From positions 1-64,000 of the forward strand of contig JAIXMG010000015.1 in the NCBI GenBank assembly GCA_025201345.1: a stretch of 64,000 bases of DNA, written 5' to 3'. The translations under genes and the position numbers were made by a program. Below are positions 1-64,000 of this stretch, piece by piece. Under the pieces are notes generated by a model. It did no database searches, was not told the origin of the DNA, and saw only the letters and a program-made list of their open reading frames with translations. The first letter of the stretch is position 1. Every line of letters begins with the position of its first letter. Source of the stretch: Thamnidium elegans (Eukaryota > Mucoromycota > Mucoromycetes > Mucorales > Mucoraceae).

Positions 1-985
1 GTTTAAATTTATTATATAATTCTTTAAATTGATTTTCCACTACAGATCTAAAACTTCCAAATACTTTATTATAATGTTCTTCTTGTGCATTTAATGCAAT
101 ACCATTTTCCTTTCTTATTGGATAGAAAAAGTTTTTATCATCTAAATTAATATTTTTATCTTTACATAAGTTCTCAAACTGTTTTATAAATAGAGTATAA
201 CCTCCATCCAATGCTACACAATCTTGTTCTTTAATTTTATTATACAATTTCATATTTAAAAACATACCACCATCAGAGCTATTACCACAAAGTTGACTAT
301 CTGATAAACTTAATACCATTTCATTAATATCCATTAAAAACTTGTGTTCTAATTCCTGATGAGTTTTAATTTGTAAGACCATTTTTTTTTGCGTAGATAT
401 ATCAGGTTTATCATATTCAATTGTAATATCGTGCCCATCGAGCATAGTGGTAATGTTTTTATAATTTTTAGGATTTTTAATTAATGCAGATAATATTCTT
501 ATTTTATATTACTAAACATATTATATAGACAATAATTTACATATTTATTTAAAGATTCATAATTAGTTATCCAAAATTTTTTATAGACAGCATAAAATGA
601 TGAATGTGGCATATATTTCTTAATATTCTTGGATGTAAAACCAGAGGTTAACTGATATAATAATAGTAAACCTTTTTCTATTTCCAAGTAAGGACCAGGA
701 TATTCTCTATGTGTATATAACATTGTTAGAAAAAAGAATACTGAAATATATCCTAATTTATTTGTTAATTCTTTTTTTACCTCTTCTATATTTTTACATT
801 TTTTAGTTCAGTACGATGTTTATATTTGTTTGTAATCTTTTTCCAGTCATAACTTAAGAATTTCCATTCATTTAAAACTAATTTATTGATTTCAATTTTT
901 AAATCTTTTTATATTGTTTTATTTCTTCATTGTTTTTATTTATATATTCATCCATACTTTCTACATCATCACCTATCATTCTGTT
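1..985 (-). pseudogene. Harbinger/PIF-like DDE transposase remnant, runs off left edge
   Basis: Reading leftward from about 985, a broken frame encodes a DDE_Tnp_4-type transposase. The clearest part is 1-500, with LDGHDI, DGGYTLF and a PIRKENG..LNAQEEHYNK..FGSFR block, which I match to the catalytic half of PIF/Harbinger transposases. The 499-723 stretch (MLYTHREYPGPYLEIEKG) lies upstream in another frame. The break falls in a short T run near 502-505, where one extra base would rejoin the frames. More stops lie between 723 and 985, where an MIGDDVESMDEYIN start can be read. The C-terminus is outside the window. In a live element this enzyme cuts and joins transposon ends. Here it looks decayed. 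Family assignment is from remembered motifs, not from a search. Confidence 0.6.
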
Positions 986-2535
986 TTTTTATTTATCTCT
1001 TAATTCAATTTTGATATATTAATAATATAAAAATAAAAGCTGTTTTATTTATATAACTATATTATATTCTTTCACTTGATAATCACATGATAATTATATA
1101 AATAAATTAGAATTTACTATACGACTATTACATGATTTATATTTTGAATTTAATATTTATTTTATATATAATTAACTCTATGTCAAATACTATATTAATC
1201 AATTATTACTGTTTAGTCTTCTTAGGAGAAAGCATTATAGGGAAACCCTGTTATTGAAAAGATACGTTTTAATCTAGTATTCTTTTCTTTTAGTTTATGA
1301 TATAAGTATTCAAACATTGAGAAACGATCCATAAATATGAAATCATTAGAATTATATGATAAAGAAAATATAATTCAAGGGATCTTTATATTTATAAGTA
1401 AGAAACCGATATGTAGAATGTAAAATATAGCTAAAAGATGAGATAGACTTATTTATAAAGTAAAATTACGTGGTATTTATATTCAAAGATATAAAAAAGG
1501 ATATCCTTCGAATCTTGTAAGATAAATTTGATATTAGGAATAAATTTGTGTAATGATAAGGTAACTATAAGTAGATATAGCTAGGTTATCATTGAAGGAG
1601 ACGAAGGAGGTATCGCTAATCTGAGTTATGGACGAATAAATAACCAATTTAAATTACAAAAGAATGTGTAAATTGATATTACAAGTGTAACAAAAGATGA
1701 TTGATAGAATATAAGTTTATTAAAAGAAAATAATAAACGTATAAGGAATAATAAGGATATTAAACAGATATAAACTCTGAAATTGTATTTATATCTGTTG
1801 TCCAAGTATTTATAATGATGTGTGAGAATGTTATTCATTCTGAATATATAAGTTGCTATGTAATCTTAGATATAATTCCCTTGAGTCGTTATAATTTGTT
1901 CTATTTGATTCCAAGATGATGTAAAATGTACACTTTCTAAACTAAGTGCGTTGTTTTTGTTCTAGTTGATTAATAAAGTTTATCAATTGATGGTTTTACA
2001 AACAGAAATGATTAAAAGGTCTTGTAAAATAAATAAATAGATGGAGTAACATATCTGATGGTATATGAAGGATAACCTTTGAATAATAATGTAATAAATT
2101 GATGGATAAAAGATAATAAAGGTAAAATTAGTAGAAAATGTAACAGAAAATGATATTTGAAATAGTAATTAATAATCTAAAGTAGAAATGGATGATAAAA
2201 TAAATGATAGATTAAACTCAAAGTAAAAAGTAATGAAATATGTAGCTGTATAACTGAAATAAATGGAATGGTGTGATAATAAACGAGGCAGTAGATACAC
2301 TATTTTTATAAAGAGCAGACTGTAGTGATCTTAAATAGTATGATGCTTTCGATTTGGATTCGTAACATTGTCTTATACGATTTTTAATAAGATTGAAGAG
2401 TAAATGAAATTTAAAGATAAAGATAATAGTGTTTGAGTATATTAAAATAGTCGAGCATTTAATTCTAGATGTATATCATTGTGTTAGATATAATTTGAAG
2501 TGTTTGTCATTATTCGCTAGTCCCTTACCCAAAAA
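986..2535. other. AT-rich stretch with no recognisable gene
   Basis: Both strands are dense in stop codons and only random short ORFs occur. No terminal repeats, RNA gene or known motif was recognised. It may be old, mutated transposon DNA, but nothing in the sequence proves that. Confidence 0.4.
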
Positions 2536-2537
2536 TC

Positions 2538-2698
2538 ATTGCAGTGTTTCTAGCTTTTATATTGTAGTGTTTGTAGCTTATATTTTGTAGTGTTTGTAGC
2601 TCATATTAGTAGTGTATGTAGTGAATATATTGTGGTGTCCCTAGCTAATATAATGTAGTGTTTGTAGTTAATATGTTGTGGTGTATGTAGTCTTTATC
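2538..2698. repeat. 23-bp minisatellite, about 7 copies
   Basis: Seven successive imperfect units of about 23 bp follow the pattern ATTGTAGTGTTTGTAGCTTAT. Units differ from each other by 2-6 bases. No ORF is involved. Confidence 0.8.
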
Positions 2699-3210
2699 CC
2701 GCGGTGACTGTGAAAATCGGAATTTCAAAATGTTATGACTACAAATAAATTTTTTTTGGTTTTTTATCCACTTTTTTATTGGTTCTGAGACACTATATTT
2801 TTTGAAGGTCTCACGAAAGGAACCCCAACCTTCAACGCCCTTGGTCCTTTATGGGGCAACTGGGTCGCCGGGTAGGCGATCCCTGTTGGCCTGTTCTATT
2901 TTCCTATCTGCCCTACCTTTTTTTCTACTTATGCTTTTTTTTATTTTTTTTATTTATTTTTCTACTTATGCTTTTTTTTTTTTTTTTTACTTATGCATCT
3001 TTTTTATTTTTCTTATTATTATATTCCTTTACCCTATCTTATTCACTTTCTTATTCTCCTATTCATTTTATCTTATTTCCCCTCTTTTACACCCATTTTC
3101 ATTTTTTACCCCTCCCCATCTCGATTTCACGACCTCATCAATATTACTCCTATGCGCTCCCATAGCTACAATTGCTCCCAGGTCGCTACGCTCCCATTCT
3201 TTAGAGAATT

Positions 3211-3440
3211 ATGAAGGAACTCCCAGAAGCTACGCTCCCTTCTTTCACTTGTTTATATACACCATCTCCCAGAAGCTACGCTCCCTTCTTTCACCCGTTT
3301 ATATAGACCCACTCCCAGAAGCTACGCTCCCTTCTTTCACCCATTTATATACACCCATCTCCCAGAAGCTACGCTCCCATTTTTCACCTGTTTATATATG
3401 AAGTCCCAGATGTTATGCTCCCATTATGCCCTAGTTTATA
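3211..3440. repeat. ~46-bp minisatellite with a TATATAAA core
   Basis: Five to six imperfect units begin with TCCCAGAAGCTACGCTCCC and run through TTTCACCCGTTTATATA. On the minus strand each unit contains a TATATAAA-like box. The ORF spanning 2802-3401 is only the translation of a pyrimidine-rich tract plus this repeat, so I do not call a gene. Confidence 0.75.
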
Positions 3441-3469
3441 TAGTAATGCCTCCATCTTCCACTTATTTC

Positions 3470-3753
3470 CGTATTTTATCCAGAGTAGCTAGTTCTGGAT
3501 CAAGACCAATGTTATTACAATATCTCTTATCTCGCATTAATGTTATTGGATTAAAATTTTTATATTTTAAGTCAGAAGTAGGAACCGTTTTCACTAGAAA
3601 TGTCCGTATTGATTTCGGTGTTTAATAATAATGTATCGGGATGCATTATTATTGAAATATTAGAAGTTTTTATTATTAAGCTTGTTTTTATTCACAATAT
3701 GATTATTTATATGTTTAATATAAATATCAACCTCAAATACGACAGTAAGCGAT
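3470..3753 (-). repeat. Truncated LTR of the Gypsy-E family
   Basis: This is the reverse complement of the first ~275 bp of the Gypsy-E LTR (compare 34442-34716). It ends exactly at the LTR terminus (TGTCGTATT on the minus strand) at 3753. The other end is lost. There is no internal element sequence, so it is a solo or truncated LTR. Confidence 0.8.
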
Positions 3754-3832
3754 ACCTAACTGAGGTTGTTGTGTAATTACCTCAGATATATTTGGAGTGA
3801 TAACTTGCGTTAGTTTTTATGGTTAAATACCA
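3754..3832 (-). repeat. Truncated LTR of the Gypsy-A family
   Basis: This is the reverse complement of roughly the first 80-90 bp of the Gypsy-A LTR (compare 10121-10210). It abuts the Gypsy-E LTR fragment directly. Confidence 0.75.
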
Positions 3833-3833
3833 C

Positions 3834-5018
3834 AATATTGACGGTTATAAAATAAAAGTAAATATCAAAATACAAAAAATAAAATATAATAACAGAAAAT
3901 TATCAGACTTTAAAAAGGTAATGGTTTTTATTATAAGAAAATGTGTGTGTCTTATATACATATTGGATTTAAATAGACGCTTATCATAAGATGTGAAACT
4001 TAGACAGTGTTAGCAAGCCATTCAAATATGAGCAATTTGAATATAGAAATAGTTTCTTCAGAAGGTTAATTATAATAGCAGCGATGCCTATTATCTTTCT
4101 AATTGGCTTCACGGCTAAATAATAACAGATAGAGGCTTGCGGATTATAAATGATGTGATAATTATTTATGTAAACCAGTTATCTTAGTTATTCAATTAGT
4201 ATTAACAGTCTCTAATAAATTTATATTCAATCGATAGAACGCTAAGAGGTATCTGAGTCATATAAGTAGAAATAGTCTAATTGTATATAGATTATGTAAG
4301 TGAATATATGAGAATATGAGTACTTGTATAATCTATGTCTAATTCGATACTGTTACATATATTACGTAGATACAACAGAGATAGCATAAACCGTGCCGTG
4401 GAGGAAAGTGTCCCATTCACCTTCTTGAGTGATAGTTATGGCCGTGTATCATAGATCACTCCTCAGGAAGACATGGTAGTGTGAAGGTCTCACCCGTGGA
4501 ACGTAATTGCTTGGGGGTAGAATAGTCGACCCACTATCGAATGCCTACTCACTACGCTATTTATGATATGAATTGAACTGTGCTAACATATTCTTTTTTA
4601 ATATGTATATCTTAACACTATTGTATCTGGTTGAGGTGTAGTCTTTGAAGAAATGTCAACGGATAAACATTATATATTATCACAGCTGATTTTTCGGTGC
4701 ATTATATCTGGTCATCTGTAAGCGATTGAACTTTTAGAAATATCTGTCTCCGAGGTGTTTAGTTATGGTGTCCTGATTTGCTGGTATGGGTTTTGGTTGC
4801 TGTACTTTGGCTTGTGAATTCAGCGGAATGTTTTTTGAGTCATACATAATTAAAAACAAACAAAATAAAGTTTAATGTCACTGATGATTAGAATAGTTGA
4901 GACATCAAATGAGATAATAAACTATAATAAGCTATGCCAAATTGTTCTTGGCCTTTGATTAGCGAAAATTAACAAAAACAAAAAACATTTTAGTTGTAGC
5001 AATTTATTTATTTCTTTG
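3834..5018. other. Non-coding stretch, nothing recognised
   Basis: No ORF of note and no terminal repeats were seen. A short inverted repeat GAGTGAT..ATCACTC lies at about 4427-4461 within a locally GC-richer patch (about 4390-4550). Its meaning is unknown. Confidence 0.4.
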
Positions 5019-5475
5019 GTTAATTCTTGGTACACCACCATTTATATAAACTATCATACTATATTTACTTTCTCACGTACTCATACGTAATTAAAAAAAA
5101 AAACTTGTTATTTGTTGGTGGTGTACCAGGAATTAGCCTTATTTAATTATCATAATATATTTACTTTCTCACTAATACGTAATTAAAAAAAAAAAAAAAC
5201 GTCATAAAAAAACTATTTTTATTTAAAAGTCTAGTGGGAGTGCGTGGGAGCGCGTCTTTTTTTTATACATATAAACAAATGTCCTTCGAACGTATAAGAA
5301 ACCCAAAAGATTATTTATTTCAGACTATTCCAAGCAAATGGAAAGCAATTGATTTATTTCAATTATATTATAATGTACCTGAATCATTTACTGAAAAAAT
5401 TAATCGATTAAAGAATGATGTAAATGAAGTGGGTTCTATTAAAAAAGCGTATAAAAATGCAGCTGCACGTATTAT
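5019..5475 (+). pseudogene. Truncated inverted copy of the 5' end and promoter of the gene at 23.4-25.3 kb
   Basis: This segment is close to the reverse complement of 25077-25580, apart from an extra ~57 bp in the right copy (about 25497-25553). It holds the upstream region, the start ATG at 5279 and about 65 codons (MSFERIRNPKDYLF...). Similarity stops after ..NAAARII, where the right-hand copy reads on into its Gln-rich part and this copy runs into unrelated sequence (KTNGYRTRHC..) with a stop by 5557. The true start is the internal ATG at 5279, not the in-frame ATG at 5234, because the latter lies in a non-coding leader. It cannot make the full protein. Confidence 0.75.
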
Positions 5476-5559
5476 CAAAACAAATGGATATCGTACAAGA
5501 CATTGTAAAAGAGAAATGCTGGTCTCTTTTTTTTTTCTCTTTTATTTCTTTTTATAAAT

Positions 5560-5881
5560 AAAGATATCATTGCTAAAGATATAAATACTTTATTATTATT
5601 ACGCTTGTTTTATACAAAAAGACGAGAGTTTGTGTTACCAATATATGTAGTTTGCCAGACTTTGCCACGCACCTCATTTTTCTTAAAAAAAAACATCATC
5701 CACTTGTTTTTTTTCAAACTTGCTTCTTTATACAATACATGCTCAATGGAGAAGTACTAGACACTATTAAAACTCATATAAGAATACTTTGGTTAATACT
5801 TGTAACGGATGCAAAAGGACGAATGATTTTTTTTTTTGTTCAAAATAAAATAAAATATAAAAGGGAAAAAGTAAAATACGT
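5560..5881. other. AT-rich spacer, possibly LINE 3' flank
   Basis: No gene was recognised. It lies just downstream (minus strand) of the LINE 3' coding remnant, so it may be LINE 3' UTR, but no poly(A) end can be pointed to. Confidence 0.3.
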
Positions 5882-6147
5882 TAATTAGTTGGTAAATGAA
5901 GCAATCGTTCAATGTGAGAAGTTATTCGTCGAAAGGAGGGTTCAATTTGAGAAAGAGGAAAAGGGGATACGTTTTCCATGCTGACAATGGATAATCCACA
6001 GTTGATATAGAGTAGTGGACACAAATGAGAAATATTTTTTGGTATCGCTGATATTTGTAGGGATCTTTAAATTTTGCAATGAATTATATATATCTTCTAA
6101 CGACAGACCAATATGAGGAAAATATTGCTTTAGAAATTGTTCCAAAA
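5882..6147 (-). pseudogene. LINE (non-LTR retrotransposon) 3' coding remnant
   Basis: The minus frames read EQFLKQYFPHIGLSLEDIYNS and then STTLYQLWIIHCQHGKR, followed after a frame slip by IEPSFRRITSHIERLLHL and a stop. The W..H and RI..HI..L pattern resembles the C-terminal end of fungal LINE ORF2 proteins. It is the continuation of the LINE piece at 22800-23237. Gypsy-C lies between them, flanked by the same 5 bp, CAAAA. The RT core is missing even when the two pieces are put side by side, so the LINE was already internally deleted. Confidence 0.5.
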
Positions 6148-6497
6148 TGTGGAGAAATACTTTGATTTAACACAGAAAAATTAATAAAAACAGGTGAATA
6201 AGATTAAATGTCTAATAACGTTTATTTCTTATTTTAATTGCAAAAATCAATCCCGGTAAAAGGGATTGCTAACTATGATTTCTTATTTATAGTCTTTTGC
6301 AATAGTGGTCACACTATTGTGATTGATCGTTACACGTAGATTTGATCTAGTGATTTTTATAGCCTGAGGATCTTGATTTCTAGATCCTGCGCTTTTTTTA
6401 TATATAAGGTTCATTTTGATACCTAAGGTTTGTTATGCTTTATAATCGATGGTTCATCGATTATTATATATTTTATTTTATGTGTGATTTTACCACA
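6148..6497 (-). repeat. Gypsy-C 3' LTR
   Basis: 350 bp, starting TG and ending CA, and same length as the copy at 22450-22799. I saw no difference on reading. On the minus strand it is preceded by the polypurine tract at about 6498-6512. Confidence 0.93.
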
Positions 6498-6651
6498 TGC
6501 TCCCCCACCAACGTCAGCGTAGCGCGTGATTGTTAAGGGTTTTTTTTTTTTTTTTTTTTTTTTTAGGGATGTTTGCATCACGTGTACTGAAAAAAATGTA
6601 CTCTTTTTTTTTTTTTTTTTAGCAGTTGCTCTGTGCTCCTTTTTTTTTTTT

Positions 6652-8163
6652 TTACTTTCTTTTACTACGTAAATTACGTGTATGACTTTGACTATAACCT
6701 GGTGCAGGTTGCTTTCTTTTGTTCCCATTAGGTTTTGTGCTAGTGTCGACCGTTTTTGTCATTGACTTGCTAACCTTCTTGTTTTGTTTAGAAACGTAAT
6801 CGCTAACCAGTTTAGCTTTACGTTCTTCCTCAAGTTTCTTGAGTTCGTTAACTTTTACCCAATATTTTCGAATGGTTTCAGGATCAGTGAACGCATCAGC
6901 TTTGAGCCATGAGTTGTCTCTTTCTCTGTAACCTACCCAACTTACCAAGTATTCTCTGTCAGTGACGGAACCTCGGTGATCACGAATTTCTTTTACTTCG
7001 TATATTTCATCTTCGATCGCTTTTTCGTCAATAGTTACCACCTTTAATTCAGAAGGGACGTAATCTCTATGTAACATTTCATTCATTTCATCTTTCAACA
7101 CATATGTTCCATATTTGGTTTTAGTGACAACGTGAAATGGTCCATCATATAGAGGAGACAGTTTGGTAGTTCGAGAGGTTAATCGAATCATTACAGTTGT
7201 ACCAATAGGGATGTCTACTAAGTAGTTTTTTTTATCAAATTGTTTTCTTTGTATCTCCATTAATTTATTTGTTCTTTCATGTATAGCCGGGAAGACGATG
7301 TCAGCCATGTAATCGGCTTTTTTTATCAAGTCTTCTACCGTTACCACTTTCTTTGGAAGAGTAGCTTTAACTGCTGGATCGGTGCAATCCTGGATTTTAG
7401 GGAATCTTCGCGCAAACATGAGTGAGAAAGGACTTGATCCTGTTCTGTTACGTATCTTTAAATTACACGCCAATTGGGCAGCAGGTAGAATCATGTCCCA
7501 CTTACTGGTATCATTACCACACATCTTTCTTACTGTGTTTACAATAATTTTTACGGCATTTTCTCCACTGCCATTAGATTGAGGATAGCCAGCAGTGGAG
7601 AACCTATGTGGGATTCCCAGGACGTTTGTAATAGAGTTCATGAGCGTATTTTTATATTCGGCGCCATTATCGCTAGCCAAACATGTGGATGGAAAGGCAT
7701 AGTCACCGAAGATTTGACACAGCGTGTTGGCTATCGTATCACTTTGCTTATTTGGCAAAGCCCGAGCAATTATATATCTGGTACAGATATCTACAACTAT
7801 CAATATATACATGTTGTTTCGGAATGTCAGACTGAATGGTCCAGCCATATCTGTTGCAATATGTGCGAAAGGTTCTGCCGACACAATGGATTTTAACCCA
7901 TGGAAACCCCGACGTACCACATTATGTCGAGCACAATGTATACAGCTAGAAACAATTTGTTGAGCTTCTGCAAAGATCCCTGTCCAATGTAACCCATCAG
8001 CATGTAACCTTTGCACAATACTTTCAGACCCGAAATGGCCAAGGGTATGCACATCGTTTAACAAAGCATGTCTAGACTCGATAGGAGGTGCTATATAGTC
8101 GGTTATGGTATCCTTGAATTTTGGAGAGTTTAATTTTATCGCTAATATATTCAGATTTTTATC
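6652..8163 (-). pseudogene. Gypsy-C integrase and chromodomain piece
   Basis: This is the C-terminal part of the Gypsy-C polyprotein. It has an HHCC zinc domain (HTLGHFGSE..CIHCARHN), an integrase core with ATDMAGPF, ASDNGAEY and GSGENAV supplying D, D and E, and a C-terminal chromodomain (IYEVKEIRDHRG...EYLVSWVGY) that in this class guides integration to chromatin. The frame is open upstream of 8064 to the Merlin-2 border at 8163, where a TGA begins the foreign DNA. A basic tail (NLRSKRK) ends at 6652. Minus-strand A runs at 6541-6563, 6605-6623 and 6639-6652 follow. Confidence 0.9.
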
Positions 8164-8195
8164 GGGTCATTATGTATAAAGGTCTCATATATTTT

Positions 8196-9011
8196 TTAAA
8201 CCAATTTTTCTATCAAAGTTATAAAGTTATCAATCGATGTTTTCTTTATGCTATTAAATGTGTATAAAGGAAAAACAAAATTACTATTAGATACTTTTTT
8301 ATTATTATATATTTTAGAACTAATTTCTAAATTTTTCATGAACCTTGATTTATTTTTATCATAAATTTCATAAATATCATTAATATAATTGTCATCAATT
8401 TGGCTATTACTGTATTTTATATATATATCATTAAATAATTTTAATGTATTTCTATTATTTAGTTTTATTTTGTCAAATACACTATCTTGTTTATTCTTAT
8501 GTATATTTAAATTTAGTTTACTTAGTTTATTTATAACTTTTAAATTTTCGTCGTCTTCATTTAATTTATTATACTTTTTTCTTTTTTTATTTGTATAAGC
8601 TTTGGGATAATTTTCATTACATAATTCTTCTCCCATTTCAACATCACTTAATGTATTTGACTCCTCATATAATTCATCTAATTCATCATCCAAAGTGTTG
8701 CTATTATCTAATTTATTTTTACATATATTACATATGTTATTATACTCATCTTCGTCATAATTTTCACAATCTTTATTTTTACATATATCAGGACAAATAC
8801 ATCCATTTTCATTAATTTCAAATCCACAATCTTCGCATATATTATTATTATTATTATCGTCAATATTAAAATCTAATGTATTTTCTATATTTGTGTTCTT
8901 GCTAATATGATTATATTCTTCATCTTTGTTTTCTTTTGTTTCATAATATATTTCTCGGGAGCACTTATTCTCTATGGTTTCATTATTTTTATTTAAATTT
9001 TTATAGAATAC
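8196..9011 (-). pseudogene. Merlin-2 companion protein, 3' part (split by Merlin-3)
   Basis: This is the C-terminal ~270 codons of the Merlin-2 companion gene. The first ~36 codons lie at 16265-16372 and the duplicated target AAGAAAAT joins the two in frame. It is a diverged homologue of the 299-aa protein of Merlin-3 and Merlin-4. The cysteine cluster ICEDCGFEINENGCICPDIC..DC..NICNIC is almost unchanged, as is the C-terminal block NRNTLKLFNDIYIK..FVFPLYTFNSIKK. The Asn/Asp-rich linkers vary. Very AT-rich codons. No known family recognised. Eight cysteines suggest metal binding. The ATG at 9026 lies inside Merlin-3's terminus and is not the true start. Confidence 0.75.
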
Positions 9012-9040
9012 ATTTTCTTGGGTCATTATGTATTAAGGTC

Positions 9041-9940
9041 TCACATATTTTCTATAACGTGTTTTTCTAATAAATTTATAAAATTGTCAATAGATGATTT
9101 TTTTATGCTATTAAATGTGTATAGTGGAAATACATAATTACTATTATATATTCTATCATTGGAACATATTTTAAAACTAATTTCTAAGTTTTTCATAAAC
9201 CTTGATTTATTTTTATCATAAATTTCATAAATATTATTAATATAGTCTTCCTTAATTTCTTTTTTCATGTGTTTTATATATATATCATTAAATAATTTTA
9301 ATGTATTTCTATTATTTAATTTTATATCTTCAATTAAATGATCTTTTTCATTCTTAGTTATATTAATATAGTTCTTATTTAGTTTATTTATTACTTTTAT
9401 ATTTTCTTCATTCTCATTTAATTTATTATAATTTTTTCTATTTTTACTTGTTTTAGATGAGTTTTCATTATAGAATTCTTCTTCCATTTCAATATCACTT
9501 AAAGTATGTGACTCTTCGCACAGTTCATCTACCTCTTCATCTAATTTATTTTTACATATATTACATATTTCATTATACTCATCTTCGTCATAATTTTCAC
9601 AATCTTCATTTTTACATATATCAGGACAAATACATCCATTTTCATTAATTTCAAATCCACAATCTTCGCATATATCAATTTCTTTACCATCATCTATATC
9701 AATTTCTTTAATATCATCTATATCTAATTCTAATGTATTTATATTATTTAGTCTCTCTTCTAAATGTTTGTTTATTTTATCGTCAATATTATTATTTATT
9801 TTTTCTTTATTTAATGATTTGTAATAAGTATTTTCTTCTTTTAATTTATTAATTCTTTTTTCTAATTTCATAACTTTAGTTACTAAATAAATATACTTTT
9901 GTTTTTTAATTTTAATGTACAAAGAGTTATAAGAAGGCAT
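9041..9940 (-). CDS. Merlin-3 companion protein (coiled coil plus Cys cluster), intact
   Basis: 299 aa, identical on reading to the protein of Merlin-4 (27107-28006). Residues ~10-65 are Lys/Glu-rich with heptad-like spacing (VMKLEKRINKLKEENTYYKS), a likely coiled coil. Residues 91-129 hold eight cysteines (CEDC, CIC, C109, C114, CNIC) in a zinc-ribbon-like layout. Residues ~190-299 are the most conserved part apart from the Cys cluster when compared with Merlin-2. It starts at MPSYNSLY. The TGA stop falls inside the terminal inverted repeat. Function unknown. Because the ORF stays open in an element that lost its transposase, I infer a role in mobilisation or end binding. It could also be a self-interested passenger. 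Confidence 0.8.
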   Translation of the reverse strand: MPSYNSLYIKIKKQKYIYLVTKVMKLEKRINKLKEENTYYKSLNKEKINNNIDDKINKHLEERLNNINTLELDIDDIKEIDIDDGKEIDICEDCGFEINENGCICPDICKNEDCENYDEDEYNEICNICKNKLDEEVDELCEESHTLSDIEMEEEFYNENSSKTSKNRKNYNKLNENEENIKVINKLNKNYINITKNEKDHLIEDIKLNNRNTLKLFNDIYIKHMKKEIKEDYINNIYEIYDKNKSRFMKNLEISFKICSNDRIYNSNYVFPLYTFNSIKKSSIDNFINLLEKHVIENM

Positions 9941-10120
9941 TGTTTAATTTTTATTTATATCTAAATTCAATTTTTGATCTTTTAAAAAGATTTTCCAAAT
10001 ATTATATTTATTCTTTTTTCTCTATTGATGTAATTTAATATATATATTTTATTTATAATATGTTTTTCAATTTTACAAGAAATTAAATTAGTCGGAGCTT
10101 AAATATAATCTGAGACTTAT

Positions 10121-10386
10121 GTGGTATTTAACCATAAAAACTAACGCAAGTTATCACTCCAAATATATCTGAGGTGGTTACACAACAACCTCAGTTAGGT
10201 ATCGCTTACTACCCTGGTTCTTAAACCTAAATTATTCTTACTATAAAAAGGATATTTTACGAGGCAACCTTTTGTTCCCTCTCTTGTTTTTTAGAAGTCA
10301 TTTTTTAATTAATAAAGATCCAAAAGAAGTTTCATCTTATTTTCTGCTGTCTCTTTTTATTTCATAATTCGATACTAAATATCTCA
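10121..10386 (+). repeat. Gypsy-A 5' LTR
   Basis: 266 bp, TGTGGTATTTAAC...AATATCTCA. A CTATAAAAAGG box about 120 bp into it is a likely promoter element. Confidence 0.95.
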
Positions 10387-10395
10387 TTTTTTAAG

Positions 10396-13300
10396 ATGAA
10401 TCCTTCTTCGGCTACTATTTCTAACAGTCCTCATGATAGTAATTCTGTCACGAAAGTGCTTGATGGTTTAACCAACATGGGATTGGATAATAACAATTCT
10501 ATTGCTAAAAATTCTGCCACGGATGAATCCTCTGTTACTACAGAAGATTCGGAAATGGAAGAATCATTTGTTGCTTACGAAAGTGTTAACAACAATGCCA
10601 ATAAAATTTCTAATAAGAAATCTATTGAGAATAAAACTGCTTTAGAACAGCTTAATAATCAATATGAAAGTATAATGATAATTATTGCTAATCTCAATGA
10701 GCAAAAAATTAAATTGTTTTCTGAGGGTATTTTTGATACTAATAATGAGAGATTTATTACTATTGAGAATAACACCAAGTTGGTCAATGAGCACGCTAAA
10801 TTGATCAAAAGTCAAATTACTGCCTTGGTAAAACCTATTGATAGTATGCTACCTAGCAACGATTTGACTTTGGTGGGTTCTAGCAATCGTGGAATTCCCA
10901 TTAAAGACGTACCTGCCTTTAATGTGAACCCTTTACTCGATTGTTGGAATATCGAAGAAAAAGATAAAAATGATAAGGAAATAACCTTAACAACTTTCTT
11001 TTTGAAATTTGAAAGATTGTTTGTTACATATAACCTTAATATTAGTAAATCTTGGTTTTATTACCTTGAGATTGCTTTCGAAGGCTCTACTAATCACCAT
11101 GGTTGGTTTAGTGTAAATTTAAAAAATTCGTCTGCAATTTCTTGGTCTGATGCTAAGACTATTTTACAACAACGTTTTGACATGGCCTCTCAAGCCAGCG
11201 TTAATTCGTTAGCTATTAGTTTGATCAATTTTTCTCTTGAGGAAAAGGAATCTTTTATTTTATGTTTGGAGAGATACCGAATGTTAATTCTCAGAGCTAA
11301 AATAAATATTGAAAATAATGTAATGTTATTTTATTTGTTTGTTAATTGTTTTCCTTCAAAAGTGCAAGGAAAAATCAACCAAATAATTTCAAGTAACTTT
11401 CGCAAAACCAACCCGTCTGATTTTGATAATGTAAAGATGCACCATGCTCCTGCTAGTTGGGCTATGTTCGAAAAAATAATTATTGGACATATTGCTGTTA
11501 TTGAAGAAACTTTAGGATCCTCTAGGATCCATAAAGTTAACAACAAAAAAAGAAGAATGATTGAAAAGGTTGAAGAAGTTCCTTTCGACACTTTAAAAAA
11601 CGATGCCCCTTTTGTTGCCTCTGGACCTACGTCTTCCGCTGCATCGAAACACGTCAATTTCGCCACGTTGAGAGCACAAGGCATTTGTACCTATTGCAGA
11701 ACTGCAAATTACCGCGATGATCCAAGTCATTCGTATAACTGTGAGGTTAAAATTGCAGTCTTTAAAAGAAAGGGTTACAAATTGCCTTCCCCTCCTGTAA
11801 GTAATTACATTGATAATAAAAATAATAAAAATAATAGTCATAACTACAATAATGCAAATATTAACAAGATTGATCATTCTGTTAACCTTAGTAACTTCAC
11901 CAAGGGAACTGATGTATCAAATCTTTCGGTTGCTCCTGCCACCTACGATAAAAAACTTTGTGCTATCTCTGACTCTGATACTGATACATCAGACAACGAT
12001 TATGATGATTTTTTTAATAAATATATTCAACCATACTATAAGAGCTCCAATGATGATAATTCCTTAAACAACAATAAGAATCATCTTCTAGAGAAGAACA
12101 TTTTTGCTGTAAGAAATAACAATGTTGGTGATAATGATAATCCATGTAATATAGAAGGAACCTCGTTATCCCCTGCAACACCTATCATTATTAATAGTAT
12201 TCTTAGCTATGGTATTATTGATACTGGTGCTAGTGTTAGTTTGATAAGTAAAAAATATGCCCAGAAAAATAATATATCATTCCATTCTATTCCTGGTAGT
12301 CTAATCATGGCTAATGGTAGTAAAGTTCCTCGTCTACAAACAATTGATCCTTTACTCGTCGAATATGATAATGTAAACAAAATAATTGAACATAAATTCG
12401 ATATTATTGATGACAATATTATTGATTCCGATAATGAAAAAATTTTAATTGGTGTAGATTTATTACCCAAACTAAAAATTTATTTGTCTAACGTTGCTGT
12501 TAAACATAAAAACCTTCAAAAAGAAGTTGTCGATAATTCGAAAAACGATGATGCCTATATTCCAAATGTCACTAATTTCGGTACTGAACAAGAACAATAT
12601 GCCTTTGAAAATGCTATTAAAGTGTATATTGACAAAAATAAAAAATTAGACAAGACATCTTTATGCACTATAAAGGATGCTGTATTACATTTACCAACCC
12701 CTCCTGGTTTTATTGCTAATATCCGACAATACCCAATCCCTTATGCATTAAAGGATCAAGTAATGGAAATAATTGAAAGTTGGGAAAAAGATAAAATAAT
12801 TGTTCCTGCTAAGCCTTCCGGTTGGAATTTACCTATGACTGTAACATTCAAAAAAGATCACGTGAATGGTGCTATCTGCAAAGATAAAAAGAATATTCGC
12901 CTTCTTCTCGATCCAAGGAAACTTAATGAAGCACTTGATGAATCATCAAAGAATTCTCACAGCTTACCATTAATTAGCGATATATTTAATTCTATGACTG
13001 GTTGTGTCGTATTTTCTACAATTGATTTGAAATCGGCATTTAATCAATTCCCTGTCAATGAAGCGGATCAGATAAAAACAACATTTACTGCTCCTAATAA
13101 TTTGCAATATATGTATCGAGGCTCGCCATTTGGCATTTCTGTGATCAGTCAATTGTTTAGCAGAGTGATGTTAACATTGTTTAAAGATTTACCTTATGTT
13201 ACTTGCTTCGTGGATGATATTTGTATAGCCAGTAGATCAATGCATGCCCATTATTACCACGTAAAAAACGTGCTCGAAATACTTACAAAAAATAATCTAA

Positions 13301-15870
13301 GAATTAATTTCGAGAAATCACATTTTGCAAAGTCGGCTGTATATCTTTTAGGGTATTCTATATCTGCTGCAGGAAAAAGAATAGATAAGCGTAAACTTAC
13401 CAATTTTAATGAAATGCCTCCTCCTAAAACACAAAAACAAGCACAATCTATATTGGGCTTTGTCAATTTCTTCCGTATGCACTTGCCAAACGCAGCTGCT
13501 TTAATGGCTCCTCTAGATGCCTTACGTTCACATGATATTAAAATAAATGGCCCCTTCATTTGGACCAAAAAACATCAATTACATTTTGACGCCATAAAAA
13601 AGGTTATGCTGTCAGATGTAGTATTATCACAACCAGAACACTCGCACCCATATTGCATCGCAACTGATTCTAGCGATTTTGCTACTGGTTGTGTACTTTA
13701 TCAAGTGTTTGATTCTATTGATCATAATAATGAAAAAACATCTGTAGTCAAATATATTGGTTTCATGTCTAGATCGTTTAATAAGCATGAGCGTTTATAT
13801 TCTACTTCGATGAGAGAATTAAACGGAGTAATCTATGCTTTAAAACAATTTCATAAATTTGTTTGGGGTACTCAATTTACTCTATACACAGATCATAAAG
13901 CCCTTTGTTATGTATTTAGTCAAAAATCAGCTAATCGTATGATCATTAAATGGTTAGACATTTTACTTGATTATACTTTTACTGTAGTACACATTAAAGG
14001 TATGGATAACATTCTTCCTGATGCATTATCAAGATTGTATCCTCCAACTGATTCGGAAACCATTAAATATGATAAATTCAAACAAAAACAGCACATTTCT
14101 TCCCCTAGAAAGAATCATGCTACTTCAAATTATATAAACATTAAAAAAAAGATTAATTCTAACCTTATTGCTGTTGACGGTACTTTGTTTACTAATGAAC
14201 AACAGGACCAAACAAAACATATCAACTTGATTCATGCTATGCCTGTTAATTCAAGTGAAAATAACAATTGCTATACCACTTCCTTATCAAGGAATATTTT
14301 TTATATACAAAGTGCGCAAACTATATGTCCTGACTATGTCATTCCTCCTGACAACGATAAAGATCAATTATTGAAGGATGCTCATACTAATATTGGCCAT
14401 TATGGTGCGGAACAAATGGTAAAAAGACTCCACAAGGAAGGTATTCATTGGGTTAATCTCATTGGTGATTGCATTAAGTTTGTTCGTACATGCGATTCTT
14501 GTATGCGCTATAACGTAAAAAAACGGGGGTTCCATCCCTCAAGACATATATATAGTTATACTCCTGGTCAACATTTAGCCATAGATTTGGCTGGACCTAT
14601 GGGTACAACCACAGAATTAAATAATAATTACGTTATGGTTATTGTTGATGTATGCACTCGTTTTTGTATACTTCGTCCCTTAGCGGATAAAAAGACTGCT
14701 ACTATTGTTAAAGTATTATCTGACGTCTTCGCATTAATTGGCGTTCCTTCTATTCTCCAATCCGATAATGGTTCAGAGTTTAAAAGTTATTTATCGAAGG
14801 AATTAGCTGATGCTTTAGGTTATGACCATAGATTTATTTCTCCACTGCATGCCTCGGCAAATGGTTTAGCCGAACGTACGGTTCAATCAGTAAAAATATT
14901 ATTAGCAAAAGCTACCAAAGGTGTTGGTTCCCATTGGGATCTTTACCTTAATGCGGTACAATTATCACTTAATAATCGCATATCCAAAAAATTAAATACA
15001 ACCCCTTTTTCCTTATTCTTCGCACGTCGTATGCCTGAAACATATGGTTTTACAGCAGATGAGGATAAAGATAAACAAGGAGAACATAAAAGACCTATGT
15101 CTCATGAAGAGCTCATGAAAAGAATTGATTATATGAATGATATTGTCTTTCCAGCCATAGCTGAAAAAACCAAAACACAAATTGAATTGGATAATGCTAA
15201 ATTTGATAATAAGCACGTTCTAGTCGAATATAAACCTAATGATCATGTTATGGTTCGTATAGAAAAAAATGGTCAATTATCTCCTTCTTACTCTGGTCCA
15301 TACACCGTTGTTCGTAAAACCCAAGGAAACTCATATGTCCTTAGAGACACTGTTGGGATGATTATGCCTAGGAATTATACGTCAATTGAATTAAAACTTA
15401 TCTCTCATGACGAAGTAATTGCTCTTGACGATGAAGGCAATGAAATTAAAAATTATGAAATCGAAGCCGTTATTAACCATCGAGGTGAACCAAGGAATAT
15501 TGAATATTTAGTTCGATGGAAGAATTATAGTAGTGACTGGGATGAATGGATACCCACAGATCATTTTAATGATATCGATTGTCTTCGTAAATATTGGAAG
15601 AACCTTGGCACTGTGTATAAACCAAAAAAGTCCAATGTCATTACTAATGCTCCTTCTAGCTCTAAAGCATTACAAAAGAATAAACCCAGTACAATTAGTA
15701 AGCTAATTAGGTCATTACCATTAGACGAAGATGTTGATTCTAAAACTACATCTTCTCATTCTAAACGTAAACGTCCTGCTATACTCTTATCTCAAGAAGA
15801 TGCCTTCAAGCAATCTAAAAATGCGACCAAGCGTTCTCCTACTCGTCAAAGTCCTCGCTTCAAAAAAAGT

Positions 15871-15876
<6 letters not shown>
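10396..15876 (+). CDS. Gypsy-A Gag-Pol polyprotein
   Basis: 1826 aa in one frame. Order: Gag (~1-430); one zinc knuckle-like motif CTYC...HSYNC (~430-455); Asn/Asp-rich linker; retropepsin with IIDTGASVSLI (~605); reverse transcriptase with FSTIDLKSAFNQF (~876) and the catalytic FVDD (~937); RNase H with ATDSSDFA (~1089), TDHKALCYV and DALSRL; integrase HHCC (HTNIGH..CDSC, ~1328-1375); integrase core AIDLAGP (~1396), QSDNGSEF (~1455), GLAERTV (~1492); chromodomain with NHRGEPRNIEYLVRWKNY (~1690-1735); basic tail. All catalytic residues are present, so it may be active. The start is the first ATG after the LTR. The FVDD box has F where YVDD is commoner, which is normal for some Ty3 elements. 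A run of about 37 A follows the stop. Confidence 0.95.

Positions 15877-15914
<38 letters not shown>
15877..15914 (+). repeat. A-tract after Gypsy-A gag-pol
   Basis: A run of about 37 A starting at the stop codon of the polyprotein. Comparable A or T homopolymers lie in the 3' UTRs of the other gypsy elements here. Confidence 0.7.
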
Positions 15915-15918
<4 letters not shown>

Positions 15919-15977
15919 CTTTCTCCATTATCATTGCAAATCTGTCTTGGGAGTAATCTCTTGCTGATGGGGGGCTA

Positions 15978-16244
15978 TGTGGTATTTAACCATAAAAACT
16001 AACGCAAGTTATCACTCCAAATATATCTGAGGTGGTTACACAACAACCTCAGTTAGGTATCGCTTACTACCCTGGTTCTTAAACCTAAATTATTCTTACT
16101 ATAAAAAGGATATTTTACGAGGCAACCTTTTGTTCCCTCTCTTGTTTTTTAGAAGTCATTTTTTAATTAATAAAGATCCAAAAGAAGTTTCATCTTATTT
16201 TCTGCTGTCTCTTTTTATTTCATAATTCGATACTAAATATCTCA
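15978..16244 (+). repeat. Gypsy-A 3' LTR
   Basis: 267 bp, same as the 5' LTR apart from one A. Followed by the duplicated target ACTTA. Confidence 0.95.
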
Positions 16245-16264
16245 ACTTATATGCAGATACATCC

Positions 16265-16372
16265 ATTTTCTTTTTTTAATGTATTAACTCTTAATTCTAA
16301 TTTTTTTATTTTTAGTATCAAATATAAATATTTTGATTTTTTAATATTAAAATATAAATTATCTTTATTCAT
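16265..16372 (-). pseudogene. Merlin-2 companion protein, first ~36 codons
   Basis: The ATG at 16372 starts MNKDNLYFNIKKSKYLYLIL, which aligns with MPSYNSLYIKIKKQKYIYLV of Merlin-3 and Merlin-4. It runs in frame into ..LKKEN, where Merlin-3 begins. The ATG lies only 30 bp after the transposase stop codon on the same strand. The rest of the gene is at 8196-9011. Confidence 0.75.
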
Positions 16373-16402
16373 TTATTTTTTTATTATACGTAAATTCAAT
16401 TT

Positions 16403-17281
16403 TTAATCTTTTAAAAAGTTTTTCCAAATATTATATTCTCTATTCTTTTTTCTCCATTGATATTCCCTTAAATATAAGACTATGTCCTTTTTATTTCTAT
16501 TTCTTGGTATAATACTTTGCTTTAGTCCATTCCATGTTCCTTCTATTGTATTTGTATGGACTCCTGTAACCGGATCTTTAAAATGTTTTTTATGATTAAC
16601 TGTTTTATGTTTATATCCTATTTTACTTAAATTATTATACCCTTTCCAACAATCTGTATATATTGTAGTACCTTTCTTAATGTATTTTTCTATTATTTCA
16701 TTAATATTTTCTATATTTCTTTCTTCAATAGGTTCTAAAAATATTTTTTTATTTTCATTTTTAACTTTATTCTTTAATCTACTTCTTTGTATACCTCCAA
16801 TAACCCATGCACCTTCTACACTATGTCCTTTATTATATTTTCTCTTCGCTATTTTAGTTTCATCGATTTCAACAATTTCATTTCTTCCTCCTATTTTATT
16901 TCTTGGCTTAATAAGTTGCTTATCTTTTATGTACTTTCTAAATAATTTACTATATCTACTTACTGTATTTTTATCAATTTGTAAACTTGAACTTATAAAA
17001 GACGAAGGAGCTTTACCTAAAAATAAATATAGTATATGTAATTGAATATTTAATGGTAATCTTAACTTATTAAATATTGTTCCTTTTAATGGTGATAATG
17101 CTTTTCTGCATTTATAATATTTACATACGTATAACTTTTTCTTAAAATTTAATTTCATATCATAGTTACATATGCTGCACTTATCAAACTTATTCACATA
17201 CTTATTTTCTATTAAGTAATTTAATGCGTTATCTTCATTGTCAAATATATGCTTCAAATTTTGATATGACTCTATAAACAT
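16403..17281 (-). CDS. Merlin (IS1595/ISXO2-like) DDE transposase, intact ORF
   Basis: 292 aa. N-terminal zinc ribbon with C35, C38, C53 and C58 (CSIC...CKYYKC); helix-turn-helix-like region ~85-110; ISXO2-type catalytic domain with D140 (EIVEIDETK), D210 (IYTDCWKGY) and E247 (TNTIEGTWNGLK), as expected for D-D-E enzymes of the IS1595/Merlin class. Normal length for the family. It should cut the GG-starting ends and give 8-bp target duplications, which is what the four Merlin elements here show. It is the only full Merlin transposase in the window, so it is the obvious candidate to have mobilised the transposase-less copies. The frame is intact although its host element is broken downstream. 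Confidence 0.9.
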   Translation of the reverse strand: MFIESYQNLKHIFDNEDNALNYLIENKYVNKFDKCSICNYDMKLNFKKKLYVCKYYKCRKALSPLKGTIFNKLRLPLNIQLHILYLFLGKAPSSFISSSLQIDKNTVSRYSKLFRKYIKDKQLIKPRNKIGGRNEIVEIDETKIAKRKYNKGHSVEGAWVIGGIQRSRLKNKVKNENKKIFLEPIEERNIENINEIIEKYIKKGTTIYTDCWKGYNNLSKIGYKHKTVNHKKHFKDPVTGVHTNTIEGTWNGLKQSIIPRNRNKKDIVLYLREYQWRKKNREYNIWKNFLKD

Positions 17282-17398
17282 ATTATATAATGTATTATTC
17301 TAAACTATATTTTATATTTAAAAGGAAAATCAATTTTATACAAAAAGTAAAATATTCGGTGTTTAAAATTGACCTGAGACTTATATGCATATACATCC

Positions 17399-19370
17399 TT
17401 TTTATCTATGCTACGAATATTGCGTTTGTAGATAAATTTATCCGTCGTTATGACTTTATCAGTTTTTTTAAAACTTTCGACAGGATTTTTTTTTCTCCTT
17501 TCTAATATAATTCTGTTTAATTGTTTTATCTTTTTATCATCTTCTTCTACTTCTTCTTCATAGTTTACTTCGGGATACAGTCTACTTAATAGATCTGGTA
17601 AAACATTGTTGATACCCTTTATATAAGTAACCGAGAATGAGAATTCACTTAATACATCCATGTAGGATTGTATAGTCCGGTTCGGAATGTGAGTTGTATA
17701 ATAAAAAGTGATTGCTTTATGATCCGTCCATACTTCTATATCCTGATGACCTAACAACAAGGATCGAAATCTTTGGAATCCATAATAGATGGCAAATAGC
17801 TCTCTTCTATTTACAGACCAATTTTGAGCAGAGGAAGGTAGTGAAGTACTAGCCATAGCTATAATAATCGTTCTACCATTGTTATCTCTCTGTGTCAAAA
17901 CTGCTGATGCGGCATATTGTGAAGCATCCGTTTCCAAATACATCTTTTTTTGCATATCTGGTGTGTGCAACACTGCCTTTGACATCAATATTTGTTTTAT
18001 ATTGTTCAAGCGATCAGTGTGAAATGAGGTCCATTTATTTAGAACATCTTTATCATTTCTTAAGGCATCCAAAGGCGCAGCGATGTCCGATATTTTTGGA
18101 ACATAATTTCGTAGGTAGGATACTACTCCCATAATTTTCCTTACTTGTTCAGCTGACTTTGGTATAGGCCATTCATTTATATTAGAAAGTCTTCTTTGAT
18201 CTATTTTTGTAATACCAGGTCCTACAACGAACCCTAGCATATAGATACTTGATTTAAAGAAGGTACATTTGGCAAAATTAATTTTTAAATTTGCGGCAGT
18301 GAGTTTCTCAATTGCTCTTGTTACTATTTCAGCGTGATTTTCAACATCTGAAAATATACAACAGTCGTCGACATATGTTGCAATTTGGGCTTCACCATTG
18401 AAAATGATATTCATAACTCTGCAGAATTGACTAGTGACAAATTTAAGCCCAAAACAGGTACCAACCCACTTATAGGTCTTATCATCAAAAGTAAAAGATA
18501 ATACTTCTTGGCTGGCTTCATCTACTTTGAAACTGTTGTAGGCTGATTTTAAATCAAGTCTACTAAACACTTTTCCAGTGGAAACCTTATCAAAAATATC
18601 TTGGATATTTGGGACCGTGAAGTTCTCTACCAATGAATCGTCTATGTTTAAATTTTGGCGACGTAAGTCGAGACAAATTCTAGTGGCAGTGATTTGATTA
18701 TTTTCATCTTTTTTCCCGATTGCCAATAAAGGGGAATTGTACTTATTACTTGGTTTACTTTCTACCACGACTCCAGACTCCAGCCAACTTTTAAGTTGTT
18801 TTTTTATTTCGGGTCGAGCATGGTAAGGTAATGCATACTGGCGAACATAACAGTTAGTCGCGTCCTTTTTTATAGGTATTTTCACGATGCTTTCTGGAAT
18901 GTTACAAAATTGTCCCGGTTTGATTTCAGCATTCTTTTTTAATGCCAATTCAATGGTTTTCATAAACTTTTCTCTCTCTTCTTTAGTTCCATAATCAGCA
19001 TTTTCAGGATCGTGATTAGCGTTTTCAAACTGAATGTCTTCAGACGGTTCGTCATCAGGATACTTATGAGCTACATTGGTAAGACCTATGTTTAGTTTTG
19101 GAAGAATATCGATACCCAATAACACGTCGAATTCAGTATCCAACACATCATTAAAAGCTACAACTTCAAAGCAAAATTCAAAACTGATATCATTTAAATA
19201 TCTTATTCTCATAGGCTCAGTTCGTCCCAGTCTTTTAGTTGAGGAATTAGAGAGGAAGTTTAGTTCGCCTTCTAGTTTTTTTATTTTTATATTTGGGAAT
19301 AAAGCATCCAAGAGGTATTTATTTATACAAGAAATATTACTTCCAGTATCCAGTTTGCCTTTCAGTTTTC
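17399..19370 (-). pseudogene. Gypsy-C protease, reverse transcriptase and RNase H piece
   Basis: The frame is open from the Merlin-1 border at 19370 to the Merlin-2 border at 17399. It contains retropepsin LDTGSNISCI; reverse transcriptase with FSRLDLKSAYNSF, FGLKFVTSQF and YVDD; RNase H with ETDASQYAA, WTDHKAITF and VLPDLLSRLY; then the start of the linker to integrase. The apparent start MIMTR at 19383 and the last ~30 codons below 17399 are Merlin sequence read through, not gypsy. The real upstream part is at 20556-21041 and the downstream part at 6652-8163. Confidence 0.9.
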
Positions 19371-20555
19371 GGGTCATTATCATTTTAGGTCTCAGGTTTT
19401 TATATTATCCGTCTCATGCAATTGTTTTGATTATATTTTATTTTCTTAATATAATTATTGTTTATTCTCTTATGTTAATATCAAAAAACTATCTTCCTTG
19501 ATTATATTTTTGAATCTACAATATTATCCATCTCAAACGCATATATTTTTTGGTTATATAACATTATAATTGACAGAAAATCTTAAAATCATAAAACATT
19601 ATTCATAGAAATACATTATAATACCATACACTTATTATAATATTTTAATCATTTTAATACAAAGTTTTATATATTAAAATTATCTATAAGTTCTATAAGT
19701 TCATCATTAATTTTGGTTGCTTTTGAAGGTATTTCCAGAACATGTTTATAGTTATTGTTATATTTATTTAACTTTTTAATAGCCATTTTAGGATTATTAT
19801 TGTTTACTATACTAAAAACTTCAATTATTAAATCGTTACTGTATTTCATCAATTCTAGTAATTCTTGTATTTTATTAATTATATTTCTTTTTATGTTAAT
19901 TTTATTATTACTTTTTGTCATGATTTTAGAAGTGTTAGTATTTGAGTTTGATAAATCATTGAAACTGACATCCTCACTATTATTATTTAAATTAGTAGCA
20001 ACAGAACCTGTAATTTTAGAATAATCTATAGGTATATCGGATATAGTGTTAATAGGTTCATTGCCTATACCATCACAATTATTAATATCATTAATTAAAT
20101 TGTTTTCTAAAGTTTCATTATTTATATTTTTAGTATTTTCATTAATTTCACTAATTTCTTGAATATTTTTTTTATTATTTTGTAATGTTTTTGATTTCTT
20201 ATTTTGTTTTGTTAACGATTTATTTCTTCTTCTTTTAACTTTATACTTAAAAAAATACGGATTATTGTCTTTCTCAAATTTTATCTCGAAAGATTTAATA
20301 TCATTATTATATATTATATTTAACTTTTCTATATTATAATTCTCAATTATTTTAATGATATAACATCTCTTTATATTTTTTAAAAAGTATTCTTGTTCTA
20401 TTAAATCCCCAAAGTTTTCCATTATGCTAATATTTTAAAATTATGTTTTTATTTGTTTACAAATTAATCCACCTAATATTTATTTTAATAATAAAATTCA
20501 ATTTTATCCATCTCATACATTTTTATAAATCTGAGAGTTATATTGGGATACATCC
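19371..20555 (-). mobile_element. Merlin-1: Merlin element with an unrelated ORF and no transposase
   Basis: Inserted in the protease region of Gypsy-C with 8-bp duplication GAAAACTG (minus strand; 19363-19370 and 20556-20563). Ends are GGATGTATCCCAATATAAC.. and GGGTCATTATCATTTTAGG.., again reaching TCTCA at positions 20-24 as in Merlin-2, -3 and -4. Length 1185 bp. The only ORF is 19667-20422. About 295 bp between that ORF and the 19371 end hold no gene. Confidence 0.9.
19667..20422 (-). CDS. Merlin-1 passenger protein, unknown
   Basis: 251 aa, intact ATG-to-stop frame filling most of Merlin-1. I recognise no family. The N-terminal ~75 residues mix hydrophobic and charged residues (EYFLKNIKRCYIIKIIENYN). 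A basic stretch KVKRRRNKSLTKQNKKSK at ~78-96 could be a nuclear signal or nucleic-acid contact. An Asn/Ser-rich linker follows to ~170, then a C-terminal helical part (IINKIQELLELMK..KMAIKKLNKYNNNY). It lacks the cysteine cluster of the other companion proteins and does not align with them by eye. It is not a transposase I can identify. Its preservation in a transposon without transposase suggests a function tied to the element. This is inference. Confidence 0.6.
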   Translation of the reverse strand: MENFGDLIEQEYFLKNIKRCYIIKIIENYNIEKLNIIYNNDIKSFEIKFEKDNNPYFFKYKVKRRRNKSLTKQNKKSKTLQNNKKNIQEISEINENTKNINNETLENNLINDINNCDGIGNEPINTISDIPIDYSKITGSVATNLNNNSEDVSFNDLSNSNTNTSKIMTKSNNKINIKRNIINKIQELLELMKYSNDLIIEVFSIVNNNNPKMAIKKLNKYNNNYKHVLEIPSKATKINDELIELIDNFNI

Positions 20556-21041
20556 CAGTTTTCTATCGTTGATAATAATAGGAGTAATTAGTCTCTTGAA
20601 AGGATTGAATACATCTTTATTTGGATTAGACTTACATTCGTATGTTTCGTTTTCGAAACTTTCTTTTCGAACTGCTTGCTTTCCCTTGACGTTAGCTGAT
20701 ACAGCTAACACAGTCTGGTTTCCAGGTCTTTTTTCAGGAAACTTCTGATAAAAAGCTTCACATACGTGACCAGCTCTCCATCTACTTCCACATCCATGTG
20801 AACAGAAAGGAGGAGGTCTAGATCGGTTCGATCTGTACACCTTGTTTCTTGACACCGGAGTACTTGATTCAGCACGGTCTTCGGTAATTTCCGTACATTC
20901 CGCACTGGTGTGAGAGTTGTTATCACCATGATACGAGCAGTAGTGCAAGGCGGTTGAACTCACCCTTTTTTTATAAGGTCTTGGTCCTTCAACGTGGTTG
21001 ACAAGATGTGAGAGACGATTCCATTTCAATACAAAAAACAA
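20556..21041 (-). pseudogene. Gypsy-C Gag C-terminus and zinc knuckles
   Basis: Two cysteine motifs, CSYHGDNNSHTSAEC and CSHGCGSRWRAGHVC, match the double knuckle of Gypsy-D and Gypsy-F Gags. It ends with PIIINDRKL at the Merlin-1 border and continues at 19370 with KLKGKLDTGSN (the protease). Upstream the frame runs into AT-rich DNA at about 21045. Confidence 0.8.
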
Positions 21042-21044
21042 AAG

Positions 21045-21345
21045 ACATATAATTTAAATTTTTTTTAATTGTTCAAGAATAAAATAAGAATTTTATTTAA
21101 AAGATTAGCTTAAGTTTCGCAATTGACAATTAAAAAAAATGTTTTATAAAAAGAAAATTAACGAGTAAACTATTATTATGTCCTGTGATTAATTTTTGCT
21201 TGATTATTTAATTTGTTAGTGATCTAAGGATTTCTTTATATTTTATTCTTTTTCTTGATTTAAAAAATTGTACTAAATTTAAATTTTTGTTTTCTTTTAA
21301 TAAAATACTTTAACTTTTCTTTAATAACAATATAATAATTTTTTT
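21045..21345. other. AT-rich segment splitting Gypsy-C gag, probable small insertion
   Basis: About 0.3 kb of very AT-rich, non-coding DNA lies between the two halves of gag. ATATAAT occurs on both sides (near 21050 and 21332) and could be a target duplication. No clear inverted repeats. It could equally be decay by substitution. Confidence 0.4.
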
Positions 21346-22302
21346 GTCGTTCCTCTGTCGTTTCGACTTACTTGCTTCAAGTTGTTCAGATGGGTTTCCC
21401 ATCTCAGGCAGTTTATCCGTAAAGATATTGAACGTGATCTGAAAGATTTCAGAGGCTGTCCAGACCTCATCATCCTTCTTCTGAGCGCCTATAACAGTCA
21501 TGACATGAGTTTGCCAGTGAGCTGGTAAAGCAATGAAATACAAATCTGCAATCATTTTGTCCTCAATGGAATAATCAGTGTTCTCAAGAGCTTGAACAAA
21601 GCGATTATCAAAATCAGAAATGGTCTCATTTGATAACATTTTCATGGCAATCAATTCCTTGGTAGCCAGAATACGTAATTGAGCATTACCAAATTTTTTT
21701 TCCAAAACCTTTTTAGCTTCGGCCCAAGATTGACAAACGAAGAGTTCCTTGCGCATCCAAGCCTTTAACTCATCAGGGAAAGTAATAGGGATATATTTAA
21801 CCCATACCTCATCTAACTCATGGTTGGCAGAGACAACAATTTCCTCAAATGTAGAAATAAATTCTTCCACACCTTTGTAACTTTTCTTCCCTTTAAATTG
21901 AGGGTAATTTTTACCAACAAGTTGAAAAGAAGGTAAATCGTTTCGACTCAAAGTTAAACCCTTATTTCCAGTAGATGTGGTTGCCCACTTCGAAGCAGCA
22001 GTTCCTTTTCCTGTTACAGGAGAACTGAGATTCTCTACCGAGGTTAATGTTTCAATAACCTTTTGCTTGTTAGCAATTTTACTTGCCAACTCGACACAAA
22101 GCTTTTCATCCGTTTCGGAATCAGCATCGCGAGAATAAATCTCAAGGATTTTATCATCTAAAGCTTCCACTTCAGCACGCAATTTCACCAAAACTTCCTT
22201 TCGAGAAAGCTTGGGAGCAACCTTGTGGTTCGTAACTACTGGTCCAGCAGCTTCGGCCATCTCAATATCCTCCTGAGGAACGTCGGGAAGGTTCTTCTCC
22301 AT
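21310..22302 (-). pseudogene. Gypsy-C Gag, N-terminal part
   Basis: About 330 codons from MEKNLPDVPQED. The capsid-like region includes PSFQLVGKNYPQFKG, WVKYIPITFPDELKAW and SNETISDFDNRFVQALE, which resemble other Ty3 Gags in position and pattern. The frame is open upstream of the ATG (..AGNWTEMEK) to a TAA near the LTR with no earlier in-frame ATG, so the original start may be lost. The last ~12 codons run into the AT-rich segment. Confidence 0.8.
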
Positions 22303-22449
22303 TTCAGTCCAGTTACCGGCAGGTCCATCGTTGTCTGTGACAGAGTTAGGAGCGGTAGCCTTAGCAGCAGGGGTGGTTTTTCCAGAGGTAGAAGCCCTTT
22401 TGTTTGTTTATTTGTTTGTTGAATAAGGTTATTATATAATCTTAAAAAA

Positions 22450-22799
22450 TGTGGAGAAATACTTTGATTTAACACAGAAAAATTAATAAAAACAGGTGAA
22501 TAAGATTAAATGTCTAATAACGTTTATTTCTTATTTTAATTGCAAAAATCAATCCCGGTAAAAGGGATTGCTAACTATGATTTCTTATTTATAGTCTTTT
22601 GCAATAGTGGTCACACTATTGTGATTGATCGTTACACGTAGATTTGATCTAGTGATTTTTATAGCCTGAGGATCTTGATTTCTAGATCCTGCGCTTTTTT
22701 TATATATAAGGTTCATTTTGATACCTAAGGTTTGTTATGCTTTATAATCGATGGTTCATCGATTATTATATATTTTATTTTATGTGTGATTTTACCACA
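22450..22799 (-). repeat. Gypsy-C 5' LTR
   Basis: 350 bp, the partner of 6148-6497. On the minus strand it is followed by TTTTTTAAG, without a recognisable tRNA-complementary primer site. Confidence 0.93.
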
Positions 22800-23237
22800 C
22801 AAAAGACTCCATTTAATATTACATGTGACCAGAAAATGATGTTTACTACTTTTTGACCCTCTATTAGTTTGATCAGTCAATTCATCTAAATCTAAGTCAA
22901 GCTCAAGGGATTCGGCGTCAGTTTTATCAAGTGTGCGATCAAATGTGGTACGATCTAAGTAATTAATGATAACAGTAGGTTCAACCAGGTCAATAGAATA
23001 TAACATCTGATAATATTCTTGAATGTATTGATTCATTTGAGCGGGGTCACTAGTGGTAGTGGTATTACCATCATAATCTGGTAAGGGAGATTGAAGAGAT
23101 GTCATATACTGTTGAGAGGTCCTTTGTTGATGCACATTTTTGAGGTATCGAGCTAATCGCTCTCCCTTTTCACGCCAAATAGTACCTGATTTTAAAGCAG
23201 CTACGTCGACCAGCTCTTGTTGTAATATGTGTATCAT
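22800..23237 (-). pseudogene. LINE remnant, region before the reverse transcriptase
   Basis: The frame reads SGTIWREKGERLARYLKN, then NQYIQEYYQMLYSIDLVEPT and LELDLDLDELTDQ. This is the pattern found between the endonuclease and RT of fungal LINEs (W.E.GER..RY, F/Y..LY, then the first RT helix). Gypsy-C inserted at 22800, so the last residues translated from 22725-22799 are LTR. The downstream part of the same LINE is at 5882-6147. The RT catalytic core is absent. Confidence 0.6.
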
Positions 23238-23430
23238 GTTACCAATTTTAGACAGTAATTGTCGAAGAGTTGTGATTGGATGTGTTCAGTAGATTATCAA
23301 ATAACTCTAATCTATTAGGCTTTGTTATTGTTCCATCAGACAGTAACGAGTAGATTCTATATTGGAACATAAAAAATCATAATTTGCTTGCAGTAAACGT
23401 TTTTTAAAAAAAAACTTTATTATTGTTAAA

Positions 23431-25261
23431 CTAATAATTAATACTTTGATTTTTTATCATTTGTTCTAAAGGAACACTCTTCCAACCGCTGCTTTCCTCA
23501 ACCAACTCACTGATAACCTTGTTTTGGTTCTCTAAGGATACCTGAATTCAAACGGATAAAAAAAAAAAGTCAAATTTCATTTAATATATAAACAATGTTT
23601 TTCATTAATATATCTTCAACTTCATGATCAATTCCATGACTGGCAGCCAATATTTTCGGTCCTCCCACTTCCTGGGTACAGCAGCCGAACGCTCAGTTAC
23701 ACAGGCCCATTTTCCATTTCTTAAAACTTTCATTGATAACAGGGTAATTTTGTTTTCAATGAATTGGAGACAAAATATTTTACGCTTTAGCATTGTTTCA
23801 AATGATCCCTTTTCATACTTATTCATATCTTGTTTTAAGCAAATGGCAGCACATTCCATCAATTTTATAGAATCTTCAATGGTATGACCATTATCCGACT
23901 CACTACATTATATTATATTAATAGAAGATATTAGAATAAATCGTGAAATAGGTTGTTAATGACTTCTATATACCTAGATGATTCAAACAATACTTCTTCC
24001 ACTCCATCTGTGGGTGCAATTCCAATTCCATCCATTAATTTTTTTGTTGCATTATGAGGCATACAAATAGCAATTATTTTAGACGATTCAAGACCCTTTT
24101 CGCACCTATAATATAAACGTATATGAGTTATTTTAGACATTTTTATTTTCGGATAAAAACGATAGTAACCATAAAAAAGACAAAAGTTTTGTCGTAGAGG
24201 CAAAGTACTTGAATATTGGGACTACATGCTCAACAAATGGTGTTCGTTCATTGTTTGGTATTAGCAATGGTATTTTTTCGCAATTGGAGACGTAATCTGT
24301 CAAAATAAATCTTAGTAGCTTAATCATTGTTTTTTCTTCATCATTGAATTTGGGGTCATATCCATTGCTCCACACAAATATTGGTAAATTATCTAAATCT
24401 TGATCTAGTGATTTTTTCAAGAAAGCTACAACATTAGGGAGTGTCATAATACAATGATTCGATTCCTGTTCTTTCATATTTAAGTTGTATTCATCTACTA
24501 TCTCTTGTGGAACATTGTTATATGTTTCATCATTTATTTTAACGACATATAATTCTTTTAGAAGTTCGATGTCTGAGGGTAATACTCGAGGTTGATGTCT
24601 TGGTTTGGAAGGAGCTAATGCAGGGAAAAAATGATATTTCTTCTTGCCTTTTTCAATCAATACATTATCCTAGAAATAAGAGAAAATTAAATATAATATT
24701 CACATTTATATGGCATGAGCTCCTATTCTTTTACTGCATATGCAAAAAGAAAAAAAAAGTTAGTTGTCAAAAAGTTTTTCAAACACTTAGTAATAGATTT
24801 TACCCTCTTCGGCTTTTCGTTTATTACCCTATTCACAAGGTTATTCAATTGTGATTTATAAAAGTAATAGTTTGTATACTTACAGTTTCTTGATTAATAA
24901 TGTTGGTAACAGATGCGATTTTTCCAAAATTATTTAGCACATTTGATGATTCTCCATTATTGCTTTGTTGTTGTGGTTGATTTTGTTGCTGTGGTTGATT
25001 TTGTTGCTGTGGTGAGAAGTTTTCTTTATCTGACATAACTTTTTGCATAACTTCTACCTCATCGATAATACGTGCAGCTGCATTTTTATACGCTTTTTTA
25101 ATAGAACCCACTTCATTTACATCATTCTTTAATCGATTAATTTTTTCAGTAAATGATTCAGGTACATTATAATATAATTGAAATAAATCAATTGCTTTCC
25201 ATTTGCTTGGAATAGTCTGAAATAAATAATCTTTTGGGTTTCTTATACGTTCGAAGGACAT
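23431..25261 (-). CDS. Multi-exon gene of a mucoralean-specific family
   Basis: Minus-strand exons, with splice sites read by eye: 25261-24884 (MSFERIRNPKDY.. to ..INQET; donor GTAAGT), 24669-24170 (DNVLIEKGKKKYHFFP..; donor GTTACT), 24105-23973 (joins as LWCEKGLESSK; donor GTATAT), 23902-23605 (SESDNGHTIEDSIKLMEC.. ending KLKIY). A last exon 23541-23431 (NQNKVISELVEESSGWKSVP) is likely, but I cannot find a clean donor for it. Introns are 214, 64 and 70 bp. The protein has a Gln-rich repeat (PQQQNQ) in exon 1. The second half (ATKKLMDGIG, ..FESSS, KIFCLQFIENKITLL) matches a pattern I recall from many copies in mucoralean genomes. Function unknown. A 5' fragment is duplicated at 5019-5475. Confidence 0.6.
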
Positions 25262-25616
25262 TTGTTTATATGTATAAAAAAAAGACGCGCTCCCACGCAC
25301 TCCCACTAGACTTTTAAATAAAAATAGTTTTTTTATGACGTTTTTTTTTTTTTTAATTACGTATTAGTGAGAAAGTAAATATATTATGATAATTAAATAA
25401 GGCTAATTCCTGGTACACCACCAACAAATAACAAGTTTTTTTTTTTAATTACGTATGAGTACGTGAGAAAGTAAATATAGTATGATAGTTTATATAATTA
25501 AATGTCTAAATATTTCAAAAGGGGCTTCTCTAAATTGGTACTTGTGGTATAAATGGTGATGTACCAAGAATTAACCTTTTTTTTTCAGGCGACTTTTTAT
25601 ACGGGCACTTTTTTTT

Positions 25617-26726
25617 CGGCTTTCTTAGGGACCACGGCGTACTTTCTTAGGGATCATGATGGGCGCCCATAGGGATAGTAAGGCTCGGGTCACACCACAG
25701 TGGTCCCTAATGTCAGATCCGGCACACTACCGCTGTCTATAAGAGAAAGTATCAAAATAAAATAAACCTTTCTTTTTCTTAACAATTTAATAAAATGAGC
25801 ACTAAAACTAAATTTTTGAATGTATCTGTACCTTTACCACCTATTCCAGAGAATTCTACAAAAGACATCGTAGTAAATCTTCTTAAAGATTACGCAATGA
25901 AAAACTTTTTTGAATAAATAATTGCTCGTTCCAGCAAGAGCTTAGTTTATCTCAAATTTCGAAGAGGTGGCGAGTACCGAAACACTCGTAGCTTAACATA
26001 AGAAGAGCGCAAACGTTGGAAAAATAGCTGTAGATCAGACTGCCCCTTTTACGTAAGAGTGGGAACAAAAAACCAAAAGGATTTTTCCTATTTGCCTCCT
26101 GTTACCGATGATGAGCAGTATCACAATCATGAGCTTAATGACGAAAATATTCTAGTCGTATTGGGAGAATTCATTTATTAAAAAATGACGATTTAGATAA
26201 GCTTAGGTACGGTGTCGAGCAGAAACTTCCGGCAAAACTCGTTCAAAAAACCTTGAGTGCTGAAAGTAATTTTAATAAGTTAACCAGCAAAACTTAAAGT
26301 GAAAGTACAACCTTTTATTCTTCAGAATTCATTGAATGTACATTGGCTCGCTGTTAAATTAGGCCATTTACAGTTTAAGTATCCTCCCATCCAAAGACTG
26401 TATTTTAGTGTTAACAAAGCCTATTCTTCTCTTTTTGAAGTAACTTGGAATTATTTTGGCCCGTTTCCAAAACATAACGAAAACACACCCATTGATCCAA
26501 AAAGTATAGATTATGTTAACATTCTTTCTTCAGATGAAGAATAACTTACTATCTATATATAAAACAAACTTTTTATTAAAATCATTCATAAACTTTGATC
26601 AATTACTGTTTGATCTGACCGTGGTGTGACAAACTCTTACGGACCACGGGGTACCCGATCCTTACTATCCCTATGGGCGCCCATCATGGTCCCTAAAAAA
26701 GTACGCCGTGGTCCCTAAGAAAAACG
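25617..26726 (+). mobile_element. Mutator-like element (MULE) derivative with long TIRs
   Basis: The ends CGGCTTTCTTAGGGACCACG and CGTTTTTCTTAGGGACCACG face each other, and the inverted repeat continues for about 75 bp with few mismatches and more loosely to ~110 bp. The 9-bp direct repeat CTTTTTTTT flanks it (25608-25616 and 26727-26735), though this lies in T runs. Long TIRs, a ~9-bp duplication and an internal FAR1-type domain fit the Mutator superfamily. At 1110 bp it is non-autonomous and has no transposase catalytic domain. Confidence 0.8.
25795..26544 (+). pseudogene. FAR1-type DNA-binding protein remnant inside the MULE
   Basis: The frame starts MSTKTKFLNVSVPLPPIP at 25795. With in-frame stops (at codon 41 and after ..NTRSLT) it continues RSSKSLVYLKFRRGGEYR, CRSDCPFYVRV and DDEQYHNHEL. 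The CPF..V and HNHEL pair is the FAR1/WRKY-GCM1-like zinc-binding pattern of MULE transposases. After a stop at 26181 another open piece (26299-26544, WNYFGPFPKHNENTPIDP) ends with SSDEE. The stops make it a pseudogene unless spliced. Confidence 0.6.
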
Positions 26727-26912
26727 CTTTTTTTTTTTTGTTTTAGTCTTGCCCCAGCTATTGAATTTGAGAAAGGCATACAAAACTGCCAAGTTAAAGT
26801 TAAAGTTGAAACTAAATTATTAAGGTCCTTGTACTTCCAACGATATATCCTTATACGGGGATTTAATTCAGTACAGTAAAATTAATATTACAATACATAA
26901 ATAAGTAAAATT

Positions 26913-28027
26913 GGATGTATCTGCATATAAGTCTCAGATTATATTTAAGCTCCGACTAATTTAATTTCTTGTAAAATTGAAAAACATATTATAAATAAAA
27001 TATATATATTAAATTACATCAATAGAGAAAAAAGAATAAATATAATATTTGGAAAATCTTTTTAAAAGATCAAAAATTGAATTTAGATATAAATAAAAAT
27101 TAAACAATGCCTTCTTATAACTCTTTGTACATTAAAATTAAAAAACAAAAGTATATTTATTTAGTAACTAAAGTTATGAAATTAGAAAAAAGAATTAATA
27201 AATTAAAAGAAGAAAATACTTATTACAAATCATTAAATAAAGAAAAAATAAATAATAATATTGACGATAAAATAAACAAACATTTAGAAGAGAGACTAAA
27301 TAATATAAATACATTAGAATTAGATATAGATGATATTAAAGAAATTGATATAGATGATGGTAAAGAAATTGATATATGCGAAGATTGTGGATTTGAAATT
27401 AATGAAAATGGATGTATTTGTCCTGATATATGTAAAAATGAAGATTGTGAAAATTATGACGAAGATGAGTATAATGAAATATGTAATATATGTAAAAATA
27501 AATTAGATGAAGAGGTAGATGAACTGTGCGAAGAGTCACATACTTTAAGTGATATTGAAATGGAAGAAGAATTCTATAATGAAAACTCATCTAAAACAAG
27601 TAAAAATAGAAAAAATTATAATAAATTAAATGAGAATGAAGAAAATATAAAAGTAATAAATAAACTAAATAAGAACTATATTAATATAACTAAGAATGAA
27701 AAAGATCATTTAATTGAAGATATAAAATTAAATAATAGAAATACATTAAAATTATTTAATGATATATATATAAAACACATGAAAAAAGAAATTAAGGAAG
27801 ACTATATTAATAATATTTATGAAATTTATGATAAAAATAAATCAAGGTTTATGAAAAACTTAGAAATTAGTTTTAAAATATGTTCCAATGATAGAATATA
27901 TAATAGTAATTATGTATTTCCACTATACACATTTAATAGCATAAAAAAATCATCTATTGACAATTTTATAAATTTATTAGAAAAACACGTTATAGAAAAT
28001 ATGTGAGACCTTAATACATAATGACCC
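26913..28027 (+). mobile_element. Merlin-4: intact transposase-less Merlin element
   Basis: 1115 bp, flanked by the 8-bp duplication GTAAAATT (26905-26912 and 28028-28035). Ends GGATGTATCTGCATATAAG.. and ..TTAATACATAATGACCC match Merlin-3. It contains only the companion gene and a frameshifted scrap of the transposase C-terminus (about 27020-27068). It is nearly identical to Merlin-3 in the opposite orientation, so both moved recently. Confidence 0.95.
27107..28006 (+). CDS. Merlin-4 companion protein, intact
   Basis: 299 aa, identical on reading to the Merlin-3 protein at 9041-9940: coiled-coil N-terminus, eight-cysteine cluster at residues 91-129, acidic middle, conserved C-terminal helical block ending ..NFINLLEKHVIENM. 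The TGA stop is the TGA of the terminal TGAGACC, so coding sequence reaches into the transposon end. No known function. The cysteine cluster suggests a structural zinc domain. Confidence 0.8.
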   Translation: MPSYNSLYIKIKKQKYIYLVTKVMKLEKRINKLKEENTYYKSLNKEKINNNIDDKINKHLEERLNNINTLELDIDDIKEIDIDDGKEIDICEDCGFEINENGCICPDICKNEDCENYDEDEYNEICNICKNKLDEEVDELCEESHTLSDIEMEEEFYNENSSKTSKNRKNYNKLNENEENIKVINKLNKNYINITKNEKDHLIEDIKLNNRNTLKLFNDIYIKHMKKEIKEDYINNIYEIYDKNKSRFMKNLEISFKICSNDRIYNSNYVFPLYTFNSIKKSSIDNFINLLEKHVIENM

Positions 28028-28073
28028 GTAAAATTCGACATATTCCGCACGATTTTTATTATTATCTGATATA

Positions 28074-28184
28074 CAGTAATCGCTATGACAATATTGAGAC
28101 CAAGGGATTTCTTTAAGCCTCAAAATTATAGAGGGCTGAAATTAACAAGAGTTAAAATTAAAGAAAATTAAAGAGGGATGACTG
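28074..28184. mobile_element. Small MITE with TA flanks (pogo/mariner-like)
   Basis: A 111-bp segment with ends CAGTAATCGCTATG and CAGTCATCCCTCTTT (reverse strand), flanked by TA on both sides. TA duplication and CAGT ends fit pogo/Tigger-type MITEs. The inverted repeat is imperfect. Confidence 0.45.
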
Positions 28185-28189
28185 TACGA

Positions 28190-29160
28190 GCGCTAAAGCA
28201 TGATTTATGAATAACTCTACTGCTAAAAGTATAGTTATTCTTTCTTTTTCTCGGTATATTCTATAAATTACTATTATAAACATGATGGTATCTAAGCAAC
28301 ATGTAATTAGCGACATAATTTAGACATATTTTTATTCAGGTGTGATGTCTTCATATAAACATACAAGAGCGTATATACGAACCTAATGTCATCTACAACA
28401 TATTAATTAAATATTTTACTTATTTTATTTAGATTATATAAATTTATAACTAACAATTGCTTCGTATTATTATTAAAAAAGTGTCGTATCACATCCTATG
28501 CATTTGAAATAACAGAGTAGATACTATAACGTTAAAATATAAAGAGCTGACTACTTTTATAATAATCCACAACTAGTATATGTTCGTATCATAGCCGATG
28601 CTGTTATAGGTTATGTAATTTCATAATATATTTAGCATACCATCGTTTTATTTAATACCTCCTTAATTATTTTCGAAAGTACCACCTTTTTCATAAAAAA
28701 AAAGACGTCCATTTTTTAAGTCTGATAATTCTCTTATTTATTCTTTTAAAAACTTTACTTTTACTCAAATATCAAAAATATGACTTCTCCTACCACATAT
28801 ACTCTTTTATCTATCCCTTTTTTTATGCTCTATCCATATCATGCTTTATCTTTAACTTCGACTATGCTTTACATAAATTAAGTTTCCTATGCTCAATCTA
28901 AACACAAAATTTATAAATAAGAAAATATTGTCAACTTTATATACACGGTATCGCTTAATTGACATTCTATTCATGTCCTCAGCAAGATTTAATAATATAG
29001 GAAATGTATAATAGACACAGTTATTTTTTTCAGAATTTTTTTAAAGTTTTTATAGTGTTTTTTTAATTAAGCAACTTGTTAGTAAAAAATCATCGAAATC
29101 TCATTAAATATGGAATAATCAAAGATTGATATGTCAGTTTTAATAAAATGATTTTATATT
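28190..29160. other. AT-rich non-coding stretch
   Basis: No ORF of note and no terminal repeats recognised on either strand. Confidence 0.4.
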
Positions 29161-29167
29161 TGTAAAT

Positions 29168-29751
29168 TTAATAACGGGTATTACCATCCTTAGCCTCAAT
29201 GACTGCCCTACAGCGGGAGTTCATACATCCCACCAAATTTTCCAAAAATGATGAAGGTATAGTCACTATAGGCTTCCTGATTGATGATGCCTTTCATGGC
29301 AACAAGTGGCCCTAGTCTTCCAACCCAAAAACACCCCAAAATCATCACTGAACCGTTTCCAAACTTCACAGTTTTCTTTACAAAATTTGGGAAATATCTT
29401 TCACCTTCTTTTCTGATAACACGTATTCTCCCATCACCTTGTACGTTAAATTTGGACTCGTCTGACCAAATGACACTTTTCCACTGTTCTGGAATCCAAT
29501 GCACCTTAGCTTTCGCCCAAAGAAGTCTTTTTTGCATGTGACTAGTTGTCAGCTTTGGAACGTATGCTGGTGAGTAAGAAACAAACCCGTTTATAGCAGT
29601 GTACTTAATCAGAATCTCGAAATGTATATTGATCTTGGCGGCCAGTTTTCTTCCAATGATTGATGCAATCCGCGATTGTAGATCGAGGTATCTGAATGGC
29701 ACGTTCAATGTCCGCATGACTTTGACCAGCTTAGAATCTGTCAATGATCAA
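29168..29751 (-). pseudogene. Tc1 transposase, main part (frameshifted, internally deleted)
   Basis: The minus strand reads a helix-turn-helix, GQSHADIERAIQIPRSTI, then in another frame WIPEQWKSVIWSDESKFNV (first catalytic D) and FGNGSVMILGCFW. After QEAYSDYTF it jumps to ENLVGCMNSRC..AVIEAKDGNTRY and a stop at 29168. The jump removes the segment that carries the second D and third acidic residue, so it cannot catalyse. The N-terminal start (MPLTDITNK) lies at 43555-43628 across Gypsy-D. Confidence 0.8.
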
Positions 29752-30153
29752 TGAAATATACAATAGAAAATAAGTCCTTTAGAGTATTGATAAAAGTCTT
29801 AGTTGTGATTGTTTTTATTTTAGATGAAAAAGAAGGATGTATTTATACTAAAGGGGTTATACAATTAGCCATTCTAATTGTAGAGTAATAAAAGTCAGTT
29901 TTAAATATCATAAGTATTATGGTTAATCCTTATTGATAATCCGATTGGTTTAAGCATTTATGCGCATTGTGTTTAATTGGTAGTTCTTATTATTAAATGG
30001 CAGTTGCCCTGTCATTGATAATAATAATGGATGATTGCTTAGGATAATTCTATATTGTATTATTAATCGTCTATGTTTAATAATGTTTAGTTTTGATGTG
30101 CTATATCGTAATAATAACGAAGATGAAGAGGGATATATAGTCTGTATATATCA
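29752..30153 (-). repeat. Gypsy-D 3' LTR
   Basis: 402 bp, same length and near-identical sequence to 43153-43554. Confidence 0.93.
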
Positions 30154-30586
30154 TTATCCCCCGCCAAATGGAGGCAACATTTTTTGAGTAGTAGATTTTT
30201 CGCATGAAAATACTGAGATCAATTTGTGAGAAAAATTTGGATCTATTTTTTTTTATGTGTAACCAACCAGCATATGAGCGGATCATAGTGAGAAATATAA
30301 AAGATTATCAGAATAGAGCAGGTGCTATTGTTGACGTGAATCGTGACATAACTTTGTTGAATAAGGGGAAGAGAGAGAGAGAGAGAGAAAAAAAAAAGAA
30401 TTGCTTTTTAAGAACAAAAAAATTCTAAAATATAAATCTTGAAAAAAAAAAAAAAAAATGTATGTTTTTGTAATGTATAATAGAGAAGAGAGAAATAATA
30501 TAATGCAGGAATGAACTATCTGAAAAACCCTTATAAAAAAACCTCGTGAGGAAAAATAATAAGTATTGAAGGGAAAAGATATATCA

Positions 30587-33500
30587 TTATGCGGGTGAAG
30601 TAGAATCAAGGCGACGAGACTTTCGCTTCTCGTGTCGTTCAGAACGATCAGGAATATGACGGATATTGACAGTCTTTGGTAACTTTTGATTACCTGTAGA
30701 AATGACTGAATTTCTACGGGCCCAATACTTTTCAATGTGTGTTTTATCTGGGAAATGACTGGCAGGTTCCCAGGTATCATCGTCTGTAGTGTAACCTTTC
30801 CATCTTACGCGATAAAGATAGTTGGTAGGATTACTGCCTTTATGTGACACAATACTTTGTACTTCATAAAAGTCATTGTTATCTTGAGATGGTGATGCAT
30901 CCTGTTTCTTAACGTTATCTGTGGAAATAAGTTTAATTTGGGATGTAGGTATATCCCGAGATAAAAGATTTTTGGCACTATCCATGAGGACATAAGATCC
31001 ATTTGAGGTATGATTGATGATATGGAAGGGACCAAGATAGCGTTCTTCAGTTTTTCCACTTCGAAGCACATTTTTAATCATGACTGTAGCACCAATAGGG
31101 TATTTATCAGTAATTATTTTATGTGTTTTCATAAAACGAGCTTTGTCTTTAGCTTGTGTGGTTTGAATGCGTTTAGTTAAAGCGGGAATAAGGTATTCGT
31201 TAACTGTTTTAAACTTAGCAGCGATGGCATCAGAATTAATCGAAGACTGGTCGAAATTTGGATTAACATTTGTATAATTAGAAAAATCATTTGCGCGTCT
31301 GTTAAACATAACGGCAAAAGGTGTAGAATGATGAAGTCGTGAAACTTTTAAATTTAATGCTAATTGAGTAGCGGGTAGGAGAGTATCCCATTGGCTTTTA
31401 ACACCTTGTAGCTTTTTTATAAGTGTACGTTTAGTGGAATGAACGTAGGCCTCATTCGTGCCATTCGAATTTGGAGTGTATGCAAGGCTTAAGCGGTGAT
31501 CGACACCTAAGTGAGTAAGAACTTCTTCTACTAACTGATTAGTAAATTCAAGCCCTCTGTCAGTCTGTAATACTTTTACTAGGCCGAAAGTAGTAAATAT
31601 GTCTACTAATTGTTTTGCAATAGTAGAAGCTTCCTTGTCTGGAATGGCTCTAAGAATAGTAAAGCGAGTAAAGAGATCGACGTAAATTAGGATGAAATTG
31701 TTTCCCGATTCTGAAGTTATATTCAGAGTTCCTAGGTCACACACACCGTGGTGTCCAGGGCCTGGTGGTACAATCTGTTTAGGTGGATGGAATCCGGTTT
31801 TGCTCCAATTAAAGGAGTGACAAATTATGCAATCCCTTAATACATCTGCTATATCTTTACGAAGATTAGTCCAATGTATGTGTTCATCATGGATGGATAA
31901 TTCTATGGCGTTGATTCCACCGTGTCCGAGAAGGTGGTGTCTTTCAATGATAGAACGTCGCTCCTCTGGGGGCGGTGTGATCGGATCATATAGCTCGGAA
32001 GCTCGTTGCCTGAGAACCGGTAGTTCGGTACAAGAGGAATTCAATTTATTAGGGCGGACCTGGTCTAAAAGAGAATTATTTTTCTCTTTAGTTTTTATAT
32101 TATTTTTTATCTGGTGTGAAGATTTATTAGAAGCTTTAATTAAGGCGCGTTGTTCAAGTTCCATTTCAACTTCTGGAGATGCAAAAAGTCTACTTAACCC
32201 ATCTGCAATGTAATTGTCAGATCCCTTAATGTATGTAATTTCAAACGTTTTCGAATAAATTGTAGTATACCAGTTTTGTAAAAGTGCAGAACAGTATCTT
32301 TGTGTATGAAGAAAGATTAAACTGTAATGGTCCGTGTAAAGAATGAATTTGTTCAGATGTAACCACTGATGGTAACGAAGGAACATATAAGCAATTGCTA
32401 AACACTCACGTTTATTAGTAGAGTAGTTTTTTTCACTTTTGGTTAAGCTACGGGAGGCAAAACCAAGAAAGCGAATGGTGTTCGTACGGTCGATCTGCCA
32501 GACATAACCTCCGATGGCGTAACCGCTCGCATCTGTAGAAACACGAAGAGGTAGAGAAGTGTCCATGACAGAAATAACGGGTGCATGCGTAACCGCGTAT
32601 TTTAAACCAGCGTAAGCTTTATCATGTGTTTCATTCCATGTTTTACGAAATAAAGCATTGTCACTAATATTTCTTAAACGATCTAGAGGAGCCGATATTT
32701 TGGAATAGTTGTTTATGAATTTTCTGAAATAACCGAAAAAACCAAGTACACGCATAAGAGCTTTATTGTTTATGATAGGTGGTAGCTTGTCAAGATTACA
32801 TATCTTTGAACTGTCAATTTGGAGTCCTTTCGAACTTAGTTTAAAGCCGAGTAAGGTAAGAGAAATAAGCAAGAAATGGCATTTCTTACGTTGTAAGATA
32901 AGACCTGCATTGTTTAATCGTGTGATAACATCTTTAACTAACTTTTTATGTTCATGAATGTTATTTGTACGAGAACCAATGGTGATATCATCGATGTAAC
33001 AAAAAACAGTTGGCATGTCTCTGAAGAGGTTTGATATCATGCGTTGAACAAAAGAAGGAAGTGTAGAAATTCCGAAGCATGCTTTTGCAAATTGAAACTG
33101 ACCCCTATGTGTCGTAAAAGCAGTGTAAGGTTGAGAATCCTTAGCAATAGCAAAGCGTGTGAAGCAACTTTTTAAATCGAGTACAGTAAATAATTGACAA
33201 TGTGATAATTGTTCATGAATTTCTTCAATTCTAGGTAATGCAAAGTTGTCTGATTTGGAAGGAATCAAGCTTAGATTTAATTCGCGGCAATCTGTGGCGA
33301 CACGAACTATATTACCATAATTTCCGTTATCATCTCTTTTTTTAACAAAAAGGATTGGATTATTGTGTGGGTTGTGAGGTTCCGCAACAACTATTGTTTT
33401 GTCTGCTAACCATGTATCAAGTTGTGCGTCTAATTGTGGTTTATAAGCTAAAGCTAATGGGTACTGTTTTTTATTTATGACAGTGTTGTCGGATACTGCA

Positions 33501-34441
33501 AGTTTAAATTCAGAGTTAGGTATAGTGCAAACAGATGTAGGATCAATGTTAGCGTTGTCATCTAATTCTCTTTTAATAGAATTCATGAATTGGTTACGAA
33601 TATTTTCTGTTCCGAAGTATTCAAAAGAAGGAGTGTTAGGAGAAGGATCGATTGGATCTTCAATCGTAGGTAATGTGGAGTCGTTCCAAGTTGTAATTAG
33701 ACCAGTGACAGCTATATTGAGACGAGGCATTAAGTCAAGTCCTATGCATATATCAGCTTCACTATGAAGGTCAAATACTTCAAATTTATGATGGACAGTA
33801 ATATTGTTATAGAATACTTTTATTTTTTCAATAAAGCCTATTCGTGGAACAGTGTTATTTTTATGACCCAAAGAAATGATATTATTTTTATTATTTATGG
33901 GGGAAGAAGGAGAAGAAGAAGAAATACTACTAGTACTATTATTATTGGGACAAACAGGTGTGAGACCGAGTGTTTTGACCAGTGATGGTTTAATTGCAGA
34001 GAAGTTAGAACCAGTGTCAAGATATGCCCATGTTTGGTAGTTCTGTATTGTAATAGGTACAAGAATAGAATGTGAATTTTTAATTAGAGTAGGTTCTGGA
34101 TTAATAGTTTGGTTTTTAGTAGTAGACTTACATTGTTGGGATATGTCTTCCAACATATCAGTATCCTCGTCGTCGTCAACAAAGGTTAATGCTTGTAAGG
34201 AAGCAGAAGAAGAAGAGCGCTGGGCTTGGTTGTTGTTATTTACAGGTTGTAAATTCATTGCTCGTTGTGTGAGCTCGTCTACAGCAGGTGCAGGATCAGC
34301 GGGTTTACCATAGAACCGGACAGAAGAGGAGGAGGACTGACCTTTACCCTTTGGACAAATATGGCTAGGTGACCAATTTTCAACACCGCATCTGAAACAA
34401 GGATTTTTCCTTTTAGAAAAAGAAGAATTGTTGGTACCAGT
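30587..34441 (-). pseudogene. Gypsy-D Gag end plus Pol (open frame, cut off from Gag by Gypsy-E)
   Basis: Open on the minus strand from the Gypsy-E border at 34441. First a second zinc knuckle CFRCGVENWSPSHIC, then (counting from the ATG at 34258) retropepsin AYLDTGSNFSAI, RT with VLDLKSCFTRF and the catalytic YIDD, RNase H with STDASGYAIGG and YTDHYSLIFL, integrase HHCC (HHLLGHGG..CIICHSF), core VCDLGTL, QTDRGLEF, NGTNEAY, and chromodomain with SHKGSNPTNYLYRVRWKGY. Ends SRRLDSTSPA. The catalytic residues are there. The ATG at 34258 is internal to the original polyprotein. Confidence 0.9.
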
Positions 34442-35296
34442 TGTCGTATTTGAGGTTGATATTTATATAAAACATATAAATAATCATATTGTGAATAAAA
34501 ACAAGCTTAATAATAAAAACTTCTAATATTTCAATAATAATGCATCCCGATACATTATTATTAAACACCGAAATCAATACGGACATTTCTAGTGAAAACG
34601 GTTCCTACTTCTGACTTAAAATATAAAAATTTTAATCCAATAACATTAATGCGAGATAAGAGATATTGTAATAACATTGGTCTTGATCCAGAACTAGCTA
34701 CTCTGGATAAAAGAAAGGAACACCCATTGTTATAAGCAATACATTAACTCACATCAATGATATGAATATAGTATAAATAATATACTCTAGGACATATAGA
34801 AAATATCTCCTTTATAATAATAAAACAAATATACAGTAATAATACTCTATATCTTGTAATTACAATCCTTTAATTATATAAAATATAATTATACGGGAAA
34901 AAGTTCTAGTCAGAAATATATAAATAAAATATAAGGAACGTTTCATCAACCTACTCATAACATATCCAATAAGGACGATTCGACCACCCTGTCATTATTA
35001 AGAACAAGGTGGAGATTACCGGAAGGACATGTTATCCGATCAAGGGGATTGGATCAAAGAATATTTATAGTCAATTCGAAAGAGTAGAATATATATATTT
35101 GAAAGTGAGAAGGTTGAGTCTAGATATTGACCCGAACCTATCATAACAATAAGATCAGGTACCGATTACGGTTGTCAAGAAGTATAAAAAGGGATTATTA
35201 TTTAGTTTAGCAGGATTCTTTAGTTTATTTTTAATGAATAAATTTCTCTAAGTTTTATCTCGATAATTTATCGTCTAATTTACTTCAATTCCAACA
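34442..35296 (+). repeat. Gypsy-E 5' LTR
   Basis: 855 bp, the longest LTR in the window. A TATAAAAAGG box near its 3' third (about 35184) is a likely promoter. Confidence 0.94.
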
Positions 35297-35311
35297 ATTT
35301 TTTTATCGAAT

Positions 35312-36601
35312 ATGAACACTGAAAGAATCTCTGCTCCCTCTGCCGCTGTTGCTCCTATTGACTCTGCTGCCTCTGTCGCTCCCGTTTCCCCTACCATGGA
35401 CCAAGACGTCAACATGAATGAATTTGATCCCATGGAACTCTCGGCCATGAACCTTACGGATGAAGAAGAAGAAGAAGTCCTCTCCCCCTTGGTCCCTGAA
35501 GCCACTTCTACCAGAAAGGAAGAAGTTGGTGCCGGTAACAATTCGGAACTTGATGAAGGTAAAAACCAACATCAATTAATCAGAAAGATTAATAATGTTT
35601 CAATTATTGCAGAAAGCAATATTAACTCTTCTTCTAAAAATTTAGATGAGGATCTGATCAACCTTTATGAAAAGAAGATCAGGCAATTATTCAAAAAACA
35701 ACTTTTCAGTGAAGATGCTGATGAACTCGTTAAGAACAACCAACTAATCAAACAGTTGAAGTTGTCCATTCAACAATTGAAGAATGACGAAGCCAAAGTT
35801 GTTACACAGAATGTACCAACAAAAATCAATCAGAAGAGATTTGATGTACCATTCTTTCAACTCAACGATGATCCATCAGCTTGTAAATCGGAAAACAAAC
35901 CTTCGTATGACAACGCTGAAACATTTGTTTCTATGTTCGAAATGATCCTGAAAACAAATGATGTGGATATCAACAAAGATTGGAAAAAATATTTAGCCAA
36001 ATCCTTTTTATACAGCAAAAATGACAAACATCATCGCTGGTATTCCAACTTCATCAACCCACTTAGTGAGAACACCAAGTGGAATGAAATTAAAGAAAAA
36101 TTGATTGATCGATTTGGAAACTCAGCTAACATGGCCAACAATATTGAAAAATATTTGGACTTACGTCAAGGCCAACAAGAATCCATTAGGGATTATGTCG
36201 ACCGCTACTTGGAGACATATCTTCGTTTACCCAATAGTAAACAACCTAGTGATGCCATCGAAGCAATGAAATTTATCAAATCATTGTTACCAAAGGCTCG
36301 GGAAGAAGTTACCAACTCTCTGAAAAAGAATAAGAGACAAGACTCCGACTCCTACCTCCCCAATACTTTACATGAGGTATTCAGATATTTAGAAAAGAAT
36401 ATCGGTGATATCCAGGAGGCCTTATACTTGGCGGTAACAACTTCTGCAACAAATAAAAGAAGTTACAGTAACGTCGAAGGTTTTGAAAGCAAGAAACGTG
36501 CATTAATCGAAACCAACAACTATGAGTATCAAAATAAGAAACTCAAAGAAGATAAATTATGTATATATTGCAAAAAGCCAACTTCAACTTTGAACATTTG
36601 A
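35312..36601 (+). CDS. Gypsy-E Gag
   Basis: 429 aa. Acidic N-terminus, coiled-coil-like part (~100-165), capsid-like region with FQLNDDP, DWKKYLAKSFLYS, KWNEIKEKLIDRFGN and IRDYVDRYLETYLRL. It ends in the first half of a zinc knuckle (LCIYCKK). The other half (HLKTC) is in the -1 frame of the pol ORF, which overlaps by 43 bases. The break is at a run of five A (36572-36576). One more A would fuse the frames as in Gypsy-A and Gypsy-F. Confidence 0.9.
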   Translation: MNTERISAPSAAVAPIDSAASVAPVSPTMDQDVNMNEFDPMELSAMNLTDEEEEEVLSPLVPEATSTRKEEVGAGNNSELDEGKNQHQLIRKINNVSIIAESNINSSSKNLDEDLINLYEKKIRQLFKKQLFSEDADELVKNNQLIKQLKLSIQQLKNDEAKVVTQNVPTKINQKRFDVPFFQLNDDPSACKSENKPSYDNAETFVSMFEMILKTNDVDINKDWKKYLAKSFLYSKNDKHHRWYSNFINPLSENTKWNEIKEKLIDRFGNSANMANNIEKYLDLRQGQQESIRDYVDRYLETYLRLPNSKQPSDAIEAMKFIKSLLPKAREEVTNSLKKNKRQDSDSYLPNTLHEVFRYLEKNIGDIQEALYLAVTTSATNKRSYSNVEGFESKKRALIETNNYEYQNKKLKEDKLCIYCKKPTSTLNI

Positions 36602-39600
36602 AGACCTGTGTCGACTATCTCAAAAGCGACAAATATAAACAATTCCTCCTCAAACAAGCTGAGAGAAGAAAACAACAGGTAATAAAAATTTTCTATAATA
36701 ATCCCGAACAGGATACTAACTCTATTACTGGTCATTATAGTGAAACCTATAACCTAATTTTAGATGATTTAGAAAACTTCTCTATTAATTACCAATTCCC
36801 AGATAAGGAAAAAACAAATGTTAAACCTTTTTTTTATAAAAATTTAAAAGATAAAAATAATATTTCTTGCTATTTAATTGATGGGTATTCTGAAAAAGAG
36901 TTAGAAGAACTTTCACCATATTCCCCTTTTATTACCATTAATAACGAGAAATTGGTTAGCATGCTTGATACTGGTGCTACCGTATCATTAATTAATAAAA
37001 CATATGATTTTGAGGATAAAACTGTCTTTGATGATATCATACCTGCTGAAGGTAGATTATCTTTTGTAATTAAAGATGCATTTGCCATGCGTATTGGAAA
37101 AACAAAACCTCTTGAAGTAAACTACAGAGGAAAAGATGTTTTCCACCATAGTTTTGAGATTGTGGAAATGCCTGATAATAAGATCCCAATCTTGATCGGC
37201 AGAGACCTCATTCCTAAACTTGGAATTTATATAGAAAATATTGCATACAACTTCAATGAAAAAGAAGAAGTTATCTACAACGAATCTGTGGATGATACAT
37301 TATATAAACCTAATGAATCTAAAGCATGTTCGGAAAAAGAATATGAAGCTTTTATGGAAAGTATGAAACCATATTTAAAAGCTAATGAAAATATCAATGT
37401 ACATGAATTATGTCCATTAAAGGAAGCTGTTGTTTATTTAAATACACCTCCCCATCAAACTAGTTTCTCTAGACCTTATCCTATTGCGTATTCATTATTA
37501 CCTGTAGTTAGAGAACAAATTAAGAAATGGCTTGATGACCGAACTATAGAATTAGCTTCACCAAGTAGTTTCAACAGTCCACTTACGCTGGTACCTAAAC
37601 CAACTGGTGTAGACGGAAAGAAAAAATGGAGAGTATGTTTAGATACCAGAAAGATTAATAACTTACTTGAAAATGTATCAAACGTAAATACCCCATTAAT
37701 TGAAGATATATTTCACTCTGTACGTGATTCAAAAATCTTTAGTGTCTTTGACATATCAGGCGCTTTCCACAGATTGGAAATCAATGAAAAAGATCGTCAT
37801 AAATTAAGCTTTACATTTGAAGGAAAAACTTTCAGACATAGAGGCGCATGTTTTGGTTTAAAATCCTTATCGGGTATCTTCCAAAATGTCATGGAGACAA
37901 TTTTCGCTGACATGAAAGAATTCACATGTATATATATTGATGATCTCGTATGTCATTCTAAAAACTTAAAAGATCATGAGATTCATTGTCAACGTGTCAT
38001 CGAAGCATTGACAACATATAAATTACCATTGAATCAAGAAAAGATGCATTTAGCAAGATCTGCTGTGTATTTACTTGGATTCTGTATTTCTGAACAAGGA
38101 AAATCTATAGATCCAAGAAGATTAACAAATATTGATAGTTGGGAGAAACCTACTAATGCTAAACAGATGATGAAATTCTGTGGGTGGGTAAGCTATATGC
38201 GTGGGCATCTTCCAAATGCTAGTGCTTTAACAGCTCCACTTGACCATTTAAGATACAGCACAGAAAAAATGTTCAAATGGACTCCACAAATGGATGAACA
38301 CTATCAAAGCATTATTGATATTATAAAACAAAACATAGTCCTTAGTCATCCTGACTTAAATCACGAATTTAGTTTGAGTGTGGATGCTAGCAGCTACAGT
38401 GTAGGTTCCTGTATTTTCCAAGAATTTGTGGATAAAGAAAAAGGAACTAAGACTATCAAATACATTGGTTTTGCGTCGAAAGCATTATCACCAAGCCAAC
38501 GTAGTTATAGTGTAACCAAGAAAGAATTGCTTGCATTGACTACCGGTTTAACAAAATTTTATAAATTTCTACATGGTGATCGTCCATTTAAATGTTATAC
38601 TGATCATAGAAGTTTATCGTATTTATTTACAACCAAACATATGTCCATGATGATGTTAAGATACATGGAAGTAATTCTCTCCTTCCCAAATATGAAAGTT
38701 ATTTGGATTCCTGGGGTAGAAAACGTTATGAGTGATAAACTCTCTCGTCTGTTCCCTACGAATCAAGATAAGATTCCGTATGAAAAAGAAGAAAAGAATA
38801 TGTTTCCACAAATATTCAATCATGGTCAAAAGAATAAAAAGTCTAAAAACCAAAAGAAAAGGAAAGAAAAGACAAATAAACAAGACCAGGATTTGGTTAT
38901 GTTAAATAAAAAGGAATTTGTAGAATTTAACGGCGACATTAATCTGGAACGTATTCCTAATTTTAGTCAATATTACTGTGACACAAATGATGCACAAACT
39001 AAGCCGGAAAATATACATAATAATGTACGCATTACCTCATGGATAATAAAAAACATTCATAATATCTTGGATGAAAACATGACGGAAGTTGACCCTAATG
39101 AGAATTTTCAGATCAACTATGTACAAAATATGGACGAATCTTATATTATTCCAGATGAGAAGGATAGAAAAGAGATCCTCGAAAACGCTCATAACTTCGG
39201 CCATGGAGGTTCTGAAGCAATCATCCAACGTATAAGAAAAGATGAAGGTATGAACTGGCCACATATCATTAAAGATGCATTAGAAATAGTAAAACAATGC
39301 AAACTTTGCCATAAGGTACAAGTGTCTAAAAAAGGCTACAATCCTTTAAAGCCTTTATACTGTTATACCGTGGGCTTTCATTTTCAAGTAGATTTATGCG
39401 GGCCATTCCCGGTAACTACGTCCAACAACACATATATTTTGGTCTTATTAGACATTGCTACTAGGTTCGTAGTATTACGCCCTATCCCAGATAAATCTGC
39501 AAAGACAGTAGCAAAAGAATTAATTTCTATTTTTTCATTAATCGGTTATCCCCGTATTCTGAATTCTGATCGAGGAACAGAATGGAAAAATAAAATATTG

Positions 39601-40704
39601 GATTTACTTTGTGAAGCAATGAAGATAGACAAACGACTATCTCTTGCATACTTTGCATCCAGTAATGGTGGTGCCGAAAGATTCGTGCAATCATGTAAGA
39701 AACTTTTATCAAAATTGATACAAGGAGTACCTGAAGATGACTGGGATTTAGAAGTTAATTCAGTACAACTCATGATGAACTGTAAAGTTTCCAAACGTTT
39801 AAATACGAGCCCATTTAATTTAATGTTTGCAAGGAAAATGTCAAACGAATATCCATTATTTAATGATCCTGATGATGGATTAGAACCGATGGATAACGAC
39901 GAACTCTTAAAAAGAATTGAATATATGTCAGATGTCGTTTTTCCTGCCATAAAAGAACGTACTGAAATATACAACAAAATGATGAAAAATCAGTTTGATA
40001 AAAAACATCGTTTAGTTGACTTTCCTATTGGAAGCTTCGTCGTTGTAAAGAAAAAGGGTATCCTTAAATCACTCACGGCAATATATGAAGGTCCATATGA
40101 AGTGATACGTAAAACACAACACGGCAATTATACTCTTCGTGATGAAATGGGTTTACTCATGCCTAGAGAATATACTCCTTCAGAACTAAAATTAGTTTCT
40201 CAAGACGCTGTTGTTTCCAAAGAAGATATCTATGAATTTGATGCCATTGTTGACCACAAAGGTGAATACAAGGATCGTCTTTATAAGATACGCTGGAAAA
40301 ATTACTCTCCTGACCATGACAGTTGGATCCCTTTGAAAAACTTCACTGATCCTCAAGCTGTTATGACGTACTGGAAACGTTTAAAAGGTGAAATACCTAC
40401 AGAAGAGAAATCAGCACTTCAAAAATTATTTAAAACAAACAAACCAGATTCAAACACTTTTGATAAACAAGTTACAGGATCACGTCTTAAACACATTGAG
40501 ACAATACTCAATGATGACATAGATGTAACGAACAAAGAATCCAGCTCCAAACCAAAAGTTGACAATCTCAAACAACATCGGAAAACTAGTTTACATACAA
40601 AACCTGTTGGGACTAACCCCACACAGGACGCATTTCGTCGTAATCCACGTCGAAAACAGCAGTTGGTGAAAGTAGCTACTGATGCCGTTCGTTTTAAAAA
40701 ATAA
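36559..40704 (+). CDS. Gypsy-E Pol
   Basis: 1381 codons. End of the zinc knuckle, retropepsin SMLDTGATVSLI (~135), RT with FSVFDISGAFHRL and YIDD (~460), RNase H with SVDASSYSVGS and YTDHRSLSYLF, VMSDKLSRLF, integrase HHCC (HNFGHGG..CKLCHKV), core QVDLCGPF, NSDRGTEW, GGAERFV, chromodomain with DHKGEYKDRLYKIRWKNY. All catalytic residues are present. The ATG at 36559 is probably not used. Expression would need a -1 shift from gag. Confidence 0.93.
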   Translation: MYILQKANFNFEHLKTCVDYLKSDKYKQFLLKQAERRKQQVIKIFYNNPEQDTNSITGHYSETYNLILDDLENFSINYQFPDKEKTNVKPFFYKNLKDKNNISCYLIDGYSEKELEELSPYSPFITINNEKLVSMLDTGATVSLINKTYDFEDKTVFDDIIPAEGRLSFVIKDAFAMRIGKTKPLEVNYRGKDVFHHSFEIVEMPDNKIPILIGRDLIPKLGIYIENIAYNFNEKEEVIYNESVDDTLYKPNESKACSEKEYEAFMESMKPYLKANENINVHELCPLKEAVVYLNTPPHQTSFSRPYPIAYSLLPVVREQIKKWLDDRTIELASPSSFNSPLTLVPKPTGVDGKKKWRVCLDTRKINNLLENVSNVNTPLIEDIFHSVRDSKIFSVFDISGAFHRLEINEKDRHKLSFTFEGKTFRHRGACFGLKSLSGIFQNVMETIFADMKEFTCIYIDDLVCHSKNLKDHEIHCQRVIEALTTYKLPLNQEKMHLARSAVYLLGFCISEQGKSIDPRRLTNIDSWEKPTNAKQMMKFCGWVSYMRGHLPNASALTAPLDHLRYSTEKMFKWTPQMDEHYQSIIDIIKQNIVLSHPDLNHEFSLSVDASSYSVGSCIFQEFVDKEKGTKTIKYIGFASKALSPSQRSYSVTKKELLALTTGLTKFYKFLHGDRPFKCYTDHRSLSYLFTTKHMSMMMLRYMEVILSFPNMKVIWIPGVENVMSDKLSRLFPTNQDKIPYEKEEKNMFPQIFNHGQKNKKSKNQKKRKEKTNKQDQDLVMLNKKEFVEFNGDINLERIPNFSQYYCDTNDAQTKPENIHNNVRITSWIIKNIHNILDENMTEVDPNENFQINYVQNMDESYIIPDEKDRKEILENAHNFGHGGSEAIIQRIRKDEGMNWPHIIKDALEIVKQCKLCHKVQVSKKGYNPLKPLYCYTVGFHFQVDLCGPFPVTTSNNTYILVLLDIATRFVVLRPIPDKSAKTVAKELISIFSLIGYPRILNSDRGTEWKNKILDLLCEAMKIDKRLSLAYFASSNGGAERFVQSCKKLLSKLIQGVPEDDWDLEVNSVQLMMNCKVSKRLNTSPFNLMFARKMSNEYPLFNDPDDGLEPMDNDELLKRIEYMSDVVFPAIKERTEIYNKMMKNQFDKKHRLVDFPIGSFVVVKKKGILKSLTAIYEGPYEVIRKTQHGNYTLRDEMGLLMPREYTPSELKLVSQDAVVSKEDIYEFDAIVDHKGEYKDRLYKIRWKNYSPDHDSWIPLKNFTDPQAVMTYWKRLKGEIPTEEKSALQKLFKTNKPDSNTFDKQVTGSRLKHIETILNDDIDVTNKESSSKPKVDNLKQHRKTSLHTKPVGTNPTQDAFRRNPRRKQQLVKVATDAVRFKK

Positions 40705-40985
40705 AAAAAAAAAAAAAGAACACAACCACATAAAAATAATAAAAAACAATACAAAATAAAAATAACAAAATTTTTTTTTTTTTTTTTGGAAAACCAATAT
40801 GGGCTCCACACACTAAAATTAAGGACCCATATATGGTGACGTATAATTAGATACAATTAATAAAATAATAAAATACCCATATATAGACAAATGCCTATAT
40901 TAAATTTTTTACTCAAATACATTACACTCTCGCCTATTTGATAGCAGTTACTAATAACTCCTACAAAAATGCTAGGGGGGGGCTA

Positions 40986-41840
40986 TGTCGTATTTGAGGT
41001 TGATATTTATATAAAACATATAAATAATCATATTGTGAATAAAAACAAGCTTAATAATAAAAACTTCTAATATTTCAATAATAATGCATCCCGATACATT
41101 ATTATTAAACACCGAAATCAATACGGACATTTCTAGTGAAAACGGTTCCTACTTCTGACTTAAAATATAAAAATTTTAATCCAATAACATTAATGCGAGA
41201 TAAGAGATATTGTAATAACATTGGTCTTGATCCAGAACTAGCTACTCTGGATAAAAGAAAGGAACACCCATTGTTATAAGCAATACATTAACTCACATCA
41301 ATGATATGAATATAGTATAAATAATATACTCTAGGACATATAGAAAATATCTCCTTTATAATAATAAAACAAATATACAGTAATAATACTCTATATCTTG
41401 TAATTACAATCCTTTAATTATATAAAATATAATTATACGGGAAAAAGTTCTAGTCAGAAATATATAAATAAAATATAAGGAACGTTTCATCAACCTACTC
41501 ATAACATATCCAATAAGGACGATTCGACCACCCTGTCATTATTAAGAACAAGGTGGAGATTACCGGAAGGACATGTTATCCGATCAAGGGGATTGGATCA
41601 AAGAATATTTATAGTCAATTCGAAAGAGTAGAATATATATATTTGAAAGTGAGAAGGTTGAGTCTAGATATTGACCCGAACCTATCATAACAATAAGATC
41701 AGGTACCGATTACGGTTGTCAAGAAGTATAAAAAGGGATTATTATTTAGTTTAGCAGGATTCTTTAGTTTATTTTTAATGAATAAATTTCTCTAAGTTTT
41801 ATCTCGATAATTTATCGTCTAATTTACTTCAATTCCAACA
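40986..41840 (+). repeat. Gypsy-E 3' LTR
   Basis: 855 bp, same as 34442-35296. Confidence 0.94.
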
Positions 41841-41845
41841 CCAGT

Positions 41846-43093
41846 GCTTGCAAAGTTAGAATTTGCATTTTTGAGAGCACGACAAGAATCGGTAGAATGA
41901 TTACCATACGATTTATGATAAGTGCAGTATTGTTGGTTAGAACCAGAGGCAGCGGGTGCATTCGAGTCTCTTGTGAAAGAGCGAGAATTGTTTGAGGAGT
42001 GGCGCTGGCGTCCACCGGAGTAACGTTTCTCAATACGAGATGGAGAAGCAGGAGAGGGGGAAGCAGAAGAGGTAGAAGAATGATTGTTTCTTCTTGAACG
42101 GCTATAGAGCTTATTGTAAAGCTCCTTAGCTAACGCCATTATGAATGACAGATTACGCTTAGTGGTGCTCGGAGCAGTAGCTAACGCAACGGTAACTTGA
42201 TCAGAAAGCTCAAGAGGTAGAGCAGATACAAAACGAGGGCAAAGAACTGAAGCAGATGTTAACCCAGCACGACGTTTTAAGTCCTGGAACTTGTCAATGA
42301 AAGATTCAATGGATTGATGTTGCGACATACGTAAGTTAAGGAGATCCGTAGTAGCAGATTCCTGTTCAGCATCTACCGTAATACCATACTGACCGTTGAT
42401 GGCTGTCTTAAACACTTCCCAAGCAGCGCAAGGGAACTCGGTGGTGAAATCGGATAACCAAGCTCGAATCTCAGTAGGTAAACAGAGAGGTAAAAGACGT
42501 TGCCAATGCTCATTCAAATCAAGTTGGTAGGTATTCAACACATCTTCGAATTTACTAATACATGATTTCAAGTTATTGAAAACAGTACGAGTGGTATCGT
42601 AGACATGGCCTGACCATTGAAAGAAAGGTAATTGAGTAGGTACAATAGCACGGGGCGTAGGTTTGTACATTGGAGGAGTAGTAGTAGGAGTAATGACTGG
42701 AGTCATGAGACGTTGAACCTCAATTAATTCTTCCAGAGAAGAACGAAGAGACCTTAATTCAGTAATTAAGGAAGAGGGAACAACTTGACCATGCTGGATG
42801 ATCATAGTAGATAACTCATAGATTCGACCCTTGAGTATAGCTACATTCTTCTCAATACCTTGTACCGGAGTACAATTGTCAGCAAGAGAAGGGGTAGCCA
42901 TAGCAACAGAGGCTTCGTCCATTTCAGTATCATTAAAATCAGAAGCGTCGCCAGAAAGAGGTACTTCTTCACTCAAGATACTATCAAGAGCCCGGTCAAG
43001 ATCAAAAGCGTCAGCATTGACATCGTTCAAGATAGCAGGTACTTGAATAGCATCAGAGGCAGCATAGGCAATGGGAGAGGAAGTGGCAGACAT
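41846..43093 (-). pseudogene. Gypsy-D Gag N-terminal part
   Basis: Starts MSATSSPIAYAASD at 43093. Capsid-like region with LPFFQWSGHVYD, HWQRLLPLCLPTEIRAWL and SIESFIDKFQDLKRRAG; first zinc knuckle CTYHKSYGNHSTDSC. Gypsy-E cuts the frame after ..SNFASTG. Across the insertion the frame continues as TNNSSF at 34441, so only Gypsy-E breaks it. The residues VGIEVN at the track end are LTR. Confidence 0.9.
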
Positions 43094-43152
43094 AGTGATT
43101 GGTAGGGTTTTTTAAAATAAAAAAAATTCAAGTAACGATTTATCAATAAAAA

Positions 43153-43554
43153 TGAAATATACAATAGAAAATAAGTCCTTTAGAGTATTGATAAAAGTCT
43201 TAGTTGTGATTGTTTTTATTTTAGATGAAAAAGAAGGATGTATTTATACTAAAGGGGTTATACAATTAGCCATTCTAATTGTAGAGTAATAAAAGTCAGT
43301 TTTAAATATCATAAGTATTATGGTTAATCCTTATTGATAATCCGATTGGTTTAAGCATTTATGCGCATTGTGTTTAATTGGTAGTTCTTATTATTAAATG
43401 GCAGTTGCCCTGTCATTGATAATAATAATGGATGATTGCTTAGGATAATTCTATATTGTATTATTAATCGTCTATGTTTAATAATGTTTAGTTTTGATGT
43501 GCTATATCGTAATAATAACGAAGATGAAGAGGGATATATAGTCTGTATATATCA
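43153..43554 (-). repeat. Gypsy-D 5' LTR
   Basis: 402 bp, partner of 29752-30153. Followed on the minus strand by TTTTTATTGATAAATCG. Confidence 0.93.
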
Positions 43555-43628
43555 ATCAACCCACAGGTGTAATCGTCGAGTTGAACTCGACACTTATGAG
43601 TTTTGTTCGTAATATCTGTTAATGGCAT
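43555..43628 (-). pseudogene. Tc1 transposase, N-terminal start
   Basis: The ATG at 43628 starts MPLTDITNK and reads QLDDYTCGLIDRF to the Gypsy-D border. It continues at 29751, after one stop codon, with AGQSHADIERAI. It is the 5' end of the Tc1 gene into which Gypsy-D inserted. Confidence 0.7.
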
Positions 43629-43960
43629 TATATGTTTTATTTTTGAATCAAGGATAGAAGTAGACGTACTTCAAAAAAAAAATATTCTAAAATAGAAAAA
43701 AAATGGGGGTAAAAAAGTGACTATTTATTTACTTAAAATGCGCCAAGAATTCTTTATGATAGGGAACCTATTTTATCAGAATAATATTTAAAACTCGATG
43801 TTGTAATTGTTAAATACTTCTTTATAAATGCTTGCTATTTTCTTAAAGGTAATAGGTAAAATAAAAGCTTATTTTCGTAGCTTATATTTAAAATACTTTA
43901 GAATTTAGCTTAATTCAAATTGTTCTATAAAATGGATCCTAGCAACACTTGTATTGTCTA

Positions 43961-45000
43961 TGTAACTCTTAGATGCCCACTTAATTGTGTCCTTGTTTCA
44001 GTCTCTGGGACCCGGATTGTTAGCTTGCACCTTCCATTTTCGTTAAGCGGCCGTGTGGTCTGTGGTAGTTGATTGTAGCTACCTCCTTGCTTTCTTTTCC
44101 CAGTCCCCGGTTCCACTTGGTACCCTCTTAAATGTCTTGAATGGCATTTACGGTTGTATGTTTCGACACTATTAACTGCTATTCTAAAGTTTCTTGGTTT
44201 TCAGAAATTTGACGGCTGATCAACAATATTGGTTTTAGCAACCCCTTCTGTATTGTCTACTTTGTAACTCTTAGATGCCCACTTAACTGTGTCCTTGTTT
44301 CAGTCTCTGGGACCCGGATTGTTAGCTTGCACCTTCCATTTTCGTTAAGCGGCCGTGTGGTATGTGGTAGTTGATTATAGCTACCTCCTTGCTTTCTTTT
44401 CCCAGTCCCCGGTTCCACTTGGTACCCTCTTAAATGTCTTGAATGGCATTTACGGTTGTATGTTTCGACACTATTAACTGCTATTCTAAAGTTTCTTGGT
44501 TTTCAGAACTTTGTAACTCTTAGATGCCCACTTAATTGTGTCCTTGTTTCAGTCTCTGGGACCCGGATTGTTAGCTTGCACCTTCCATTTTCGTTAAGCG
44601 GCCGTGTGGTCTGTGGTAGTTGATTGTAGCTACTTCCTTGCTTTCTTTTCCCAGTCCCCGGTTCCACTTGGTACCCTCTTAAATGTCTTGAATGGCATTT
44701 ACGGTTGTATGTTTCGACACTATTAACTGCTATTCTAAAGTTTCTTGGTTTTCAGAACTTTGTAACTCTTAGATGCCCACTTAATTGTGTCCTTGTTTCA
44801 GTCTCTGGGACCCGGATTGTTAGCTTGCACCTTCCATTTTCGTTAAGCGGCCGTGTGGTCTGTGGTAGTTGATTGTAGCTACTTCCTTGCTTTCTTTTCC
44901 CAGTCCCCGGTTCCACTTGGTACCCTCTTAAATGTCTTGAATGGCATTTACGGTTGTATGTTTCGACACTATTAACTGCTATTCTAAAGTTACTTGGCTT
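43961..45000. repeat. Tandem array of a 249-bp unit, four copies
   Basis: Units start TGTAACTCTTAGATGCCCAC at 43961, 44263, 44512 and 44761. Spacing is 302, 249 and 249 bp. The first interval holds an extra ~53 bp (TTTGACGGCTGATCAACAAT..) that resembles the flank before copy 1. Copies are nearly identical, GC-richer than their surroundings, and without a shared ORF. Motifs include GGTCTGTGGTAGTTGATTG and CCCGGTTCCACTTGGTACC, the latter loosely like a pol III B box. Could be a non-coding RNA gene cluster or a satellite. Confidence 0.85.
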
Positions 45001-45004
45001 TCAT

Positions 45005-46200
45005 GAAGGAGTTGGCTAATTCTGATCTATTGGTTGATCAGCTTATCTGTATATGTTAAGTATAATGTTTTTTTTTAACAGAATGTCATATATTTCATCT
45101 CTTTATATTTTAGGTATACTCTAATTAAAGTTATACGGACAATTTCGATTTTGTCTACAGGAGGATTCAAACACACATTCATTATTAAACAAGAGTACTG
45201 TATATTTATTGAAAGATAATGATAATATACTTAACAAAAATACTAATATTGCTGTAGTGAAGACTGAAGACGTGGTACATGCTCTCTGGGATGCGTTTCA
45301 TTTTCCTTGAAGCGTATAGGATTATAGACCTGCTGCGTATAATTAATACAGACGCATTTATCAGTAATGTAACGACAGCAAGTGGAAATATTGAACAATT
45401 GTCGTTTAGCAGTTTTCTTTGCACCTGCTTACAATACTACTATGGACCGATTGGAATACGGAAATTTTGTGTTTGAGGGAGAGAACCTCCACGTACAATG
45501 CAACTCGCAAAAATGGATAGCTGTTTATTGAAAATAAAGATCAGAAATTAAATTATCATATTTCTTATTGTGTACTCTCATGTTTATAATAATCAAAAGA
45601 ATAATTTTTCAATGCCATATTTTTATTAAAACTTCTGTGATCACACTACCATTGTCCTTCAAGAAACTTTGATTTGAATAAATGTATTTAATAGCATTAT
45701 TAACGATTTTATCTTCCACATTTTTAAGATATTAAGCGCATCAGATAGTTCTGTTGCGTGGTGTACTTATTGACTGCATTATAAATTCTGTGCAATGTTG
45801 TTGTATCCAAGTTATATACAGTAATATAATTTATACATAGTTTTACACAAAACTATACACAAATGTAATATTAACTACATATTACTTAGATCTTATTACC
45901 ATTCTATATATCGACGAGATGAATGTAATTACAAAATATTAGTGTAACAAATTATTGAAGTGACATCATTTCTATAATCAGACATGTTATTATTATCAAC
46001 CTATAGTCAGACAAGTTGTTATGATCAATTCATATAAATTGTGCTCATCCATAAAAGGGTTATATATCGTATATGAACCCATTTAGCTTATAATTATATT
46101 ATGTTTTATACCCTTTCACTCATTTCTAAAGTCTATAAAAAGGCTCTGCTCTACTTGATGACTCTATTGCTGCTATTCATCGTGCTTCTAGTGCCATGTA
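45005..46200. other. Non-coding stretch
   Basis: AT-rich DNA with short random ORFs only (for example 45279-45476). Nothing recognised on either strand. Confidence 0.4.
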
Positions 46201-46214
46201 AGAGATTGAATATT

Positions 46215-46463
46215 CTAGTTCTGAGGCTGGTACATAGGAACTACTTTATTAAAACTAGAGTCTGTATAAACTGTTAAAAATGAATGAGCAATTGTTGGGA
46301 ATATAGATGCTGGAGGGGATGTGGTGGAGATAGGACTAAAATAACGAGCACTTGATGACATGTTACCATGCATTTTATAGAGGTGCTCTTCTTTTATAAC
46401 CACTGCACTAATGGTATGTGAAAAGACTAGTCCAGCTAATACTGAACTTAACTTAATTTTCAT
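46215..46463 (-). CDS. Possible small secreted protein
   Basis: 82 aa if started at the second ATG, MKIKLSSVLAGLVFSHTISA, which has a positive start and hydrophobic core typical of a signal peptide. The remainder is Ser/Pro-rich (SPISTTSPPASIFPTIAHS) with no cysteine pattern. No homologue recognised and no neighbour supports it. The alternative start MYLKKMKIK adds five residues and would weaken the signal. It may be a chance ORF. Confidence 0.35.
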   Translation of the reverse strand: MKIKLSSVLAGLVFSHTISAVVIKEEHLYKMHGNMSSSARYFSPISTTSPPASIFPTIAHSFLTVYTDSSFNKVVPMYQPQN

Positions 46464-46554
46464 TTTTTTAAGATACACAATGAAAAATGGTTTTCCCTCC
46501 TTTCTCTCTTTTATAGTTCTTTTTAAATTTCAAATTGACTCAATTGAAAAATAG

Positions 46555-46700
46555 ATTTAGTGATATGCCGCTTAGAATGGCTGCAAAAAGCACGGAGCTA
46601 GCTAACACGGACGTTGTTGCAGGCATCAGCACTTCTTTGAGATAAATTTTCCTCATTCATTAGCTTTTCACGCTTCATCTTGCTCTTTACAAGAGCCCAG
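46555..46700 (-). pseudogene. Mariner-type transposase C-terminal relic
   Basis: Reads AIQNFWALVKSKMKREKLM, then LSQRSADACNNVRVS, a stop, and LRAFCSHSKRHI. The IQNFW position corresponds to the NPIEQFW box with the third catalytic acid. Here it is Q. A similar relic lies at 58800-58945 in the opposite orientation. Confidence 0.55.
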
Positions 46701-47069
46701 AAGTTTTGAATTGCACATGAATCTGTCGCTTCTTCTTAACACACGATGTGTACCAAATTTTAGCTGATTTTCATCTGCTTTTAGCCAAGATGCTTAGATT
46801 GACTGTTTTACTCGTTTCACAGTAGTTAGTCAAAATATAAGAATAAATTCAGGTATTAACATACCAGTTTGTTGTTTTAGGTAATGTTATGAATAAGTAT
46901 ACCAAAGTAAAAATAAAGAAAGTGGAATAAACTACGGAAACGTAAAAGTAGAATTTGTGCATATTTGTATGGTTGTGGCATAGTAGGCTTTGACTGGATG
47001 ATCAATGGATGCAAATTTTTTATTTTCGACCCGTCATATTTCACTACTTCTGAATTCAAGAATACCTCT

Positions 47070-47390
47070 ACACGTCTACATTAGCCACTTTTGTTCAAAG
47101 TTGTTGATGGTCTGTAATAGCTGATCTATCCTGCTATTTCCTTTCATGTAATGCCTAATTCTCGTGCTTGTGTGCCATTTTATAAAAGTTTTTAATTTTA
47201 CAGTTGGTTGCATCCTGCTTATATTTAAGTTTTCCAATTATTCAAACAAAATACTCTTATGAAAGCTGCCAGAAGTACGTCTACATATCTGCATTTGCCA
47301 CTTTGTTCAAAGTCGTTGATGGTCTGTAATAGCTGGTCTATCTTGCTATTTCCTTTTATGTAATGTCTACTTCTCGTCCTTTCATTTGCC
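47070..47390. repeat. Two diverged cousins of the 249-bp unit
   Basis: Segments at about 47070-47180 and 47277-47390 are alike (GTTGATGGTCTGTAATAGCT in both). They align loosely over ~60 bp with the core of the 43961-45000 unit (TGCA..CCA.TTT.GTT.A, then GGTCTGT..TAG.TG). Confidence 0.5.
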
Positions 47391-47914
47391 AAGGCCCTCC
47401 ACAATAGAGTGTTGCGGGTTCTGTACTATGAATCTTTGTTGAATTAAAAAAATGGCAGATTTTCTTTTAACCAGCTAATTAAACAAGGTATTATTTATGA
47501 TGTTAGATATGTTATAGTCAAGATCTTCAGTATTCTTTATGCAGGGATTTCTAACGTTGTAAATCTTTCGTCAGACGAGACGTCGTCCTCTTTCCACAAT
47601 GACATGACAATCCGGATACTCGCATCATGTAGGGATTCCCTCTCGGAAAATTCATTTGAAAGTTTCAACACTAAACCACGATTGTATCGGTTCAATGTGA
47701 AGATTATAATGCTCATTTGACGGTAGCGTTAGAGGTATTGTGTACCCTTAGATCTTTCGGCCTCTCATATCAAGGGATTTCACCAACAATGCGTTGACTG
47801 GTTTAATTTATTTATATAGTTCTACCCTGTTTGACTCCTTTCATAGCTATACTCGATATATTTGTTACGATGCATTCCGGCTTGGGTTTGGTGGGATCGT
47901 ATTTAGGCTTTTTG

Positions 47915-48200
47915 AAAGTTTGGGATGTCCTCTATGGATATATTCTCTATATATTTAAAATGACGGAATTGCTTTTATTATGCTAATTATCCGTGATTGC
48001 TCTCTTAGGGGTTTGAGATGTCCGCTATGAATATATACATACATATTCAACTTGACGGAATTACTCTTGAGCTTTCACTGGTATTGGCTCTCCAAAGGGT
48101 TCGGGATGCTTTCTATGAATATATTAATACGTAGCAGGTTTTAATCCCTCTGAAGGTACGGTGCGCCCTCTTTGGATGTAACTATCAATGTATCGCAGCT
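47915..48200. repeat. Imperfect ~95-bp tandem repeat, about 3 copies
   Basis: Three or four diverged copies share GGGATGTCCTCTATGGATAT and TGACGGAATT with ~90-100 bp spacing. No ORF is conserved. The flanking 47391-47914 holds nothing recognised. Confidence 0.5.
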
Positions 48201-48776
48201 TTATACTAATGCAAATAGAGTTTTTTTCTAGATGTTTGGACGAATGGAATATTGGTGATGACAACAACATAGAGCACAACAGTGGAGCAACTTTTCTACA
48301 AAGTTCAAAGCGAAAACATCAGATAAATTTGGAGAAAAATAGTCAATTACTGATTCTATCTCCAATATGGATAGGGGAAAAGCTATTAACAAAAGATGCA
48401 TCGTATTTTAGACGCGCAGCTGCTACCACTACCTCCGAAAGGTACAACTTCATGAATGAAAAAAGCTATCATTGCGATTATTAGTAAGAACAATTAGACC
48501 AGTTCCCCACTACATGTGGCTCAACGCTCTTGAACAATTTTTTACAGCATTCTCATATATTATGGTAGTGGAAAGGATAAAAAGTTGGCACAATAAATAC
48601 AAAGGGTCGACTATCCCTTATCCTCGAATTTACTAAATTGCAATATATATTCTTTATGTATGGATCAATAAAAAATCATAAATGATTAAAGGGTGAAATA
48701 TATTAATCCTTACATCTTCAGTACGTGATACATTGAGGTGTTACGTAATAGACTTTTTCGTCTTTTTCTTTTGAGG

Positions 48777-49600
48777 TTAGCAGTCAAGGGACAATTCAGA
48801 GTCTAGGTTAGAATTTGACGGCATGGTCATACTTTGTTGTAAACTTTCTTCATAAACTTCCTTCAAATTGGTATCCATGATCATGATTAAGTCGTTGATT
48901 GCCCAGAGCTTTGCTATAAAACGGGGACCATTTTGTTTCAATGTCACAGCGGTCATTGGTACTTTAAATTCGGCTTCTAAACAGAATATGTAGTTACTTA
49001 AATCAGGCGTTGACAAGCTGTAAACATAGAAAGTATTATCTAAACACCAAAACTGAACGTAAATTACAAATGAGAAGTGCCGGTAAGACATATAAAGATC
49101 TACCATATAAGTGAAAGCCGTATACTTTTAATTTTTTGATCGCTGCCGCGGAAGAAGGAGACTTTGAATCAATTATTGACTTCAAAATATGCTTGAGATT
49201 TTTAACTGTCTTGTGTCTGTCCTCAAGAAAATGGGTATGATTGGTTTTATGAAGAGGGCCACTAAGTTCTAGCAATGTCAACTCTTGTTCATATAATTTG
49301 TGAGAAAAGATCATATCAATCTTTGGCCCTACAGTTCTTCTTTCTTCATCATAGGTTTTCTTGTTTTGCCATTTAGCAACGCATCGAAGATATGGTTCGC
49401 CGCTAAGACGAGTTGAATTAATAACTGTGCAATAATTCTGAATGCTTGGTTGACTTACCATTTGATACTGGAGAGGGGTATATCTTTTGTTACAAGTTTT
49501 ATCAGAGGTCTGACGAAGAGATAAAGGCATTCGTCCTCACTGGCTGATTTGCATATATCTTCCTCGAAAAAGCGTTGGCTTTTTGATTTCAGGTAAGATT
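48777..49600 (-). pseudogene. Partial mucoralean family protein with nuclease-like core
   Basis: Main frame 49530-49108 reads VAKWQNKKTYDEERRTVGPK, IDMIF and TLLELSGPLHK. After a probable intron (ending near 49025) come LSTPDLSNYIFCLEAEFKVP and a C-terminus to 48777. The layout of an Asp followed by E-x-S/K on a predicted strand (IDMIF..LLELSG) resembles a degenerate PD-(D/E)XK nuclease core, an inference only. A preceding piece (EDICKSASEDECLYLFVRPL) is in another frame, so the gene is frame-broken at its 5' end. It lies downstream of, and on the same strand as, the related gene at 49943-58186. Confidence 0.45.
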
Positions 49601-49942
49601 AACAACGAGGAACACTGAAAAAAAAAAGTATTGATACTCACTAAACTTTAAGGGCTTTTCTCTTCATCATATACGTCTACTGTGTTTCCAGATTTGCAAA
49701 CTAATCAATATTTTCCAATCTCACTGTAAAAGAAAGTAGCACAAAGATAAAAATGGACTTCACAGAGGGACTTAAATAACGTGGAAGTATAGTGATATTA
49801 ATGACGCTCATTATTACATTATCTTTTATTTCTGTGAAGTTTTACGTAATTTGTATGATATACTAAAAGAAAAAGCTATACTGTAGCCTTTAGCCATAGT
49901 GTTATATTATTCAATCATGAATTCAAATTATTCGTTCTTTTC

Positions 49943-50515
49943 CTAACGCTCTGTTCGATTGAGTGATTCCATCTTTCTCTTTTTTGAAGTTCGCTCCAAA
50001 ATTAAATCCTCCCAATCCTTGTAAGTCACTACATCTGCTTCAGGTTCTATGTTGACTAAGGCTTGCAATATGTGTGTTTCCAACTCAGGATCAATATTTT
50101 TGCAACCGCTAATTTGTACATCAATATCCTGCAATTCATCTTGGTGTTCTAAATCTGCAGTACTATCTGACCGAAAGAAAGTTTCATCATCCGAGGAAAA
50201 ATGCATCGTTTCGAGTTCATGAGCATATTTAGCTTCCATAATTACATTAAGCTTGGTATAGTTTGTGTACACCAATCGTCTCAAAGATAAGACTGCCGCC
50301 AATACATGTGCAAATGATGCAGCGTGAGTTTCGTCTTTTGGGACCGAAAAGCTGCCTTTCTTGTATGTGACTAGATGATCTTCTGAAATGAATCGCGTAC
50401 CATATAGTGTAAGCTTCAATCCTTGCCATTGACAGGTGATAGCTTCAAGTTGCTTCATAATTTCCACACTTCCAAGGCGATCAGTCCATTTTCTTAACAT
50501 AGCCTTCTGTAACGC
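49943..50515 (-). pseudogene. Mucoralean family gene, 3' part (split by Gypsy-F)
   Basis: About 190 codons from the Gypsy-F border: LQKAMLRKWTDRLGSVEIMK, GLKLTLYGTRFISEDHL, then an acidic region and a basic tail TSKKRKMESLNRTER. The 5' part at 57104-58186 runs straight into this frame over the duplicated AACGC. Together they would give a protein of about 550 aa. Function unknown. Confidence 0.6.
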
Positions 50516-51061
50516 TGTTATATCTACGTATTATATTTCAATAAATACTAATTTATATATACTTATACAAGTCATATCCTCATATGTCACTTACATAAGC
50601 TATACACAAATCACAGTATTTATTTACAAATTAATCTCAGATATATTCTATTGTTCTATCGCTTTGATCATAAAACTAGAAGACTGCTTAAACTCTTGAC
50701 AAACAGAAGATAACTGGTTTACATAAATAATTGTCACATTATTTATAATCAACAAGCCTCTATCTTACGTCTTTTGTTAAAGAAGCCAATTAGAAGCATA
50801 ATACGCATCGCTGCTATTGTAATTGACCTTCTAAAGAATCTATTTATCTTTCCAAATTGCTCATTCATTAATGTCTCGTTGAAACTGTCCAAGTTTCACA
50901 TTAATGGTAAGCGCTTATTCAACCCATAATATGTATATAAGGCACACACTTTTTCATTAATAAAAATAACAATCTATTCTTAGTCTGATAATTATCTAGT
51001 TATTTTACTTTTTTATTTTATTTTTTGATATAACTTTTATTTTATAACCGTTAATATCACA
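50516..51061 (+). repeat. Gypsy-F 5' LTR
   Basis: 546 bp, paired with 56558-57103. TATATAAGGCACACAC near 50930 is a probable TATA region. Confidence 0.94.
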
Positions 51062-51137
51062 TTTTTTTTTATCAATTCTAATTTCTGTCATTTTTATTTT
51101 TGAAAAATTCCCCTTTATTTTATTTTTTACTTACCAA

Positions 51138-54100
51138 ATGTCCGCTCCTGTCAACTCTCCTATTGGTTCTGTCAACACTCCCATTGGTCCTGCCAATCGT
51201 CCTTCTAATGCTATGGAAGAAGTAGAATATTCCGCTTCTAATGCTACGCCTAGCTGTCTTCCTCGAGGTACTGGTTCTGATCCTGCTACTGGTTTACAAG
51301 TTAGTATCTCTTTGGCCCACGAAGAAATTGTCTCTCTGTCTGCTTTTATTGCTTCAAGCAATGGTACCGTCGATGATTTGAAAAATCTTCGTGCTAAGTT
51401 AAGTAAAAGGGTTGGGGATTTGGAATTGCTGAGCAAAGCATTCAAGTTGATTCAGGCTACAACGGATAATACACTTGCAGGTGCCAAGTTATCTAGCGTA
51501 GTTCCTCGCAATCTTCCTTTGTTTCAGTGGGAAAACCAGGTATCAGTACCTGGGGCTCCTGTGTTCGTTGATATAAACACTTGTATCATGAACTTTACGG
51601 ACGTTATGATCAGTCATAACTTGGATCTTGACTCCAACTATCTCCGTGTGTTGCCTCCTCTCCTTGCTGGAACAATTCGACTCTGGTTTGAAGACTTTGT
51701 TACGCAGTTCCGTACTGTATATCAACAAGACCCTTCATGGATTCAATTTTCTACTGCTATGCAAGAGCGTTACGGCCTTAATGCGCAAGAAGCCAGAAAT
51801 AATTGTGCTAGGGAACTCAACAGTATCGTCATGTTTGATGGTGAGAGTCTTGACACTTTCATTGATAGGTTTAACAGTTTGAGACGCCGCGCTGTGGATC
51901 AAGTTCTTCCAAACTCCTTATTAATTGAAAGGTTCCTCATTGCTGTTCCTCAAAAGGTAGCTGAATACATCAATGTTGCAATGGTCAGTTTCCCAATGTA
52001 CAAACAACAAGACATCGATGTTTTGACTGACTTGGCTCGTCGTTTAAATAACAGTACTTTGTTCAATGTTCGAAACAACAACAGTAGTTCTTCTTTGGTG
52101 GCTCCTCGTGCTCCTAAGCGTACTGCTGCTAGCATTGACCATAATGATGTAGTCCATAAATCTTCCAACAGATCGAGACATGCTACCAACTTGGCTCGTG
52201 CTACAGTACCTACTGGTATTTCTGCTGGTGAATCCTCTTTGGGTCCTGCTTCCTCAGTTAATAAACCTACTGGCAAGTTCTGCGATTATCATAAGACTAC
52301 TACCCATAATACCAGTGAATGTCGTGCTGCACTTACCAAGGGATCTGTTGTGAACGACCGTACGTGTTATCAGTGTGGTGCTACTGGATGGACACACAAG
52401 CACAGGTGTGCCACTGCCCAACGTACTACTGCTCCTACTACCACTCAAGAATATAACTTTGGTGCCATGAACCTAAGCCAAACTAGCAGCATTGTTGGTT
52501 CTAGTGCTTTGACTGCTTCTGCTTCTGCTACTCCCTCTGTTGTTTCTTCTGTTGGTCCTTCTTCCTCGGTTACGACTACTCGTGCTGAGTTGCAGGCCGC
52601 CTACAATGCTGGTCTTGCGGATGCTACCAATGAGATCGCCCACATGGAGATCTCTGACGATGATGCACACGCCGCTTTCCAAGCACAAGAATGTAAGTAT
52701 CATAACGTATTTAGTCTTTTACCAGAAAACAAATCTAACATGATCATCATTCCTATCATTATAGAATCAATCAAAACCTATGCTATCATAGACACTGGTG
52801 CAACGTTTAGTATGGTATCACCTCTTTTCTCTTCTTTTCTTGGCAACAAAATTAAGATTATTCCTTCTACTGGTACCATACAACTAGGCCATTCTGCATC
52901 AACGGTTGAACGATCAAGCTCTACCACATTAGATATATTTTACAATAAAAAATTATTAAAACATAAATTCGAGATCTTTCCGTTTTATACTACTAAAAAT
53001 AATAATACTATTCCTATACTAATTGGACTTGATTTAATAAGTAAACTTAACATCGGTATTACTGGTTTAGCACTTAGTCATAATGAACTTGCAGCTAATA
53101 ATCCTTTTTCTGATCCTCCTATCGATCCTTCTCCTTCCGAACCCAATAACAGTCCTTATGGTACTATGGCTGAAAGAAAAGAAATGGAAAAATTATTAGA
53201 ACCTGTACTTGTTGCTAATAAAAACATTGATGTTAAAAACACTTATTGTACACTACCTGGAGCTATTGTATATCTTGAAACAAAACCTGGTTGTATTGCT
53301 TATCGTAAAAGTTATAGTCTTCCTTTAGCATACAAGGACAAAGTAGCTGAGCAATTACAAATTTGGCAAGATGATAACGTAATTGAACCGGTTTCAACTT
53401 ACAATGGTTTCAATTCTCCTTTATTGGTAGTTGGCAAAAAAGATACTTCAGGCAAGATATCTAAAGAAAAAATTAGGTTAGTTACAGATGTCAGAAATCT
53501 TAATGCTTTACTTACTGAAACTGATACACAACGATTTCCTTTAATTTCAGAAATTCATCAGAAATTGGGAATGGCAAAAATTCATACTGTACTTGATATT
53601 AAAGCTTGTTTCAACAGTTTCAAAATAGCAAAAGAACACAGACATAAACTAGCTTTTACAGACGTCTTTACGAATAAACAATGGCAATATAAAAAAGCAC
53701 CATTTGGGATCTCCTTCATAGGTAATCTTGTTCAAAGAGTCCTACAAGATCTTTTTAGCGATTTAGAATATATTCAAGTCTACGTTGATGACTTAACTAT
53801 TAGCACAAGTGATACTCTTCTTCATCATACAGAGTGTGTAGCTGAGGTTATACGTCGATTAACTAGCCACAATTTAATGATCGCTACCGAGAAAATGGTC
53901 TTCGGCCAAAAATCGATCTTTATCCTTGGTTGGACAATTCAGGACGGTGCTATGGTTCCGGACTATCGTAAAGTCAATACAGCACATGAATTCGAACTTC
54001 CACATAGTACAAAACAGCTTCAGAGTTATTTGGGCTACATGAACTATTTTCGTTCTAACATATTGTTATATGCTCATATTAGTGCTCCTTTAGACCAATT

Positions 54101-56285
54101 ACGAAACGTGGCTAATTTACAGGAAGTATGGAAACAAGAACATACTGACGCATTTAACAAATTGAAAGTGGCATTAGCTTCCGCACCTCTTATTTATCCC
54201 ATTGATTACAATTACCCTCTTCATGTTGCTACAGACGCTAGCAATACAGCTATTTGTGGTGTTTTATACATGCAAGTTGGCGATAAAAAGAAGTATGTTG
54301 CCATGGCAAGTCGCGGGTTAACTAGCGTGGAGAGATGTTACTCAACTACAAGACGTGAACTATTAGCTATAGTTTATTGTTTTCAACGTTTTAATAAATG
54401 GCTGGTACAGAAGCACTTTACCTTACATACCGACCATCGTTCACTTTTATATATTCAAACAAGTCTAGTACCTAATCATTTACTATTGACTTATTACGAA
54501 ACGTTATTTAGTCTTTCATATACTGTTATTCATATTCCTGGTATCCTAAATGTTATTGCTGATGCTGGAAGTCGCATGTACACAGAAGGGTATAAACTGC
54601 AAGGTGGGGAAATAATAAATGAAAACAATAGCGGTTTTATTTTGAAAAAAGAGAAACGTACTTTTGAGACTGCTTTAGGCGAGTCACAATCAAGTGTCCC
54701 TGTTAAACTTTTAAAATACAGACGAAAGCAACAGAAGTTAACTCCTCAGTTAAACATAAACAACTTTCATAAACAAGTTAGACATATTCCTGATACTAAT
54801 ACTACTGACGCGTCTGAGAAAAAGACAACCAGTAAATACAGTACTCAATTAGTCATGCGAGCTATGCAATACCGAGATTACATTACACCTCCTCCTGCAG
54901 AAAGAGACGATATTATTAATCGCGCTCACATATTGGGACACTGGGGACAGAATAGTGTCCTGAAAACTATTCATAATGACTATAATCTACATTGGACTAA
55001 TATTCATAAAGACATTCAACGTATTATTTCCAATTGTGAGCAATGTTGTCACTATTCTATAGGAAAAGTGGGGTACCACCCTTTTCGTTCTACTTCACCT
55101 ACACAAGTGTTTGATCACTGGTCAATGGATTTGGCTACGTTCAATATTACTTCAACTAGTGGAAATAATTATATGCTTATTTTAGTTGATCATTTCAGCC
55201 GATTTACGATTCTTCGCGCAATCACAGATAAATCTAGTCTCACTATAGCTAAAGAATTACTTAACGTTTTCTGTCTCTTTTCTTTTCCTAAAGTATTAAC
55301 TTCTGACAATGGATCTGAATTTGTTAACGAAATCGTATCACAGTTAATCTTAATGAGTGGCATTGACAGACGATTATCTTTACCATATACTCCTACTGGT
55401 AATAGCGTTACAGAAAGATTCGTAGGCATTGCAAAATCTGTTATTGTTAAATCACTGAAAGGAAAACATGCTGATTGGGACTTATACCTTAATCCTACGC
55501 AATTAGCCATGAATATTAAATATTCTAAACTACACAAGTCCAGACCTTATAGTATTGTATTTAATAGACAACCAAACGATTTCAAAGACTATTCTAAAGT
55601 AGTACCTACTTTATCTTTAATGAAAGCCGATACGAAAAAGATACATGACAGACTTGTCTTTGCTCAAGAAGTTGTTATACCACAAATCGCTTTATTAATT
55701 AAAACTACACAAGACAATGATCATGCTCGTTTTGAAAAAACACACAAGGTTTTAAAAGACATGTATCCAGTTGGTAGTAAGGTTATGATAGTTAATGTAC
55801 ATCGTAAGTCTAAGTTGGATGAAAGATATTCTGGTCCTTTTACTATCAAAGGTTACACCAAAAACAAATCTTACATTCTAACTGACAGACTTGACAATCT
55901 TTTAAGCCGTGATATCCCTACGCAACAAATTAAATTAATTCAATCCAGTGCTGCTTCTCAAAATGAAGTAAAAGACCAACATTACGAGGTACAAGCCATT
56001 GTTGCACACCGAGGTGGACCTATTGATTACGAATATCTTGTTCATTGGTTAGGATACAATAATGAAGCTGATCATACATGGCAAAATGCATCTGATTTTG
56101 ATTCTACTTTACATATAGAACTCTATTGGCAACGTAGAAACGGCATGACTACAAAGGCAGCACCTTTAGCCAATACTGTCAATACTACTATTCGTAAGAA
56201 AGCCAATCGTGATAAGCATTCTAACGAGAATGCTCGAATTATTACTCGATCTCAAAGACTTCTTGATGCTACGCAACAGAAGTAA
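51138..56285 (+). CDS. Gypsy-F Gag-Pol polyprotein
   Basis: 1715 aa in one frame. Gag with LPLFQWENQVS and SLDTFIDRFNSLRRR; two zinc knuckles, CDYHKTTTHNTSEC (~380) and CYQCGATGWTHKHRC (~410); retropepsin AIIDTGATFSMV (~550); RT with TVLDIKACFNSF (~818) and YVDD (~880); RNase H with ATDASNTAICG (~1032) and HTDHRSLLYI; integrase HHCC (HILGHWGQ..CEQCCHY, ~1265-1310), core SMDLATF, TSDNGSEF, SVTERFV; chromodomain with AHRGGPIDYEYLVHWLGY (~1620); basic tail. The usual D.LSR box at the RNase H end reads DAGSRMY. Catalytic residues intact. A T run of about 50 (56411-56461) lies in the 3' UTR. Confidence 0.95.
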   Translation: MSAPVNSPIGSVNTPIGPANRPSNAMEEVEYSASNATPSCLPRGTGSDPATGLQVSISLAHEEIVSLSAFIASSNGTVDDLKNLRAKLSKRVGDLELLSKAFKLIQATTDNTLAGAKLSSVVPRNLPLFQWENQVSVPGAPVFVDINTCIMNFTDVMISHNLDLDSNYLRVLPPLLAGTIRLWFEDFVTQFRTVYQQDPSWIQFSTAMQERYGLNAQEARNNCARELNSIVMFDGESLDTFIDRFNSLRRRAVDQVLPNSLLIERFLIAVPQKVAEYINVAMVSFPMYKQQDIDVLTDLARRLNNSTLFNVRNNNSSSSLVAPRAPKRTAASIDHNDVVHKSSNRSRHATNLARATVPTGISAGESSLGPASSVNKPTGKFCDYHKTTTHNTSECRAALTKGSVVNDRTCYQCGATGWTHKHRCATAQRTTAPTTTQEYNFGAMNLSQTSSIVGSSALTASASATPSVVSSVGPSSSVTTTRAELQAAYNAGLADATNEIAHMEISDDDAHAAFQAQECKYHNVFSLLPENKSNMIIIPIIIESIKTYAIIDTGATFSMVSPLFSSFLGNKIKIIPSTGTIQLGHSASTVERSSSTTLDIFYNKKLLKHKFEIFPFYTTKNNNTIPILIGLDLISKLNIGITGLALSHNELAANNPFSDPPIDPSPSEPNNSPYGTMAERKEMEKLLEPVLVANKNIDVKNTYCTLPGAIVYLETKPGCIAYRKSYSLPLAYKDKVAEQLQIWQDDNVIEPVSTYNGFNSPLLVVGKKDTSGKISKEKIRLVTDVRNLNALLTETDTQRFPLISEIHQKLGMAKIHTVLDIKACFNSFKIAKEHRHKLAFTDVFTNKQWQYKKAPFGISFIGNLVQRVLQDLFSDLEYIQVYVDDLTISTSDTLLHHTECVAEVIRRLTSHNLMIATEKMVFGQKSIFILGWTIQDGAMVPDYRKVNTAHEFELPHSTKQLQSYLGYMNYFRSNILLYAHISAPLDQLRNVANLQEVWKQEHTDAFNKLKVALASAPLIYPIDYNYPLHVATDASNTAICGVLYMQVGDKKKYVAMASRGLTSVERCYSTTRRELLAIVYCFQRFNKWLVQKHFTLHTDHRSLLYIQTSLVPNHLLLTYYETLFSLSYTVIHIPGILNVIADAGSRMYTEGYKLQGGEIINENNSGFILKKEKRTFETALGESQSSVPVKLLKYRRKQQKLTPQLNINNFHKQVRHIPDTNTTDASEKKTTSKYSTQLVMRAMQYRDYITPPPAERDDIINRAHILGHWGQNSVLKTIHNDYNLHWTNIHKDIQRIISNCEQCCHYSIGKVGYHPFRSTSPTQVFDHWSMDLATFNITSTSGNNYMLILVDHFSRFTILRAITDKSSLTIAKELLNVFCLFSFPKVLTSDNGSEFVNEIVSQLILMSGIDRRLSLPYTPTGNSVTERFVGIAKSVIVKSLKGKHADWDLYLNPTQLAMNIKYSKLHKSRPYSIVFNRQPNDFKDYSKVVPTLSLMKADTKKIHDRLVFAQEVVIPQIALLIKTTQDNDHARFEKTHKVLKDMYPVGSKVMIVNVHRKSKLDERYSGPFTIKGYTKNKSYILTDRLDNLLSRDIPTQQIKLIQSSAASQNEVKDQHYEVQAIVAHRGGPIDYEYLVHWLGYNNEADHTWQNASDFDSTLHIELYWQRRNGMTTKAAPLANTVNTTIRKKANRDKHSNENARIITRSQRLLDATQQK

Positions 56286-56410
56286 CTTTAGATAAAACAT
56301 GAACCTTTTCCCTATTATATTTTTTTTTTTTTTTCCTCATGAAGGTTTTAAGGGTTTTTACTGGTCTCATATATGTTTTACTACGGTTCATTATTATTTA
56401 GCTTATACTT

Positions 56411-56411
56411 T

Positions 56412-56461
<50 letters not shown>
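56411..56461 (+). repeat. ~50-bp T tract in Gypsy-F 3' UTR
   Basis: Uninterrupted T run between the gag-pol stop and the polypurine tract. A second shorter T run is at about 56323-56335. Confidence 0.8.
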
Positions 56462-56462
<1 letters not shown>

Positions 56463-56557
56463 CTCTCTCTTCCTTTTTCTCTTCCTTCATTTCTTTCTTG
56501 ATCCTTTTTAAACGGGGTCACCCTTTTTTAACTTATATCAAAGCTGGTGGGGGGTAA

Positions 56558-57103
56558 TGTTATATCTACGTATTATATTTCAATAAATACTAATTTATAT
56601 ATACTTATACAAGTCATATCCTCATATGTCACTTACATAAGCTATACACAAATCACAGTATTTATTTACAAATTAATCTCAGATATATTCTATTGTTCTA
56701 TCGCTTTGATCATAAAACTAGAAGACTGCTTAAACTCTTGACAAACAGAAGATAACTGGTTTACATAAATAATTGTCACATTATTTATAATCAACAAGCC
56801 TCTATCTTACGTCTTTTGTTAAAGAAGCCAATTAGAAGCATAATACGCATCGCTGCTATTGTAATTGACCTTCTAAAGAATCTATTTATCTTTCCAAATT
56901 GCTCATTCATTAATGTCTCGTTGAAACTGTCCAAGTTTCACATTAATGGTAAGCGCTTATTCAACCCATAATATGTATATAAGGCACACACTTTTTCATT
57001 AATAAAAATAACAATCTATTCTTAGTCTGATAATTATCTAGTTATTTTACTTTTTTATTTTATTTTTTGATATAACTTTTATTTTATAACCGTTAATATC
57101 ACA
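56558..57103 (+). repeat. Gypsy-F 3' LTR
   Basis: 546 bp, same as 50516-51061. Confidence 0.94.
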
Positions 57104-58186
57104 AACGCTTTTCCTTTTCGAATATCACTTTTCACACCTTTTAAGCCAGGTTTTTCTTCTGCTGAGAGGTAGTCATTATCGTCATTAATGCTTCTTAAAA
57201 TAAAATCTACACGTTGATTGTTTATATCCTCGAATTCTTTCGTTATGTTTGAATAACAGTCAGCTCTTTTCGAGGTGAACTTGTCGTCGTAGATGAACGC
57301 ATTGTCAAAGACAGCTGAGTATACATGCATCCGAAACCAGGATTCGTTATGATCTGATTTTAGTAGGAGACGCGAAGACCAAAGTTCTGCAATCGTACCA
57401 AAGGCTAATCTGATATATCGACATAACGGATCCATATTTTCTTGAGAGTAAAAAATTGCTAACAATTTTTCAATATCCTTTCGACTTTTGCAATCAGCTA
57501 TCTTCATTAACATTTCCCTTTCACCTTTAGTTATCATAGGCTGTAAGCCAAGTTCTAAATCATTAGTGGTTTCTTTGAGACACTTTTTAAATCGTCCTGC
57601 AATCCTGTCCTCCATTAAGTCTAAGTATCCATCATTACCAAATTTATCGCATAGAAATGCCATTCTTTCATTAGGTGTCATGTTTTTTACATTATCGATG
57701 AGAGCCGCTTGACTGGATTGTTCGTCTTGTTGATATTGTCGATCTTGTTGCACTTGTTGGACTCTGTTTATGACGTCTTCATCCAAAAGCTGCCGTGTAT
57801 GGCTTGCTACGTTTAAAAGCTTATTTATCTGGGATGAGGTGCATATTTTATAAATGGATTGTCGCAAAGAATCAATTTTCTCCTTATCTTCTAAAGTGCT
57901 GTTAGCGCGTCGATCCTTGTAGTTGTCAAGACATTCTTTTAAATATAAATCGCCTAATTTTTCCAAGTTGTTTTTGGTGGGCTCAATCACAAGTTGGTGA
58001 TCAATGAATTTTCAGGATAGTTTCATATTTCCACTCAGAGATAGCGTGGTTCGTTAAGTAATCAGCAACAATTTTACAGATCGAATTCTTGTCCTCCTCT
58101 AGATTTAAAGTGTCGAGCATTTTTCGTGAGAAAGGTGCAACGACTCTACACAACGTCCATGAATCAATTTTATGCAACGCGGACAT
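57104..58186 (-). pseudogene. Mucoralean family gene with PD-(D/E)XK-like core, 5' part
   Basis: The ATG at 58186 starts MSALHKIDSWTLCRVV. After ..KYETILK the frame slips by one base in a T run at 58009-58012 and continues HQLVIEPTKNNLEKLGDLYL. A Gln-rich coiled part (QQVQQDRQYQQDEQSSQ) is followed by a conserved C-terminal domain with NQRVDFILRSINDDNDYLSA and EEKPGLKG. D..(n)..E-x-K (RVDFI..AEEKP) is the signature spacing of the PD-(D/E)XK nuclease fold. This is an inference from motif only. The gene is cut by Gypsy-F at 57104 and continues at 50515. Confidence 0.6.
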
Positions 58187-58189
58187 GGA

Positions 58190-58359
58190 ATCATTCTTGA
58201 GACGTCACAACTTTTCGTGTTATGAAATTTTAAATAAAAATCCTCCAAATTTATTTTCAATAAAAGTTACATATGTTTAGCTGAAATGCTTTAAAACCAA
58301 ATGCTTAAAGAGAAAAAGTAAGGTAAGTATAGGAGCATAGATTTACAAGGTTCGCAGAA

Positions 58360-58392
<33 letters not shown>

Positions 58393-58799
58393 GTCTGGTG
58401 TTATTTTTTTTTAGTAGTTCAGGGATAGATTTGCGCAACAAATTTCCTTTAACTTTTGCTTGGAACGTGGGTTGATTGAGACAGCGTTCACGGTTGTTGG
58501 CATGGGTTGATTGAGACAGTGCTGCTATAGACAACTAACAAGCTTTAGTTTTTTTTTATTATTCTTTCTTCTTAAGCCTTTGCTTGGTAGTGTGAAGAGA
58601 ATCACAAAAATATCTTCATTTTAGCAGGCACATGTCGCAGGTATCAACCAGAGAGTAGCGAAGCAGCTATATCAAGAACCCTCAGACGGTTCGTATTCGA
58701 GATCCAAGCCGCTCAACAGGAAAAACTCTCAGTTCCTTCATCATGTCCTCAAAACTTGTTTAACCTCGTACTGCTCGCGCAAAGAGAAAAGAATTTCAA
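58190..58799. other. Upstream region of the family gene, A-tract
   Basis: A 30-bp A run at 58362-58391; otherwise no gene recognised. ORFs here are translations of the homopolymer. Confidence 0.4.
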
Positions 58800-58945
58800 G
58801 ATGTCCGGATGAATATAAAGAGCAAGATGAAACGTGAAAAGCTAATGACTGAGGAAACTTTATCTCAAAGAAGTGCTGATGCCTGCAACAATGTTCGTAT
58901 TAGCTAGCTCCGTGCTTTTTGCAGCCATTCTAAGCGACATATCAG
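58800..58945 (+). pseudogene. Mariner-type transposase C-terminal relic
   Basis: Reads KSKMKREKLMTEETLSQRSA, DACNNVRIS, stop, LRAFCSHSKRHIS, closely similar to the relic at 46555-46700. The catalytic residues are missing. Confidence 0.55.
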
Positions 58946-59260
58946 TTACTGCATAGATAAAATTCCCTTCTAATAAAATGCTCCAACTTATTCACCAATT
59001 TCTTTTTTAGTAAGCTCCAAATTATTTTTTTATTATCACCATTTATTTCTCCAAATTAACCAATATTTCCCAGCTTCACTGTATGATAAACTCATCCTTA
59101 CACACAAAAAAAAAAAAGGAAAGTTAAAGATGATGTATTAAGTCCAGATAGTTCAAATCACACTTTTTGTTTACGATGCGAGTACAATAACCTGCTTATT
59201 CGAATATACAAGGAATGGTTTTAATTATAACTTCATTTTGAGGCCTATAACACAATGTTT

Positions 59261-60340
59261 ATTCTGGTTTAGCATCTAATATGTCTTTTAATGAAACATT
59301 TGCTGAACCTCTCTTCTTTGGTGATGGCGTATTTTCTGAAGGTTTCCAACCAGTCTATATAACCAAGTGTTAATACTAAAAAATAAGAAAAAATCAAGAA
59401 AAAAAAAAGAAGTAATAAGTACCAAGTAAATGATTTGAAAGGTTGCAGGAATTGATCCATCTGGCTGTCCATGCAATTCTATATTCTACCATTAATATAA
59501 AAAATAAAAATATGTTATATATTAATATATGTACCTTTATAAATTGCGGCAGCGGAAAGAAGTGTATCTCTTTTTAAAATGGACGTCTGATAATAATATA
59601 AGTACACAGAAAAACGAGTAAAAATAATAAAGTACCTTGTTAAAACAGCATTACTTTCATCCATAGAACGAAGATCTTGCATTAATTCAAAAGCGTTAGA
59701 ATAATTTACTTGAATTTCGTCAACATCAACTGTAACGATGTTCTTAATTCAAATAAGGTATCATTACCAAACATGGTACCGATAAATACACCATCAGGCT
59801 TAAGTGAGTTTTTAATTTGAATTAAAGCACCAGGTGAATCATTCACCCAATTTAAAGATAAACTAATAACTACAGCATCCAAAGAGTTTTCTTCAAAAGG
59901 CAATAATTCTTCATCTACGACACGTCTTTCAACTTCAATTGGATAAGGTACATTAATATCTCTGTTTTAATATTTTTCTGACATATAACACACAATTAGT
60001 TTTTTCATCATATCTTTGGTAGCATGCTTTACAATATGTCCACAACCAGAACCCAAATCAACAACTGCATCAAAATCACGTTAATATCCTACACATATAG
60101 GTAAATTAGAAAATTGAGTATACCCAGTTTTTTTTAATTTAGTACCAAAAGTCGATTGGCAACTCTAGCTGCGATCTCATCCTTGAGATAATCAACTGTT
60201 CGACTTTCTTCTACATTGGAGGCTGCTAGATCTTTTTGTGAAAACTTAGCTTTTTTGTCAAATACATTAAAAGCTTGTGGTGTTGTAACGTAATTGCGTC
60301 TAGTCTGTCTAGTTAATTGACGAATCGTAGTTGCAAACAT
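59261..60340 (-). pseudogene. NDUFAF5-like methyltransferase, decayed copy with introns
   Basis: The ATG at 60340 starts MFATTIRQLTRQTRRNYVTT, a mitochondrial-type leader, then FNVFDKKAKFSQKDLAASNV as in NDUFAF5, the complex I assembly factor. After an intron (donor GTACTAAAT, acceptor TGTGTAG) come DLGSGCGHIVKH (SAM-binding motif), [20 protein letters not shown] and [13 protein letters not shown]. Later exons read [37 protein letters not shown] and GWKPSENTPSPKKRG, ending at 59261. It carries at least two frame breaks (near 60080 and 59965) and lacks ~30 residues after FELRT. The retained introns show a DNA-level duplicate, not a retrocopy. A functional copy should exist elsewhere. Confidence 0.8.
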
Positions 60341-60826
60341 TGTTAATAAAAGCAAAAGTGTATTTTTTTTACGCTCAGGGAATGCGATAATCATATATCC
60401 ATGTTAAAGTGGTCACTTGTGTAATTTCCACAGTTGTTCAGATAGAGCTTAACTACACTGAAGAAAATATTGATAGCTATAGAGGTGCTCAAGGTCCAAA
60501 GATATGTAGGTGTATTCGCTTGTGAAATACAATTGTGTAATTACTGTCGGCTTTAAAAGTTAGGTTGAACCTTGCCTTAGATAAAGGGTAGTTAGAGGGT
60601 GAGTGTATGGCATCGCACTTTTTTTTTTTATTGATCCTATAGATAGACTACGCATCTAGACTTTACCTTTATAAAATAAAAAAGTTATTTTTGGTTCATT
60701 ATCAAATCAATCAATCACTGCTTTAATAACATTGATAGGTACGAGCGATATATTTAATGAATGGACCGGTAATATTTGAATGAGGCAGATCCTGATAAAT
60801 AATAAACTCTTTTTTTCCATTTTAAA
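60341..60826. other. Intergenic, nothing recognised
   Basis: No RNA gene or repeat recognised between the NDUFAF5 relic and the ORF at 60827. Confidence 0.35.
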
Positions 60827-61063
60827 ATGGAGTCTAGAGTAAACACTTTAACTAACTACTTCGATGCCTCGCCACGGTCATTATTCAATAACTTCGTACA
60901 AGAGAAATACTATGAAATACAAGCAGTTAGCAATAACATTGAAGCTTCTTCCGCGTTAAGCTTGCAAAAAATCTGGGTATCTTCTTACAATCAAGTTATT
61001 AGGATACAAATACTAGGGTTAAAGTTACAATCTAACCCAATTTCTGAAAATAATGAAGATTGA
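60827..61063 (+). CDS. Small hypothetical protein
   Basis: 78 aa starting at MESRVNTLTNYFDASPRS, preceded by TTTTTTTCCATTTTAAA. Amphipathic helical look (NNFVQEKYYEIQAVSNNIEA, SLQKIWVSSYNQVIRIQILG) and no repeat character. Codon use is more balanced than in the flanking AT-rich DNA, so it may be real or the first exon of a longer family gene. No function assigned. Confidence 0.4.
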   Translation: MESRVNTLTNYFDASPRSLFNNFVQEKYYEIQAVSNNIEASSALSLQKIWVSSYNQVIRIQILGLKLQSNPISENNED

Positions 61064-61171
61064 AAAAAAAATGTATCCAGTGTGTGGTATTTCAAGGAGA
61101 AATACTTGAAGAATACTTAAAAAAAACACTAACTATTTACACAGGTTATATTATGCAATATCTATAAGGAA

Positions 61172-61560
61172 TTGGAGAAATACTTTGATTCAACACAGAA
61201 AAAATAATAAAACAGGTCAATAAGATCAATATATAGTATTGATACAACTCGGGAAAACTATGTTTAAGTGTAGATTTTGGGAAAGATATTATATAATAAT
61301 AAAAATAGTAGTTTTAAGTGAGCATCAGACTATATAGTTGTCAACTTAGTTATGTAGTTTATTTATTAGTTTATTCGAAATGATATTAGACGTCTTGTCT
61401 TCACTAAGGGACTATAAAACGATGTTATTTAAAACAAGGGGATAATCAAACGGAATGATAGATAGAGGGTAATACAATAAAATCGTATAAAGTAAAATAA
61501 TAGTTTTAGACTGTTTGAATAGTATCCAAAAATAAAAAGTTTATTTGGACAAAACGCAAT
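61172..61560 (+). repeat. Diverged LTR relic related to Gypsy-C
   Basis: The first ~65 bp (TTGGAGAAATACTTTGATTC..) resemble the start of the Gypsy-C LTR. The rest diverges. The right border is approximate. Confidence 0.45.
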
Positions 61561-61564
61561 GTAG

Positions 61565-63070
61565 CTATATTTGCTCATTAGTAATGACTTCATCTGAGTA
61601 ACCAATTTCCCCTTTAAAATAACTAGATGGCTATTTTATGTATGATCAACAGCCATAATCAAAGCTAAACATGTTGATATTAATATAAATCTCTGTGTTT
61701 TACGCTCAGAATAATATTGCAGTAAAAAGCGCGTATCTTGAGAGAGAATATTATCCGTCGCTTCGCTTCTTATAAAGCATTCACATGTGTTTACTAATAT
61801 TTTTATATATTACTTGCAGGAAAAAGATCAAAGAAAACGCCAACTGTATGTAATATCGACTTTGTGTAATAAACAAGGAACGCCTACTCTGTGTAATACA
61901 GTCAATCCAATATAATTTGTCGCTGCTGTAGGATAAATGTCGGTTTTTATAATACAAAATATACAGGAAAGCGACAAATTATTTCTGGACAAACAGCAAA
62001 ATTTATTGGATGAATTGTATCCATGAAATGTTAGGATTCTTGAACTTAAAAAACTATACTATTATCCCAAACAGAAAATCCTGATAGAGAACTATCCTCA
62101 CTTCTAACTAATATCTTAAATGAAACTTAATAGGATGAAAAAGAGTTAAAATATGTCCCTATATCTATCTATCGCAAGTAGTAATTTATGTGTTGCTGAA
62201 CATTAAAAAAAAAAAAGAAAGAAAGGTAAATACGCTTGGAGAAAAAGAAAGCATCGTTTATTTTATGTTTACAGCACCGAGCAAACGAAATAAGTAGACC
62301 TTACCTCAATGACAAGTCTGGAATATATAAAATTCAGCTAATAGAATTACAAGGACAAGCTAGACGCTTAAAAAACCTTCTTATTTTTACTCTTTAACGA
62401 TCTTATCGAAACATCTGATAGACAGATTTATCTGATCTGATTACCTCGTATACAGCTCCTATTTAACTCGCTGAATGCCAATATGGTGATCCATAATACA
62501 GGGAAATAGTAACGGTAAAATCAATAAGCATTATATATTTTATAAAAAATAATAAGAATGAATTTTATTTGGGGTAGTTTTATTAATAGCTAACGAATCT
62601 GCAAGAAAAAAAAAAGAGAAGGGAATACTGTTCAGAATATGTAATATTGCAGTAAAGAATGAGTATCATTAGAGAGCATGCTTTCTAAATTATATCTATA
62701 TTCTTCCAGGAAAATTGATAATTTTTTCGAAAACATATCCTTCCCAAGACTTCTTAAGCAAATTTTTAGCAACCAGCCTTACACGAGAGCAGCTTTTTAG
62801 ATTTAATTTTTTTGCTCTGGTTTAAAGCTAAAGCGGTTTCCGTAATAGTAAAATACTCTGCAAACTACAAGTCATAACAAAAATGGCGAGTTCCTTTTTA
62901 ATACTAATAAAATAATCCTCAGCGATTAAGGATTGTATAAACTTTATATTTGACTGTTCTGTTTTCACTGTAAGATCAAAGACCAGAAGTGATTTTTTTT
63001 TCAGGATCGTCGTCATAACATGATTCTAAATTTCTATTGCTGTCTATTATCTAAACAAAATTTAGAGCAT
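61565..63070. other. Non-coding stretch with a diverged direct repeat
   Basis: AATATTGCAGTAAA-containing segments at ~61710 and ~62645 are similar for ~45 bp. No gene recognised. Confidence 0.35.
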
Positions 63071-63179
63071 AGTATTTTTTGAGCATGGTCACTTTTCGAG
63101 CTTGGTCCTTTTTTGAGCATGGAATTTTTGAGTTTTTTTTTTTAGCGTGGCTACTTATTTTAGAGCATGGCGTTAAATC

Positions 63180-64000
63180 TTGTAAGCTTATTTGTGATGA
63201 GCTTTACTTTGAAGAAAACGAGGATGATGAAATGGAAGAAGTATCCGTACCTGTTTTCCCCTCCCCGTAGCCCCCACTGCCCACACTGTCCCCGCCGTAG
63301 CCCCCGCTGTAGCCTCCACTCTCCCTGTAGTCAACACAGCTGTTCGTCAAAGCGAAGAGATTTTGCTATAATACACGATATTTAGATAATTACGTAGCTA
63401 TCATGTACTATAGTAAAATAAACATCGTGTACTATAATTACATAATCTTACATAGGTAAATCCTTTTAGCATTCCATAGTATGCTCAGATCGCTTCAAAA
63501 ACGACTTTTGCATTTTTTAATAACTGACTTTTGTCTTTTTTTTTTACAGAGATAAAAAGGCGAAAGCTTTGATATCTTCTTGTAGTACTATGGGTCCCTC
63601 CACATGGGTTACCAGGAGGTCAACGGTAGTGGCCTTCGCCGTCCACAGGTTTTTGAAGATTACGAAAGTCAGAAGAGTAGGATACTGAAGCTTTGTATAT
63701 CTATATCGTATCTCTATATTTGATAATTGATTTTTGTTTTTTCTTCATCATAGGCAGTGTAGATGCAAACAACAACCGCAGAGACAACATGGTATCCTTT
63801 CATGATATAATAAAGACTTATCGTTGGGAAGTTCGCTTTTTGTCATTTGTGTTTGGTATCGCTGAAGCCAATGCTTTCAGCTGTTATAAGATCTGGGGGA
63901 ATAATGCGGAAGGGATTCTTCATTCCGATTTTAAATGCAGGCTTACACAGTCTTTGCTCAAAAAGGTCAAGGATTTCGGGAATTATGAAGAGGCAGGGCC
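63180..64000 (+). pseudogene. piggyBac-type transposase remnant, runs off right edge
   Basis: An acidic N-terminal piece (ENEDDEMEEVSVPVFPSP) is followed one frame over by PVAPTAHTVPAVAPAV. Then from ~63590 come NGSGLRRPQVFEDYESQ and, after an intron (donor GTATATCT near 63695, acceptor CATCATAG near 63752), SVDANNNRRDNM, YRWEVRFLSFVFGIAEANAF and IWGNNAEGILHSDFK to the window end. VD..N..RRDN and the R/W-E-RFLSF..GIAEANA block match the last part of mucoralean piggyBac-like (DDE_Tnp_1_7) transposases. The catalytic middle is missing, since only ~180 bp separate the two parts. Confidence 0.6.

What the first reader, a model, noticed from the sequence alone, without database searches (positions are those of the whole stretch)
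8164..28027. A Merlin transposon family that carries companion genes and keeps them after losing its transposase
Four Merlin-type elements with matching ends and 8-bp target duplications lie in this window. Only one (Merlin-2) encodes a transposase. Two (Merlin-3, Merlin-4) keep an intact, identical 299-aa coiled-coil/eight-cysteine protein and only a scrap of transposase. The Merlin-2 version of the same protein has diverged in its linkers but keeps all eight cysteines and the C-terminal block. Known eukaryotic Merlin elements are usually described with a transposase only. Non-autonomous copies normally keep ends but no genes, so an ORF that stays open suggests it helps the element move (end binding, target choice, protecting or recruiting transposase).
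Basis: partly seen in the sequence, partly recalled or inferred. Interest (0 to 1): 0.9.

Follow-up and report, generated by a model that had tools for sequence, protein, structure and literature searches.

The report
Two-gene Merlin transposons and companion-only relatives
In a Mucorales fungus (Thamnidium elegans), a family of jumping genes carries a second protein beside its mobility enzyme, and shorter relatives that lost the enzyme keep that second protein in working order, which suggests it helps the element persist or move.

Summary
The observation largely holds. The window lies in Thamnidium elegans (Mucorales) and holds four Merlin-type elements with 8-bp target duplications. A genome census shows four families. 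B: a 292-aa DDE_Tnp_IS1595 transposase plus a companion. A: a B-like element with the transposase deleted, companion only. C: transposase plus a companion without the cysteine module. D: C-type ends around an unrelated 251-aa ORF. Of 20 A loci, 15 keep an intact companion ORF; the 19 whose 5' part is present share one deletion, so their divergence came after transposase loss. It shows purifying selection (tree-based omega 0.29, 2dlnL 14.6; permutation P 0.004). No ORF-breaking lesion was shared among aligned copies, and none of 45 end-paired elements is shorter than 743 bp. Relatives occur in other Mucorales.

Corrections: the two window A ORFs are nucleotide-identical, so the window alone shows no selection; the Merlin-2 ORF is a fragment split by a nested A element; the eight-cysteine module is optional; the fourth element carries a different protein.

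Best reading: an accessory transposition factor that non-autonomous elements supply themselves while borrowing transposase. Its biochemical role is not shown. Precedents: TnpB/Fanzor-only and HAL1 elements. New variant of a known kind.

The parts
8164..17398 (-). B-family Merlin element (autonomous type), inserted in a Ty3-type polyprotein gene; carries a nested A element
   Evidence: ends and TSD TTTTTATC on both sides; 1982-bp uninterrupted copies elsewhere
16403..17281 (-). 292-aa Merlin/IS1595 transposase of the B element
   Evidence: PF12762 E 4e-19; identical protein at four other loci
8196..9019 (-). 3' part of the B companion ORF (interrupted by the nested A element)
   Evidence: tblastn 64% to the A companion, query 21-295; complete B companions elsewhere
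16265..16372 (-). 5' part of the same interrupted B companion ORF (36 codons)
   Evidence: tblastn piece at 16262-16363 and position of the companion start in complete B elements
9020..16264 (-). A-family Merlin element (no transposase), nested in the B companion ORF; itself split by an LTR retrotransposon
   Evidence: TSD ATTTTCTT at 9012-9019 and 16265-16272; BLASTN to an A copy 99.7% over positions 12-1115
9041..9940 (-). A companion ORF, 299 aa, intact
10120..16244 (+). Ty3-type LTR retrotransposon inside the A element's terminal repeat (LTRs 10120-10386 and 15978-16244, identical; TSD ACTTA)
   Evidence: RVT_1, RNase H, rve, Chromo
19371..20555 (-). D-family element with Merlin ends, TSD CAGTTTTC, no transposase
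19667..20422 (-). D ORF, 251 aa, unrelated to the companion
20501..20515 (-). D-specific 15-bp site (TGAGATGGATAAAAT), near the E1 end
19521..19535 (-). D-specific 15-bp site (TGAGATGGATAATAT), toward the E2 end
19402..19416 (-). D-specific 15-bp site (TGAGACGGATAATAT), near the E2 end
26913..28027 (+). A-family Merlin element, complete, 1115 bp, TSD GTAAAATT
27107..28006 (+). A companion ORF, 299 aa, nucleotide-identical to 9041-9940; its stop codon overlaps the E2 terminal repeat
27018..27075 (+). relic of the transposase 3' end (about the last 19 codons, stop lost)
   Evidence: A 106-1115 aligns to B 938-1982 at 78%; reading of the frame is mine

Best explanation
These are two-gene Merlin transposons of Mucorales. 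The second gene encodes a fast-evolving accessory protein: an N-terminal helix (coiled coil by eye), a disordered acidic linker with an optional cysteine (probably zinc) module, and a conserved C-terminal helical domain. I infer that it works with the transposase on the element's own DNA, most likely as an end-binding or complex-assembling factor. The A family arose when the transposase gene was deleted from a B-like element, leaving the companion behind the former transposase 5' end. A elements then spread with transposase borrowed through near-identical outer ends, while still supplying their own companion. SHOWN: anatomy, one shared deletion, TSDs, intact ORFs, purifying selection after transposase loss, no shared companion-breaking lesion among aligned copies, no short ORF-less copies found. 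INFERRED: that B supplies the transposase; that the companion promotes transposition rather than regulating it; that it binds the ends.
For: Companion starts 30 bp after the transposase stop in the five 1982-bp B elements and 54 bp after it in two C elements. A 1-92 and A 106-1115 align to B 1-93 and B 938-1982 (77-78%), an internal deletion, seen in the 19 of 20 A loci whose 5' part is present (C22 lacks it). No B- or C-type transposase hit lies inside an A element except the B nested in the C18 copy; a 42%-identical fragment at C23:461 kb lies in the large insertion of the C23 copy. Selection in A: omega 0.29, lnL -1214.98 against -1222.27 for omega=1; permutation with the observed mutation spectrum and stops excluded N=23, S=17, expected N=30.4, P=0.004; 47 of 49 A pairs with at least 10 differing codons reject omega=1 one at a time, median 0.23, pairs not independent. 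15 of 20 A loci intact. Disabling indels private among aligned copies. 45 end-paired elements, shortest 743 bp. D elements keep a second, unrelated ORF with three copies of a 15-bp site near both ends (39 of 41 genome matches lie in D elements or fragments; 0 of 100 shuffles reach it), a hint of end binding for D. Homologues beyond this genome.
Against: No biochemical or expression evidence. No Pfam match over its cut-off, no PDB-sequence or significant fold match. The single A, B and C copies tested have no repeated site comparable to D's (24, 68 and 6 of 100 shuffles reach their best). Within-D selection is not significant (P 0.08; 2dlnL 1.3). Shared A mutations alone are not significant (P 0.10). 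The A 5' non-coding region is itself conserved (6 distinct substitutions in 219 columns), so it is no neutral yardstick. Most in-frame ORF indels are 12/24-bp repeat units, so frame-keeping is partly mechanical. Within B, damage is not one-sided: 5 of 10 copies with a complete companion have a damaged transposase, but 4 of 9 loci with a full transposase ORF have a broken or cut companion (C7, C45, C9, C12). For a protein acting in trans, element-level selection is hard to explain without cis preference or few active copies.
Confidence: 0.55

Rival explanations
1. The companion counters host silencing of its own family (like VANC of Arabidopsis VANDAL elements): it binds family-specific DNA and keeps the element expressed or accessible, not part of the transposition complex.
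For: Fast protein divergence (B vs C companion 42% identity, dN 0.58, against 83% and dN 0.098 for the transposases) fits a specificity factor; VANC proteins diverge with family-specific short motifs (PMC5735166, passages seen); D has family-specific repeated sites.
Against: In A, the retained gene has no transposase to derepress; no motif array in the A, B or C copy tested. Methylation or small RNA state was not testable.
Confidence: 0.17
2. The companion is a repressor or copy-number regulator of Merlin transposition, kept because it limits damage to the host or to the element family.
For: A transposase-less element that keeps a regulatory ORF would be selected at host level; recalled precedent: P-element repressor derivatives. 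No call here tests it.
Against: A itself is at 20 loci, some copies identical, so its presence has not stopped movement; several B copies are near identical and so recent.
Confidence: 0.12
3. No function after transposase loss: the A and D ORFs are open only because the copies are young, made from a few sources.
For: Many copies are near identical; expected number of stop mutations under neutrality is only 1.6 in A and 0.9 in D; 12/24-bp repeat units make in-frame indels likely; D alone does not reject omega=1.
Against: A rejects omega=1 on the tree and in the permutation, and A divergence postdates the shared deletion. D-type proteins of five other database entries align over 98-100% of the D protein at 40-49% identity.
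Confidence: 0.12
4. The A and D lineages descend from autonomous elements still present elsewhere (other strains or species) with their own A-type or D-type transposase genes; the conservation reflects those, and the transposase-less copies are repeated dead ends.
For: A companions differ from B by 35% in protein, and no A-type transposase was found in this genome. Only one genome could be searched.
Against: The A copies share one deletion junction and vary among themselves after it; a 290-aa A-type homologue at 90% identity lies on a 1071-bp contig, about the A element's length (length only).
Confidence: 0.04

Closest known systems
Merlin superfamily / IS1595-IS1016 (DDE_Tnp_IS1595)
   Same: 8-bp TSD, short imperfect TIRs, PF12762 transposase; Merlin transposases already reported from Mucoromycota (PMC8101967, passages seen)
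   Different: A second gene beside the transposase, and companion-only and D-only derivatives. [quoted passage not shown] the whole paper was not read
TnpB-only IS elements and Fanzor-only eukaryotic elements
   Same: An accessory protein stays intact in elements without transposase; the authors made the same argument from long-lasting coding capacity (PMC3627910, passages seen)
   Different: No Pfam match of the companion to TnpB/Fanzor-type domains; Merlin ends and 8-bp TSDs
HAL1 (L1-derived elements coding only ORF1p)
   Same: A non-autonomous family keeps the accessory ORF and drops the enzyme (as cited in PMC3627910); ORF1p also has a coiled coil (recalled)
   Different: RNA-based retrotransposon with cis preference through its RNA (listing, and recalled); here a DNA transposon
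VANDAL/VANC anti-silencing factors (Mutator-like)
   Same: Accessory gene diverging with family-specific DNA motifs (PMC5735166, passages)
   Different: No sequence relation tested; Merlin, not Mutator-like; silencing not testable here
PIF/Harbinger two-gene elements (Myb-like plus transposase), En/Spm TNPA (both recalled)
   Same: Works-like analogy: accessory DNA-binding subunit needed with the transposase
   Different: No Myb or other DNA-binding domain of Pfam matched in the companion over its cut-off

Membership tests
Merlin superfamily | 8-bp target site duplication | tested here: met
   perfect 8-bp TSD at the four window elements and at 28 of 31 elements compared; of the other three, A_C20 and A_C23_502 show 9-bp repeats and A_C1 none
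Merlin superfamily | DDE_Tnp_IS1595 transposase | tested here: met
   B and C transposases, PF12762 E 4e-19 and 3.6e-17; not encoded by A or D, which join the family only by their ends
Merlin superfamily | terminal inverted repeats | tested here: met
   imperfect ends GGATGTAT.../GGGTCATTAT... in the four families
Internal-deletion non-autonomous derivative (A of a B-like element) | both ends plus flanking internal sequence of the autonomous element with a contiguous deletion | tested here: met
   A 1-92 and 106-1115 vs B 1-93 and 938-1982
Internal-deletion non-autonomous derivative (D of a C-like element) | internal sequence shared with the autonomous element | tested here: not met
   D shares about 80 bp at one end and 29 bp at the other with C; weak short matches elsewhere only; ORF unrelated
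MITE | short (under about 600 bp, recalled) and without coding capacity | tested here: not met
   45 paired elements, shortest 743 bp; A and D carry ORFs
TnpB/Fanzor accessory nuclease | TnpB/Fanzor (RuvC-type) domain | tested here: not met
   no such Pfam match for the A, B and D ORFs or the homologues scanned
PIF/Harbinger accessory protein | Myb/SANT-like domain | tested here: not met
   no such Pfam match
VANC anti-silencing factor | family-specific loss of methylation or silencing | not testable with these tools
   no methylation or expression data
Known protein fold for the companion | fold match to a solved structure | tested here: inconclusive

The most novel reading that the evidence does not exclude
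Merlin transposons of Mucorales are modular. The outer ends recruit a shared transposase, while each non-autonomous family carries its own accessory protein and its own internal binding sites, and only elements that encode a working accessory protein are propagated (a cis-like requirement). This arose at least twice with unrelated proteins (A companion, D protein), and it explains why no short ORF-less copies were found.
Probability: 0.25. Interest if true: 0.8.

Novelty: new variant of a known kind. Interest (0 to 1): 0.62.

Why it matters
Non-autonomous DNA transposons are usually thought to need only their ends. Here two families without transposase keep different, intact protein genes, and one (A) shows codon-level selection after transposase loss. 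That makes the old question of why transposase-less elements keep accessory genes (posed for HAL1 and Fanzor-only elements) testable in a fungus with a small genome, with a two-protein system of about 2 kb.

Tried and rejected

Limits of counts. A statistics use the 15 intact ORFs of 20 loci and 270 gap-free codons; D statistics 8 of 12 near-complete elements (3 further fragments); B companion 10 of 17 loci; B transposase 10 copies of at least 286 aa. The shared-lesion check covers the copies aligned: 14 A, 11 B, 4 C, 9 D (D copies C18_50 and C55 dropped, C31_57 not included). The other interrupted A copies are broken at different positions; the stop-bearing C22 copy was not compared for shared lesions. 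MITE-like copies with ends more diverged than the patterns allow (one mismatch; two for E2) would be missed. That fixing the parameter sets omega alone to 1 was verified for A only.
Full report
WHERE. The window is the start of contig C7 of a 34.1-Mb, 64-contig genome.

WHAT IS IN THE WINDOW. A Ty3-type polyprotein gene carries a B-family Merlin element (8164-17398). In that element's companion ORF sits an A-family element (9020-16264), and in that element's terminal repeat a second, chromodomain-bearing Ty3-type retrotransposon (10120-16244; identical LTRs, TSD ACTTA). A D-family element lies at 19371-20555 and a complete A element at 26913-28027. The four Merlin elements have perfect 8-bp TSDs. 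The two A ORFs are identical at 900 of 900 bases, so the window alone cannot show selection.

CENSUS. End-pattern searches with up to one mismatch gave 53 hits for each end and none for the reversed pattern; two mismatches, tried for E2 only, added two hits against one for the control. They pair into 45 elements, with eight unpaired ends of each kind. Four families follow from ends and content: B, 1982 bp, 292-aa transposase plus 304-307-aa companion; A, 1091-1161 bp when uninterrupted, companion only; C, about 1.9-2.1 kb, transposase 83% identical to B plus a 268-288-aa companion with no cysteine module; D, 1175-1222 bp, C-type ends and an unrelated 251-259-aa ORF. The shortest pair is 743 bp (an A copy with deletions), so ORF-less MITE-like copies with these ends were not found. 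B is found inside A (C18) and A inside B (C7), so their activity overlapped.

ORIGIN OF A. A 1-92 matches B 1-93 and A 106-1115 matches B 938-1982 (77-78%). The transposase gene is gone except for about its last 19 codons, whose stop is lost. The companion now follows the former transposase 5' end. The 19 of 20 A loci with their 5' part show this junction, so differences among A copies arose after the loss. No A-type transposase gene was found in the genome. The outer 24-25 bp of A and B differ at one or two positions, so B transposase is the likely helper (inferred).

SELECTION. 15 of 20 A loci have an intact ORF; five are broken by insertions (C18, C8, C23), deletion (C42) or stops (C22). 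On the tree of the 15 ORFs (270 gap-free codons) omega is 0.29 and omega=1 is rejected (lnL -1214.98 vs -1222.27, 2dlnL 14.6). A permutation that keeps the observed mutation spectrum and forbids stops gives N=23, S=17, expected N=30.4, P=0.004; shared changes alone P=0.10, single ones P=0.01. Pairwise GY94 omegas have median 0.23 (range 0.13-0.51) in 49 non-independent pairs. A versus B gives 0.06 for the whole ORF and 0.12-0.19 in the three regions tested, with saturated dS for the whole ORF. For B companion and B transposase 2dlnL is 4.2 each, for D 1.3 (permutation P 0.06, 0.12 and 0.08). So selection is shown for A, weak for B, not shown within D. No stop was seen among the 40 distinct A changes, but only 1.6 were expected under neutrality, so that alone proves nothing.

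ASYMMETRY. Lineages without transposase have multiplied twice (A, 20 loci; D, 12 near-complete elements plus 3 fragments). Among the copies aligned (14 A; 11 B, 4 C, 9 D) no lesion that breaks the companion or D ORF is shared by two copies. Against a simple asymmetry, inside B the damage runs both ways. Of the 10 B copies with a complete companion ORF, five have a broken or damaged transposase (C3_912, C64, C8, C31, C1_878); of the nine loci with a full 292-aa transposase ORF, four have a broken or cut companion (C7, C45, C9, C12). The C31 damage is an 18-bp deletion around what I take, from recall, to be the first catalytic aspartate.

THE PROTEINS. The companion has no Pfam match over its cut-off, no PDB-sequence match and no significant fold match. 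The model (mean pLDDT 63) has an N-terminal helix 13-51, a disordered middle, and a C-terminal helical part from about residue 171 with 10-residue means of 71-91. Across 21 sequences 20 of the 23 invariant columns lie at 171-273 (for example YD-NKSRF-KN at 241-251). The eight-cysteine module of A and B is replaced by a C-x4-C...C-x2-H motif in four aligned homologues (P0006, P0008, P0016, P0018; one ligand is lost in P0014) and is absent in C and others (motif reading mine). The D protein model (mean pLDDT 58) has an N-terminal alpha-beta part of low confidence, a disordered middle and a confident C-terminal pair of long helices; its homologue P0031 has a cysteine-rich middle, so optional cysteine modules occur in both unrelated protein types.

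D SITES. TGAGAYGGATAAWAT occurs 41 times in the genome, 39 of them in D elements or fragments; each of the 12 near-complete D elements has three, one near E1 and two toward E2, and no C element has it. None of 100 shuffles of one D element reaches such a triple; the best triples of one A, B and C copy are reached by 24, 68 and 6 of 100. This makes D the better candidate for an end-binding test.

HOMOLOGUES. The companion search found 21 proteins, the profile search 19; sources that gave a name are T. elegans and Gilbertella persicaria. D found 12, named sources T. elegans and Mucor flavus. Their DNA could not be fetched; contig lengths (1071 bp for an A-like one, 1138 bp for a D-like one) only hint at companion-only elements elsewhere.

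LITERATURE. PMC8101967 reports Merlin transposases in Mucoromycota; the passages seen describe no second ORF. PMC3627910 (passages) argues, for Fanzor-only and HAL1 families, that lasting coding capacity of a non-autonomous element implies function; this case is the same argument with codon-level selection in a Merlin. PMC5735166 (passages) gives the anti-silencing alternative. PMC12730594 (one passage) concerns other fungal accessory genes.

CONCLUSION. The anatomy and the selection on A are well supported. The role as a transposition accessory factor is an inference (0.55), with anti-silencing and repression as the main rivals.

Noticed in passing
G000, about 50 further PF12762 matches; loci L078-L083: Other Merlin-type transposases with longer reading frames (about 280-520 aa); those read have acidic and partly R/G/P-rich C-terminal tails (AT-hook-like by eye) and no companion ORF in the five loci listed.
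   Followed up: partly
window 19402-19416, 19521-19535, 20501-20515: A 15-bp site repeated three times near the ends of each near-complete D element and almost nowhere else in the genome.
   Followed up: yes
companion linker, A copies and C copies: The acidic linker expands and contracts between copies in steps that keep the frame, mostly 12- and 24-bp units in A.
   Followed up: partly
P0028 (Mucor flavus): One predicted protein joins a piece of a P0009-like companion to a piece of a D-type protein, which suggests the two kinds of element lie next to or inside each other in Mucor flavus.
   Followed up: no
G000 contigs C3, C7, C8, C12, C17, C18, C22, C31 and others: Many Merlin copies lie within about 50 kb of contig ends (by eye), perhaps subtelomeric repeat islands.
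   Followed up: no
window 10120-16244 and 30587-34258: Two long Ty3-type polyprotein ORFs with chromodomains, one with identical LTRs, so recently inserted.
   Followed up: partly
G000:C11:142578-142592 and G000:C41:55705-55719: Two copies of the D-specific site outside any detected D element; not examined.
   Followed up: no
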